Part shown: positions 1 to 64,000 of the stretch, in pieces
Layout: the number at the start of each line of letters is the position of its first letter
Numbering within the stretch: position 1 is the first letter of the stretch
From: Nymphaea colorata
Taxonomy: Eukaryota; Streptophyta; Magnoliopsida; Nymphaeales; Nymphaeaceae
Direction of reading: 5' to 3'
DNA length: 64,000 nucleotides
NCBI RefSeq assembly: GCF_008831285.2
Contig: NC_045143.1
Span: 7,077,503-7,141,502 of the forward strand
The notes under the pieces: model-generated
What the model was told of the DNA's origin: nothing
Seen by the model: the letters and a program-made list of their open reading frames with translations, nothing else
Databases searched by the model: none
Program-made: the position numbers and the translations under genes

Positions 1-896
1 TATTTTACAGCAGAATATTAATTAAGGTTAGTTTAAATACAGCTCTTAGTTCTATTAATTATAGAAATGACATCCTAAATGGGATGATAAATGAATATGT
101 AACATGTTGTAAATTTGCTATGTACAGATGCCATCTACAGCAATTATTCTGATACCGTTGATATTCATTCCAGATAAACATATATATTAGCACGAGTTAT
201 TAATACTTTAATAAAAGTTATTTCAAGTCACATGGGGGCCAGTGCATAATTCCGCTTCTTTTAGCAGAGTTGGGTTTGTCGATTCCTATAAGACATTAGT
301 TGCACAACATATGTTTCTAGTGCTGTACATTATGTGAGGAGTTGACCATTGTAACAGGCAAGTTACATTTACTTTTCAATTCAAATATCTTTCTGTGAAG
401 TCTTAGAAGGCATAGCGCAATCTGACGGGCAATACGGTTCACATCCAAAGGGATTGAGGTTGGTGTGTTATGCCTTTGGACTGTAAACAGTGGCAAATCT
501 GATGCTCAAATTAAAAGTGTACCGCAAGTCTACCCAAACTCCAAAACAAGACAGCTTTGGAGAAAAGCTGGTGGTGATTTATTAAAGTTCCAATTTTGGG
601 GTGGCGATTTGTGAATTGCCCAAATCACAAGCAGAATTCTGTAATGCTTTTCAGCACCACAAAATTAATTTTAAATGAATGACTTATGAATCTTTGTCAT
701 ACGTAAAAATCCTTTGGTAATTCACGAGATCAACTTTCAGTTCAATTGTCTGAACGAAAATTATTCAACTTTGGCAAGCACAACCATAAAAGTCGGGAAT
801 CTCATGATATAGTGCCTATATAGATCAGATCACGTTGCCTTCGGTACTATAGAATCTGAAGATGGTAACTTGAAGTCCTTCTCCTCACCTTTCTCC
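1..896. other. Spacer 3' of receptor-kinase copy 1
   Basis: No gene seen. From about 560 to 896 the sequence is recognisably the same as 39.8-40.3 kb and 50.0-50.5 kb, i.e. the DNA just downstream of the stop codon of each tandem kinase copy. It is the 3' flank of a repeated gene unit. Positions 1-550 showed nothing recognisable. Confidence 0.6.
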
Positions 897-1146
897 TCAC
901 CTTGCTGATGGGTATATAAATGAATCATTGTCCGACTGAGAATGGCCTTCATAAGACAGGGAGCCAGAAACTCCTTCTCTTGCAGAACCTCGATCTTCAA
1001 TCTCCATGGCTGCCTTCAATCCATTCACAACTTCAGTCATGGTAGGCCTTCCAATTGCTTTCTCTTCACCGCATGTCAGAGCTATCTCTACAACTTTCCA
1101 TATAGAGTTAACGTCGTATCGGCCTTAGAGCCTAGGGTCGACAATG
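897..1146 (-). pseudogene. Receptor kinase copy 1, severed 3' part of last exon
   Basis: This is the C-terminal 250 bp of exon 13 of malectin-LRR kinase copy 1, ending in TGA at 897-899. It encodes the kinase C-lobe end (Arg-Arg-Pro-Thr-Met region) and the C-terminal tail, matching exon 13 of the intact copy at 40298-40712. A retroelement separates it from the rest of the exon, which resumes at 22099. Adding 897-1146 to 22099-22263 gives 415 bp, exactly the intact exon length, so the insertion is clean. A premature TAA at 1125-1127 replaces a Gln codon. Confidence 0.9.
1142..1146. repeat. Target-site duplication CAATG, left copy
   Basis: CAATG lies immediately left of the Copia 1 LTR and is repeated at 22094-22098 immediately right of the other LTR. 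Five-base duplications are made by Copia integrase. Confidence 0.9.
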
Positions 1147-1553
1147 TGTTGGAGCTTTGCGAGGAATCTAGATAGCGGACAAACGAAAATGCAGAAATTG
1201 AACAAACATTCATGGATCCATGTGTTTCATATAGGGCGGAAGAAGAACCTGTAGAGGCGACCGCCGACTGAATGTCGGCGGCTGTGGAAAGAACGGCTAC
1301 AGTCCCCATAGAGTCGTTCCCCAACGGCATTGGCGGCGGCGGTGGCGGCGGTGGCAATGAGTTTCTCTCCTCAGCCATAGCAGCCCAGTGATGGGGACAG
1401 GCAATTCACGTATGGCTAAGGAGACCGATTACCCAGACGGTAAAAACTGAATGTGTCTCACACCATCACAAGACACGAGTATTTATACTTAGGGTCCGAA
1501 ACGGATATGAACCCGTATCGACGCAGGACTATCCAGATGAGGAAATTTCAACA
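1147..1553 (-). repeat. Copia 1 LTR, 3' copy in element orientation
   Basis: 407 bp, starting TGTTGGAGC and ending TTTCAACA on the plus strand. It matches 21699-22093. The 12-bp length difference equals four extra proline codons in an LTR-borne reading frame. Confidence 0.92.
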
Positions 1554-1567
1554 ATCTCCCACTAGTC
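1554..1567 (-). other. Copia 1 polypurine tract
   Basis: On the minus strand the sequence next to the 3' LTR reads ACTAGTGGGAGAT, a typical plant Copia plus-strand priming tract directly before TGTTG. Confidence 0.75.
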
Positions 1568-1755
1568 CAAGTTGATATCAAGGGTAAACAAAATGAATGG
1601 ATTAGCCTTTAAAATCCATTCTAAGGTCCCACCTTTGTTGTCTTACAAAACTTCTCAACAAACAAATGAGAATACAAAACAAATAGACAACAAACTTAAT
1701 GAGAATCAATAAACTGTATGTGATCACATTCATAAATATTTGCATAATAGTGTGT

Positions 1756-1965
1756 TTACATTGAACTACACAAACTCATCCTCTTAACATGTTCAAAGAA
1801 CATACCAGATGCTAGCGCTTTAGTAAGAGGATCTGCAACCATATCTATAGTCCCAATGTGTTGAATACACACTAGTTGATTCTCTGTCCTTTCCTTAACA
1901 ACAAAATACTTAAGTTCCATATGCTTACAAGAAGTAGTACTTTTGTTGTTGTTGGAAAAAGACAC
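1756..1965 (-). pseudogene. Copia 1 RNase H, C-terminal part
   Basis: The 69-aa frame contains the closing region of Copia RNase H (HIGTIDMVADPLTKAL), which in this family precedes the 3' LTR. The preceding part (about 1990-2350) is still recognisable at DNA level, but frameshifts and stops prevent a continuous reading frame. Only the end of the domain is open here. Confidence 0.85.
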
Positions 1966-2351
1966 TTTAGCTTCATTATCACAGTGAACCTTAAGTGGTC
2001 TATCAAATTGATTCCACTATCTTAAGTTGTGAAATGAAGTTCTTTATCCAAATTGTCTGCGATGTAGTCTCATATAATGCAATGAATTATGCTTCCATGG
2101 TATGAGCAGCAGTCACAGTCTGTTTTTTGCTTCCCCATGAGATGACACCTCCTGATATAAGGAAAACAAAACCAGTAGTAGACTTTCTACTATCGATACA
2201 TCCTCCAAGATCGGTGTCAGAATAGCCAATCACTTCTAAATGGTCCACCTTGCGATATGGCCTTCCAATGTGTCATGCCTGGATTAGACTGAAATCTACC
2301 AAGCATGCCAACAGCAAAGGAAATGTCAAGCCGAGTGCAAATCTGCGCATA

Positions 2352-2732
2352 CTACAAGCTGCCAACCGCTGATGCATATGGAATGTTGATCATTTGTGCC
2401 TTTTCAAATTCGTCATTTGGACAATCATTTAGGCTCAATTTATCACCTTTAGCTATGGGTGCCGAAATAGGAGAACAATTATCCATCACATATCTCTTAA
2501 GAACTTTATTGATGTATGTTAATTGGGAGAGACTTAAAACACATTTAGATCTGTCTCGACGAATCTCAATGCCGAGGACAAATAAAGTCTCACCCATGTC
2601 CTTCATCTCAAAATGAGACGCGAGAAAATGTTTGGTCTCTGTTAGAAATTGAAGATCATTTGAAGCAAGCAAAATGTCATCCACATATAAAGTCAAAATT
2701 ATGAACTTACTCCCACATGTCTTAAGATACAC
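2352..2732 (-). pseudogene. Copia 1 reverse transcriptase, C-terminal part
   Basis: Carries the catalytic YVDD motif (LYVDDILLAS), then FEMKDMGE and the LGIEI block typical of plant Copia reverse transcriptase. A break at about 2733-2810 separates it from the N-terminal half. The same protein would copy element RNA to DNA in cytoplasmic particles. Confidence 0.9.
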
Positions 2733-2810
2733 ACATCGATCAATGATATTTTCTATAAACCCAAAAGTCGTAATGACTTTGAAAAACTTAATGTACCATT
2801 GACGTGAGGC

Positions 2811-3323
2811 CTATTTAAGTCCATAAATCTTTTTATTGAGCTTGCAAACCAAATGATCTTTACCACTCTCAGAAAACCCTTGAGGTTGATCCATATATAC
2901 CTCTTCATCCAAATCACCATTCAATAAAGCCGTTTTCACATCCATCTGATGTAGTTCTAAGTCAAAATGAGCTACAAGTGCAAGGACAATCCTCATTGAC
3001 TCTTTAGCAGAGACAGGTGAATATGTCTCATTATAGTCAATGCCCTCCATTTGTATGAATCCTTTAGCAACTAATATTGCCTTGTATCTCTCTATGTTGC
3101 CTTTAGAGTCCCTCTTGGTCTTATAGACCCATTTACACTCTATGGGTTTTACTCCTTCTGACAACGACACAAGGCTCCATGTCTGGTTTTTAGCCATAGA
3201 GTCAAGCTCTTCTTTCATGGCATTAATCAAGAACCTGTATTGTTTGCTTTCAATGGCTTCATTGAATGTGAAAGGATCATCATCAACATCTATGAAATCA
3301 CTAGGCTCTTGTAGGTATACCAC
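2811..3323 (-). pseudogene. Copia 1 reverse transcriptase, N-terminal part
   Basis: Encodes the N-terminal fingers and palm: CKWVYKTK, LVAKGF, YNETYSPV, and HQMDVKTALLNGDL with the first catalytic Asp. It ends in KIYGLK, where the domain would normally continue. It is in frame order with the C-terminal half at 2352-2732, but frame and stop changes interrupt the join. Confidence 0.9.
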
Positions 3324-3430
3324 ATAATCTGATGATATGGCATAGCTCCTGGCTCTTGCAGATCTACGAACAGGTAATTGATCATTTTCAATTTGTATGT
3401 CTACATCCTGCTCGTGTTAATCAGTATGAT

Positions 3431-4189
3431 CTACATGTAATTCATCTGGATTTGATGCATTGCTTGTATGTTTGCATTCATGTCATCACGAGAGACAACA
3501 TAATCATAAACATTTACATTCTCTTTATCAGGTCTACATTTAGTATCCTGTATTTCCTCAAAAGTGAGGTTTTGTAATGCATCTAACCCAAATGAGCCAT
3601 CTTCTAGGAACTTAGCGTTATCTGTTTCCACAATATGTGGTGTATGAGATGGACAATAAAACCTATAGCCTTTCGATCTTTCTGGATAACCAATAAAGAA
3701 ACCACTGGTTGTTTTAGGATCAAAGGCTTTTATGTAGGAGTTATACAATTTAGCTTCAGCAGGACATCCCCATATGTGCATATAAAAAAGAGAAGGTTTC
3801 CTACCTGTCCATAACTCATAAGGAGTTGTAGGAACAACTTTAGTAGGAACCCTATTTTGGATATGCACTGCTGTCCTGAGAGCTTCACCCCATAATGTTA
3901 GAGGGAGAGTAGAGTAATTTAACATAGCTCGAACCATTTCTTTAAGCGTACGATTTCTTCTTTCAGCAACACTATTTTGGTAGGCACTGCCTGGCATAGT
4001 GTATTGAGGCACAATGCCTTTTTCCTTTATAAATCGCGCTAATGGTCCCTCCCTTTGTCCCATCTCAGTGAACCTACCATAATATTCACCACCTCTATCT
4101 GATCTGACTATCTTGATAACCTCACCAGTTTGTTTCTTTACTTCTTTCTTGTAGTCCTTGAAAACTTGACACACATCGAATTTTTTCAA
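3431..4189 (-). pseudogene. Copia 1 integrase, C-terminal two thirds
   Basis: Contains the second and third catalytic acidic residues of the DDE integrase: Asp in [10 protein letters not shown] and Glu in [11 protein letters not shown]. The Copia-specific region after the core follows ([25 protein letters not shown]). The first Asp is in the overlapping frame at 4122-5657, so a frameshift in about 4120-4190 splits the domain. Confidence 0.9.
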
Positions 4190-5657
4190 AGATTAAGTAG
4201 ATATACAAATACCGAGAATAGTCATCTATAAATGTGACAAAATACTTTTCGCATGTGTAACAAGGAGGGAAAGGTCCACAAACATCTGTGTGAACAATTC
4301 CTAATCTTTCAGTACATCGCTCGGCACGTTCTTTATATATGTTAGTTTGCTTTGCCTTTATGCAATCTACACATATGTCGTTATCTGTAAAATCAAGAGA
4401 TCGTAAGATCCCTTCATTTATGAGTCTCCTTATTCTCTTTTCAAAGATATGACCCAAACGGTGGTGCCATAGCATGTATGAATCATCCTTTATAGTACTA
4501 CACTTATTGCCAATTATATTATGACTAGAAACCAACGATTCAGGAGATTGGATCTTCATATTCAACTTGTATAAACCATCACACAAAATAGCAGAACCAA
4601 TTTCAACAAGATCTTTATAAATGAACATCTTTGAATTCTCAAACTTTAAACAAAAATCAAATTTGTCCAGTCTTGATACAGAAATTAAGTTTCTACTATA
4701 TGATGGAACAAAGAAAACATCATGAAGATCCAAAACAAAGCCAGTGTCAAGCCTAATCTGACATTCTCCTACAGCCTTCACATGTGAGCGCATTTTGTTT
4801 CCTGAGAAAATGCTCCTCTCATGTAGTGTTGGTTCTCTTTTGCTCAGAAAGTCCTGTAAAGAATTGGCAATATGCACAGTAGCACCAGAGTCAATCCACC
4901 AGCTATTAATAGGAACATGTAACATATTACTTTCAAGTGAAACAAATGACATGTTACATTTCTTCTCTAACCAATTCTTATACTTGATGCAGTCTGACTT
5001 CTTATGCCCTTTTTTCTTGCAAAAGAAACACTTTATAGGAGCTAAGTTAGTCTGCGCAGTTAGAGAAGCAGGTTGACTTGATGACTTCTTCTTGGCACTC
5101 CTTTTCATTAAACTTTTCTTTATGCCAATTTTATCAGCCCCAGAGTGAGAAACTATATGTGCACTTTGCAACTTCTCACCCTTCATTCTTTCCTCCTCTT
5201 CAACACACTTAGACATTAATTCATTGAATGTCCATTCAGTATTATGTGTGTTATAACTGATCTTAAAAAGAGTGTATTCAGCTGGTAAAGAGGTCAAAGT
5301 AAAGAATACCAAGAATGATTCAGAAATAATCAACTTCATGTCATTCAATTGAGAAGCAATGTTCCTCATTTCTAACATATGCTGGCGAATGTTACCCCCT
5401 CCTTGATATTTCATAGATATTAACTTTGACATTAGAGTACTTGCTCTGGCTTTATGAGAGCTGACAAACTGAGTCTCAACTGCATCCAAGAACTCTCTTA
5501 CTGATCTACAAGGTGGGATAGCACCACGTATGTTTTTAGCGACCCTTGATTGTAAAAGCAACAAGCTTAGTCGGCTAGAATGCTCCCACTTGTCAAAATA
5601 CACTATTTCATTATGTGTACTTTCTGATATAAGAGGTGGTGGCTCAGGTCGCCTCAA
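4122..5657 (-). pseudogene. Copia 1 gag, protease and integrase N-terminus
   Basis: A 511-aa frame holding, in order: the capsid-like gag region (about residues 1-170), a CCHC zinc knuckle (CFFCKKKGHKKSDC), the aspartic protease active site (WWIDSGATVH), the GAG-pre-integrase HHCC finger (WHHRLGH to CVDCIKAK) and the first integrase Asp (VHTDVCGPF). The true gag N-terminus continues further upstream (to about 5800), but a 20-bp tandem duplication at 5639-5678 throws it out of frame. The protease triad is intact by eye. Confidence 0.9.
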
Positions 5658-5678
5658 AGTGGCTCAGGTCACCTCAAA
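5639..5678. repeat. 20-bp tandem duplication in Copia 1 gag
   Basis: GTGGCTCAGGTCGCCTCAAA is followed by a second copy with one change. Twenty is not a multiple of three, so gag is frameshifted here. Upstream the frame still encodes a Copia gag N-terminal signature (YAEWKENVVFTLGYMNLDMAL). Confidence 0.85.
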
Positions 5679-7292
5679 GCCATATCCAGATTCATATACC
5701 CTAATGTAAACACAACATTTTCTTTCCATTCAGCATAATTGGAATCATCAAGTAAAGGAATAAAATTTGAGCCATTAAAATAAATAGAACCAGGCACTGC
5801 AGATGACAAAAGATATCTATAAGTTGACATGCATTATATAAGACAAACCATATGGAACAATAAACCAAATAAAAGGCTCTTTATGTCTACTATTTCCAAG
5901 ACAAATACCTGGGGTCATTAGGATACTACTTTGGTAATATACCTAATACACACATGTATTCCATCTTAACTTTATCTAGTAAAACTAGGAAATGTAAATC
6001 CAAACTATAGTTAAGCATAACACATTTGAGTGTAAGATGACAGAACTATTTAAGGATCTATTTTTCTATTTTACTCTACTTATTCTCCTGAACATAACAC
6101 ACTACCTTTGTGTAATTATGTTACTTCAAATGAGAATAAATACAACATGAAACACTAATGTGCCTTTAAATCATGTGTAGTCACTTTGGTGAGGTATGAC
6201 ATGATTTAACTAATCATAGGCTCTTTACATTAGCGTTATCGTACAAACTTTATGACCATACAATAAAACTAACTTTAGCATAATCATAAACAAAACATGA
6301 TACAAGAATATGTTATAATAACACATATAAAATGAAATACACGAATCACATGAATCATTTCTGCATAATCAACTTAATGCTATCTAAATTGTTCATTAAA
6401 GCTCCATAAAACTTAATGAATCGGTCTCGTATCGATCTAAAATGATTGAACCAATTCATTAAACACCATAAATGGGCATACAACCACATATACCAGCTCC
6501 TTCTAGCTTAGAACCGGTCCCGTATCAGTCCTAAATGGACCGAACCGGTGGAAAACTAGATGAACCGGTCCCGAAAGGGAAGGAACCGGTTGAAGAATGG
6601 CTAAAACTGGGTTAAAAAACAATTGTATCGCTCAGAAAAATGCTCCAAATCGTTTCAGAATGGGAAGAACTGGTTTTATAATCTGAGAACCAGTCCAGAA
6701 CCGGTCTGAAAACCGGATGAACTGGTTCTCTGAGACCCTGACTCGGTGCAATTAAAACTGAATCGGTTTTATTTAACAAATCAGGCGGTATGGATCCGGG
6801 TCGACAGGACCCGACCCGATCCAAAATGAAGTCGGGCGGGCGGAAGTCGAGCGGCAATGGAAATGAATTTTTTTTTTTTTAAATTTTATGGATCCGAGTC
6901 GGGTCACGACAGACCCGACCCGGGTCCGACACGCCTTCCCGCTTCCGCCCGACCGACTCCCACTCGACCTAGGAACGGTTTCAGGCAACGAAGAAACCGC
7001 CGCTCGCCTGCAACGGCAGGGAACGGTGGATTCGCCTCCGGCGGCCCTCCGGGGACTATGGGTGGGAGCCGACATATCTCACGGTGCCGCCCGGCTACGG
7101 CGAAGCCGCCCGCGGGCCTCTGACCGGCCGACGCCCTCCCTACCGTTCCCTGTCCTCGTGCCCTAATATTTCAGATTTGAGCATAACCACTGGCAGCGGG
7201 ATGCCAGCGACGGGCGACGTTGGGTGGACGCTGTCGGGGCCATCCGACGACGGCGAACCCGCCGATGGCTTCCCTTCCTTCAGTCCCCTATT
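5679..7292 (-). other. Copia 1 gag N-terminus relic and long leader
   Basis: Positions 5679-5830 encode the displaced gag N-terminus on the minus strand. From 5830 to 6770 the DNA is AT-rich with no open gene, including repeated AACCGGT-type words at 6420-6760. Positions 6780-7290 are GC-rich, with GGGTCGGGT/ACCCGACCC words and several short unconvincing frames. The Gypsy element begins at 7293. Together with 21433-21698 this forms an unusually long leader of about 1.7-1.9 kb. Confidence 0.55.
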
Positions 7293-8954
7293 TGCATCCC
7301 AAAATATTCGTTGGTTTTGGAGTGCTCTAGAAAAATGAGGTTTTTATTTTCAAAGAGGAAAGAAAGGGACTCGCCCGTCGGTACGAGGATCGACTGTTCC
7401 CGGCGCCTTTACCGGGGGTAATCAACCCAAGGGCTATGTTTATAATTGATGCATTTCGTTTTAACTTAAACATCTTTTTGATTCTATATGCGGTGTAGAA
7501 AATATTGAAAGTTTGAAGTTTCAAACTTTTGAAAAGGTTCTTGATGAGTTGCTTGAAAATGTGAAATGTTTTGAGGAAAACGTGGAACTAGTAAATATCA
7601 TTTGAGAAGCTTGTGAAATCATTTTGAAATTACTTTAGTATTCTCTTAAGACTTTAAGTAGGTTTGAAATTTTGCTCTAATTCGATTACCACCTAACTAG
7701 AGCTCTATCCCTTCTTGCTTAAGTTCTTTTGGAGAGGTGCTTGTGTTCATAAGTGAAATAAAGTGGGTGAGAATGCATGGATGCATTTACCCTATATGAT
7801 TGAAAGAATGTAAAACATTCCTATCACAACATTCATCTAAAGTCATTCCTACCACAACATACATATAAGATTTTTGTTTTTGTAAATATCATATATATGA
7901 AGGAAAAGTTTTTTAAAATGGATTGGGATTGTAGACCGTCAAGCATGATTCCAACATTGAGTCAGTACTTGGTTTGTGGTCTTAATGAAGTTGGTAAATA
8001 GAAAGTTCGTGAGAGGAGAATGTTAAGAAGAATACAAGAGATAAAAGCACTCTTATGAAAAGAAAGAGAGAGATAGATAAAGACATGCATACATGTGTAC
8101 ATACCATAACATATACACATATATAAAAGCTTAAGAGAAAAAGATGTATTGATTTGAATAAAAAGAAAGATTTTAGAGGAAAAGAAAAATATCATACGTA
8201 TATATGGGTATGAGAAATTTTATAAGAGAATATATTTCTCTTGAAAAAAAGAATAAATATTTGAAAGAGAGGAAATGGAGCACATGTACATACGTATTCA
8301 TGCACTTATGAAAATTTATAAAATGGAAAGTGAGAGCATAGAGAGAGAAAGATGGGGGGTCATCATGTTGGCATTGATGTATATAACATGTATATACATT
8401 CATACCTTCACAAGATTAGAAATCAATGAACAACTTAAAATTACCAACTTCAAGTTTAATGTGGGCCAGAGGGGAGCTTGGACTCATGCAAAAGTTTAAG
8501 CTAAGTCCCTAAGGCCATGTTAGAAGGTTCCTTTTGAAAATGTTTTGGAAAATAGGATTTATATAAGCATAGAATGTTATTATTTAGTTTGTTGTACGAG
8601 ATATATTTCTTCCACCGTTGGGTATGGAAGAAAACAAGCAACATAACGAGACACTCGTTAGGGTTCCTAATGGGATGATTAAGAATGAAATTCGTGCAAA
8701 ATGACATGCAAATGCATATTAACATGTACATTTTCGTGAGGGTATATCCCGGGTTGGACAAGTCCCAACCTCAAAAATTAATATAAAATAAAGAGTCCCT
8801 AAACCACACTCTCATTCTCACCATACATTCACATATAAGTAGCAAGCCAAGCAACTATACATGGATAATATATAGACAACATTCAAGGAAGAAAAGAGAG
8901 AAAAAGGATGATAGAAAGTGCAAGGTTCAATTAGAAGGGACGACATGATGTAAC

Positions 8955-9900
8955 TATGAAATGAAATGTCACCTCATATTCTCATGTTTTCGGTGCACTT
9001 GAGTATAGCCTCTTGACTCTAAAATAGAGATTGAGAGCTATCTCCTTTGGCCATGGGGAAATAATAAATAGAGGAAAATAAGAAAAAGCAAAAGAACAAC
9101 AAGAATGTATTTATGAAAAGAAAGAACATGATTAAAATGAAAGATCAACTCATCTTTCCATGCTCTCGGTGCACTTGAGTATAGCCTTTTGTCTCTAAAA
9201 AGAGATTGAGTGTTACCTCTTTTAGCCATGGGGAGATGAAGGTGAGGAGAAAATGTAGAAATAAAAACAATACTATATTTAATAAAAGAGAGCATGATTC
9301 AATCATGAAATGAAAGATCATCTCATCTTTTCATGCTCTCAATGCACTTGAGCATAGCCTCTTGTCTCTAAAAAGAGATTGAGTGCTATCTCCTTTGACC
9401 ATGAGAAGATGAAGATGAGAAAAGAAAATAACAAGAACAAGTCTATATTGAAGAAAGGAAATAATAATAACAACGAGAATATATTCATGAAGGAAAAGAA
9501 CAACAACAACAAGAATACTTCAAAATAACATGATTTAATCGTAAAATAAAATATCATCTCATCTTCTCATGCTCCCGGTGCACTTGAGCATAGCCTCTTG
9601 TCTCTAAAAAGAGGTTGAGTGCTATCTCCTTTGGCCATGGGAAGATGAAGATGACAAGAGAAAATGAAAACAATCAACAAGACTATGTTCAAGAAAAAGG
9701 AATAGCATAATAATAAGAACATGTTAATGAAAAATAACAACAATAAGAATACTTGAAAGAAGCATGATTTAATCATAAAATAAAATATCATCTCATCTTC
9801 TCATGCTCCCGGTGCACTTAAGCATAGCCTCTTGTCTCTAAAAAGAGGTTGAGTCTATCTCCTTTGGCTATGAGGAGATGAAGATAAGAAAAAAAAAGAA
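8955..9900. repeat. Five-unit hairpin repeat array inside the Gypsy 1 LTR
   Basis: A core of about 80-90 bp (from CATGCTCCCGGTGCACTTGA to TTTGGCCATGG) occurs five times, separated by variable A-rich spacers. Each core holds a small inverted repeat, CCTCTT then AAGAGG or a variant, at about 9009, 9185, 9358, 9593 and 9829. The array is absent from the other LTR because of a deletion. Confidence 0.85.
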
Positions 9901-10369
9901 ATGAGAGGGATGATGATTACATACCTCTAATGAGAGATGACTTAAGGAAGATAAACACCTTCACTTGAAAATCCCTTTTGAGTGAAGCTCCAAGATGATG
10001 CCTCCAAGAGGGTTGTAGCTTGCTCCAAGTTGGAAAGGGAAATGGAGAGAGGAAGAGGGAGAGAGAGAGAGAGCTCAAGGGAAACTCTAAGTCTTCAAGT
10101 GAGAATACACTAGAGTTTTTTCCAAGGACCAATCTTGCCCAAGAGGGAGGATATGAGGGGTATTTATAGAGGATTTTGAAGCCAAAACCCAAAATTTGAA
10201 TTTTTGACCTAAAAAGACTAAAATCACCTTCCAAAAGGAGATTGTTTTGTCAAAAAAAAGGGCAAATGGGTCTTGTCCACCAAAAAAGACTAAAGTTACC
10301 CTCTAAAAGGAGGTTTTTTGGTCAAAAGGAATGGCAAATTAGTCTTAAATGATTGATTTGGATCTGAAC

Positions 10370-10565
10370 TTGGGTTTTGGATTTGAAAGTAATATTTTGG
10401 ATTTAATTTGGATCTGAAAGTAGTATTTTGGATTTCATTTGGATCTAAAAGTTGTATTTTGGATTTAATTTGGATCTAAGAGTAGTATTTTGGATTTAAT
10501 TTGGATCTGAAAGTTGTATTTTGGATTTAATTTGGATCTAAGAGTTGTATTTTGGATTTGAATCT
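10370..10565. repeat. 31-bp tandem repeats near the LTR end
   Basis: About six units built on TTGGATCTAAGAGTAGTATT plus TTGGATTTAAT. Four or five units are also kept at 21212-21356 in the partner LTR, where the large deletion joins into this array. Confidence 0.85.
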
Positions 10566-10635
10566 TGTGCCTAAATTTGAATTTCGCACTTGAATAAAAC
10601 ATCATAGTCTTTTAGAAAAATTTGGGGTGATTACA

Positions 10636-10650
10636 GATGCCCCTCTTTGT
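10636..10650 (-). other. Gypsy 1 polypurine tract
   Basis: On the minus strand CAAAGAGGGGCATC lies directly before the LTR start TGTAATCACC, as expected for plus-strand priming. Confidence 0.8.
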
Positions 10651-11137
10651 TAATAAGCCGGTGTTAACCGTGCTTAGTGACAAAGATAAACGCCACAAAT
10701 TTTTCAAACAAAACATTTTCATAGAGATGTTTCGGTCTTTACCCCTTACCTGAATGAGTTGTTTGAGCTTAAATTGAAGGTTTAACCCCTTACCTGCATA
10801 GGTTTGCCAATTTCAAATTCAGGTTTAACCCCCCTGAATGGGTTGCCTTGACTTGCATCACAAGTTGAACCCTTTAACTGCGTGGGTTGCTTTGGCTTGT
10901 AGCACAGTTTTAACCCCTTTGCCTGCATGGGTTGCTTTCGCTAGCATTGCAGGTTGCCCTCATATTGCAGGTTTAACCCTTTACCTGCACGGGTTGCTCT
11001 CAAGCCCTGAGCGATAATAATAATAAAAAAATGTCCCAGTGTAATTGTCATGTTTTACGACTGGGAAGAATCAAGATTGAATAGTCGATGTGGAAACACA
11101 AATGTTTGACATTGATTGGAAAATGAATACAAGAGAA
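10651..11137. repeat. GGTTTAACCCCTTTACCTGC repeats between integrase and LTR
   Basis: From about 10730 to 11000 there are seven or eight degenerate copies of a 30-60-bp unit with the words TTTAACCCCTTTACCTGC and GGGTTGCTTT. No gene. This is the 3' untranslated part of the Gypsy element on the minus strand. Confidence 0.75.
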
Positions 11138-12615
11138 CTAGACATAAAATTTATTGAGGTGAAGGGCATTAACAGGATCGGCAAGTTCCACCCCATCAGC
11201 ATCAATTAGTCGGTATGAATTGTGGGGCAAAGCTTCCTTAATGACATATGGGCCTTCCCAATTTGGTGCCCACTTGCCTCGTGGTCGCCCTCTCAGGTAC
11301 ACTGCAGATCGTAGGACCAAATCATTCACTTTGAACTGTCTCTCGATAACTGACTTGGCAAATTGTCTGGCTACCATTTGGCGATAAGCTTCAACATGTT
11401 GAGCCGCTTTTAGCCTCTTTTCATCTAGCAAATCGAGCTGCATTAGCCTTTTCTGCTGATATTGAGTAAGAGGGAGCTCTATGAGAGAAGCGAACTTCAA
11501 AGCATGTTTCAACACATGTAATGGTAGAACCACTTCTGTTCCATAGACTAGCTCTGCTGGAGTGGCATTTGTTGGAGTTCTCATAGTGGTACGATATGCC
11601 CATAGAGCGTTGTGCATCTTTTCATGCCAATCTTTTCCAGTTTCTACTGTCCGTTCCAAGATGCGGATTAGGATCTTGTTGGTAGCCTCTGCTTGTCCAT
11701 TGCCTTGGGGATTATAAGGAGCTGAAAAATGATGCGTGATGTGGTACTTGCTGCACAATTGCCTCATCTTTTCATTCTTGAAATGAGTTTCGTTGTCTGA
11801 TACTATATCATGAGGGACTCCAAATCTGCAAAGAAGATTTTTGTGAATGAATGACACTACATGACGTCCTTCCACTGTTCTGAGTGTGACGACTTCTACC
11901 CACTAGTTAAATAATCCGTTGCAACAAGAAAATACTTATGGCCGTTAAAAGCTGCAGGGGATATGGGTCCGACTACGTCAAAGACCCACATTGAAAATGA
12001 CCAAGAAGATGTCACAGAATGCAAGTGAGAGGCTGGGGCATGAATCACTGGAGCATGCAGTTGGCATTCTTTGCATCTTTTGACAAATTGGTGACAATCT
12101 TTTTGCACGGTAGGCCAATAATACCCTACTCGAATTATTTGTTTGGTGAGGGTTTGGTAACCAACATGGCCTCCACAATCTCCTCGATGTGATTCTTCGA
12201 TTACTTCCTTTGCGTCATCTTCGTCAAGGCACCGAGAGTATTCAGTGCTAAATCCACGTCTGTATAATATCCCTGCTAGGATAAAGTACCTCGCTGACAT
12301 ACATTGTATTGCTTTTTGTTCATTTTTAGGCATTTCAGTCGGGAATTCTCCGCTTTCAATGTACCTTTTGATGTCATGGTACCAAGGCGTATTCCCCCAT
12401 TGGATATGATGAACATGCGCCATCATTTCAAAATCAGGGTGTTCTAATTTTTCGATCTCAAAAGAACGGATTGCTTCATTGGTGTGAAAAGTGATGGTCG
12501 ATCCTAAGCTCGCGAGGCCATCCACAATAGGGTTACCTTTTCTCTTTATGTGAGCCAGTTGTACTTCTTCGAATTGACAGATTAAGGAGGTAGCAATTTC
12601 TTTATATGACACCAA
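11138..12615 (-). pseudogene. Gypsy 1 integrase
   Basis: The N-terminal part (11896-12615) has the HHCC zinc finger (HRGDCGGH, then CKECQ) and the first catalytic Asp (VFDVVGP). The C-terminal part (11138-11875) has the second Asp (IVSDNETHF), the catalytic Glu (GQAEATNKI) and the Gypsy integrase C-terminal region (GRPRGKWAPNWEGPYVI). A one-base frame change near 11890-11905, after ATDYLTS, splits the two frames. A TGA at 12631-12633 in place of a Trp codon separates it from RNase H in the same frame. All three acidic residues are present. Confidence 0.92.
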
Positions 12616-12633
12616 CTTTTCATCTTTGACTTG

Positions 12634-13734
12634 TCATTCTCCATTCACTTGGTTTATAATAAGCTGAGAGTCGTCGAAGGCATGCACTCTTTTCACTTGA
12701 AAACTCAATAAAGAACGAAGTCCTTGTATGAGGGCTTCATATTCAGCCATGTTATGGGTACATGGAAAATCAAGTTTCAAAGAGTACGGGATCATTTCGC
12801 TTTCTGGAGTGATGAGTAAGATGCCTATGCCTGCTCCCATCACATTTCTGGACCCATCAAAATACATCTTCCATGTCGGAACCGTTTCCAATCTTAGTAC
12901 ATGTTCATCTGGAAACTCATCATTTATTTTGATTTCTTCGTATTGAGGGAAGTCTGCTAACTGATCCGCAATTGTTTGTCCTTTGATTGACTTTTGAGAC
13001 ACATATTCAAGATCATATTGCATCAACAAAACTTGCCATTTGGCGATACGCCCGTTAAAGAATGGTTGTTCCAAGATGTACTTGAGAGGATTTAGTTTGG
13101 AGAGTATCTTGACCTCACAAGCTAATAAATAATGTCTCAACTTCTGACACATCCAAACCAATGCCAGACAAGTTTTCTCTATTGGAGAGTACTTCTTTTC
13201 GTACTGAACAAAAGTCTTGCTAATGTAATAGATTGCATGTTCGATGCGACTTTCTTCCTCATATTGTGCCAAAAAGCCGCCACATGCTGACTCATTCACT
13301 GTGATGTAAAGCAGCAATCGTCTACCCAACGTTGGTGGTTTTAGAATTGGTGGATTTAGAAGGTATTTCTTGATCCTTTCAAATGAATGTTGGCATTCAA
13401 AACCCCATTCAAACTTGACACTTTTCCTCAGCAGCTGGTTGAATGGCTCGCATCTCATGACCAGATTGGAAATGAATCGTCTGATGGATTGGATTCGTCC
13501 TTGCAAGCTTCGCAACTCCTTTATATTGGTAGGTGGTGGCATATCGATTATTGCCTTAGCTTTTGTAAGATCCATTTCAATTCCCTTCTTACTGACCATG
13601 AAGCCCAACAGTTTGCCTGACTCAACCCCAAACACACATTTTTGAGGATTCAGGCGAAGCTTGTACTGTAAAAGCCTCTCGAATACTTGGGCAAGAGTTT
13701 CAATGTGATCTTCTCTTATCTTGGATTTGATCAA
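12634..13734 (-). pseudogene. Gypsy 1 reverse transcriptase end plus two RNase H domains
   Basis: 366 aa following the YIDD catalytic box. It contains the RT connection and thumb (about 1-110), a Gypsy-type RNase H (YYISKTF, YSPIEKTCLAL, LRHYL; about 165-215), the linker QSIKGQTIADQLADFP-like segment, then a second RNase H resembling the archaeal type (YFDGSRNVMGAGIGI, MAEYEALIQGL; about 290-360). Two RNase H domains in one Gypsy protein is a marker of plant Tat elements. Translation starts mid-domain, so the listed start is only where the open frame begins. Confidence 0.9.
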
Positions 13735-14612
13735 TATGTCATCGATATATGCATCTGGTCATGGAAGATGGCGGCTATGGCTCTTTGATAGGTTGCTCCA
13801 GCATTCTTCAACCCAAATGGCATTACCGTGTAACAAAAAGTGCCCCAGGGTGTAGTAAAAGCGGTCTTAGGTTAATCTTTGACTGCTAATTTGATCTGAT
13901 TATATCCCGAATATCCATCCATGAAAGAAAACATTGCATGGCCTGCAGTACTGTCTACCAACAGATCAATGTTTCGAAGAGGATAATCATCATTCGGTGT
14001 GGCTTTCAAGTCTCGAAAGTCAATACACAACCTGACTTTACCATTTTTCTTAGGGACCTCCATGATGTTCGCCAACCATTCGGGGTAATCAATGGCACGA
14101 ATGAATTTTGCCTTTAGCAAGTCCTCTAGTCCTTCTTTTACAGGGCCTTCTAGTCGAGGGTCAAGCTTGCGTAATTTTTGCTTAATCGGCTTGCAGTTAG
14201 GATTTAAGGGCAAACGATGTTCGACCAACTGGGGGTCTAAGCCTGGCATATCTTCATAAGTCCAAGCAAAAGCTTCTTGGTTACTTATAAGAAAGTCCAC
14301 CAATCTTTTATTCTCATCCACTGACAAACTGGTGCCAATTTGAAGAATTTTAGGATCTTCACTGGTTCCAATATTAATTTCTTCAATTGGATCATTAACC
14401 AAGGATGAGGGATGTTCTTGTTTTTTAATCTGAGTGAATTCTGGTAATTCTGACTCGGGTATTGTCATAGAATCCCTTTCACCGACTACTTGTTCGATAA
14501 ATGCTTTCTGGGGAGACTTCTGCGGAAAAAGAATAAACTGAGACATATTGAGTTCTGACATCCTGTAAAGAGGATAAAGGAAAGAGTTGGACGAAATTAA
14601 AATTGACAACAA
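13735..14612 (-). pseudogene. Gypsy 1 reverse transcriptase, N-terminal part
   Basis: Open from 14612 to 13872: VRLCIDFRDL and FSFMDGYSGYNQI (first catalytic Asp) identify Gypsy RT. After the KD at the end of this frame comes TAA (probably from a Gln codon), then a readable stretch with FCYTVMPFGLKNAGATYQRA. The YIDD box at about 13738-13750 lies in a different frame. At least one stop and one frameshift therefore fall inside the polymerase. Confidence 0.9.
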
Positions 14613-14758
14613 AAGATTACTTGCATTGCATATAAAAAAAGTTCTTAGTTCATAGAATGGGTCCCCTCATGAGACCAGACAAAAAGATGTTTAAAAATTA
14701 CAAAATTCATGGGAGGATTTGAAATAAAAGTGAATACTATTAGCCCCCAAGATCTTCT

Positions 14759-16189
14759 TTAAATTCCTTCATGATATCCCAATCCTCTCGTGTTCATCTG
14801 AAAAGGGATGCCAATTGGCTGCAAGATGCCATCTTCATTTTTTCTGAGGCTAGTGAATGGACGGTAGCCGCCTTTCAGAAGCAATTGAAAACTCTTAGGG
14901 TTTTTCATGAAATGAACATACAATGGGTGTTCTCGGTAACTTGCACGATTGCTTGAAATAGTATAAGCATTCTTGGATGGTTCCCCTATCTCCATGTTCT
15001 GCATCCATTCTTCCAAAGGTCTGTAATTTGTTGTTCTTATGCTCGGTACATCCACCGGATCAATTGGCCTAGGGAGCATTGGTTGCACTAGCCTTTCGGT
15101 TGGATCCTCAGCACGTATAGTGATGACTGATGTGCCAAAATTCCATTTGAGGCATTGATGAAGAGTGGATGAGACTCCTCGTATTTGGTGGACCCAGGGT
15201 CGTCCTAAAAGTAAGTTATATGATGGTGGCACATCTACCACATGGAAGACAATGTGATGACTAGTATTTTCGATGGTCACGTTCATATCGAGAGTACCTT
15301 TGCTGTTCATGCTTCGGCCTTCATATCCATAGATCTTGATATCATTTGAGCGATATTTGTCTTCACGAAACCCCAATGTTTTGGCCGTGAGATCAGGATA
15401 AATATTCAGACCACTTCCTCCATCAATCAAAACATGTGGCACCGTCATCCCATTAACCCGAACAACGATGTAAAGTGCATCTTCATGGAAATATCCCCAT
15501 TTTGAGAGGTCTTTTTCTGAGAAGGTAATTGACTGATTTTTAGAAGCTTGAACCGAGTCTCCCTCATCCATACGCTCTTCCAAGGGGAGAACGTCCAAAT
15601 AGCATGGATCTTCATCTGAGGAGTCATTTGATGATTCGTCGCCTTGTAAGATAAAAGTCTTCGGAAACATGGGAAGTTTCTTGGGCAAACTTTCTATCCT
15701 GCCATTCATCATAGCAATGAAATTTAGAGGTTCCTTACCTTGGTCTACCACCATGACTTTGTGTGAACTGCTCCCAATATAAGGTCGAATGTGCTCTTGT
15801 GGATGGTACGGAAGTGGAGTGCCTGTAGTGATCATGGCCACTGCCGCCTTTTCATGGTCAGGGAATGGATTCTTTAGTATCTCAGGGGTGCTATCATCAC
15901 AAATCTTGAGATCTTTGTTGATGAAGTCTTGAATAATATTTTTAAGGACAAAACAATCCTCAGTGTCATGACCAGGGGTACGATGAAACTTGCACAGTTT
16001 TTCTTTATTTCCTCCCATCATTTTCGGAGGCTCTGATACTTTTGGCAAGACGATAGTTCCTTTGGTGAGAAGGTATTCCAGGATCTTCTCCCGAGACTGG
16101 CTCAGAGGAGTGAATTTCCGGTCGTAGCTCCAACTTGGGTGTTTGTTTTTCCTTTCATCGTCGCCTTTGAGAAACTGCGTGTTCTTCAA
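14759..16189 (-). pseudogene. Gypsy 1 gag C-terminus and aspartic protease
   Basis: 476 aa. A CHC-type knuckle-like motif (CKFHRTPGHDTEDC) lies near residue 70, and the protease active site HVLIDGGSGLNIYP near 255-270. DGGS in place of DSG/DTG is common in Tat elements. The end (NMEIGEPS and following) leads towards RT across a gap. The frame starts at a 56-bp tandem duplication that separates it from the rest of gag. Confidence 0.88.
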
Positions 16190-16243
16190 CTTGGGTGTTT
16201 GTTTTTCCTTTCATCGTTGCCTTTGAGAAACTGCGTGTTCTTC
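16132..16243. repeat. 56-bp tandem duplication in Gypsy 1 gag
   Basis: 16132-16187 is repeated at 16188-16243 with one mismatch. Since 56 is not a multiple of 3, gag shifts frame, and the peptide NTQFLKGDDERKNKHPS is encoded twice in different frames. Confidence 0.92.
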
Positions 16244-17619
16244 TTGAAAGTGACTTCCTTGTCATGCTTGTAGTTATTGCCATGGTCCTTTCTAATGCCA
16301 GCATTGGCTATGAAGTGTGCGGGCAACTGTGTCCTTCCTCCTTTCTTTCCATCTTCTTTGTACTTAGGAGCAATAATTCCATCAAAATCTCCTTCCTCAA
16401 TTCCTTCTTCTATCGAGTTTGCTTGTTCAATCAACTCGGCAAAGGTTTTGATCGGGGCATTGCGGATAAGACTTTTCAAGGGTTGGGCAAGATTTTTTCT
16501 GATGAGTGACAAGACTTGTGTCTCAGAAATGGGCTCCTTCATCTTATTGCATTGAATTCTCCATTTTTGGATGAATTCCCGAGCCTTTTCTCCCTATTTC
16601 TGATGAAGACTGCAAATGGTACTGAGGGTTGGAGCCATGGGAGCATTTTATTCAAATCTTTCAACAAACATGTTAATCAACTTGTCAAACTCCTTCAGCT
16701 CGATTGGATTGACATTTTCTTTGTACCACTGCGCGGCAATGCCTTCAAGACTTCTTGAAAAATATCGAAACAAAGCTCTGTTATTTGTCCGAATTTTGTA
16801 GCAATCATTGAAAAAGGTTGAAAGATGAACGTGTGGGCAAGTGGTTCCATCATATCTGATGAATTCTCTAGGCAAGCCTTTCACGTCTTCTTCCCCTTCA
16901 ATGCCAAGGTAGTAGTCCTCACATGAATATGAACGCTTCCCCTTCCCCCTAAGCTCAAGATTGTTCATTCTTTTCTCTATTTCATAGAATCTGCGCTTAG
17001 TCGGACTTTCATCATCACTTGATTCGACCAATTCTAGCTTGGTCTTTTCTTTCTTGTCCTTGATCTCCTTTACTTTTTCTTCAGAACTCTCACTGTCTGA
17101 GCTACTGCTAGGGATGTACTTCTTGGTCTTTTTGCCTTTCTTGGTAGACTTTCTCTTCCTTTTGGGCTTCTCTTCCGAACTTTCAGTGGTGATAGGACTA
17201 GGTGAGCTGCTTTCTATCATAATTTCTTTTCGCTTTTTGCTTTTCTTTGTTGTCTTTTTCTTTTTGAGAGGAAGCAGTTCCGGTTTTTCTTCCTTACTAA
17301 TTGCCAAATCCAAACAAAAATAATCTTCATCCTGATCTGTAGGAGAGGACTTATTCTTCTTCTTCTTTCTTTTCTGCTTGGCAGCCTTTTCATTCTCGGG
17401 TTCTGGAGTAACCATCAAGGCCTTTTGCTCTTCTTGCTCTTTCATGAATCGCTCCATGAACAAACGAAACATATGGTAAGCTTCTGGCTCGATTGCTGGT
17501 AGGCCAAGTGTTTCTGGCCGGAGTTCAGAAGATGAAACCTCATTCTGAGGAGCTTGCTTAACTTGCGATCTAGTTTCAACCATCTTGTTGGCTTTCAAGT
17601 ATTCACCTCTATGACACAA
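16186..17619 (-). pseudogene. Gypsy 1 gag, N-terminal and capsid part
   Basis: The first part (16648-17619, 323 aa) has a Lys/Glu/Ser-rich N-terminal half with a coiled, charged composition, then the retrotransposon gag core (LPREFIRYDGTTCPHVH, AAQWYKENV, FDKLINMFVERF). The second part (16186-16542) continues gag (ISETQVLSLIRKNLAQPL). Breaks at about 16543-16650 and at the 56-bp duplication prevent a single product. It would form the particle shell. Confidence 0.88.
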
Positions 17620-17852
17620 GAAAATAGAGTTATTGGACGGAAATGATCACAAAATGAAGGTTCGTATTGCATTACAAGTTTTAAAAGTTATATCCAAAGA
17701 TACTAATAAAGATGACAAAGACAGAAGAAATACAAAGTTGACAACATAAAACTTTTAGGGAAGGATGGATGGCGGTCGGTTGGCATCCCACCACTCAGCA
17801 TATTCCTTCTTCACCACTGGGCCTATGAACAAAGTGTATGATATCTGTGTTT

Positions 17853-18974
17853 TCATTCTTGTCGAGCTAATGCAAACAATGCCGTCCATTGAGAAGAACC
17901 AAGGTCGAATTCGGGAATAGCTCCAATTGGTGCATGCACAGAGACCATCTTTTGCCTTTGAGAGAACTGTCTCATACATCTATCAGCACAATAATCAACT
18001 ATGAAGTAAGGGCCCAAGAGTGTAGTACGCCCATGATGATGGTGAGTGTATCGGGGTAGGCTCTGCCGATGATCACAATAATCCCAAATGATATCTCCTT
18101 CATTCAATTGCTCGATCAAACGACGGTATTGCTCCAAGGTTGTCAATGATCCACCAGTGTTTCTGAATAGACTGGCTTGGGGTCCCGCATGCTTGAGGAA
18201 CCACAATTGTAAAGCATATATGCATCCTTCTATGAAGTCGATATCTCTAATGGTAAAGCGGGTGAGTCCTCGGTAAAGGAAGGCTAAGGCTGTCATTGCT
18301 ACTGACAAGTGTCGGGTTCCTCTATGCCCCCATACTCGGAAAAGTTGGGCAATACGGACATCTAAAAGGTCACTTCCATCAGTAAAAAGGGTCACTCCTA
18401 CTGTGCAGAGCATCATACAATGTTTAATTCTCCCTATGGCTTTTCGAGGTAGGGTAGAAGGTTCAACATAGGTTCCAAATTCCTCATACAATTTTTTCTT
18501 GTTGATGCTTTGATTTTCACGGTTTTCTACTAAATGCCAAGTTTTTCGTCCAGTAAAGTGAGCAATGAGGTCATTTGCATTGACCTTGGTTGGGTTCATC
18601 AGGAATTGTTTTTCCCATAGATCATTTGGGTCACAAGTTGGGGTAGGGAGGTCTAGTATTTCGACAAATTCATCTAGTAATATTGTCATTTCTCCCCATG
18701 AAAACCAAAAAGAAGAGGTCCTTGGGTTCCAACGCTCGGCGATTGCATGTACCAAATTTCCATCAACTGACTGCATTCCTCCAGCTGCCACTGTCTCTAG
18801 CCCGCATTCTTCAAAGTAAGAAGGAAACATCCGAGAGAAGGTGGGATACCAAGTCCGATACCATTCGGGAGTCAAAGGTTTAGACTCAAGAGAAATGTAG
18901 GTGGACCGTTCGAGACCTTCCCCAAAGAGGATGTGATCATAAGGGAATGTGACACCATGTTGGAAAGAATACAT
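17853..18974 (-). CDS. Extra ORF of Gypsy 1: plant mobile domain protein
   Basis: An open 373-aa frame with no internal stop, located between the 5' LTR and gag on the element's coding strand. Features resembling the plant mobile domain (aminotransferase-like, PF10536) are RWNPRTSSFWFSWGEMTILLDEFVEILDLP, LIAHFTGRKTW, RHLSVAMTALAFLYRGL and WFLKHAGP. Plant mobile domains occur in transposable elements and in host proteins such as MAIN/MAIL1; their biochemical role is not settled. It is the only large Gypsy frame here that is still intact. The call is by motif memory, not by a search. Confidence 0.75.
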   Translation of the reverse strand: MYSFQHGVTFPYDHILFGEGLERSTYISLESKPLTPEWYRTWYPTFSRMFPSYFEECGLETVAAGGMQSVDGNLVHAIAERWNPRTSSFWFSWGEMTILLDEFVEILDLPTPTCDPNDLWEKQFLMNPTKVNANDLIAHFTGRKTWHLVENRENQSINKKKLYEEFGTYVEPSTLPRKAIGRIKHCMMLCTVGVTLFTDGSDLLDVRIAQLFRVWGHRGTRHLSVAMTALAFLYRGLTRFTIRDIDFIEGCIYALQLWFLKHAGPQASLFRNTGGSLTTLEQYRRLIEQLNEGDIIWDYCDHRQSLPRYTHHHHGRTTLLGPYFIVDYCADRCMRQFSQRQKMVSVHAPIGAIPEFDLGSSQWTALFALARQE

Positions 18975-19787
18975 CTTGAATGATGACTTTAAAAGATAAA
19001 GATTGAATTAGTGGAAAACATTGACTAGGTTGACAAAGACAATATGAGGTAGATGTGTGGAATGAGGTTGCAAATCATCACATAAGGTTTCACGCATATC
19101 AACATCTATCATGAACTAATTTTCTTTTTTTGTTTTTAGAAAATTGGGTATAGGAACCTAATTGAGATAATTTTGTGTCATGATAATCCGATATCAAGTT
19201 ATGCTTATATACCTTAGCCAAATGGCTTAGTACGAGCATAGATTCTTCCTTAGGCAACTAAGGGTAGAGTTCATCAACTTCTTCTTGATCACTCGTCGAT
19301 ATACCATAAATTACCACTCATGACACTAACGAGGGGGCTTTCCCGCCCAAGGTGTGGTCTAGTTGTAAGGCTTAGTCTTGTGCTACCGCCAAAGACCAAG
19401 CCCGGCAACATGATGACCGGGACAAATAGGTATGAGGAATTTTGAAATACGAGAAATCATATAAAATGAGTTGTCTCTAATGCAATGTTGCCTAAGTTTG
19501 AAGATTAAAATAGAAGAGCAAACATGGTTTTCAAGCAACTCCTAAATTCAGAAGGGTGGTATGTGATCATAGATATGTGTGAACATGATTGATCCTTCTC
19601 AATTAGTCTCATGTGCAAGAAAACAATCACAATCACCAAATAATGCAATGAAATGCCAATGAGGTCGAGGCCAAAATAGGGGACATGCTTTATCACTGGC
19701 AATATATGAGATATTCAAATTAGTGAAAATGCATCAATTATAATCATAGCCAAACGATGACGGGTCCCATCATGGTCGCCATCTGTT
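18975..19787 (-). other. Gypsy 1 leader with candidate primer-binding site
   Basis: No gene seen. Beside the LTR, minus strand 19781 to 19763 reads TGGCGACCATGATGGGACC. It begins with TGG (complement of the tRNA CCA end) six bases inside the LTR, so it is a plausible primer-binding site. I did not assign the tRNA. Confidence 0.5.
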
Positions 19788-21432
19788 TGCATCCCAAAAT
19801 ATTGGTTGGTTTTGGAGTGCTCTAGAAAAATGAGGTTTTTGTTTTGAAAGAGGAAAGAAAGGGACTCGCCCGTCGGTATGAGGATCGACTGTTCCCGGCG
19901 CCTTTACCGGGGGTAATCAACCCAAGGGCTATGTTTATCATTGATGCATTTTGTTTTAACTTAAACATCTTTTTGATTCTATATGCGGTGTAGAAAATAT
20001 TGAAAGTTTGAAGTTTCAAACTTTTGAAAAGGTTCTTAAAGAGTTGCTTAAAAATGTGAAATGTTTTGAGGAAAAAGTGGGACTAGTAAATATCATTTGA
20101 GAAGCTTGTGAAATCATTTTGAAATTACTTTAGTATTCTCTTAAGACTTTAAGTAGGTTTGAGATTTTGCTCTAATTCGATTACCACCTAGCTAGAGCTT
20201 CATCCCTTCTTGCTTAAGTTCTTTTGGAGAGGTGCTTGTGATCATAAGTGAAATAAAGTGGGTGAGAATGCATGGATGCATTTACCCTATATGATTGAAA
20301 GAATGTAAAACATTCCTACCACAACATTCATCTAAAGTCATTCCTACCACAACATACATATAAGATTTTTTTTTTGTAAATATAATATATATGAAGGAAA
20401 AGTTTTTGAAAATGGATTGGGATTGTAGACCGTCAAGCATGATTCCAACATTGAGTCATTACTTGGTTTGTGGTCTTAACGAAGTTGGTAAATAGAAAGT
20501 TCGTGAGAGGAGAATGTTAAGAAGAATACAAGAGATAAAAGCACTCTTATGAAAAGAAAGAGAGAGATAGAGAAAGACATGCATACATGTGTACGTACCA
20601 TAACGTATACACATATATAAAAGCTTAAGAGAAAAAGATGTATTGATTTGAAGAAAAAGAGAGATTTTAGAGGGAAAGAAAAATATTATACATATATATG
20701 GGTATGGGAAATTTTATAAGAGAAGATATTTGTCTTGAAAAGATGAATAAATATTTGAAAGAGAGGAAATGGAGCACATGTACATACATATTCATGCACA
20801 TATGAAAATTTATAAAATGGAAAGTGAGAGCATAGAGAGAGAAAGATGGGGGGTCATCATGTTGGCATTGATGTATATAACATGTATATACATTCATACC
20901 TTCACAAGATTAGAAATCAATGAACAACTTAAAATTACCAACTTCAAGTTTAATGTGGGCCGGAGGAGAGCTTGGACTCATGCAAGAGTTTAAGCTAAGT
21001 CCCTAAGGCCATGTTAGAAGGTTCATTTTGAAAATGTTTTGGAAAATATGATTTATATAAGCATAAAATGTTATTATTTAGTTTGTTGTAAGAGATATAT
21101 TTCTTCCACCGTTGGGTATGAAAGAAAACAAGCAACATAACGAGACACTCGTTAGGGTTCCTAATGGGATGATTAAGAAGGAAATTAGCGCAAAATGACA
21201 TGCAAATGCATATTAAAAGTAGTATTTTGGATTTCATTTGGATCTAAAAGTTGTATTTTGGATTTAATTTGGATCTAAGAGTAGTACTTTGGATTTAATT
21301 TGGATCTGAAAGTTGTATTTTGGATTTAATTTGGATCTAAGAGTTGTATTTTAGATTTGAATCTTGTGCCTAAATTTGAATTTTGCACTTGGATAAAACA
21401 TCATAGTCCTTTAGAAAAATTTGGGGTGATTA
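19788..21432 (-). repeat. Gypsy 1 LTR, shortened (5' in element orientation)
   Basis: Matches 7293-8722 and 10416-10633 of the partner LTR. The join at about 21214-21217 fuses CATATTAA to AAGTAGTATTTTGG. The outer end reads GATTA followed by GATCCCCC rather than GATTACA, so the terminus is damaged. Confidence 0.88.
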
Positions 21433-21698
21433 GATCCCCCTTTAACGGAAGTCCGTCCAACGACTTCCCCTTTCCCTATTGGCTTGGTTTCACAGAACCG
21501 GGAAGAATACCTGACTGCAGGGCTGAAAAAAAAACCGGACGACATCAACCAGAAACGAATGCCCGACGGCATTCACCCAACGTTGATCCCAAAACGTCCA
21601 AACCATTAAGCCCTAGTTTCTGCCCTATTCCTTTTGCGTGAAAACAGTATGCAAAAGAGAAACGCACAGCGGAAACATGGAGTCGGCCCATAACCCAT
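21433..21698 (-). other. Remaining Copia 1 leader
   Basis: Sequence between the nested Gypsy and the Copia 1 5' LTR. No standard initiator-methionine primer-binding site is evident next to 21699. The minus strand after the LTR reads ATGGGTTATGGGCC. The LTR-initiated reading frame ends here at 21625. Confidence 0.5.
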
Positions 21699-21918
21699 TG
21701 TTGGAGCTTTGCGAGGAATCTAGATAGCGGACAAACAAAAATACAGAAATCGAACAAACATTCATGGATCCATGTGTTTCATATAGGGCGGAAGAAGAAC
21801 CTGTAGAGGCGACCGCCGATTTAATGTCGGCGGCTGTGGGAAGAACGGCTACAGTCCCCATAGAGTCGTTCCCCAGCGGCATTGGCGGTGGCGGCAATGG
21901 GTTTCTCTCCTCAGCCAT
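21625..21918 (-). CDS. ORF starting inside the Copia 1 5' LTR, poly-proline
   Basis: A 97-aa frame beginning MAEERNPLPPPPMPLGNDS inside the LTR and ending just beyond it. The partner LTR (1088-1378) has the same frame with eight prolines instead of four, and this 12-bp difference is the whole LTR length difference. It may be a short upstream ORF, or an LTR-encoded first exon of gag joined by splicing; neither is shown. Function unknown. Confidence 0.35.
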   Translation of the reverse strand: MAEERNPLPPPPMPLGNDSMGTVAVLPTAADIKSAVASTGSSSALYETHGSMNVCSISVFLFVRYLDSSQSSNNGLWADSMFPLCVSLLHTVFTQKE

Positions 21919-22093
21919 AGCAGCCCAGTGATGGGGACAGGCAATTCACGTATGGCTAAGGAGACCGATTACCCAGACGGTAAAAGCTGAATGTGTCTCA
22001 CACCATCACAAGACACGAGTATTTATACTTAGGGTCCGAAACGGATATGGACCCGTATCGACGCAGGAATATCCAGATGAGGAAATCCCAACA
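21699..22093 (-). repeat. Copia 1 LTR, 5' copy in element orientation
   Basis: 395 bp, TGTTGGAGC to TCCCAACA. Pairs with 1147-1553 and is followed by the CAATG duplication at 22094-22098. Confidence 0.92.
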
Positions 22094-23492
22094 CAATGCT
22101 CTTAACATCTCCCCTCATAATTTTGGCGGTAACCCATTGGAGGATATGGACTCGTTGTGATTCTAGTGTTAATATGGCATGGTGGCCTGTGATGAGCTCG
22201 AGAAGGACCACCCCAAAGCTATATACATCACTTCTCTCGGTCAGTTTGTTGGTGTTGTAATAACTGAAAAGAAAAATGAAGATGATGAATGAGAACCTCA
22301 TGAGAGAGAGAGAGAGATTCAAATTTGATCAGTACCACTTCTGCCGTGTTTTGCAGCACAGTTGGCATAATTTACAGTTTTACACAACAAATGGAACTCT
22401 GATGAAGATAAATTCAACAACTTAAACATCTTCGAGTACCAATAACAACAAGTTCTTCATAGAATGTTGGAAACAACCATGTTGTTAACTAGAGAATGCA
22501 GCCGGAAAGTGATTTTGTTGCGGAAAAAGATTAAAAAACAAAAATAGTTTGCATACACAGGGTCCACATATCCAGGTGTTCCAGCGACCATAGTTGTCAT
22601 ATGGGTAATGTCGTCTGTTTCACAGATCTTCGATAGTCCAAAATATGCAATTTTGGCTTCTGAATTTTCATAGAGAAGGATATTGCTTGTCTTCACATCC
22701 CTGTGTATTATTGGCGGCCGGCATCCAGAATGCAGGTATTCCAGCCCTGCGTACCGAATGATAATTAATATATGAAAACGCGTGATGTTCATGAATGGGA
22801 AATTGAAACCACTTTAAACTAAGTTCAACCTGTGGCAGAGCTTAGAGCAATTTTCAATCTTTGTTTCCAGCTAACCACCACTGAGCTCTTGGAATCCTCT
22901 GCGCAAAAGGATACATGTATTCGAGATTAGAAGTCAGCTCATTTCTTTTTCCGACTCTTGCAACACAGCCAAGGGACCTGCCTTGCTATTGCCTTGAAAA
23001 AGAAGTGCTCTAATCTGAACTGAGTAAATGATGATCATCCAACAATGGTGCCTGATAATAGCTCCCTCAAGTTTCCTCCAGACATATATTCATAAAGCAG
23101 TACCATATTCTCTACTTCCTCACAGAATCCATAGAAAGAGACCAAGTACTTGTGGTGAACTTTTGTTAACAATTTAATCTGCAACCATTGAAACAAAATT
23201 GGCTGAGCACACACCAAATTCGTTTGCATCAAACATTGTATTCTGGAAACAAACCTCCACTGCAAATTCTTTGCTCCTTTCCACAGTTGTTCTGGTGAAT
23301 GTTTTGACTGCCACTTCACTGCCATCAATTAGTTTTCCATAAAATACATATGCAGATCCGCCTTTACCGATCATCCTTTCGAAGTTATTGGTAATCCTCA
23401 CAACGTCATTGTAGGTGAATAGATAGCTACTTTCTAATGCCATTTGTGTGTCTGTCTTTGAGTAATCTGGCACGGAAAAAGATGGCTAATAG

Positions 23493-23527
<35 letters not shown>

Positions 23528-26500
23528 CATACTGCTGCTCAAGGTTAAACCTTGGTTTGGTCTCTTATTCTTCTTTATCCTGAGAATCATAACTATAATG
23601 ATTCCAAGAACGAGCATGAATATCGTAGGAGCACAAATGGAGAGCACTAGCAAAACAACATTGTGTTTCTCCTTGCAGGTTCCATCCAGACAAATTTGGG
23701 TATTATTGTCAAGCCTGTGGACAAAGAAACTCATTGTTTAGGCAAAGGATCGATGATTAGGTAGCTATTCATTGCGAGTATGAATTTCAACCATACCTTA
23801 CTGACATTGATCGATCATCCATCCTCTGTTTCAGGGTACTTGGAATTGGGCCAGAAAAGCGATTACCCCCGATAAATCTCTGAAAGCCAGTTTCGTGTAA
23901 CAATTCCATCAAACAAATTACATAAAAGAAGAAGATCAGCATCTATTCCATGCATTAAAAAATTGTAGATATTTTCTATGTGCCAACGAAAATTATTATT
24001 GCGAATGGGATATTATAAACTTTGTAGCTCTTCATTCCTCCTCCACTATGCATTCATAATGTATAGATGCCCACCAAAGAGACATCAGCTCCTAGTTTTG
24101 TTTGTTTGAGTTTGTTCCTATACCATCCCTGACCATGAAGTTCTAGTGTGGAATAACTTCTGGAAATGAGAAGTACAAAGTTATGCTTTGGAGTTCTGCA
24201 TCTAGCTGTATCTTGGAAGCACAAAGTTCTGCTTTGGAGATCTGCATCTAGTAGTTCCAAAATGGTTAAGTTGAATCTTAATGAAAAATAGTCCAAAGGC
24301 AAGCCTATTGATCCAGTATTTGATTTTCCGAGAATATTACTTTTGATCACGTTGGAGAAAATTGACAACCATACTTACAGCGTTGTTAAACTTGTCATTC
24401 TTCCTAGGAAATCTGGTATAGATCCTTCCATGTTATTTCCTGATAAGTTCCTGCACCGGGAGAGTAGGAAGAAAAGGTTATCTGCTTAACAGAGTCAGTT
24501 GGCCCTATATTAGAAGGCAGAGCATACTCACAATGAGTGAATTGATGCAAATTGATAAAAATAGTTGCATATGGAGCCATTTAAACCACTATACGAGAGA
24601 TCCCTGCATGGTAATCAAACTAATTACGATAGTTGACAGTAACATATTAATGTTCACAAGAAGCAAGAAATCAATGTCGCGCACAAGGAAATGATTCTTG
24701 GTGATGAGGGATTTTCATAGCCGCAGGCCAATCCATCCCAAGGGTAGTTCAGGGGGAGGCATGGATCAGATATCCAATTTTTCTTCAGGCTGTAGAAGTC
24801 TCTAACTCCCGTGATTGCATCAACTGCAATAGAAATATTTTAAAACCATAAGTAGCTGTCACCAACAAGCTTGTTGTGTATACCGAAACCAGAAAAGATA
24901 CTATAGAATATAATTTCCACAAACCCACCATCCTGTTGATTGGTCGAAGAGCCAGTGACCTCACGGGCTTCGTAGATCTCAATTGCGTTTATGATTGGAC
25001 CAAGAGTAGAAGTCTGCGTAACATTTATTGAGAACGAATAGCATACCACCGTATCAGGTGAAGTGCTGTATGCGGTGTTTGAAACGAGATACCTAGCAAC
25101 TAAAGTATCTAACCAAGTTTCTCCATTCTTGGTGATCGAGAGATTTCTTGTTTGGTTTCCTTTGTACTCTATCAGTTCCGCAAAATGCAAGAAAATGTAA
25201 ATGCTAGCACTTGTGGTCCAGCTGATTGTAATGGGAGCAGAAGATGTCACAGCTGTCTGCATGATGGCAGTGGGCAATCCAAATCTCTTGTCATAAACTT
25301 CCTTCACTTGCAGATCAGTGCTAATCGGAGTCCCATATGCATTGTAGTCTGGTGTCCATATGCGATCATACGGATCAGCAGGAAACCTGTGTTGCCAGTT
25401 GATTTCTAATTTTAAGCAAAGAAAGGGATAATTAATTCTATAGCATTATTGACAACAAACGCAGAGAGAGGAGTCACCTTTTAGAAAAGGGCAAGAATGC
25501 ACGTCTCAAATCCCAAAAAAAAAATATTAAAAGAATAGGAAAGCGGAGATATGTAAAAGTGAGCATCAAAAAGGAATGAAGATGCAAGTAAATTACTATT
25601 TCTATCATGTTGGTGCATTATTCTTTCTACAAGAACCTTTCTGGCCCGTACAAACTACTTATTTACATATTGGTGTCCTATAAGCTATATCCATTTGCTT
25701 ATTTATATAACATTGGTGTCCATCAGCCATTGGCTTTTGGAGGGTCTGTCATTTGTTCAGTTATGCCCCTGGTTTTCTACAAGGTCATTTGTAATCTTTG
25801 GGCGATGCATTCATCTCTAAGTTAAATATATAAATTCATTGGTACCTTCACACTTTTAAATTGCAGGTCATAGATTGAATCATACACAAAGTTTCGTACG
25901 TTTTCATATGACTCTTAAATGAAGTTTTAAAAATACCTAAATTAGGCTATAGTGCTTGTTTTGAAATGTAAGAAGTGGGAAATAAACAGATGTACGCCAA
26001 TATTTCTCTAGATACGTTTCCGTATGCAACCTGGTTCCTTCTCATGGAAAGATTCACCCGCATTAATAAGCTATAATGCACGGTGTGGGCAAGCAAGGTC
26101 TAAGCAACAATAGTTGAACCCCGGCCAAACGTAAGGCTGTAGAAAACTGAATGAAGTCCAAAAAGAAACCGAGGATCTCGACATCATTACTTTACCTTGA
26201 TTCTTTGGTCGATCCAAAGTCGATTCTCTTGAAGGTCACAAGTGATGACCCATTTTCAGGTGAGTATATGCCATTGTATGGCCGAAGTTCCAAACCTGAT
26301 ATAAATGGCATGCTGTTGTTTGTCTTCAGCAAACATACTGACAGGGAAGTGGAGGTTGCAATCTTGATGATCTCAGTTCGTAAAACATGGGTTGCATTAT
26401 CCAACTAAATCATGTTCCAGAGATCCAGCCCCATGTAGAGGTTGAAATTTGGAATGGAGCTCAACCCGTCGTAGTTCCCATACATGAAGGAAGGTCGGAC

Positions 26501-27246
26501 TATATATCTCCAGCCCAAAGTTAAGGGGCCCAAACTGTAGCAGTTCCTTGTGTATTGAGGGAAGCTTCTTACTCTATGGTAGATCTAAGCAATACTGCTA
26601 GTCAGGTAGTCTGAAGAGATCTGCTTGGCAACTCCACTGGAAATGTATGAACCGTCTGAGGTGTAAAACAGACCAATATCGCTTTTGTAGCTTGTGCCAT
26701 CTGAGGCGCCATAGTCCAGACTTATGAAACCTGAACAGAAGAAAGCAGGAAGTTTGGTGAATCAGAATAATGAGGTACTTGTTTCAATTTCGTTCAAGAC
26801 TCCACTGCAAATTCTTGCATTCTCATGGAATTATGCTTCCTACGTATTGGAAAAATACGAGTTACAAATTACTGACATCGGGAGAGAAAATGAATCTGTA
26901 CATGGAGTCAGAACTCAAAAGCCCCGTAAGTTGTTTGGGGCCTTCCGTTTCTGTTGGTTTAAAAGCAATACTGAAATAAGGAATTGTCCAGGTTGAGGAG
27001 ATTGGCAAAAAGTTAGTGCATGCAGAAGTTAATGTTTACATGTATATTGAAATCAAGCACCTTATACGTGCTTCTTGTTCTCCGTCGGGATAGAAACCAA
27101 GTTACCTAACACCTTGTTCTGTAAAGGGGATGCTCTATAAAAAGCTTCTGTTAAGGGTGGGGAGTGCGCTTACCTTCTTGTGCTCCTCCTACTCGAAGAT
27201 AGAAGGCAGCACAAAGTAGCAGAAAGACGCAGTCCCATGTACTCAT
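22094..27246 (-). pseudogene. Malectin-LRR receptor kinase copy 1, exons 1-13a
   Basis: Same 13-exon plan as the intact copy. Exons: 27174-27246, 26196-26730, 24929-25386, 24685-24823, 24532-24603, 24379-24450, 23797-23879, 23533-23714, 23255-23466, 23052-23178, 22830-22898, 22557-22746, 22099-22263 (continued at 897-1146). Defects: TAG for Gln at 26585-26587 and 26405-26407; TAA for Gln at 1125; two extra bases in exon 7 (83 instead of 81); the kinase DFG Asp changed to Tyr ([10 protein letters not shown]); PEY changed to PVY; and a GC instead of GT donor after exon 10. A Cys near the mature N-terminus is Tyr. Copia 2 sits 4 bp upstream of its ATG. No functional receptor is expected. Confidence 0.92.
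23498..23523. repeat. (TA)n microsatellite in intron 8, copy 1
   Basis: Uninterrupted TA run. The same intron carries TA runs in the other copies, at 42043-42061 and 52905-52931. Confidence 0.9.
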
Positions 27247-27250
27247 TACG
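27246..27250. repeat. Target-site duplication TTACG, left copy
   Basis: TTACG flanks Copia 2 on both sides (also 35058-35062). The uninterrupted site is visible upstream of the intact kinase copy as CATTACGGTCC. Confidence 0.92.
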
Positions 27251-27614
27251 TGTTGGTACAGAGTATGCAGCGGAAACTTCAGCGATCCTTCAGCTACGAC
27301 TCAGCAGTTGCAGCACCTATGACAAAATAAAAGAGAAAATGAAGAAGCAAGAGAGAAATCGATTTGGGGGTTTGCTTCTGAGAAGCACAGGTTGATTACA
27401 CAACCATCATCCAGTGGATGAATAGAAGCTGGGTTTTATAGACCGCCTCTCAGGATTTCCCCAGTCTCAGCTACGGTTATGGCATGGAGAGTTTTGGTAA
27501 GAATGTAAACGAAAACATTAAATTTGTAAACTTATTTTCCATTTTAATTTCGTAACTGCAGAATCTTCTTTGCAGTTACAAAGGAAGGATAGGGCTCAGG
27601 GCCACTATCCAACA
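27251..27614 (-). repeat. Copia 2 LTR, 3' copy in element orientation
   Basis: 364 bp, TGTTGGTACAGAG to CTATCCAACA. Matches 34695-35057 with a few per cent difference by eye. The polypurine tract AAGTGGGAGA (minus strand) lies at 27615-27624. Confidence 0.93.
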
Positions 27615-27775
27615 TCTCCCACTTGGCCATGAGACCGCTAGTTTGCTTCCACTACATGTGGGTTTTCTTTTCCTAAGTTACGAGGTTTTCCTTAATTGGT
27701 TTGTCCATCGTAACTTGAATTTAGCTCAAGGTTTGTAGCGAGGTTTTCCATTCAAGGTTCTTCCATTGCAACCTT

Positions 27776-28333
27776 TCAAATATATCTCAGCCCCATATGA
27801 GCTACATGCTTGGTAAACAAGTCTTCTGATATTCTCTTGGTCAGGGGATCTGCTATCATGTCATTGGTAGGCATGTATTCAACCGAGATTTCATCTTTCT
27901 CAATCATTTCATGGACATAATGGTATTTCACCATTATATGTTTAATCTTTGAGCTCATAGCTCCATTTTTCATAAGTGATATTGCTGCCTGATTATCACA
28001 ATATAGTTGAACTGGTTCATGATCAAGATCTAATTTCAAGTCTTTCAAGAACCGATTTATCCAGACAGCAAATGTGGTGGCAACATTACATGCTACATAT
28101 TCTGCTTCTTGTGTGTGTTGAGCAACACATCCTTGTTTCTTACAGGACCAGGCTATTGATCCACCTCCAAAGAGAAATACATATCCAGATGTGGATTTAC
28201 TGTCATCTTTACAACCAGCAAAATCTGCATCGGTATAGCCAACTACAGTAAGCTCATTCGCTTTATAAGACAATTTCAGTCCTTTAGTTCCTTTTATATA
28301 CCGAAAAATTCTTTTAACCGCTTGTGAGGCCAA
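27776..28333 (-). pseudogene. Copia 2 RNase H
   Basis: 185 aa with the Copia RNase H signatures YTDADFAGCKDDSKSTSGYV, SWSCKKQ, STQEAEYVA-like THTQEAEYVAC, YCDNQAAI and the closing MIADPLTKRI. The frame is broken from RT at 28334-28409. It degrades the RNA strand during cDNA synthesis. Confidence 0.92.
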
Positions 28334-28409
28334 CCAGGATTACTTTGGTAACGACTCACAAGACCAACAGGAAAGCTTATGTCTAGTCTTGTACAAAGCA
28401 TTAGATACA

Positions 28410-29387
28410 TTAAACTACCAACTGTGCATAAAGAACATGCAATTTTTGTTGTTCTTCTCCAGGACAATCGCTCCTACTTAGATTTGCTCCTTTAGCTATC
28501 GGAGTTCCAATTAGTTTGCAATCTTGCATTCGAAATTTCTTTAAGATATAATCAATATATCGTTCTTGGCTCAAACTCAGAATTTTCGAGTCTCTATCTC
28601 GAGTGATCTTTATTCCTAATATGTAGGAAGCTTCACCCATGTCCTTCATTTCGAAGTTCTTATTCAACCAAGTCTTTGTTTTTGATATCATATTGTTATC
28701 GTTTCCAGTCAACAGAATATCATCGACATATAAAGATAGGATACAGAAGAGACTCCCACTTTTCCAAACATATACACATTGGTCTAGTTGATTTGCTATG
28801 TATCCAAGCTTTGTAATTGCTTTATGAAAAACAAAATACCACTGTCTTGGAGACTGCTTCAATCCGTACAATGATTTATGTAGCTTGTACACTTTGTCTT
28901 CATTTTCTCTGACGATATATCCCTGCGGTTGTGTCATATATATAGTTTCCTTTAGTTCACTGTTCAAGAACGCAGTTTTCACATCCATCTGATGAACATC
29001 CAGGTCATAGAAGGCTGCAATAGCCAAAATTATTCTGATTGATGCAAACTTTGCTACCGGAGAAAAAGTTTCTATGTAATGAATTCCTTCCTTTTGGGAA
29101 AAACCTTTCGCCACCAGCCTTGCTTTAAACTTTTCAACTGTTCCGTCAGCTTTATATTTTTTCTTTAGCACCCATTTGCACCCAATGGGTCTTCTATCCT
29201 TAGGAAGATCTACTAATTCCCAAACTTTATTCTTTTCTATGGGTTCGATTTCCTCATCTATAGCGTTCACCCAATCTGATGATTCATGCGAATTTATCGC
29301 ATCGTCATATGTCAGATTGTCAGACATTTCGTTAATATCTGCTAAGCAACGTAGCTCATCTGCAAGATATACATAATAATCACTCAA
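28410..29387 (-). pseudogene. Copia 2 reverse transcriptase
   Basis: 325 aa: WELVDLPKDRRPIGCKWVLK, LVAKGF, ETFSPVAK, HQMDVKTAFLNSEL, LYGLKQSPRQW, LYVDDILLTGND (YVDD catalytic box), FEMKDMGEASYILGI. The polymerase domain is continuous and its active site looks intact. A TAA at 29388-29390 separates it from the upstream linker in the same frame. Confidence 0.93.
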
Positions 29388-29390
29388 ATA

Positions 29391-29876
29391 TTAAGGTGGA
29401 GCTCTAGGTCTTTTACGACCTAACAAAGTCTGAGTTGATAAGGTATTTGGATCAGTTGGTTCATTGCCTAATTGTTCCCCAGTCGGTTCGTTACCAGACT
29501 GTACAACAGACATTTCATGCTCAGTTGGTTCATTACCAAACTGATCTCCAGTCGGTTCATTACCAAAATGTATCCCAGAAATTTCATGCTCAGTTGGTTC
29601 ATTACCAAAATGATCCCCAGTCGGTTCATTACCAGACTGTACTACAGGCAATTCATGCTCAGTTGGTTCATTGCCAAACTGATCCACAGTCGGTTCATTA
29701 CCAGACTGTTTTCCAGTCGGTTCATTGCCAGACTGATCCCCAGTCGGTTCATTGCCAGACTGATCATCTGAATAAATCAGATCCTCCAATAGATCTTTAT
29801 GATCTTCCACTGTTTTATTGTCTTTGTTATTGAGGTTTTCAAGAAACTCTACATCTCTACTTTCTATGAGCCCCAT
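29391..29876 (-). pseudogene. Copia 2 integrase-RT linker with coding minisatellite
   Basis: 161 aa made largely of a repeated SGNEPTGDQ-type motif (about eleven GNEPT copies), alternating with EPTEHE units. It lies between integrase and RT, a region that is variable and probably disordered in Copia polyproteins. TGA at about 29892, probably from an Arg codon, breaks it from integrase. Confidence 0.85.
29455..29772. repeat. Coding minisatellite (27-bp and about 60-bp periods)
   Basis: Repeats of CAGTCGGTTCATTACCAGAC with spacers. The short unit is 27 bp, and a longer unit is formed by a TTCATGCTCAGTTGG insert. All periods are multiples of three, so the frame is kept. Confidence 0.88.
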
Positions 29877-29906
29877 AGTAGAGTGGTATAATCTGTAGCC
29901 TTTGGA

Positions 29907-30902
29907 TCATTTTAGATATTCAATAAACACACTTCTTACTGATCTGCTATTCAGTTTATCCATTTTTGGATTTAAAACTTTTACATGTGCTACAGATCTC
30001 CATCTCTTGAGCTGTCTTAAGTTTGGTTTCACACCAGTCCATCTCTCATAAGGAGTGGTTGGGACTGCCTTGCAGGGCACTCGATTTATAGTATACATGG
30101 CTGTTAACACAGCTTCTCCCCTAAAAACTTTGGGTAATTGTGTACCTGCCAACATGGATCTCACCATGTTCAAGAGGGTTCTGTTGCACCTCTCAGCAAC
30201 ACCATTCTGTTGCGGTGTCCTAGGCATTGTTATTTGCCTATTAATTACAAGGTCTTTGCAGTGTTCGAGGAATTCATTTGATGTATATTCACCTCCTCGA
30301 TCAGACCTTATAACCTTGATATTTTTCCCAAGTTGTCTCTCGACTTCAGATTTATATTCCTTGAATTTTTCGAGTGCTTCTGACTTATATTTAATAAGAT
30401 AAATATAACCAAATCTTGAGAAGTCGTCAATAAAGGTTATGAAGTATAACTTGCCACCATGTGTTTCGACTCTAAAAGGTCCACAAATATCGGTATGAAT
30501 TATTTCCAATAAATCAGTGGCCCGAATTACTTCAGATGGAAATGGTTTTCTTGCCATCTTTCCATATAGACACGCTTCACATTTCGTGAAATCATTTACA
30601 TTTATGTCAGGTATAATACCTTGTTGTGCTAGAGTCTTCATCTTAGTGATGCTTACATGGCCTAATCTTTCATGCCATAGATTTGTACTCACATTCATTG
30701 CACAATCAATATAAGTAGAACTGGAAGATTTATTTATTTCATTGAGTTTAAACATACCATGTTCCTTAACATATTTTTCATCGAACATGGTCCTCCCATG
30801 TTTTTCCAATGTAACTTTTTCTGGAACAAAACGAACTTCAAAACCTTTTCCAGTCAAAGCCGGGATTGACACTAAGTTCCTCCGCATGGAGGGAACATAC
30901 AA
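29907..30902 (-). pseudogene. Copia 2 integrase
   Basis: 331 aa: the pre-integrase HHCC finger (LWHERLGHV to CEACLYGK), then the DDE core with [19 protein letters not shown] and NGVAERCNRTL, and the downstream TPYERWTGVKP. Catalytic residues are all present. The frame begins just after the protease region at a stop near 30950-30975. Confidence 0.93.
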
Positions 30903-30974
30903 GACTTCAGTAAGAATGATGCTTGTACCACCAACATTCAGTCGATATGTCCCAACTCCTATTACATCACAGTA

Positions 30975-32003
30975 TCAATTGTTACCAATATAAACTTTTT
31001 GCATTCCTGGACTCAGGTTTTCCATACGAATCATGCCTTCTTTTGTCTTTGCAATGTGACGAGTAGCCTCCGAATCAACCCACCAACTAGTTAGATCTCC
31101 ATCTGCAAGCAAGCACTCTGACACAACACAAATGACTTCTTCATTGTAGTCCTCATGATCTTTTCCTTTGTTTTTGTTTTTCTGACTCTTGTTGTCCTTC
31201 TTGTTTGAGAATTTTGTCCTGCAGTTCTTTTTGGTGTGTCTAGGCTTCCCACATCTGTAGCATTTCACTACAGTTCCTTGAGTTCTTGGAGTTCCTGCAA
31301 AATTGCCTTTGAACTTGCCATCGCTTTTCTTTTTAAAATCTTTAGACCTTATAGGCACAAGATTTGTTGACTTTTCTTGAACATTCATAAGTTCTGCATC
31401 ATTTTTCTTGATCAAAAGTTCTTGCTGAATAGCTAATTGTATGGGAAGTTTCTCTAGAGTTAAAGTGTCAAACTGAAGACTCAACGCTGTGACAGCCATA
31501 TCCCGAGAAGGTGGTAGACTATTTAGAATGGTGCATATTTGCATGTTATCAGATATTACATTTCCCACTACTGCTAGGTCCTTAGCCATGACCAACATTT
31601 TGTTAACATGGTCAACAAGTCTATCTGATTCCTTCATTTTATACGAGGTATACTGTTCTAGCAACAATTGAACATGCATAGTAGTAGTAGTGTTGAATTT
31701 GGATGAAATACTATCTAACATATCTTTTGCTGTTGGACAGTCTTCAAACACTTTGATCAGATCATCTTCCATGAATGTTAACATGATGGTTTTGGCCACC
31801 AAGTCATCATTCTCAAAAGCCTCATATTCCTTCTTTTCCTCATCAGTAGGTTTGTCTCCTAAAGTAGGAAATGGCTTACTGATCACATAAATCAGTCTTT
31901 CTAGAGTTAAGGCCAACATGATCCTACGTTTCCATGCATGAAAATTATTTCCACTGAGTTTTTCAGTCTTAGCTAGTTCAAAGGCTCCCACTCTTGAAGT
32001 CAT
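30975..32003 (-). pseudogene. Copia 2 gag and protease
   Basis: 342 aa starting MTSRVGAFELAKTEKLSG. Gag capsid-like region (about 15-190; NNFHAWKRRIM), a CCHC knuckle CYRCGKPRHTKKNC with Arg in place of the usual Gly, and the protease site WWVDSEATRHI at the end. The protease motif DSG is DSE here, which should abolish catalysis. The ATG at 32003 is the likely natural gag start. Confidence 0.92.
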
Positions 32004-33030
32004 TTCTAAATTAATTTATAATGGCAAGCAAAATACAATAATCAAGAAGCAATATCATGTCAGAAAATTCCTAATAGTAGCACTCTAAAATAATTTGAAT
32101 ATAGAAGGATAACAAATATCACAATATTATTGGATCCAAAAGGCAAATATGATAATATATAATTGAATCAATGTAAACAGGATATGATATTTTTAACCAA
32201 TATCCAAACTATATGTCATGATTCAAACTGAATACCAATATGGATCTTAATCAGATCTAAAGCAAGAATCCAACTAATTATTTAGATTCAGACCTTACCA
32301 ATGTGGATCCACACATAACGATATCACCACTCGAGATAATATGTATTTAAACAAATAAAGATGATCCAAATTCAAATCCAATTAGAATATGTTCAACATA
32401 CATGGATCCAAACCTCAACGACGTTCAACCATACAATAGATATGGGTGCGCAATATGTAGAAGTTCAAAAAATAGATAATAGTCAAATCCAAAACTAAAC
32501 CGTTATAGGTATCCACATCATAACTAACACGGATCTGAATATAGTTACACCCGCAATATAGTCAGTATTGATTTAAATAAGAACCAGCTTTACTTTAAAT
32601 AATATAAACATTCGACAAAAAACATTCAAGTCATAACAGAATTTTGGTTAGTAAATGAGAGATTGACATTCTTTATCAAATTCATTTCATTTTTGTTCAT
32701 TTTTCTTTATATCAACACATCCAGATCCAATACAATATCAATTCTTTCAAGTCAAGGCCGTAGGACATTCTAAGATGTCTGTTTTGCAATTAATAAGTTG
32801 GAGTGGTATCTATATGTAATTGTACGTAAAAACTTTATTTTCCATCGAAATTGCAAAACAATTTTTCCGAACCCTCTTTCAAAAAATTATAAGAACTTTG
32901 AGGGTACCACTACGAAATTTCGTATGAAATTCCAGGTTTTTGCTCAAATTAATTTTTGCAAGCCTCTTTTTGAAAAATGTTTCAACAACAAATGTTGCGG
33001 CTTTAATTTTTGAGAAATGTGACATAATTT
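32004..33030 (-). other. Copia 2 leader, AT-rich part
   Basis: No gene seen. AT-rich, with repeated ATGGATCC/GGATCCA words between 32130 and 32560. This is the stretch next to gag in the element's 5' leader. Confidence 0.5.
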
Positions 33031-34100
33031 TTAAAAATAACGTATAAGTGGTGGAGTGTTTTTGTAATTTAAAAAAGTTGCTATAAATACCCCTCTGAAC
33101 CGCATTGCCTCATTTTTTGGATTCATTCTCTCTTCTCTCGAGAACTTATCTTTCCGCTTTTGGAGAAAACCCTTTAGGGTTTCATCTGATCTTCCTCTCT
33201 CCTCTCCGCCGCCCTACAACCAGCTCGTCTCTACCTAGTGCGCGAGGAACCTTGCTACCGGCGAGGGAGACTCCAAAGATTCTCATTGGTCTGTCCTCCT
33301 TCTCGCAGAAACAACACGAGCAGCGGCTCAAACTCTCAACGAGGTGCGAGAAGCTCTGGGGAGGAAGAGAAAGTAATAGCCTCAAGAAGATCGAAAAGGT
33401 GAGACGATGGTGGAACCGAACCCTCGCTTTCTTCTGGAAGATGAGGAGGAGGTTCGAGCCACGGACCTCATTGTTTACGTCCTATGACATAAGAAGGATC
33501 AAGCTTGGTGATGGTCCCTCGACCATCAGGGTGTGCCCCGCCCCGATTTATGGCTCGGTCGACGCGTTTCCTCGCTGGAGAAGCCTACCGGCACGTAGGG
33601 GAAGAGCAGCAGAAGATGGGGAATTCAATGTCCCGTATCTCAGCCTGAAGGAGTTCAACATAGACCCTTGCCGATTCTCTACCCCCACAGCCCACCGCCC
33701 CTATAGACTTGGTCTCTTAACATATTACGAAGAGAGATTGGACCCCCGTTCCCTCCCATCTTTAAAAATCCTTTACGGAGGAAGATTTTGACCGAGGCAA
33801 GAGACAAGCGAGTGCCCACGCTTGCTCGTCTGCTAGCCCCAAACAAAAAGGACAGACTGCTGAACTAAAGGTGCTCTCAGATCAAAAACAAAAAAGGAAC
33901 GACGAGGGAGATGGCCAACAACTGAAGCAACTATCCAATACTTTCTGCTATGGTTTTGGGTACTCCATGTCCGTGCATGTCTGCTGAAACAAGTGCAGCC
34001 GTGGGTTTCCGGTTGTTCCAGAATGTCCGGTTTACAGAAGAAGAAGTCGAAACAATTTATTAGAGGCTTCAAATCGTAGATTACAACACGAAGGTAATCC
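33031..34100 (+). other. Foreign insert in Copia 2 leader, possible captured gene fragment
   Basis: Composition changes to GC-richer DNA. On the plus strand, opposite to the element, there is a TATA-like box (GCTATAAATACCC, about 33080), a CT-rich leader (about 33125-33200), a telo-box-like AAACCCTTTAGGGTTTC (33169-33185), then ATGGTGGAACCGAACC at 33406 opening MVEPNPRFLLEDEEEVRATD. A second exon-like block with ATGGTTTTGGGTACTCC starts near 33951 and ends at a GT near 34093. A 228-aa frame (33105-33791) crosses the region but matches nothing I recognise. Source unknown. Confidence 0.4.
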
Positions 34101-34680
34101 TGTCTCTCTGTCTTAGTGCGTGTGTCCTTTCAGATTTTTATTGTTCTCACTGTTTTCCTTTCGGAGACTGACGTCAGGATCGTTGACAGAGGTCCAGAGA
34201 TCAATTCAATTTTATGTTTCTCTCCACCTCAGAGGTACAAAACACAGAGTGCAGCATTACATATCAAATCCAAGAAAAAAAAGAGGAATGCTTTTCTATT
34301 CCGTCTAGCATGCTTCAATGCAAACTGTCTACATGTTTCATGTAAATAGTCTAGACATGCTTGAACAGCATGATAATGTTAGAACAGAGTAGGCTCTGTT
34401 TTCGGTTTCTGAAACACAAAGAGGGGGAAAAAATGCATGATACAGAAACTTCTCCCTCTTGGTCTCTCACCAAAAACACTGTTGGAGCACGTGATTCATA
34501 TGCGAGAGAGTTTCAAAACTAATTAAGATTAGCATACTTTGCTTCAAATCAATATAGCCTAGCATGCTCATGCAGTTAATATGATCTTCACAGGCACCAC
34601 AAACGCAGTTAATATGATCTTCACAGGCACCACAAAGATCAAGATCAAACCTCTTAACTTACTTGAATTCGATAAAACCT
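34101..34680 (-). other. Copia 2 leader, part next to the primer-binding site
   Basis: No gene seen. Contains a 33-bp near-perfect direct repeat (GTTAATATGATCTTCACAGG-type, at about 34575 and 34607) close to the primer-binding site. Confidence 0.45.
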
Positions 34681-34693
34681 GGCTCTGATACCA
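34681..34693 (-). other. Copia 2 primer-binding site (initiator tRNA-Met)
   Basis: The minus strand reads TGGTATCAGAGCC, one base inside the LTR. This is the classic plant Copia site complementary to initiator methionine tRNA. Confidence 0.93.
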
Positions 34694-34694
34694 A

Positions 34695-35057
34695 TGTTGG
34701 TATAGAGTATGCAGCGGAAACTTCAGCTATCCTTCAGCTAGGACTCAGCAGTAGCAGCACTTGTGACAAAATAGAAGAGAAAATGAAGAAGCAAGAGAGA
34801 AATCGATTTGGGTGTTTGCTTCTGAGAGGCACAGGTTGATTACACAACCATCATCCGGTAGATGAATAGAAGCTGGGTTTTATAGACCGCCTCTTAGGAT
34901 TTCACCAGTCCCAGCTATGGTTATGGCATGGAGAGTTATGGTAAGAATGTAAACGGAAACATTAAATTTGTAAACTTATTTCTCATTTTAATTTCGTAAC
35001 TGCAGAATCTTTTTTACAGTTACAAAGGAAGATAGGGCTCAGGGCCACTATCAAACA
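34695..35057 (-). repeat. Copia 2 LTR, 5' copy in element orientation
   Basis: 363 bp, TGTTGGTATAGAG to CTATCAAACA, followed by TTACG at 35058-35062. After it the kinase copy-1 upstream region resumes with GTCCTGTGGCC. Confidence 0.93.
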
Positions 35058-35062
35058 TTACG

Positions 35063-38000
35063 GTCCTGTGGCCTCCCTTTTGACAGGATGGATGGAAAGA
35101 AAGGATTTAGCAATGAGGAAAAGAAAGGAAAGACATTAGCTCCTTTCTACCATGAGATATTAAACATGTCTCTGCTCCTCCCAACACCAATATATCAGAG
35201 GCACACACTGGTGGAATGTGTATCCATAGCAAGTCAACGTGGTCATTAACTGTCAGATTTGCGTGACAGGCAATATAATTAAGCTAGCGTTTTCCATGTT
35301 GCCAACTAAGTCTTCCAGTTTCAGATAACTGAGAACAGGTTTTGCTATTTAAATATGAGTAGGTGACTCGATTCTGATGTTTAACAAAGGCACGAAGAAG
35401 AAGGAATGAGTTCATCCAGCATCAGATGCCGAAGTAAACGTGCCAGGTACATACGTCATAAACGCTCACTGCTTGTGATTGCTTGTGATTTATGGCCAAC
35501 ATGGTTGGCTTATTCAGCATGGGCTTGTCACGGGCTAAATCACTACATTATTGAAAGGCTGGTACTTGCATCTGATCAGACATTTGCATAATTTAAAGGC
35601 ATTGACTTTTTCTTTTTAATGGTAGTAAGAGAAGTCATTCAGATATGATTACTTGTCAACGAAGTCTCGTAGCCCGAGCTAGTGAGGGGAAACAAAAAAA
35701 GGAAAAAAAAAAACGCTCTCAACTTGCATAATGCATGCAGTCTTAGTGATTCTACTGAAGAAGGAACCATAACCAAGGCAACCATTGTTAGAGTGTGGAG
35801 CGTGATTCTACATTTGATAACCAAAGCAACCAAAACAACCTTAATCTTTGTCTTGCTTTGCTGGTTTTGCCCTAATCTCATGTTTATGAGAGTGCTGTTT
35901 TTGTTTGTACTATGTAATTTTCTCGTGATAGTGAAAACTGTTTCCTGTGGCAGCCATGGGTGTAGGAGAATGCTAACCACGTAAAATTTGTGTGTGTGTG
36001 TGTGTGTTTTTCTTTGTTTTCTTTTGATTCGATTCTCTTAGTGTGTTGAGAGAGTGTCTGAGAGACGAGTTACTAACAACCATTTATGGTACAATTTTTG
36101 GATACTGGGCTTCTATCCGAAACACACTTCAACACACGATCCAGATCAAGGGGACATCAGGAAACAGCAGGAAAAGGCACCAGTATGGAAATCCCATCTA
36201 TAACGTTTGAATCTTTCAAACCAAATTTTTGACTTTTTTATACAATGTAAAAATTATGGCATAACAAGTTTTATAGTGAACTTCAAGTGAATAGGTGGAT
36301 TAATTTTACTGTCCCATCAGGTGAACAGGTGGATCAAACCAGAAGCATTCTGCATAACATGCCCCAAGCTCGTGCCTTTTGAGCTATGTTCCCCTGGGCT
36401 ACGTGATCTCTACGGGTCGTTGGGAAAGAAAAACGAGAAACGCTTGGTATGCATTTTCGCTTACTAGTCGCTTGGCATAGGTTGGGATTACGAATAAACT
36501 GCCTTCAATTGGTGGAGCCTCTTGCAGCAGTACCACAAGCTTCAACACGTTGATTTTTTCTATTATCTTGTGCGACCAAAACATCTGCAACGAAAGATCC
36601 GGATATCTATCTGGAGACTTTTAGTTTTCAATTATATAAAAAACTGAGAACTTATTGTAAATATGCAAACATCTCTTTTAGATTCAAAAAAAGCCGAACA
36701 AAACTAGTCTCACCTCCCATTCTCCCTTTCCCATCCAATTCTCTCTAACGTTGGGATTCTGGGCTGCATTGATGATTGGGTGGACGGTGGCTACCTTCAA
36801 CTCGTCAGAACACTTCTACCTTTTGCCATTCAACAAAATAGCATCTACAAAAATCAAAACAAAAACATGTCATTTTGACGTCTTCCACCCCAGCCAGCTA
36901 TGGGACGGTTCTTGAGTTAACTTCACTATTATTCTCCTCGCTTAAGTGGAGCCAGAAATTTAAACACAATAAATATTAAAATGAAAAAAAAAATATTTAC
37001 ATAATGATCATACAGTGTTTTTTTTTTTTTTCTTAACCATACAGACTTCACAATCGACAGGAGTTGGCATTTGCATCTTACCGGATGATCCAAGTTTAAC
37101 TAAAAAAACAAAAAAGTAACACTATTACACATCAGTTTATTATGTCTAGGACCACTTGTGGGCTTGCGTAGGCATGCAGTTGCCTACCCAATCCAATAAA
37201 TTGTATTTATTTATATATTGGTTGTTTACAGCTATTTGCTTTATCAATACATTGGTGTTCCTCATTTACTTTAATGCCCCTCAAACATTTCATTATTTAT
37301 TTTAAGGGTCTATTTTTTCAACTAGTGAGGCAAGCCAAAAGCTACTACACGCACCATTTTTGTGGGCGTATTGGCAAACAAGCATTTATTTATTAAATCT
37401 ACCAAAAACACAGCATATTCAATGTCACCAAAAAATCTAATTTGGAAATAATGACTTACGTCTGATTGTTACCAACCACATATTGTCTAACATTCAAATC
37501 AAATTATCTCTTGATGGGTTCCTCGAAGAAACCCGATTTGTGCTTCCAATTGACCAAGAGGTCTTCATGAAATTGCCATATATGTAATCGAGCACAATTT
37601 TGTGAAGAATATAGCAAGCCAAACTCATAAGGAGTTCTTTAGTCGAAAGGAAATGAAACCAATGGAAAATAATGCAAAGCTGGTTACATGTACATCCTGG
37701 GGCATGCACATGAATTTGCAATAACCAAAATACCCTTTGTAAAGCGAAGAAGAAAGGTTTTTTAAAGGACAAACAGCAGATTTGTATAAAAGTAAAAAAG
37801 ACTAAAAAATACGCATTATCCAAAATTTTTAAAATACCTCAAACCCCTCACGTGTATATTTTGCACGCAACTCGATATAAAAAGAATATGCACCTCAACA
37901 TTTATTTCTTCCAATGGTGTGACAAGTGAACATGTATACCCAGTTGTCGCTCTACCATTTGCAAAGAAGGAATTGCAGCAGTTGGCAAGTTTGATTGCCA

Positions 38001-40297
38001 AAGAGTTTTAAAAATTTCAAATCCAACTAATCACCACAAAAGCATTTAAAGAAAAGAAAGAACAGTTGTTTCATAGTTGCCCAAAGAAAGAGTAAAGCTG
38101 CGAGGCTTGAACAATTAATATCATTATACAAAAAACAAAATAAAAAAAAATGAAAACATCCTAAAAATGCCAGTGCACAATCTTAACATAATCTAAAAAT
38201 TTATGGCTTAGGGTATTTTCAAATTCCTGAATTCAATGAAGAAGAAATGCTGGATTCCACTGGTGTGGATCTCCCCAATCATGGCCGAATCCAAGATCCA
38301 AGACCTCAACAAAAACTATCCTCGACGTCGAGCATCTAACTTTATAATTTTAAAACCAAGTCATTGAAACGCAACATGAAACAGACAAGGACTTCAAGTT
38401 GCACATATATATAGTAAAAAAGATCAATGAGTAGGGAAAACTAAACTATAATTCAAACAGCGAGCTCTTTTCCCATTTTCGATTAGAACCATATGAAATA
38501 AAGATGTTTCTTCTAAACATGAGCATGCTTATATTGCTTCCTCAAAGTATCAACATTATTTTTCTATTCAGTGGGTTTATAAGATCAAATAATATAGAAA
38601 ACACATTCAAAACATTTGAATCTTTCAAACCGAGCTTTTAACTTTTTATAAGATGTAGAAGCTATGGGCATAACACATTTTCTACTGACTGCGATGGGTC
38701 GTTGAGGAGAGAAAAAAAAAATGCAGACATGCCCTAACTCTCCCGTTTGAGGTATGAGCCGCATAACATGTCCCAGCCCACCTGCTTGAACTATGCTTCT
38801 CCAGGCATCTATCACAAATCTTGTATTTTCAAAATTTATGCAACAGAAGATCTGGATATTGCAGGCAGTGGTAGTAGGAGGTCCATATGGATCTTGTATG
38901 TGGGTCTTGGCTAGTCATATCCCCAATTGAATTGGGATATATGTGCTCTCATGGATAACTAGATTTACAGATTCATAGTAGAATCGGTAGTGGTGAAAGT
39001 GGTTTGTGGTCCTTCGAAATGGAGGAGGCAATGCGGTAGGCGGTTGAGAGATCGTCTGCAGAAAGGTTTGGGGAACTAGAGGGTGGGATTCTCACTGGCC
39101 GGAGATTAGAGTTGTCCCCAACAATCCTGATTTTAGGACAATTTCGCTCATTGGTGTCAATTTAAGATTGAATATTTGTAGAGAATGGGATTGTTTTCCA
39201 GACTCTCTGTAATGGAGGCGTCAATTTTGTGTCCCTTTTTTGTAATCTTCTTCCTTTTTCTTGTTTCTAATTTGTTGATGATTCTTCCATTCTTTTGTTA
39301 ATATGATTTTTTGGGAGGATACTACTCCCAGCAGATTTGCATCGGAAAATATCTGGATATTTATCAAGAATTTTTTTTTGTTTTGTTTTGAATTATCTGA
39401 AAAAATGAGAACTTATTATAGAATATCATGCAAAGGTTTAGAGGATGTCCGTCTCTTTGGCATTAAGAAAGCCAAAGATATTAAAACCGTCAAAATTGGG
39501 TTGAAACACATTATCCGGATTAAGGACTTGTAATCGTCAAAATAACGGCCTCTCGGCTAAAATTTTCTACCATCCCCACCATACACAACCATTCCTAGGA
39601 GCATCCATTTCTTAAATATAACAAGAATGAAAAAAATACAAAATCTCATTCAAGGTTTGAACGATTCACAAATTAGGGCTCAATATTTGACTTTCAATAG
39701 ACCACCGGTCGTCCTTTCATTAAAATTTTGTCGACTTATCACATTAGCACGAGTTTCACGCAAGTTATGTGGACAATGGTGGCTGGAGGCAGCTAGATCA
39801 TTTTGGAGAAAAGTTGGTGGTGATTTATTAAAGTTCAAATGTTCGGTGGCAATTTCTGGGTTGCTCAAATCACAACCAGAGACTTGTAATGCTTTTAGTC
39901 ACCAAAAGTTTAATTTTAAACGAATGACATGTAAATCTTTAATTGGAATACCTAAAAAACCTTTGCTTCTTAAAAAAATATATTATCATTATCATTCTTT
40001 TGAGTTACTTAATTTTCTCTAAATGAGTAGAAATGGTACAAGAACAACGATATATGTTCCAGCCACCTAACACGGAAACTGGCCTCCGTGGGCTCTACTC
40101 GATACCATTTTGACAATTGAAAGGGGGTCGGTGGTTCATGAGATTAACTTTCAGTTCAATTGTCTGCATGAAATTATTCAACTTTGACAAGCACAACCAC
40201 AAAAGTCAGGAATCTCATAGTATAGTGCCTATACAGATCGGACCACATTGCCTTTGGTACTATAGAATCTGAAGATGGTAAGTTGAAGTCCTCCTCC
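35063..40297. other. Spacer of tandem unit 1 (kinase copy 1 upstream, copy 2 downstream)
   Basis: No convincing gene. Long stretches are collinear with 45813-50486 and partly with 61941-64000. They include the promoter side (35063-35600) and the 38.1-39.5 kb block that matches 47.9-49.4 kb. A TG run lies at 35986-36006. 37195-37310 holds a dispersed repeat also seen near 47404, 63741 and, more distantly, in kinase intron 2. 39630-40297 matches 1-896 and 49830-50486. Confidence 0.7.
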
Positions 40298-40748
40298 TCA
40301 CCTTGCTGATGGGTATACAGATGAATCAATGCCCGACTGAGAATGGCCTTCAAAAGAGAGGGAGCCAGAAACTCCTTCTCTTACTGAACCTCGATCTTCA
40401 ATCTCGATGGCCACCTTCAATCCATTCACAACTTCAGTCATGGTAGGCCTTCTAATTGCTTTCTCTTCGCCGCATGACAGAGCTATCTCTACAACTTTCC
40501 ACATAGAGTTAACATTGTATCGGCCTTGGAGCCTAGGGTCAGCAATGCTCGCAACATCCCCACTCATAATTTTGGGGGTAACCCATTGTAGGATGTGGAC
40601 TCGCTGTGATTTTAGCGTTACTATGGCACGGTGGCCTGTGATGAGCTCGAGAAGGACCACCCCAAAGCTATATACATCACTTTTCTCGGTCAGTTTGTTG
40701 GTGTTGTAATACCTGAAAAGAAAAATGAAGATGATGAATGAGAATCCT

Positions 40749-40788
<40 letters not shown>

Positions 40789-43700
40789 GGATTCCAATTT
40801 GATCAGTTCCATTTCTGCCATGTTTTGCAGCACAGTTGGCATAATTTACAGCAATAAATTGAACTCTCATGACGATAAACTCAACAACTGCAACGATTTT
40901 CCACTACCAATAACCACAAATTTTCTATACAAGGTGTAATTCATTTTTCTGAACCATCAGATGCACAACTCATGCATAATTAGTTGCAGAATGTGTCGAA
41001 ACAACCATGTTGATAACTAGTGGCAGATGCAACTATGTTATTAATTAGAGAATGCAACCAGAAAGAGATTTTCTTGTGCAAAAAAAGAATGTTCGCATAC
41101 TCAGGGTCCATATATCCAGCGGTTCCAGCTACTGCAGTTGTCATATGGGTAATGTCGTCTGTTGCACAGATCTTCGACAGTCCAAAATCTGCAATTTTGG
41201 CTTCTAAATTTTTATTGAGAAGGATATTGCTCGTCTTCACATCCCTGTGTATGATTGGTGGTCGGCATCCTGAATGCAGGTATTCCAGCCCTGCGTACCG
41301 AATAGCAATTAATATATGAGAACGTGTGATGCTCATGAAAGGAAACTTGAAACGACTTTAAACTGAGTTCAACCTGTGGCAGAGCTTAGACCAATTTCCA
41401 ATCTTTGTTTCCAGCTAACCACCACTGAGCTCCTGGAATCCTCTGCGGAAAAGAATACAAGTATTCGAGATTAGAAGTCAGCTCTTTTCTTTTTCCTGCT
41501 GTTGCAACATAGTCGAGGGACCTGCCTTGCTATTGAAAAAGAAATGCTCTAACCTGAACAGAGTAAATGATAATCATCCAACAATGGTACCTGATAATAG
41601 CTCCATCAAGTCTCCTCCAGACATATATTCATAAACGAGTACCATATTCTCTCCTTCCTCACAGAATCCGTAGAAAGAGACTAAGTACTTGTGGTGAACT
41701 TTTGTTAGTAACTTAATCTGCAAGCATAGAAACAAAGTTGGCTGAGCACCCACGAAATTTGTTTGCATCAAATATTTGAATTCTAGAAGCAAACCTCTGC
41801 TGCAAATTCTTTGCTCCTTTGCACACTTGTTCTGGTCAATGACTTGACTGCCACTTCACGGCCATCAATTAGTTTTCCATAAAACACATCCGCAGATCCT
41901 CCTTTACCGATCCTCCTTTCGAAGTTATTGGTAATCGTCACTATGTCACCGTAGGTGAATATACAGCTACTTTCTAATGCCGATAGTGTGTGTGTGTTTG
42001 CGTTATCTGGCATAGGAAAAGATGATGAATAGTCGTATAGAATATATATATATATATATATCCCCAAAGATGAAGTCAGAAACTCATACTGCCTCTCAAG
42101 GTGGAACCTTGGTTCTGCCTCATATTCTTCTTTCTCCTAAGAATCATAATTAGAACGATTCCAAGAACGAATAGGAATATCGTGGGAGCACAGACGGAGA
42201 GCACTAGCAAAAGAACATTGTGTTGTTTCTTCTTGCAGGTTCCATCCAAGGAAAGTTGGGTATTATTGTCAAACCTGTGAGCAAAGAAACCCATTTTTTA
42301 AGTAAAGGATCGGTGATTAAATAGCTATTCATTATTTACGAGCATGAATTTAAGTCTGACCTTACTGAAAGTGATCCATCATCCATCCTCTGTCTGAGGG
42401 TACTTGGAATTGGGCAAGAAAAGTCATTACCCGATAAATCCCTGAAACCCCATTTTCGTGTAACAATTCCATCAAGCAAAATTACATTAAAGAAGAAATC
42501 AGCATCTATTCCATGCATTCAAAAAAAATAATTTCAGAAATTTTATATGTGCTAAGGAGAATTATTCTTTTCAATGGGAGATTATAAACTTTTGTAGTTC
42601 TTCATTCTTCCTCCACGATGCATTAATAGAGTATAGAAGCCCACTAAAGAAAGATTAACTGCTAGTTTGTCCATTTCAGTCTGTTCCTACACTTGTTTCT
42701 TGAGAACTTTATGACCTCTGGCATGCCTGACCATGAAGTTCTAGTGTGAAATAACTACCAGAAATGAGAAGTACAGAGTTATGGTCAAAGATCTGCATCT
42801 AGCAAGTTATATCTTGGAAGTCAGACATGATGGAATCTTTGTTTCAAAATGAGGAAGTTGAAGTTCTAATGATAAGGCAATCCAGAGGCAAGACTTGATC
42901 CAGGATTTGATTTTCCTAGAATATTACTTTTGATGACGTTAGAGAAAATTACAACCCATACTTACAGCGTTGTTAAACTTGTCATTTTTCCAAGGAAATC
43001 AGGTATTGATCCTTCCAAGTTATTTCCTGATAAGTTCCTGCACTGAGAAATTAGGTAAAATTTTTTGCTTAACAGAGTCATTTGTTGAAGGAAGAGCATA
43101 CTCACAATGAGTGAATTGATGCCAATTGATAAAAGTAATTCGTTATGGAGCCATTCAAGCCACTGTACGAGAGATCCCTGCATGGTAATCAAACTAATGA
43201 CGATAATTGACAGTAACAAAATTAATGTTCATAAGAAGCAAGAAATCGATGTCACGCACAAGGAAATGATTCTTGGTGATGAGGGATTTCCATAGCTGCA
43301 GTCCAATCCATCCCAAGGGTACCTCTGGGGGAGGCATGGATCGGAGATCCAGTTTTTCTTCAGTCCGTAGTTGTCTCTAACTCCCGTGATTGCGTCAACT
43401 GTAATAGAAAACCACCAGTGGTGGTCACCAACAAAAACCAGAAAAGATCCTCTAGAATATAATTTCCACAGACCCACCATCCTGTTGATTGGTCGAAAAG
43501 CCAGTGACGTCACGGGCTTCGTAGATCTCAATTGCGTTTACGATTGGACCAAGAGTAGAAGTCTTTGCAACACCTATTGAGAATGAATAGTCTCCCAGTG
43601 TATCAGGTGAAGTGCTGTATACGGTGAGTGGAACGAGATAGTCAAGAGAGAAAGGATCAGTCCAACTTTGTCCATTCTCGGCGATTGTGAGATTTCTTGT

Positions 43701-45812
43701 TTGGTTTCCTTTGTACTGAATCAGTTCCGCAAAATGCATGAAAATATAAATGTCAGCACTTGTGGTCCAGCTGATTGTAATGGGAGTAGAAGAGGTCACA
43801 GCTGTCTGCATGATGGCAGTGGGCAATCCAAATCTCTTGTCATAAACTTCCTTCACTTGCAGATCAGTGCTAATCGGAGTCCCATATGCATTGTAGTCTG
43901 GCGTCCATATGCGATCATACGGATCAGCAGGAAACCTGTGGTGCCAGTTGATTTCTTATTTTAAGCAAAGAAAGGGATAATTAATTCTATAGCATTATTG
44001 ACAACAAACGCAGAGAGAGGAGTCACCTTTTAGAAAAGGGCAAGAATGCACGTCTCAAATCCCAAAAAAAAAAAAATTAAAAGAATAGGAAAGCGGAGAT
44101 ATGTAAAAGTGAGCATCAAAACCGAATGAAGATGCAAGTAAATTACTATTTCTATCATGTTGGTGCATTATTCTTTTTCTACAAGAACCTTTCTGCCGGC
44201 ACCTGGCCGGCCCGTACAAACTACTTATTTACATATTGGTGTCCTATAGATTATATCCATTTGCTTATTTATATAACATTGGTGTCCATCAGCCATTGGC
44301 TTTTGGAGGGTCTGTCATTTGTTCAGTTATGCCCCTGGTTTTCTACAAGGTCATTTGTAATCTTTGGGCGATGCATTCATCTCTAAGTTAAATATATAAA
44401 TTCATTGGTACCTTCACACTTTTAAATTGCAGGACATAGATTGAATCCTACACAAAGTTTCGTTCGTTTTCATATGACTCTTAAATGAAGTTTTAAAAAT
44501 ACTTAAATTAGGCTATAGTGCTTGTTTTGAAATGTAAGAAGTGGGAAATAAACAGATGTACGCCAATATTTCTCTAGGTACGTTTCCGTATAAAACCCGG
44601 TTCCTTCTCAAGGAAAGATTCACCCGCTTTAATAAGCTATAATGCACGCTGTGGGCAAGTAAGGTCTAAGCAACAATAGTTGAACCCCGGCCAAACGTGC
44701 GGCTGTAGAAAACTGAATGAAGTCCAAAAAGAAACAGAGGATCGCGACATCATTACTTTACCTTGATTCTTTGGTCGATCCAAAGTCGATTCTCTTAAAG
44801 GTCACAAGTGATGACCCATTTTCAGGTGAGTATATGCCATTGTATGGGCGAAGTTCCAAACCTGATATAGACGGCATGCTGTTGTTTGTCTTCAGCAAAC
44901 ATACTGATAGGGAAGTGGAGGTTGCAATCTTGATGATCTCAGTTCGTAAAACATGGGTTGCATTATCCAACTGAATCATGTTCCAGAGATCCAGCCCCAT
45001 GTAGAGGTCGAAATTTGGAACGGAGCTCAACCCGTCGTAGTTCCCATACATGAAGGAAGCTCGGACTATGTATCTCCAGCCCAAAGTTAAGGGGCCCAAA
45101 GTGTAGCAGTTCCTTGTGTACTGAGGGAAGCTTCTTACTCTATGGTAGATCTGAGCAATACTGCTAGTCAGGTAGTCTGAAGAGATCTGCTTGGCAACTC
45201 CACTGGAAATGTATGAATCGTCTGAGGTGTAAGACAGACCAATATCGCTTTTGTAGCTTGTGCCATCTGAGGCGCCACAGTCCAGACTTATGAAACCTGT
45301 ACAGAAGAAAGCAGGAAGTTTGGTGAACCGGAATAATGAGGTACTTGTTTCAATTTCGTTCAAGCCTCCACTGCGAATTCTTGCATTCTCATGGAATTAT
45401 GCTTCCTACGTATTGGAAAAATAAGAGTTACAAATTACTGACATCGGGAGAGGAAATGAATCTGTACATGGAGTCAGAACTCAGAAGCCCCGTAAGTTGT
45501 TTGGGGCCTTCCGTTTCTGTTGGTTTAAAAGCAATACTGAAATAAGGGATTGTCCAGGTTGAGGAGATTGGCAAAAAATTAATGCATGCAGAAGGTAAAG
45601 TTTACATGTATATTGAAATCAAGCACCATATATGTGCTTCTTGTTCTCCGTGGGGATAGAAACCAAGTTACCTAACACCCTGTTCTGTAAAGGGGCTGCT
45701 GTATAAAAACCTTCTGTTAAGGGTGGGGAGTGCGCTTACCTTCTTGTGCTCCTCCTACTCGAAGATAGAGGGTTGCACAAAGTAGCAGATAGACGCAGTC
45801 CCATGTACTCAT
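40298..45812 (-). CDS. Malectin-like/LRR receptor protein kinase, intact copy 2
   Basis: Thirteen exons: 45740-45812, 44762-45296, 43478-43935, 43260-43398, 43106-43177, 42966-43037, 42361-42441, 42090-42274, 41795-42006, 41591-41717, 41374-41442, 41101-41290, 40298-40712; 2628 bp, 875 aa. All junctions keep frame, with no internal stop. Signal peptide (about 1-23, [21 protein letters not shown]), malectin-like ectodomain (about 25-350), three LRRs (about 402-475, two on 72-bp exons), transmembrane helix about 497-522 followed by RRKK, kinase about 560-830. Lys593, HRD Asp691 and DFG Asp709 are present, so it is an RD kinase. The glycine loop is GKGGSADV, third Gly replaced by Ala. Family: plant LRR-RLK subfamily I (IOS1/FRK1-like), plasma-membrane receptors in immunity or development; the ligand is unknown. 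Flanked by two dead paralogues. Confidence 0.9.
40754..40794. repeat. (GA)n microsatellite in kinase intron 12
   Basis: Long AG/GA run just upstream of exon 13 on the coding strand. It is shorter in copies 1 and 3. Confidence 0.85.
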
Positions 45813-46090
45813 TACGGTCCAGCAGTGTGGCCTCCCTTTTGACAGGATTTAGCAATGGAAAGGAAAGACATTAGCTCCTTTCTACCATGAGATATTAAAC
45901 ATGTCTCTGCTCCTCCCAACACCAATATATCAGAGGCACACACTGGTGGAATGTGTATCCACAGCAAGTCAACGTGGTCATTAACTGTCAGATTTGCGTG
46001 ACAGGCAATATAATTAAGCTAGCGTTTTCCAAGTTGCAAACTAAGTCAAGTTTCAGATAACTGAGAACAGGTTTTGCTATTTAAATATGA
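45813..46090 (-). promoter_or_regulatory. Upstream region of the intact kinase
   Basis: Closely conserved with 35063-35365 and 61941-62190. It includes AAGTCAACGTGG at 45966-45977, which on the gene strand reads TTGACT, a W-box core bound by WRKY factors, next to an ACGT core. A W-box would fit a defence-inducible kinase, but this is inference. No certain TATA box was chosen. Confidence 0.4.
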
Positions 46091-49000
46091 GTAGGTGACT
46101 CGATTCTGATGTGTGACAGAGGCACGAAGAAGGAGGAATGAGTTCATCCAGCATCAGATACTGAAGTAAACGTGCCAGATACATACGTCATAAACGCTCA
46201 CTGCTTGTGATTTATGGCCGCCATGGTTGGCTTCTTCAGCATGGGCTTGTCACGGGCTAAATCACTACATTATTGAAAGGCTGGTACTAGCATCTGGTCA
46301 GACATTTGCATAATTTAAAGGCATAGACTTTTTTTTTTAATGGTAGTTAGAGAAGTCATTCAGATATGACAGGTTATTCACAATTACTTGTCAACGAAGT
46401 CTCTCAGCCCTAGCTGGTGAGGAGAACAAAAAAGAAAAACAAAAAAAAAAGGTTCCCGGCTTCAACTTGCATAATGCATGCAGTCTTGTGCGAGAAACAT
46501 TTTGATGCAATTAATCTCCTTAAGGAGCCATAACCAAGGCAACCATTGTTGTGGAGCATGACTCCACACTTGAAACCAAAGCAAGCAAAACAACCCTAAT
46601 TTATGTTTTTTTTTCGCTTTGCGGGTTTTGCCCTAAACTCATCTTTATGAGGGCGTTGTTTTTGTTCGTACTCTGTAATTCTTTCGTGATAGTGGAAACT
46701 GCTTCGCGTGGTGGCCTTAGATGTACGAGAACGTCGCTTCCAAACCATGTAAAAATTTTGTGTGTTCTTTCTTTCTGTCTTCTTTTGATTTGATTCTCTT
46801 ACTGTGTTAAGAGAGTGTGAGAGAACCAAGTTCCTACAAGCATTTATGGTACAATGTTTGGATACTGGACTTTGATCCGAAACACAAGTCAACACACGAT
46901 CCAGATCAAGGGGACATCAGGAAATAGCAGGAAATCCCATCTATGACGTTTGGATCTTTCAAACTAAATTTTTGACTTTTTATAAAATGTAAAAATTTGG
47001 GTGGACAGAGGCTACCTTCAACTCGTCGGAACACTTCTACCTTTCGTTATTCAAGAAAATAGCATCTACAAAAATCAAAACAAAAACATGTCATTTTCAC
47101 GTCTCCCACCCCAACCAGCTATGCGAGGATTCTTGAGTTACCTTCACTATTAATCTCTTCGCTTAAGTGGAGCCATAAATTTAAACACAATAAATATTAA
47201 AATGAAAAAAAAAATTACATAATGATCATACGTTGTTTTATTTTTTCCTTAACCATACAGACTTCACAATCGACAGAAGTTGACATTTGCATCTTACCGG
47301 ATGATCCAAGTTTAACTAAAAAAACAGAAAAGTAGCACTATCGGTTTATTATGTCTAAAACCACTTGTGGGCTTGCGTAGGCATGCAGTTGCCTACCAAT
47401 CCCACAAATTGTATTTATTTATATATTGGTTGCTTACAGCTATTTGCTTTATCTATATATTGGTGTTCCTCGTTTGCATTAATGCCCCTCAAACATTTCA
47501 TTATTTATTTTAAGGCCTAAAATTTTTTCAACTAGTGAGGCAAGCCAAAATTTTTAAAATACCTCAACCCCCTCACTTGTATATTTAGCATGCAACTTTG
47601 CTAAAAAGAATATGCACCTCAACAGTTATTTCTTCCAATGGTGTGACAAGTGAACATGTATACCCAGTTGTCGTTCTACCATTTGCGAAGAAGGAATTGC
47701 AGCAGTTGGCAATTTTCATTGCCAAAGAGTTTTAAAAATTTCAAATCCAACTAATCACCACAAAAGCATTTAAAGAAAAGAACAACACTTGTTTCATAGT
47801 TGCCCAAAGAAAGTGTAAAGCTACGAGGCTTGAACAATTAAGATCATTATACAAAAAACAAAATGAAAAAAAAAATGAAAACATCCTAAAAATGCCAGTG
47901 CACAATCTTAACGTGATCTAAAAATTTATAACTTAGGGTATTTTCAATTTCCTGAATTCACTGAAGAAGGAATGCTGGATTCCAGTGGTGTGGGTCTCCC
48001 CAATCATGGCCGAATCCAAGATCCAAGGCCTTCACAAAAACTATCCTCGACGTCGAGCATCTAACTTTACAATTTTAAAACCAAGTCATTGAAATGCAAC
48101 ATGAAACAGATTAGGACTCAAGTTGCAGATATATATAGTAAAATAGATCAATGACTAGGGGAAACTAAACTATAATTCAAACAGCGAGCTCTTTCCCCAT
48201 TTTCGATTAGAACCATATGAAATAGAGACGTTTCTTCTAAACATGAGCATGCTTCTATTGCTTCCTCAAAGTATCAACATTATTTTTCTATCGAGTGGGT
48301 TTATAAGTTCAAATAATTGGGAAGAGAAAAAAAATGCAGGAACACTGCATATGCATTTTCTCTTATTAATCAGTCGCATCGCATAGGTTGAGATGAGGAA
48401 TAACCAGCCTTCAATTAGTGGAGCCATGCAGAAACAGAAGCTTCGGTACCTTGATTTTTGGTTACCCATTATAAATATTTTCGGTTACATATGCGTGAGC
48501 TGTAGGGTTATCCTACTGCCTTAGTGAGAGCCCTCTCTTCCCTCCTTTCCTCTTTCCATTGTCCGTAGGGTCTAGAGCTACATCAGTATCTCACGTGCTT
48601 CAACTTGCACGTAAAAACTCACCCCTTTTTGGTATAGGAGCGTATCCCTTGTGGGTCGAACTGAAGACAAGCCAAATAACATGCCCTAACTCTTCCGTTT
48701 GAGGTATGAGCCGCATAGCATATCCCAGCCCACCTGCTTGAACTGTGTCACATATCTTGTACTTACAAAATTTATGCAACATAAGATCTCGATATTGCAG
48801 GCAATGGTAGTGAGAGGTCCAGATGGATCTTGTAAGTATGTGGGTCTTAGCTGGTCATATACCCAATTGAGTTGCCATATATGTGCTCTCATGGATAACT
48901 AGATTTACAGATTCATAGTAGATTCGGTAGTGGTGAAAGTGGTTTGTGGTCCTTCGAAATGGAGGAGGCAATGTGGTAGGCGGTTGAGAGATCGTCTAAA

Positions 49001-50486
49001 GGAAGGTTTGGGGAACTGGAGGATGGGATTCTCACTGGCCGGAGATTAGATTTGTCCCCAAGAATCCTGATTTTAAGACAATTTTGCTCATTGGTGTCTA
49101 TTTAGATTGAATACTTGTAGAGAATGGGACTGTTTTCCTGACTCTCTGTAATGGAGATGTCAACTTTGTGTCCCTTTTTTGTAATCTTCTTCCTTTTTCT
49201 TGTTTCTAATTTGTTTATCATTCTTTCATTCGTTTGTTAATATGATTTTTTGGGAGGGTGCTACTCCTAGCAGATTTGCATCGGAAAAGAACTGGATATT
49301 TATACAGAATCTTTTTTGTTTGAAGTTATTTGAAAAAATGAGAAGTTATTATAGAATATCATGCAAAAGTATAGAGGATGTCCGTCTTTGGCATTAAGAT
49401 AGCCAAAGAAATAAAAACTGTCAAAACTGGGTTGAAACACGTGATCCAGATTAAGGAAATGTAACCATTCAAGGTTGACATTCGAATCTTACCAGATGAC
49501 TCGTGTTTAAATAAAAGAAAAAAAAATAGGAAACTTCAAGCAGTTTGCTCGAATAGCCAGCACATCAATTTATTACGTTGGGACCCACTATGCCACATAT
49601 GATCTAAGTTAGAGAGTTATCCAAATTAGTTCCACGAAATTTATTTATTTACATACTAATTACTTCCAACTATTTGGATTCTTTGTATATTAGAAGCATC
49701 TCTCATTCATTCGCTTAGCATCAAAGTTTCTTTATGCAATTGAAGGGTCTAAAGATGTTTCCAAATAAGGGCCTCTCGGCCAAAATTTTCTGCCTTCCCC
49801 ACCGTACACACCATTCCTATAGGCATAGAAGCATTCATTCCTTAATGAAAAAATACCGAATCTCATCCAAGGCTTGAGCGATTCTCAAATTAGGGCTCAA
49901 TATTTGACTTTCCATAGACCACCGGTCGTCCTTTCAGTAAAATTTTGTCGGTTTATTACATTAGCTCGAAGTTTAACACAAGTTATGTGGACAATGGTGG
50001 CTGGAGGCAGCTCGAGCATTTAGGACAAAAGTTGGTGGTGATTTATTAAGGGACCGTTTGATTGTCGGATGAAATCAATAAAATTCAAATGTTCGGTGGC
50101 AATTTCTGGGTTGCTCTAATCACAACCAGAGACTTGTAATGCTTTTACTCACCAAAAGTTTAATTTCTAATGACATGTAAATCTTTAATTGGCATACCTA
50201 AAAATCCTTTGCTCCTTAAAAAAAATATATTATCATTATCATTCTCTCGAGTTACTTAATTTTCTCTAAAATAACTAGAAATGGTACAAGAACAACCATA
50301 TATGTTCTAGCCACCTAACACGGAAACTGGCCTCGGTGGGCTCTACCCAATACCATTTTGTCAATTGAAAGGCAAGCACAACCATAAAAGTCAGGAATCT
50401 TATCATATAGTGCCTATATAGATTCTTCTCCTCACAATGCCTTCGGTACTATGGAATCTTAAGGTGGTAACTTGAGGACCTTCTCC
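46091..50486. other. Spacer of tandem unit 2
   Basis: No convincing gene. Collinear with 35.4-40.3 kb, with small indels. It lacks about 0.6 kb found at 36.2-36.75 kb and has its own stretches, e.g. 49470-49780. The dispersed TTTATATATTGG repeat is at 47404-47515. The end (49830-50486) is the 3' flank of kinase copy 3. Confidence 0.65.
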
Positions 50487-51809
50487 TTACCTTGCTGATG
50501 GGTATATAGATGAACCATTGTCCGAGTGAGAATGGCCTTCAAAAGACAGGGAGCCAGAAACTCCTTCTCTTACTGAACCTCGATCTTCAATCTCCATGGC
50601 AGAATTCAATCCATTCACAACTTCAGTCACGCTAGGCCTTCTAATTGCTTTCTCTTCGCCGCTTCGAGCCTATGGTCGGCAATGCTCCCAACATCTGCCC
50701 TCATAATTTTGGGGGTAACCCATTGTAGGATGTGGACTCACTGTGATTCTAGCGTTAATATGGCACGGTGGGCTGTGATTAGCTCAAGGACAACTTCAAA
50801 GCTATATACATCACTTTTCTCGGTCAGTTTGTTGGTGTTGTAATACCTGAAAAGAAAAATGAAGATGATGAATGAGAATCCTCATGAGAAAGAGAGAGAT
50901 TCCAATTTGATCAGTTCCATTTCTACCGTGTTTTGCAGCGCATTGGCATAATTTACAGTAATAAATTGAACTCTCCTGACGATAAACTCAACAACTGCAA
51001 CGATTTTCAAGTACCAATAACAGCAAATTTTCTATACAAGGTGCAATTCATTTTTCTGAAACATCGGATGCACAACTCATGCATAATTAGTTGCAGAATG
51101 TCTCTAAACAACCACGTTGATAACTAGTGCCAGATGCAACTATGTTATTAATTAGAGAATGCAACCAGAAAGAGATTTTCTTCTGCAAAAAAAGAAAGTT
51201 CGCATACTCAGGGTCCATATATCCAGCGGTTCCAGCGGCTATAGTTGTCATATGGTTAATGTCGTCTGTTGCACAGATCTTCGACAGTCCAAAATCTACA
51301 ATTTTGGCTTCTAAAATTTTATTGAGAAAGATATTGCTCGTCTTCACATCCCTGTGTATGATTGGTGGCCGGCATCCTGAATGCAGGTATTTCAGCCCTG
51401 CGTAGTTTCTTTTAGCAATTAATATATGAGAACATGTGATGCTCATGAAAGGAAATTTGGGACGACTTGAAACTGAGTTCAACTTGTGGCAGAGCTTAGA
51501 GCAATTTCCAATCTTTGTTTCCAGCTAACCACCACTGAGCTCCTGGAATCCTTCGCTGAAAAGAATACAGGTATTCTAGATTAGAAGTCAGCTGTTTTCT
51601 TTTTCCTGCTGTTGCAACATCTTCGAGGGACCTGCCTTGCTATTGAAAAAGAAATGCTCTAACCTGAACAGAATAAATGCTAATCATCCAACAATGGTCC
51701 CTGGTAATAGCTCCATCAAGTTTCCTCCAGACATATATTCATAAAGGAGTACCATATTGTCTCATTCCTCACAGAATCCGTAGAAAGAGACCAAGTACTT
51801 GTGGTGAAC

Positions 51810-52570
51810 GTAGTCGTTTTCCAAAAAAAAAAATGCTTCAACAACAATAAAACAGGTCAAACCAATTAGTATGATAGTCGGACATGCACAAAACTGCTAA
51901 AAATCAGAATCACAAGGCTACGAACATAAGATCGAGTTTCCAACACCAATATTGCAGCAATATACGCCAAGATATATGCTCAAAAATGCAGAAAATAAGA
52001 GAGGCCAATTTACGTGGAAAAACCCTCAATAATAGGGTAAAAAACCACAGGCAAGAGAGACTTTTTATATATAAAAAAAGGGAGCCAAATACACTAGCAG
52101 CAATATCAAGAAAAACAGTAAACTCAAGAAAACAATAAAACTCATTTATACGAATAAAAGAAAGAGCCCCAAAGATTCAAGAAATAAATCACCCAATGAA
52201 GACTCGCTTCATTTTCTCTTTCTTCTTTGTCTTTCATCTCTCTTCTTGGCGTGCCGATCAACTCATGCACCTTCCTGCCATTTCTCTTTTTTCTTTGTCT
52301 TTCCTCTCTCTTCTTGGTGTGCCCATCAACCCACACACCTTGCTGCAATTTCTCTTTCTTCTTTTTCCTGTCTTCCTCTTCCCCTTCTCTTCTTGCTGTG
52401 TGCAGCCACAAGAGGGAAACCCTCTTTTCTTTTCCCAAAAGAAAAACACGAGAGAGACCTGAGAGAGATTGGGGGCACCATCGTGTACGCTCCCTTTTCT
52501 TCCGCCTGTCACTTAAGTGACGGGTCGGATCGGGTCGGGTCCTCTCTTGAAGCTGGACCCGACCCAACAC
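51810..52570. mobile_element. 761-bp insertion in exon 10 of kinase copy 3, type uncertain
   Basis: Precisely interrupts exon 10 between AACAAAAG and TTCACC (coding strand). On the minus strand it opens TGTTGGGTCGGG, and in the plus sense it contains TTTACGTGGAAAAACCCTC and a CT-rich tandem duplicate. It resembles a solo LTR or a small non-autonomous element. No clear 5-base target duplication, and no coding domain. Confidence 0.55.
52208..52380. repeat. CT-rich tandem duplication inside the insertion
   Basis: A unit of roughly 75 bp containing TTTCTTCTTTGTCTTTC, CTCTCTTCTTGG and GTGCCGATCAACTCA is repeated twice with changes, plus a partial third. Overlapping frames on both strands are by-products of this low-complexity DNA. 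Confidence 0.7.
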
Positions 52571-52987
52571 TTTTGTTAATAACTTGATCTACAAGAATTG
52601 AAACAAAGTTGACTAGGCACGCACCAAATTTGTTTGCATCAAATATTTGAATTCTAGAAGCAAACCTCCGCTGCAAATTCTTTGCTCCTTTGCAGAGTTG
52701 CTCTGTCAATGTCTTGACTGCCACTTCACTGCCATCAATTAGCTTTCAATAAAACACATCTGCAGATCCTCCTCTACGGATCCTCCTTTCGAAGTTATTG
52801 GTGATCCTCACTATGTCATTATAGGTGAATAAACTGCTACTTTCTAATGCCAATAGTGTGTGTGTGTTGGAGTTATCTGGCATGGGAAAAGATGATTAAT
52901 AGTCATATATATATATATATATATATATATCCCGGAAGATTAAGTCATAAACTCATACTGCATCTCAAGGTTGAACCTTGGTATGAG

Positions 52988-53215
52988 ATTGGCTCGACAA
53001 TGGCAAGTCACACTTCAGCACAAATTGACCGTTTGCTGGCAAATTAGGGCTGTTGGCCCCAGACTGCGCATCCTTCCTACCTACCAAAAAGTGGAAACAT
53101 TTGACCGGGTGCTGTAGAGTGAATTAATATCAACTCACTCAAATCATGGTAAAACACTTCTGCATTTTAAAATATCTTAATTTTTTTTATAAAAAAAGGA
53201 AAGGAGGAAGAAAGA
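52988..53215 (-). repeat. Duplicate of the GDSL gene's upstream region
   Basis: Matches 56545-57010 in order: CTCGACAATGGCAAGTCACAC-type start, the GCTGTTGGCCCCAGACTG block, AGTGAATTAATATC, ATCATGGTAAAA and AGGAAAGGAGGAAGAA. No GDSL coding sequence follows on its left; kinase copy 3 exon 8 is there instead. Confidence 0.8.
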
Positions 53216-54676
53216 TTGCGATATTTTTATTTCGCACGTTATTTTGTATTTCTTTATTTTCAAGTATATACCACTTGAAATACATTCTTTTGTGTTTTTT
53301 TTTCTAGACGGAGGTTCGAATGTCATAAATTACACGAAACAGGTCCCAAGTTAAATTTATTAGAAATGCAAAGTTTACCATCAACAATGGTGAAGTTGAC
53401 CCATTTATTTGCAATTTAATGACGTCTAAAATCAACAAAGTTTCTGCCATTCTTACTGCAATCAAGCCTATCCAAAATCCACGTCCGTTTTTCTGGCAAA
53501 AGTAATTTTTAGATGTTACTTGTCGCAATGCATTAGAAAGGTGTTGGACCTCTTGAATGCACGCAGTACGACACCTTTCTAAAATCTAATGCATTTTTGG
53601 TGTTATGTTATGGTTTCAGATGTTAAAAATGCGGTGGAAGATGTGCACAGATTTATGAAATGTCTCGATATCATCATTTCGTTATCAGAATTAATTGGCT
53701 TGACCAAATGTCAAAAGAAATGAAAAAGGAATTAAATTAAAAAAAGAAAAAGTAAATTCAAATGTCGCTACTTGATGCCCCAAAAGTGGGGCTGGTTATA
53801 GGCCCATGTGCAGGACATACAGAGTGGGTCAGTGGCCCAGTATGAGTAGGACAGAGATGTCTCGTGTATGTTGCACTCCACTGCACCTAACCACATTTCC
53901 AGAGGCACCTGTGTCACTGCCAGGTGAGGCAGCTTTGCCTGCACAGTGCGACGGCATGGTGACAAGAGAGATCCACTTTAATTTTGAGGTCTACTATGGT
54001 ATTCTTAAAGTCAACCTAAGTGTATTTTTCTTTTGTGGTGGACTGGATCTCTGGTCCTTGTAGACGTGTAGCTGTCGAAAATATTGGCTTTTGCAGGTTA
54101 TGCATTGTTTATCATCGTTTTAACAATTTTTACAGAATTATTTCCACATCAAAGGCCTCTCGTTCTGATACCATACAAATATGTGTGAAAGCAGTGAAAA
54201 GGTAGAATTTCATGCTTCTTCCTTTATATAGTACAAGGATTCTGAGATAATTTTTCCGATTTGTGACAAAATATTTCACACCATCTATTCCATAACTGCC
54301 AACACCGAATCTCCAGCAAATCAAATCATGTAAGAATGCTGCGTAATGTTTTTCAATGTACGCATTTTTACCTAAACTCGCCAGATAGAGATCAGCCATG
54401 AGGATCTCAATGATCACCCGGCTGCCAAATATATCCAAGGACAATTTTGATCTTCCTTTCAATACAAGGGTTGTCCTCAGCATTATTCGTCGAAAGAAAA
54501 AAGGCAATTCTGATACAAACAAGTCTGAAAGAAAAAGGAGGGTAAAAGATGAAACGCCAATCGTTCCAACCCACATGAGTTAATTTGATAGAAGAGAAGA
54601 ACCGAAAAACAACAAGTAAATCACGTCCATATCAATTTTTTCCCGTGCTAGTTGAAATTGGCTTCGTTTCTAGATC
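53216..54676. other. Interval between kinase copy 3 and GDSL
   Basis: No recognised gene. A 148-aa minus-strand frame (54130-54576) has no motif I know. TTCTGATACCATAC at 54157 resembles the complement of a Copia primer-binding site but has no LTR beside it. The GDSL 3' untranslated region should end somewhere in 54300-54676. Confidence 0.5.
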
Positions 54677-56439
54677 TTAATGGTCACGGGTATGAAATGA
54701 TGGCGGCCCTGTAAGCATCAGTGAGATATTAAGGTTGGCTAGCACTTCAACATTGAAGGGATAGGCTTCAGTTTGGAGCTCTGACGAATATGCTTTTGTC
54801 GACAAGTGCATGTAAAGCTTTTCTGTGAGGTGTAACCCATCGTAATTGGAGTAGATGCTCCTATCTGGACATGGTCCATCACCTTCAACACATAATGGCC
54901 CTGTTGCATTGGCCCCGGCAAAGAAGCAGCAACTTTCATTGGTCACCTTTAATCCTAAGATAACAGGAACATTTACTTGGTTAGAGATTTGTTTATGTAT
55001 ATGTAATAGCAATCGTGCATGATTTACCATCTTACGTACTTTTGGTAGTGTCCAAGTTAAATATATTCACATAATGTACTAGACTGCATTGTTTAATGTC
55101 CATGCACATGCATGGTACAACATAATTTAAATTGATCATAAATACATTATATTTATATTGTGTTCTGGAACATATTAAATGGACAAATGATTGCATACCA
55201 TAGGTAGTTGGATCATCGATTATCACATTGATGATTCCCGACATGTTGATGTAGACAAAAGAAAAACCAGGCAAGTCTTCACTTAGATTTTCTAGAGCGG
55301 GCCTGAGTGCATTGTTGAACAAAGTGGATCCCTCATTTAGTAAATCCACACATGATCCATTGTTGCGTTGTTTAAAATAAGGATCACAACCAGTTTGCAG
55401 GAGATTAAATACCACGAATTTTCGTGCCCCAAAGTCATATGCTTTCTGTAGAATAGGAGAAAATCATAATATAAGGAGATCATATTGGCCAAAGAAATTA
55501 GCAATCTCTTAGTTAATTAAGGTCAAGGTGTGTGTGTGGTGGGAACTGTGCCAAATACGTGTTCTCATCAAGTAACTAGGGATTTCATGAACTAAAGCAG
55601 CCCACTTCAAGCATCTTTTGAGAGAGAGTAGCATTACCATGAGGTGGTGGGTGTAATTTCGAATGAGCAATTCTGTTAGGCTCTGCAACTCACACTCTAC
55701 AGCCACGCCTGATGATGTGGTGCAGCTTGCCATGTAATCGCCTCCACCAATCAGGAAGAAGAATATACTCTGAGAGAGATAGGAAGAGAGTGCAAAGCTC
55801 CCATTCAATAGAGATTTCAGATCGGGTAGTGTTGTTTCCCCAAAGTTCGCAATTTGGTGGCTCAAAGATATGATATGTTGCTGCAAAAAAATTTCACTTT
55901 TTGTCAAAGATAAGATATATTATCTTAGTTTCATGTCCTTTTCTTCCTCACTAGCATCCCATCTTGATTATACGTGTCAAGGAATATATCAGTTAGCATG
56001 GTACTTCTTTGTAAAAGCTTAAGTTGGCAAAGACTCATCTCCTTGGAAAAGAGAATTTGCTAGAAACAAATATCGATCTGCTTACACTTTGGCGAGTTGA
56101 ATCAAGGATGCCCGCACCAGCTGAGGCATAGTTTACTCCGGCAAGAATGGAGCTTCCTGTGGTTTGAGGGTCGTAGAAAGCCGGCAGGAAATGAGGCAGC
56201 CCTAACAACTGCCCCAGTATGTCTGCCGAGGTTCTTCCATTGGTGCACCTGCCTGTAGCACCCAATGGGAAATCTACCCCATACGGAAAGTAGTTGCATT
56301 GGGCGTCTGTATCCAAAAAGTCGTTGTTTCCACAATCAACGATTGAATCCCCGAATACGAACATTGCTTTGACATTGCTTCCAGTAGTCACTGTGGAGAA
56401 TCTGGAGAGAATGAGCAAAATCGAGAAGAGAATGAACAT
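54677..56439 (-). CDS. GDSL-type esterase/lipase, secreted
   Basis: Four exons: 56086-56439, 55638-55880, 55199-55445, 54677-54954; 1122 bp, 373 aa, all phases consistent and no stop. Signal peptide about 1-20 (MFILFSILLILSRFSTVTT). Block I FVFGDSIVDCGNN with nucleophile Ser32; block II GVNYASAGAGILD; block III FLIGGGDY near 160-167, where the usual motif is GxND, so the oxyanion-hole Asn is Gly165; block V YDGLHLTEK with Asp320 and His323. Length and four conserved blocks fit plant extracellular SGNH hydrolases acting on ester bonds of lipids, cutin or wall polymers. The substrate cannot be told. The missing Asn may weaken activity. The gene sits between a broken kinase and AT-rich DNA. Confidence 0.9.
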
Positions 56440-56956
56440 GCTGGTTGGAAGGCAGGTGAAGGCAAATAGGGGGTGGCAGTTCCTTGGGTTGTCTCTGCAA
56501 CCAGCTTTCCCTCTTAAAGGGTTTACAAAACCTTCCTCTCAACAAACATTCACTTAGCTCGTGACTGGCAAGTGACACTTCCGCCAAACTGACTGTTTGA
56601 TTGCAAATTGAGGCTGCTGGCCCCAGGCTGTGTGTCCTTTTTGAGAGGAAGTTACGTGTGCGCCGTATGCCCCGGCACATCGCGCAATAATGGAGGGAAG
56701 GGCATCTTCGTAATTTATTAAAATGGCTTTTATCTATTTTTTATAATTTTTTAAATTTTCAATTCTTTTTATAAAAAGTTTTCTTTTCAATATGAACTAG
56801 GGGCACTGTAGTCAATAACCTTATACTGGCGCACAAAAAAAAATACATCAGGTTTGATGCATGTAACTAGGTTAGGACCTTGCTAAAAACGTCTACTCAC
56901 TAAAAAAGTGAATTAATATCCACACACTTCAATATCATGGTAAAAACAGTTCAAGA

Positions 56957-56997
<41 letters not shown>

Positions 56998-57015
56998 AAA
57001 GGAGGAAGAATCATG
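56440..57015 (-). promoter_or_regulatory. GDSL upstream region
   Basis: Contains the block duplicated at 52988-53215. A (TA)n run of about 34 bp occupies 56958-56993. No start-site element was called with confidence. Confidence 0.4.
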
Positions 57016-59150
57016 AGAACGTTGCCCTTTATTCACTAGCATCTTTTGTTTTATGAATTCTTGAATTTTTTTTAGCATCCAAATTACTTTTAAAAAATCA
57101 GATATAATAAGCAATTTGACATTCGATTAAGAAAATCGGATAAAAATAACAACTCATCGGATATGGATTCAGATTCAGTTTTAAATAAATATCTAATCTG
57201 TTAACAAGTATATTTGAATATGAACTATAACCAGATATCTGAATCCAAACTAGAACTTGAGATCCAAATCCGAACCATGAGTTGATATGAATCGGAATTG
57301 TAACTTGACATCCGAATCCGAACCACGAGAGTTGATATCCGAATCCTATAGTCAAATATCTGATCCGAACCGTGAGAGCTTGAGTTACCATATACATCAT
57401 TTAACTTAAAATGTTTAAAACTATATCATATAAAAATAATTAATTAATTAATATTGTATTTAATTAAACACTTTTTTGTAATCAAGCAAACCATTAAATT
57501 AGCATCAACTAAATAGGATATCTTAAATAATTTATTTATTTACTTGAAAATAATAAAGAAAACTCCAATCAAGAAATTCAAAAAAATGAACAATTTAAAA
57601 AATATGAAAAAGATACTTTTAGAGCTATAAATTTTTTAATGGGCCATTATGTCAAATTAGTTCCGAGAATATCTATATTATATATTTAAAAAATGATAGT
57701 TTCAAAACAAAAATATTGGTATTGATGTATGAGAGACCCTGAGGAATTGAAATGAGACAGCTGTCGAATATTGCTTGTGCCTTAAAAACACCTTACAACA
57801 AAGCATTAGCAATAATTATCGCATAGCCATGGTTAATAGTGACTCTAGCAAAGGCTTATGATGTTTTTTGTAGTTATCTAGCAGCAAACCAATTTCAAAT
57901 TTTTGACTCATAAAGTTAGAATTTGAGAGAGACTAAAGAAGTTACTTGTGAACAAAACTACCAAACAATGTACTTTAATTAATATTATTATGTTTGTGCA
58001 ATTTGACCTTGCAAATGTGATATGTTAATCAATGTTTCTTATGAAAATTAAAAAAAAAATGATAGCAAAAAATATACTTCACTGTGCATAATCTCAAATA
58101 AATATATTTCATATGAAAAAATGGCTCAACTCATAAAAAAAGTTTTATTTATCAAATTATAAATTACTTATTTAATTAATCAAGTACATTATTTTGTGAA
58201 ATCATAAAATCTATCCAAAAGTCATAGTTATTTGATATATAACACATAATTTACAAATTTGAAAACAAAAACCTTTTAACTAATATGAAAACAACAAATT
58301 GTTTGGTTTAATAAATTTTTGATATATCATTTGATTAAATATACAATTTTATGTAAAAAGACACGTATTGCAATAAAGATAAGAAGACTAATAAATTATG
58401 TGATATATAATTGAACACTCTTTTTACGAATGTAACACAAATTATTTCAATTAACTCAATGAAATAAAAAATCTTAAATAATGTTTTTCTTAAAATGAAA
58501 AATAATATGGGTCACCTGATTTAATAATTTCTAATAAGAGATCATCATGAAGTAATAGTTTACTCAAATAAAATATGTTATTATTAAAAAGTAAATCATT
58601 CAATGTTTAATATGCACAATTAGTGTGAAAAAAAGTATAAAAATCAAATATACTAGTTGTTCAATATACTAGTTGTTTTCAACAAGTATTTAAAAAAGTG
58701 AATTTATCAAAAAATATCTATGAAAATTAATTTAATACATCCTTAAACAACTTGAAGACATAGAAGTCAAACATGATAAATTATGAACATGAAGAACTTA
58801 TTGAGAAAATTGATAAGCTAATAGTTAAAGCATCTTAACCAACCCTGTGAAAATTAAGTAATAAATATTTGTTCATAAAAAGAAAATATAAAAATATAAA
58901 AGTTCAAAATATAAAACAATTTATAGTCAAATTCAGTAAAAAAAAAAAAAAACTCGACTCATTGAGATGCACACACATATTTATAATATAAATATTTATT
59001 TTTTCGTACAAATTTGAAATGGGCCCAGGCGCACCACCTAATTTGAAATGTATTTTGATTATAAAAAGTAAAATTTGAAAAATATTAAGAAATCAAGCAC
59101 ATATTAAAAAAATTAAAAAATAGAGATAAACAAGCTTCCTGCCCAATGCT
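57016..59150. other. Very AT-rich gene-free DNA
   Basis: No gene. 57160-57380 has many ATCCGAATCCGAACC-type words on one strand and degenerate complements (CGGATATGGATTC), resembling the self-similar internal sequence of small hAT-like elements. 57400-59100 is extremely AT-rich with poly-A/T runs and nothing recognisable. Confidence 0.6.
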
Positions 59151-59204
59151 CTTTGCTTCTTAAAAAAATTCCTTCTTTTTGGTAGTTTGATATGTTATTG
59201 AAGA

Positions 59205-59410
59205 TCATTGGTTGTCTGTCTATAAGGGTGGCCAATGAGTCGAGCCACTTGAGCTCGACTCATTAAAGCTCGGCCCGTAAACAAGTTTGAGCTGTTGAAT
59301 GAGTGAAGCTCGAGTTCATGAGTCGACTAGTTCAAATAATCGAGTTGAGTTTGAGTTCACTAAACTCGAAGTGTTAAAGCTTGACTAAGCTTGGAAATGG
59401 GTAGCTATTT
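59205..59410. mobile_element. Possible small hAT-like relic with GAGCTCGA words
   Basis: AAGGGTGGCCAATGAGTCGAGCC opens a run of GAGCTCGACTC/GCTCGAGTTC words that are largely self-complementary. An end like AGGGTGGC with such an interior is typical of non-autonomous plant hAT elements, but I did not find a matching right end. Confidence 0.35.
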
Positions 59411-59457
59411 TTACCTGACTCCTTTTTTAATTAAAAAAAAACCAGTTCCCAAACCCT

Positions 59458-59678
59458 TTGTGGCAGGCGGGAAACTTTAACTTTTCCCTTTTAAGCTTTT
59501 TTTGTTTAGAAAGTTGTTGCCCCCAAATGCAACCGGAACTCCTAAGATCATTACTTCGCAGCCGGCAGCTCCCCTTCAGCCTTCAAGGTTTCAGGAGGCT
59601 ATTGGCGATTCAAGGTTTCAGGTGGCTACTGGCGAGGCGATGTCTGCAGAGAAGGCAAGCTTCCTGCCTACATGTAGT

Positions 59679-59724
<46 letters not shown>

Positions 59725-59991
59725 TGCATTTTTATTTTTTCTAACATATGTCGGTGGGGTGTCAGGTGGGCGTGGCTGGAGTCGCTGCGGAGGAAGAAGG
59801 GATCAGAGGAGGCAAGAAGAGGAAGAAGCTCGGCACTCGTTTCCTTGCAGTATGATCCTCTCCATCGGATTCTCCTCTATTTTTTTTTTTGTCCAGACTT
59901 GAAGTTGAGATCCCAAACTTTCCCCTTTCTTAATTTCAAAATGGGTCTTATTTCTATCTCTTGTTTGTTGTTTTTCTTTTCTCAAATTTGA
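59458..59991 (+). other. Open frame across a CT microsatellite, probably not a gene
   Basis: A 177-aa frame runs through a long TC run (59673-59719), giving Leu-Ser repeats. A 27-bp tandem repeat (TTCAAGGTTTCAGGAGGCTA and following) at about 59582-59640 precedes it, and an Arg/Lys-rich segment follows. It could hold a fragment of a host exon but has no recognised domain. Confidence 0.25.
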
Positions 59992-60814
59992 TGATCAAAA
60001 AACTAGAGTGTCATGTCATGCATGAGTTGTTTGCAAAGTTAACGGAATGGTGATCTCTTTTCATTTTCTGAACAAAATCTTGCTGGTCAACTTTTGGATT
60101 AGTGCCCATTAGCCCCAATGTTCTGGCTCACTGCCCATGGCTATCATGCTTCCTTGAAACTAGCCCCTTATGGTCAACCAGCCTCAACCATCCTAGAGTT
60201 TGTAGGCGATTTACCTTGCTTAAGTTGGAGAAAGATAAAGAAAAACACCCCAGATCAGCCACATTAAGCAGCGCTCTTTCTTCCCTCATGACAACCCTCT
60301 CTCTTTCTTTGTCTTTTTCTCTCCCTTGGCAGAATTAATGGAGGGTTCACACACTTAGAAGTAGTGAGCGTTCACTAGTCAAAAGAGAACTCTGATACAG
60401 AAAAATGGTTTGAGGAGATCCAGAGTTTACCAGGTTGAGGGATTGATCAGTTCAACAAATAAAGCTACTTTTAGGCTAGTAGAGCATGGCAGCTTGTGCT
60501 TTTGGGTTTGTCCCAAATGAAGCAAAACTATGGAAAGATTGTTGCAAGAGAACATAAGTCTAATTATGCCTTGTATCCATGTAGAACTAAGAAGCATGCT
60601 AGCGGTCTGACACAATGTCTATGTCAGGATTAATTACAACAAATTTTTTGGTCTCCAATTAGTAGAATATTGATCTTCATGTTCATCACCAGGATTTGAA
60701 TTGAGGTTTCCAATCCCCATGGGTCAGACATCACACAAGAGGAAGATGTCTGGATTCCTTTATGTATGCTTTGTGTACAGATTCTTTGCTTGATCAGCAT
60801 ATACCAACTAATGC
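59992..60814. other. Gene-free stretch before Copia 3
   Basis: No domain seen on either strand. The short frames at 60102-60338 and 60427-60821 are not supported. The junction with the Copia 3 RNase H at about 60815 is abrupt. Confidence 0.5.
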
Positions 60815-61179
60815 GATGCAAAGTGGTGCGATTTCATGGAGCAGTAAGAAACAGCCGAGAATTTCACTATCTACAACAGAAGCAGAGTATAAAGCAGCAT
60901 CTCAAGTAGCACAAGAACGTGTGTGGTTGGTGCGACTGCTGAAATACATTAAACAAGATATGGATTATTCTGTGAGACAATCAAAGTGTGATTAGACTTG
61001 CAGAAAATCATGACTTCCATGCTCGAACGAAACATATAGAGGTGGAGCATCATTTTATAAAAAAGAAGGTATTCAAAGTTGAGATTCAGTTGCAGCCAAT
61101 CACTTCAGAAGATCAAGTCACTTACCAAAGGTCTGCCAGTGCAAACATGCACCAAGTTTTGAAGAATGTTAAGTCATGA
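60815..61179 (+). pseudogene. Copia 3 RNase H remnant
   Basis: Two overlapping frames: GAISWSSKKQPRISLSTTEAEYKAA, then NHDFHARTKHIEVEHHFIKKKV, both hallmark Copia RNase H segments. A frameshift at about 60985-60995 divides them. The catalytic N-terminal part is absent. Confidence 0.88.
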
Positions 61180-61206
61180 ATAAAGAGTAAGTAATGAGGG
61201 GGAGAT

Positions 61207-61822
61207 TGTAAAGAGTCATCACCGACTCTTTTGAATGAGTCGAGAAGACTCAAGAGGCTTTGAGCCTCTCTTTTTTAAGTCGGTGCTTGTGTAATGATTA
61301 AAGAAAAAAATTGTGGAAATCGGTGGAAGCATCCACCACCGACTTCTTCTCCTTTATAAATAGGGATGTTGGGCATATTGAGTGGTGTGTGCAAGAAGAG
61401 TGTGTAAGAAGCGAGTTTTGTTGAGTCTCCTTTGAGCTAGAGTTTGTATGCTTACTTTGTGAGTTGGTGTGTGAGAGTTTCAAGTGTGTGCTCAAGTGCA
61501 AGAGTATCAGGTGCTTTGATGTTAGCTCACTAAGTGAGCTTGTTGAGGTGAGTTCTTGTACCTCACTTTTATATGTTTTATTTTGACAAACAATAGAAGT
61601 GCATTGTTTGAAGTGTAGTTGGTGCATATTTTACGTTGTTGCTTGGTTAAGTTCATTTTGTGAACTTTGTTGGTGTTGTTATTAAGTTCCTATTAAGTAT
61701 ACTTTGTAAAGTTTATTATTGAGAATTATTTTGGACGTCGAGACTCTGCCAGTTTTTTTTCTCCAGATAAATTCGAGATTGGATCTAAGTTACATTTAGG
61801 GGCCACATTCGTTTTTTCAACA
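61207..61822 (+). repeat. Copia 3 LTR
   Basis: 616 bp, TGTAAAGAGTC to TTTTTCAACA. Includes a hairpin-prone segment (GACTCAAGAGGCTTTGAGCCTC) and a TATA-like CTTTATAAATAGGG at 61351. No second copy in the window. Confidence 0.85.
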
Positions 61823-61867
61823 GCTTCTCTATAAAAACCTCCTCTTAAGGGTGGGGAATGCACTTAC

Positions 61868-61940
61868 CTTCTTGTGCTCCTCCTACTCAAAGATAGAAGG
61901 AAGCACAAAGTAGCAGAAAGACGCGGTCCCATGTACTCAT
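61868..61940 (-). pseudogene. Malectin-LRR receptor kinase copy 3, orphan exon 1
   Basis: 73 bp, the same length as exon 1 of copies 1 and 2, with conserved ATG (61938-61940) and GTAAG donor. It encodes a signal peptide beginning MSTWDRVFLLLC. A TGA replaces the Arg codon CGA near its end. About 8.9 kb of unrelated DNA separates it from exon 8. Confidence 0.9.
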
Positions 61941-63090
61941 TGCGGTCCAGCAGTGTGGCCTCCCTTTTGACTGGATGGATGGATGGAAAGAAAAGGATTT
62001 TAACGAAGGAAAAGAAAGGAAAGACAGTCACTCCTTCCTACCATGAGATATTCAACATGTCTCTTCTCCTCCCCACACCAATATATCAGAGGCACATATA
62101 ATTAAGCTGGCGTTTTCCAAGTTGCAAATTAAGTCTTCAATTTTCAGATAACTGAGAACAGGTTTTGCTGTTTAAGTATGAGTAGGTGACTCGATTCTGA
62201 TGTGTAACGGAGGCGCGTAGAAGAAGGAATGAGTTCATCCGGCATCAGATGCTGAAGTAAACGTGCCAGGTACATACGTCATAAACGCTCACTGCTTGTG
62301 ATTTATGGCGGCCATGGTTGGCTTATTCAACATGGGCTTGTCACAGGCTAATCACTACATTATTGAAGGGTTGGTACTAGCATCTGACCAGACATTTGCA
62401 TAATTTAAATTAAGGCATAGACCTTTTTTTTTTTAATGGTAGTTAGAGAAGTCATTCAGATATGACAGGTTATTCATAATTACTTTGGAAATCCCATCTA
62501 TAACGTTTGAATCTTTCAAACTAAATTTTTGACTTTTTTATAAAATGTAAAAGCTATGGCATAACATGTTTTTTAGTGATCTTCAGGTGAATAGGAGGAT
62601 TAATTTTATTATCCCACCAAAAGCCGAACCTATTTCTTTCTCCTTATATTTAAGGTGTAGAGGTGCATTAGTATCACCTCACCTGACTAAATTTTCATGT
62701 GCTTCAACTTACAGGTAAGACCATGCAAGAGACGCGGTGCGTGTGCATTTTCTCCTCGCATCTCATAGGTTGAGATTATGAATAAAGAGCCTTCAATTGG
62801 TGGAGCCCCGTGCAGCAGTACCACAAGCTTCAACGCGTTGATTTTTTCGATTATCTTGTGCGATCAAACTATGTCACGTTGATTTTTTCGATTATCTTGT
62901 GCGATCAAACTATGTGCAACGAAAGATCTGGATATCTATCTGGAGACTTTTAGTTTTTAATTATATAAAAAACTGAGAACTTATTACAGAAGATGCAATT
63001 TAAAGTTGAGAAGATGTCCATCCTTTTCTATTCAAAAAAACCGAACAAAACTACTGAAATTTCACAATCTTTAATGAAGATTTTTAACCT
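61941..63090. other. Spacer of tandem unit 3
   Basis: Collinear with 35.06-36.7 kb and 45.8-47.0 kb (kinase upstream region), with deletions. No gene. A 38-bp direct repeat (GTTGATTTTTTCGATTATCT and following) occurs at about 62838 and 62878. Confidence 0.7.
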
Positions 63091-63742
63091 GTACTGCTAA
63101 TTCAAGTGAGCAGTGGTTAACAATTCAGTTCCGGAGTCCCACTTCTCAGGGGTGGGCATCGGGCCGGGCCGGGTCGGCCCGTCGGGCCCAAAACCCGGGC
63201 CCGATCCCGGCCCGGCCCGATCCCGGCCCGGCCCGATGCCTCCTGGCTCCATTGTTGGTGATGGCTCAACCAGAGGTGGGGGAGGTGGTCGCCGTACGGA
63301 AGCGTGGCCGTCGATGGCGCCGGCGAGGCTCCTCCGCGCCGCTGCCCTCTCCTTCTTGTGGGCGAAGCCATGGCTGTTGGACATGAAACCGATCATCGGA
63401 GATCCGGGCGAACGAAGATGAGAAAAAAAGAAACAAAAAGAAAAACAAAACAGGTTTTTATGCACTCTGCGTTCAAAATCTCTTCCTAGCCCCGTGACTC
63501 GTGAGAAGGAAAGTGAGACGGTTGGAGAGAGAGAAAACCCACAGCGACCGGATGGTGTTGGTTCGGCCGGAGCTGCTTGAAACCCTCCCTGGCTTGGCGA
63601 AGAAGACGACGGAAAAAGTGACCTGAGAAAAAGTTTTGGGTTTGAAAGAGAGGCGGAGGAGGGTGGAGGGGGAGGAGGAGGAGGAAGAGGACGGGGGACA
63701 GGGTCACGGGAGGAGGAGGAAGATGAAATCGGGCCCGTCAAA
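63091..63742. mobile_element. GC-rich insertion in unit-3 spacer, type uncertain
   Basis: Absent from the equivalent positions of units 1 and 2. It opens near CTCAGGGGTGGGCATCGGGCC with repeated GGCCCGGCCCGATCCC words, then a purine-rich stretch. The CAGGGGTGGGCA start resembles an hAT terminal repeat, but no matching end was found. Frames on both strands (Pro/Gly/Arg-rich) are composition artefacts. Confidence 0.45.
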
Positions 63743-64000
63743 TTGTACTTATATTTATACGTTGGTTGTTTACAGCTATTTGCTTCATCCATATATTGGT
63801 GTTCCTCCTTTGCTTTAACGCCCCTCAAACATTTCAGCATTTCTTTTAAGGTCTAAATTTTTTTCAACTCCTGAGGCAAGCCAAAAGCTACTGGACGCAC
63901 CATTTCTACAGGGCGTATTGGCAAACAAGCATTTATGTATTAAATCTACCAAAAACACAGCGTATTCAATGTCACCAAAAGTCTACACATATTGTCTGAC
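63743..64000. other. Spacer continues; dispersed repeat
   Basis: Resumes the spacer at AAATTGTACTTATATTTATA, matching 37195-37460 and 47404-47550. The array may therefore continue to the right of the window. Confidence 0.6.

Follow-up and report, generated by a model that had tools for sequence, protein, structure and literature searches.

Three malectin-LRR receptor kinase gene copies lie head to tail in the window (the whole stretch of DNA that was analysed, 64,000 nucleotides), all on its minus strand (Table 1). A three-copy tandem array had been proposed in a sequence-only reading, and it was recovered here with 13 of 13 exons (E1-E13) in copies 1 and 2 and six in copy 3. Cut at roughly equivalent points and with the retrotransposons of copy 1 set aside, the units measure 10,671 and 10,272 bp, in line with the approximately 10.2-10.6 kb given in that reading; the limits it set for the array also hold, since the stop codon of copy 1 ends at 897 and the copy 3 ATG has its A at 61940. 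The copies are ~3-16% apart depending on region, and the match of E2 and E3 between copies 1 and 2 is far beyond chance (E-value 0.0). Copies 1 and 2 are preceded by similar spacers, and the DNA downstream of copy 1 is unrelated. Positions 63740-63980 match the spacer at 37198-37433, which suggests continuation of the array, or of its spacer, past 64000.

Copy 2 had been described as the only intact copy, which is correct as far as its frame is concerned: the gene model comprises 13 exons (69-535 nt) with GT-AG borders in 12 of 12 introns and consistent phases, and its 869 codons contain no stop. The encoded protein starts with a malectin-like domain (PF12819, residues 29-342, E 7.5e-88 in Pfam), followed by few LRRs (LRR_8, residues 401-457, E 5e-07, scoring 29.8 bits where the cutoff is 27) and by an RLK/Pelle-type kinase (PF07714, E 4.5e-48), for which the best PDB matches are the SymRK and FERONIA kinases. 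In the Gly-rich loop of this kinase, alanine replaces the third glycine. A signal peptide (E1) and one transmembrane segment (E8) are visible by eye in the translation.

LRR-RLK subfamily I includes FRK1, IOS1, MEE39 and the SIF genes, and copy 2 is, judged by its domain architecture and many short exons, a predicted member. Among subfamily I genes, which are described as having multiple short exons, GhSIF1 combines a signal peptide, malectin-like domain, LRR motif, transmembrane segment and kinase (PMC6128003). With 12 introns, copy 2 differs from the Amborella subfamily I members given in Table 1 of PMC5179525, which have 10, 11 or 15. By analogy with the family, its product would be a receptor in the plasma membrane, with a malectin-like ectodomain that binds a ligand outside the cell and a kinase that passes the signal inward.

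Table 1. Positions of the gene copies, inserted DNA and conversion tract in the window
Feature	Position	Strand	Remarks
Copy 1, E1-E12 and first part of E13	22099..27246	-	
Copy 1, remainder of E13 with stop codon, past Copia insertion	897..1146	-	
Copia inside copy 1 E13	1147..22093	-	LTRs 1147-1553 and 21699-22093; target-site duplication CAATG
Gypsy nested in E13 Copia	7288..21443	-	boundaries approximate; LTR match 7288-8722 / 19783-21216
Second Copia, 4 bp upstream of copy 1 ATG	27251..35057	-	target-site duplication TTACG
Conversion tract in copy 1 (putative), part: 5' part of E3, intron 2, E2, intron 1, E1	25206..27250	.	change point and three-way test
Conversion tract in copy 1 (putative), rest: upstream region past second Copia	35063..35668	.	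right end approximate
Matching tract in copy 2	43755..46404	.	right end approximate
Copy 2, complete gene	40298..45812	-	all junctions GT-AG; Pfam Malectin_like, LRR, kinase
Copy 2, E1-E5	45812-45740, 45296-44762, 43935-43478, 43398-43260, 43177-43106	-	
Copy 2, E6-E10	43037-42966, 42441-42361, 42274-42108, 42006-41795, 41717-41591	-	
Copy 2, E11-E13	41442-41374, 41290-41101, 40712-40298	-	
Copy 3, E9-E13	50487..52876	-	E10 interrupted; E11 acceptor AG lost
Insert in copy 3 E10	51810..52568	.	~0.76 kb; LTR-like features by eye only
Foreign block replacing copy 3 E2-E8	52989..61821	.	~8.8 kb
Copy 3, E1	61868..61940	-	in-frame stop

Lesions of copies 1 and 3

The main damage to copy 1 comes from its two retrotransposon insertions. 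Both Copia elements possess an LTR pair, a clean 5-bp target-site duplication and pol domains, which identifies them as LTR retrotransposon insertions. The one that splits E13 is 20.9 kb long including the nested Gypsy; it gave RVT_2 matches on 2811-3416 and 2352-2810, and the Gypsy carries RVT_1, RNase H and integrase domains. In the second Copia, RVT_2, rve and gag_pre-integrs domains were detected, and the minus-strand reading of its target-site duplication (CGTAA) takes in the A of the copy 1 ATG. Smaller lesions are three in-register stops, a frameshift in E7 (+2) and, at the intron following E10, a GC donor. The claim that copy 1 retains nearly all exon lengths and yet has stops was thus confirmed, the aligned length being equal to that of copy 2 in 10 of 13 exons, with E7 longer by 2 nt and E8 shorter by 3. 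E13 shows 12 extra nt in the global alignment, all past the stop codon, so that the exon counted to its stop equals that of copy 2 (BLAST is ungapped there).

The rearrangement reported for copy 3 is real: E2-E8 are gone and a foreign block stands in their place. E1, E9, E11, E12 and E13 are whole or nearly so, E10 is split, and of E2-E8 only about the last 20 bp of E8 were found; frame-shifting deletions and three in-register stops are also present. The single ORF scanned in the E10 insert matched no Pfam family. The foreign block consists of a duplicate of a GDSL gene's 5' flank, a GDSL lipase gene, AT-rich DNA and, as judged by eye, a truncated Copia 3' end; the duplicate flank forms its left junction and the end of the Copia-like LTR its right junction. 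A Pfam scan of 60705-60995 and 60976-61179 gave no match, the reading of Copia RNase H there being made by eye. A mobile element bringing the GDSL gene into copy 3 was considered and rejected, as no terminal inverted repeat was seen at the block ends among the 25 listed of 76 inverted pairs.

Since introns and flanks are kept and disabling lesions are present, copies 1 and 3 are duplicated (unprocessed) pseudogenes, and they would yield no full-length receptor. That they are dying by different routes, as had been suggested, is only half right: the lesions differ, but mobile DNA is involved in both copies, because copy 1 has two retrotransposons and copy 3 a Copia end plus an insert. The two Copia insertions, the insert in E10 of copy 3 and the mosaic structure of copy 1 (see below) are absent from the sequence-only reading.

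Five of the six in-register stops of copies 1 and 3 read as C-to-T relative to copy 2 and four of the six lie in CG or CHG context, the direction being unpolarised for the two located in E2, where copy 3 has no sequence. Context rates were 7/54 (CG), 11/154 (CHG) and 24/653 (CHH) in copy 1, 3/42, 2/128 and 7/646 in copy 2, and 5/52, 8/142 and 18/656 in copy 3. Methylation-driven decay of the dead copies was dropped as an explanation, as the numbers are tiny and the context rates only modestly different.

Constraint on copy 2

Changes were assigned to individual copies by a three-way comparison of copies 1-3 of the window only. Columns gapped in any copy were dropped, and two three-way alignments (the spacer at 63.7 kb and the 3' flank) were omitted from the counts as they run into unrelated sequence.

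Copy 2 had also been called the one survivor of the array. The open frame agrees with this, but there is no sign of constraint at the protein level, its own changes in E1 and E9-E13 being 16 nonsynonymous and 4 synonymous. E9-E13 show no amino-acid constraint since the split from copy 3, so survival is not proven. It might even be that copy 2 itself is no longer needed and that its frame is open only as too little time has passed, a reading we take seriously but consider rather doubtful. Were the true ratio 0.3, at most four synonymous among 20 changes would be found with p = 0.007 (p = 0.09 at a ratio of 0.5), and the exons of copy 2 have changed as fast as noncoding DNA (32/967 vs 20/784). 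On the other hand, had a frame as long as this evolved neutrally over the same branch, ~2.9 nonsense changes would be expected in it (probability of none, 0.05); once frame-shifting indels are counted as well, the probability of it remaining open is ~0.001, by rough extrapolation. Furthermore, the tally comprises 20 changes from E1 and E9-E13 only, copy 3 being without E2-E8.

The mosaic structure of copy 1

Over the upstream region, E1, E2 and ~180 nt of E3, copies 1 and 2 differ by ~3.4%, as compared with 12.6% in the 3' half (15% in noncoding DNA). The transition is sharp: the best change point within the gene is 43755 (414/3280 vs 67/2041 differences, 2lnLR 152.6), a value reached in 0 of 2000 permutations. 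The right end of the similar tract was placed near 46404 (3.4% vs 9.3% differences, reached in 0 of 1000 permutations). The boundary in E3 is sharper than this outer one; omission of 46390-46790 shifts the latter to 46113 (2lnLR 27.2 vs a permutation maximum of 17.9), and when only upstream region and spacer are used and low-identity stretches omitted, the outer-end test was reached by 39 of 1000 permutations.

In the noncoding three-way columns, the changes proper to copy 1 amount to 79/784 for the 3' half and to 12/528 for the 5' end, a drop with p = 7e-9. No difference between the two parts was seen for the changes proper to copy 2 (20 and 11, p = 0.71) or copy 3 (39 and 32, p = 0.46), and the distance between copies 2 and 3 is even (68/784 and 46/528, p = 1). 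These results point to copy 1 as a mosaic with a gene-conversion tract of ~2.65 kb, copy 1 being taken as the overwritten copy because only its own branch shortens within the tract. The good preservation of its E1-E3 would then most likely reflect overwriting by copy-2-like sequence and not slow decay. The donor was presumably copy 2 or a close relative; as the array seems to run past 64000, it may have been another copy. The conversion probably preceded the landing of the second Copia at the copy 1 start codon. The LTRs of this element differ at 22/363 positions, slightly above the noncoding part of the tract (66/1811, p = 0.04), so that equal rates would place the conversion after the insertion; the excess would be explained by faster decay of the LTRs. 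Moreover, the spacer past 46900 differs by only 6.4-8.2%, which implies either repeated exchange or variation in rates. Even between copies 2 and 3, identity varies along the 3' half, with 0.925 in one segment and 0.893 in another.

Several other histories were weighed. The pieces of copy 3 lie ~9 kb apart with foreign DNA and a Copia end between them, and might be two remnants, i.e. E9-E13 of one copy and E1 of another copy otherwise lost. However, both are equally distant from copy 2 in noncoding DNA and have similar branches of their own (39/784 and 32/528), as one gene would, and we regard a double origin as unlikely. As for copy 2, it would be a recombinant if an unequal crossover in E3 had fused a 5' half resembling copy 1 with a 3' half resembling copy 3, duplicating the spacer in the process. 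The nearest relative indeed switches, the closest pair being copies 2 and 3 at the 3' end but 1 and 2 at the 5' end, and the crossover would also yield the alike spacers and the unrelated DNA downstream of copy 1. It nevertheless predicts an even distance between copies 1 and 3, for which the values found were 127/784 (3' half) and 47/528 (5' end), with p = 1e-4, and the distance between copies 2 and 3 is 8.7% in both parts. Such a crossover is accordingly quite improbable, and was dropped as the main account as copies 2 and 3 are equally distant at both ends. A more constrained upstream region could soften the distance argument.

Nested retrotransposons and tandem repeats are hard to assemble, but collapsed or misjoined haplotypes are a very improbable source of the pattern, given the clean 5-bp duplications at both Copia insertions, the regional divergence of the copies and the different point lesions in copies 1 and 3. 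It is hardly credible that no exchange took place and the 3' half of copy 1 merely mutated faster once dead: copy 1 does carry the two largest insertions, and its 3' half is split by the 20.9-kb element, but a roughly fourfold rate jump at one point within an exon would be needed, and this half is still constrained (own exon changes 55/967 vs noncoding 79/784, p = 8e-4), so that much of its divergence arose while copy 1 worked. As a single account, birth-and-death evolution of the array, with the lesions of copies 1 and 3 and conversion of copy 1 by copy 2 or a close relative, is in our opinion highly probable.

Related clusters and implications

A literature search found no paper recognisable as dealing with this locus, a result of little weight since it was made without the species name. 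Judged by the titles and term counts of PMC12405883 and PMC3017797, NLR birth-and-death clusters are reportedly loci of duplicated resistance genes in which pseudogenes and LTR retrotransposons occur; they differ from the present array in containing NLR genes and not receptor kinases.

The same kind of history has already been published for the OAK / At5g59670 cluster of Arabidopsis thaliana, and the present array is a further example. That cluster is described as a highly variable tandem array encoding malectin-like, LRR and kinase domains, with duplications, deletions and two alleles whose second malectin-like domain is unusually divergent (Smith, Bomblies and Weigel 2011, PMC3136440); At5g59670 is also listed as a malectin-containing LRR kinase (PMC12382012). 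The OAK tract extends into kinase-coding sequence and is identical between copies (PMC3136440), whereas the present one begins further upstream, ends in E3 and has since diverged by ~3.4%. In addition, OAK was expressed and tested, while the present array is described from its sequence, and the passages of that paper on which we draw mention transposon insertions for NB-LRR clusters only (PMC3136440). The likeness suggests that exchange breakpoints may recur in such genes.

Past the tract, E3 encodes the second half of the malectin domain, and here 35.2 nonsynonymous and 6.8 synonymous changes separate copies 1 and 2. The ratio of 1.6 is not significantly above 1 (p = 0.42); nonsynonymous change is far above that in E4-E13 (p = 3e-4). 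The array might be a diversity store for the ligand-binding domain, copies 1 and 2 having been under diversifying selection before copy 1 died, although we give this idea only a small chance. If it were true, the conversion boundary in E3 would shuffle the second half of the malectin domain, and the absent constraint on copy 2 would represent ongoing adaptive change.

Overall, the locus represents an ordinary yet well-preserved case of plant receptor-kinase cluster turnover, in which traces of tandem duplication, conversion and damage by retrotransposons lie within one window and allow their order to be read in part. It cautions that a copy which looks 'intact' in arrays of this kind is not necessarily constrained, and that high identity between a pseudogene and its neighbour may stem from conversion, which would mislead dating.

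Gene models and lesions of the three copies

All three tandem malectin-LRR receptor kinase copies are located on the minus strand. The copy 2 model was built by hand from three-frame translations and checked by script. Its exons E1-E13 measure 73, 535, 458, 139, 72, 72, 81, 167, 212, 127, 69, 190 and 415 nt, all 12 introns are GT-AG with consistent phases, and the frame (ATG 45812 to TGA 40298, 869 codons) has no internal stop. With lesions in both other copies, this agrees with the sequence-only reading that only copy 2 is intact. The closest solved kinases are SymRK and FERONIA. Lysine (VAVK), HRD and DFG are present, and the Gly-rich loop is GKGGSA, alanine replacing the third glycine. GGSA occupies the same position in copies 1 and 3.

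In copy 1, all 13 exons were located. As had been claimed, it keeps almost every exon length (10 of 13 equal to copy 2 as aligned, and E13 also when counted to the stop) and contains stops, three in register, at codons 73, 133 and 794 (copy 2 numbering). Additionally, E7 has a +2 insertion and the E10 donor is GC. The gross damage comes from two Copia elements (see table). The target-site duplication of the second takes in the A of the ATG, and its position severs copy 1 from its own upstream region. LTR divergence (K2P) was 0.037 +- 0.009 for the first Copia and 0.064 +- 0.013 for the second, not a significant difference (p = 0.12). The nested Gypsy carries a 384-aa ORF (17853-19007, minus strand) that matches the plant mobile domain PF10536 (1e-20). 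Its left LTR is apparently broken by ~1.7 kb of internally repeated DNA (8723-10416), and 10417-10648 matches 21216-21443, which adjoins the right LTR. Repeated QSGNEPTG-like units occupy 29391-29906 (minus strand) in the ORF of the second Copia.

Copy 3 was indeed broken by rearrangement: E2 through almost all of E8 is absent and E10 is split by an insert. Moreover, there are three in-register stops, a 1-nt deletion in E9, deletions of 3 and 52 nt in E13, and an E11 acceptor without AG. At the left junction (~52983), the kinase sequence gives way to DNA that repeats the 5' flank of a GDSL lipase gene (52989-53075 versus 56554-56639, 79%). The gene itself lies next (56035-56538 and 55032-55463 match Lipase_GDSL, 1.1e-05 and 3.1e-05). 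Parts of this flank are doubled (52989-53212 and 56554-57010), the second copy lying directly upstream of the kinase exons in the same orientation; the arrangement could be left over from a GDSL duplication or represent a fusion of promoter and kinase. The right junction joins intron 1 to a Copia-like 3' end; no matching 5' end of the element was located, and its LTR has no partner within the window (best other match 41 bp). Upstream of copy 3, 62485-63740 has no match of at least 150 bp in the other spacers, and a GC-rich ORF (63097-63852) matched no Pfam family. Since 63740-63980 matches spacer 37198-37433, the array or its spacer probably extends past the window end.

Features of the array (window positions, or residues for copy 2 domains)
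Feature	Position	Remark
First Copia, splits copy 1 E13	1147-22093	target-site duplication CAATG
Gypsy nested in first Copia	about 7288-21443	
Second Copia, 4 bp before copy 1 ATG	27251-35057	target-site duplication TTACG
Copy 2 malectin-like domain	residues 29-342	Pfam
Copy 2 LRRs	residues 401-457	Pfam
Copy 2 kinase	residues 561-829	Pfam
Copy 3 E9, E11, E12, E13 retained	52876-50487	
Insert splitting copy 3 E10	51810-52568	
Copy 3 E1 retained	61940-61868	
LTR of Copia-like 3' end, right junction	61208-61821	about 614 bp, by eye

Mosaic structure of copy 1

In 200-bp bins along the alignment, identity between copies 1 and 2 steps at E3 from 0.80-0.92 to 0.945-0.985. Within the gene, a single change point fits best at 43755 in copy 2 (25206 in copy 1), with 414/3280 versus 67/2041 differences on either side (2lnLR 152.6; highest of 2000 permutations at most 23.4). 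The 3' half has 219/1454 noncoding differences, compared with 44/1252 for the 5' half and 22/559 for the upstream region. The outer end of this putative conversion tract is less clean than the E3 end. At ~46404 differences climb from 3.4% to 9.3% (0/1000 permutations), peaking at 46400-46900 (81/461), and well-aligned spacer beyond has 86/1347 (46900-48250) and 45/547 (48800-49350). When 46390-46790 is omitted, the change point shifts to 46113, and upstream and spacer sequence alone gave a result matched by 39/1000 permutations. The patch 46400-46900, ~18% divergent from about 35.67-36.8 kb and lying beside the low-divergence tract, may be a tract edge or a local fast-evolving repeat.

Copy 3 served as the third sequence for deciding which copy was overwritten. 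Noncoding distances 1-2, 1-3 and 2-3 were 108, 127 and 68 in the 3' half (n=784) and 26, 47 and 46 at the 5' end (n=528). Private changes drop at the 5' end in copy 1 alone (79/784 versus 12/528, p = 7e-9); in copy 2 (20, 11) and copy 3 (39, 32) they show no significant difference between the two parts. Copy 1 is therefore most likely the one that was overwritten and that carries the foreign patch, and its 3' half is the most divergent lineage among the three. What fits this simple account less well is that copies 2 and 3 vary in identity within the 3' half (two segments at 0.925 and 0.893). Unequal crossover producing copy 2 would require equal 1-3 distances in both parts, and these are unequal (p = 1e-4).

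Selection on the copies

Between copies 1 and 2, dN/dS was 0.39 for E1 to the part of E3 inside the tract (p = 0.035 against 1), 1.60 for the rest of E3 (p = 0.42), 0.41 for E4-E8 and 0.52 for E9-E13; everything from the rest of E3 to E13 pooled gave 0.59 (p = 0.0014). For E9-E13, the dN/dS of copy 2 that the sequence-only reading had called for was thus 0.52 against copy 1 and 0.89 against copy 3 (p = 0.63 for the latter), and copies 1 and 3 gave 0.62 (p = 0.05). Copy 1 has fewer changes of its own in exons (55/967) than in noncoding sequence (79/784, p = 8e-4), and it therefore worked for much of its history. In copy 2, exons are not the poorer in own changes (32/967 versus 20/784). Lineage-own N:S in E1 and E9-E13 was 26.5:16.5, 16:4 and 23:6 for copies 1, 2 and 3, the copy 2 ratio being statistically indistinguishable from those of copy 1 (p = 0.25) and copy 3 (p = 1). 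In these exons, copy 2 shows no protein-level constraint since its split from copy 3. At the same time, pure neutrality would rarely have left its frame open (roughly a 0.05 chance for nonsense alone, 0.001 with indels). Both statements hold, 20 changes being few.

Probable order of events and known systems

Before copies 2 and 3 separated (8.7% noncoding), two lineages would have existed: an older one, represented by the copy 1 3' half, and the one leading to copies 2 and 3. The 5' end of copy 1 would then have been overwritten by copy-2-like sequence (now 3.5-3.9% noncoding differences), and Copia elements would subsequently have broken the gene; at some stage copy 3 lost its middle. Conversion probably preceded Copia insertion, because an element-free donor would be expected to remove the Copia, although LTR differences of the second Copia slightly exceed those of the tract (p = 0.04), which at equal rates would favour the opposite order.

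Copies 1 and 2 differ by more nonsynonymous change in the malectin domain's second half than in E4-E13 (35/213 versus 96/1187 sites, p = 3e-4); synonymous change shows no such difference (p = 0.44). In the Arabidopsis OAK cluster, two alleles are described as diverging unusually strongly in the second malectin-like domain (PMC3136440). Other reports describe subfamily I genes as combining a malectin-like domain with several short exons (PMC6128003), 10, 11 or 15 introns in Amborella subfamily I (PMC5179525), and tandem and proximal duplication of Arabidopsis receptor kinases (PMC12382012). Given these precedents, the array is a good new example of a kind already known.
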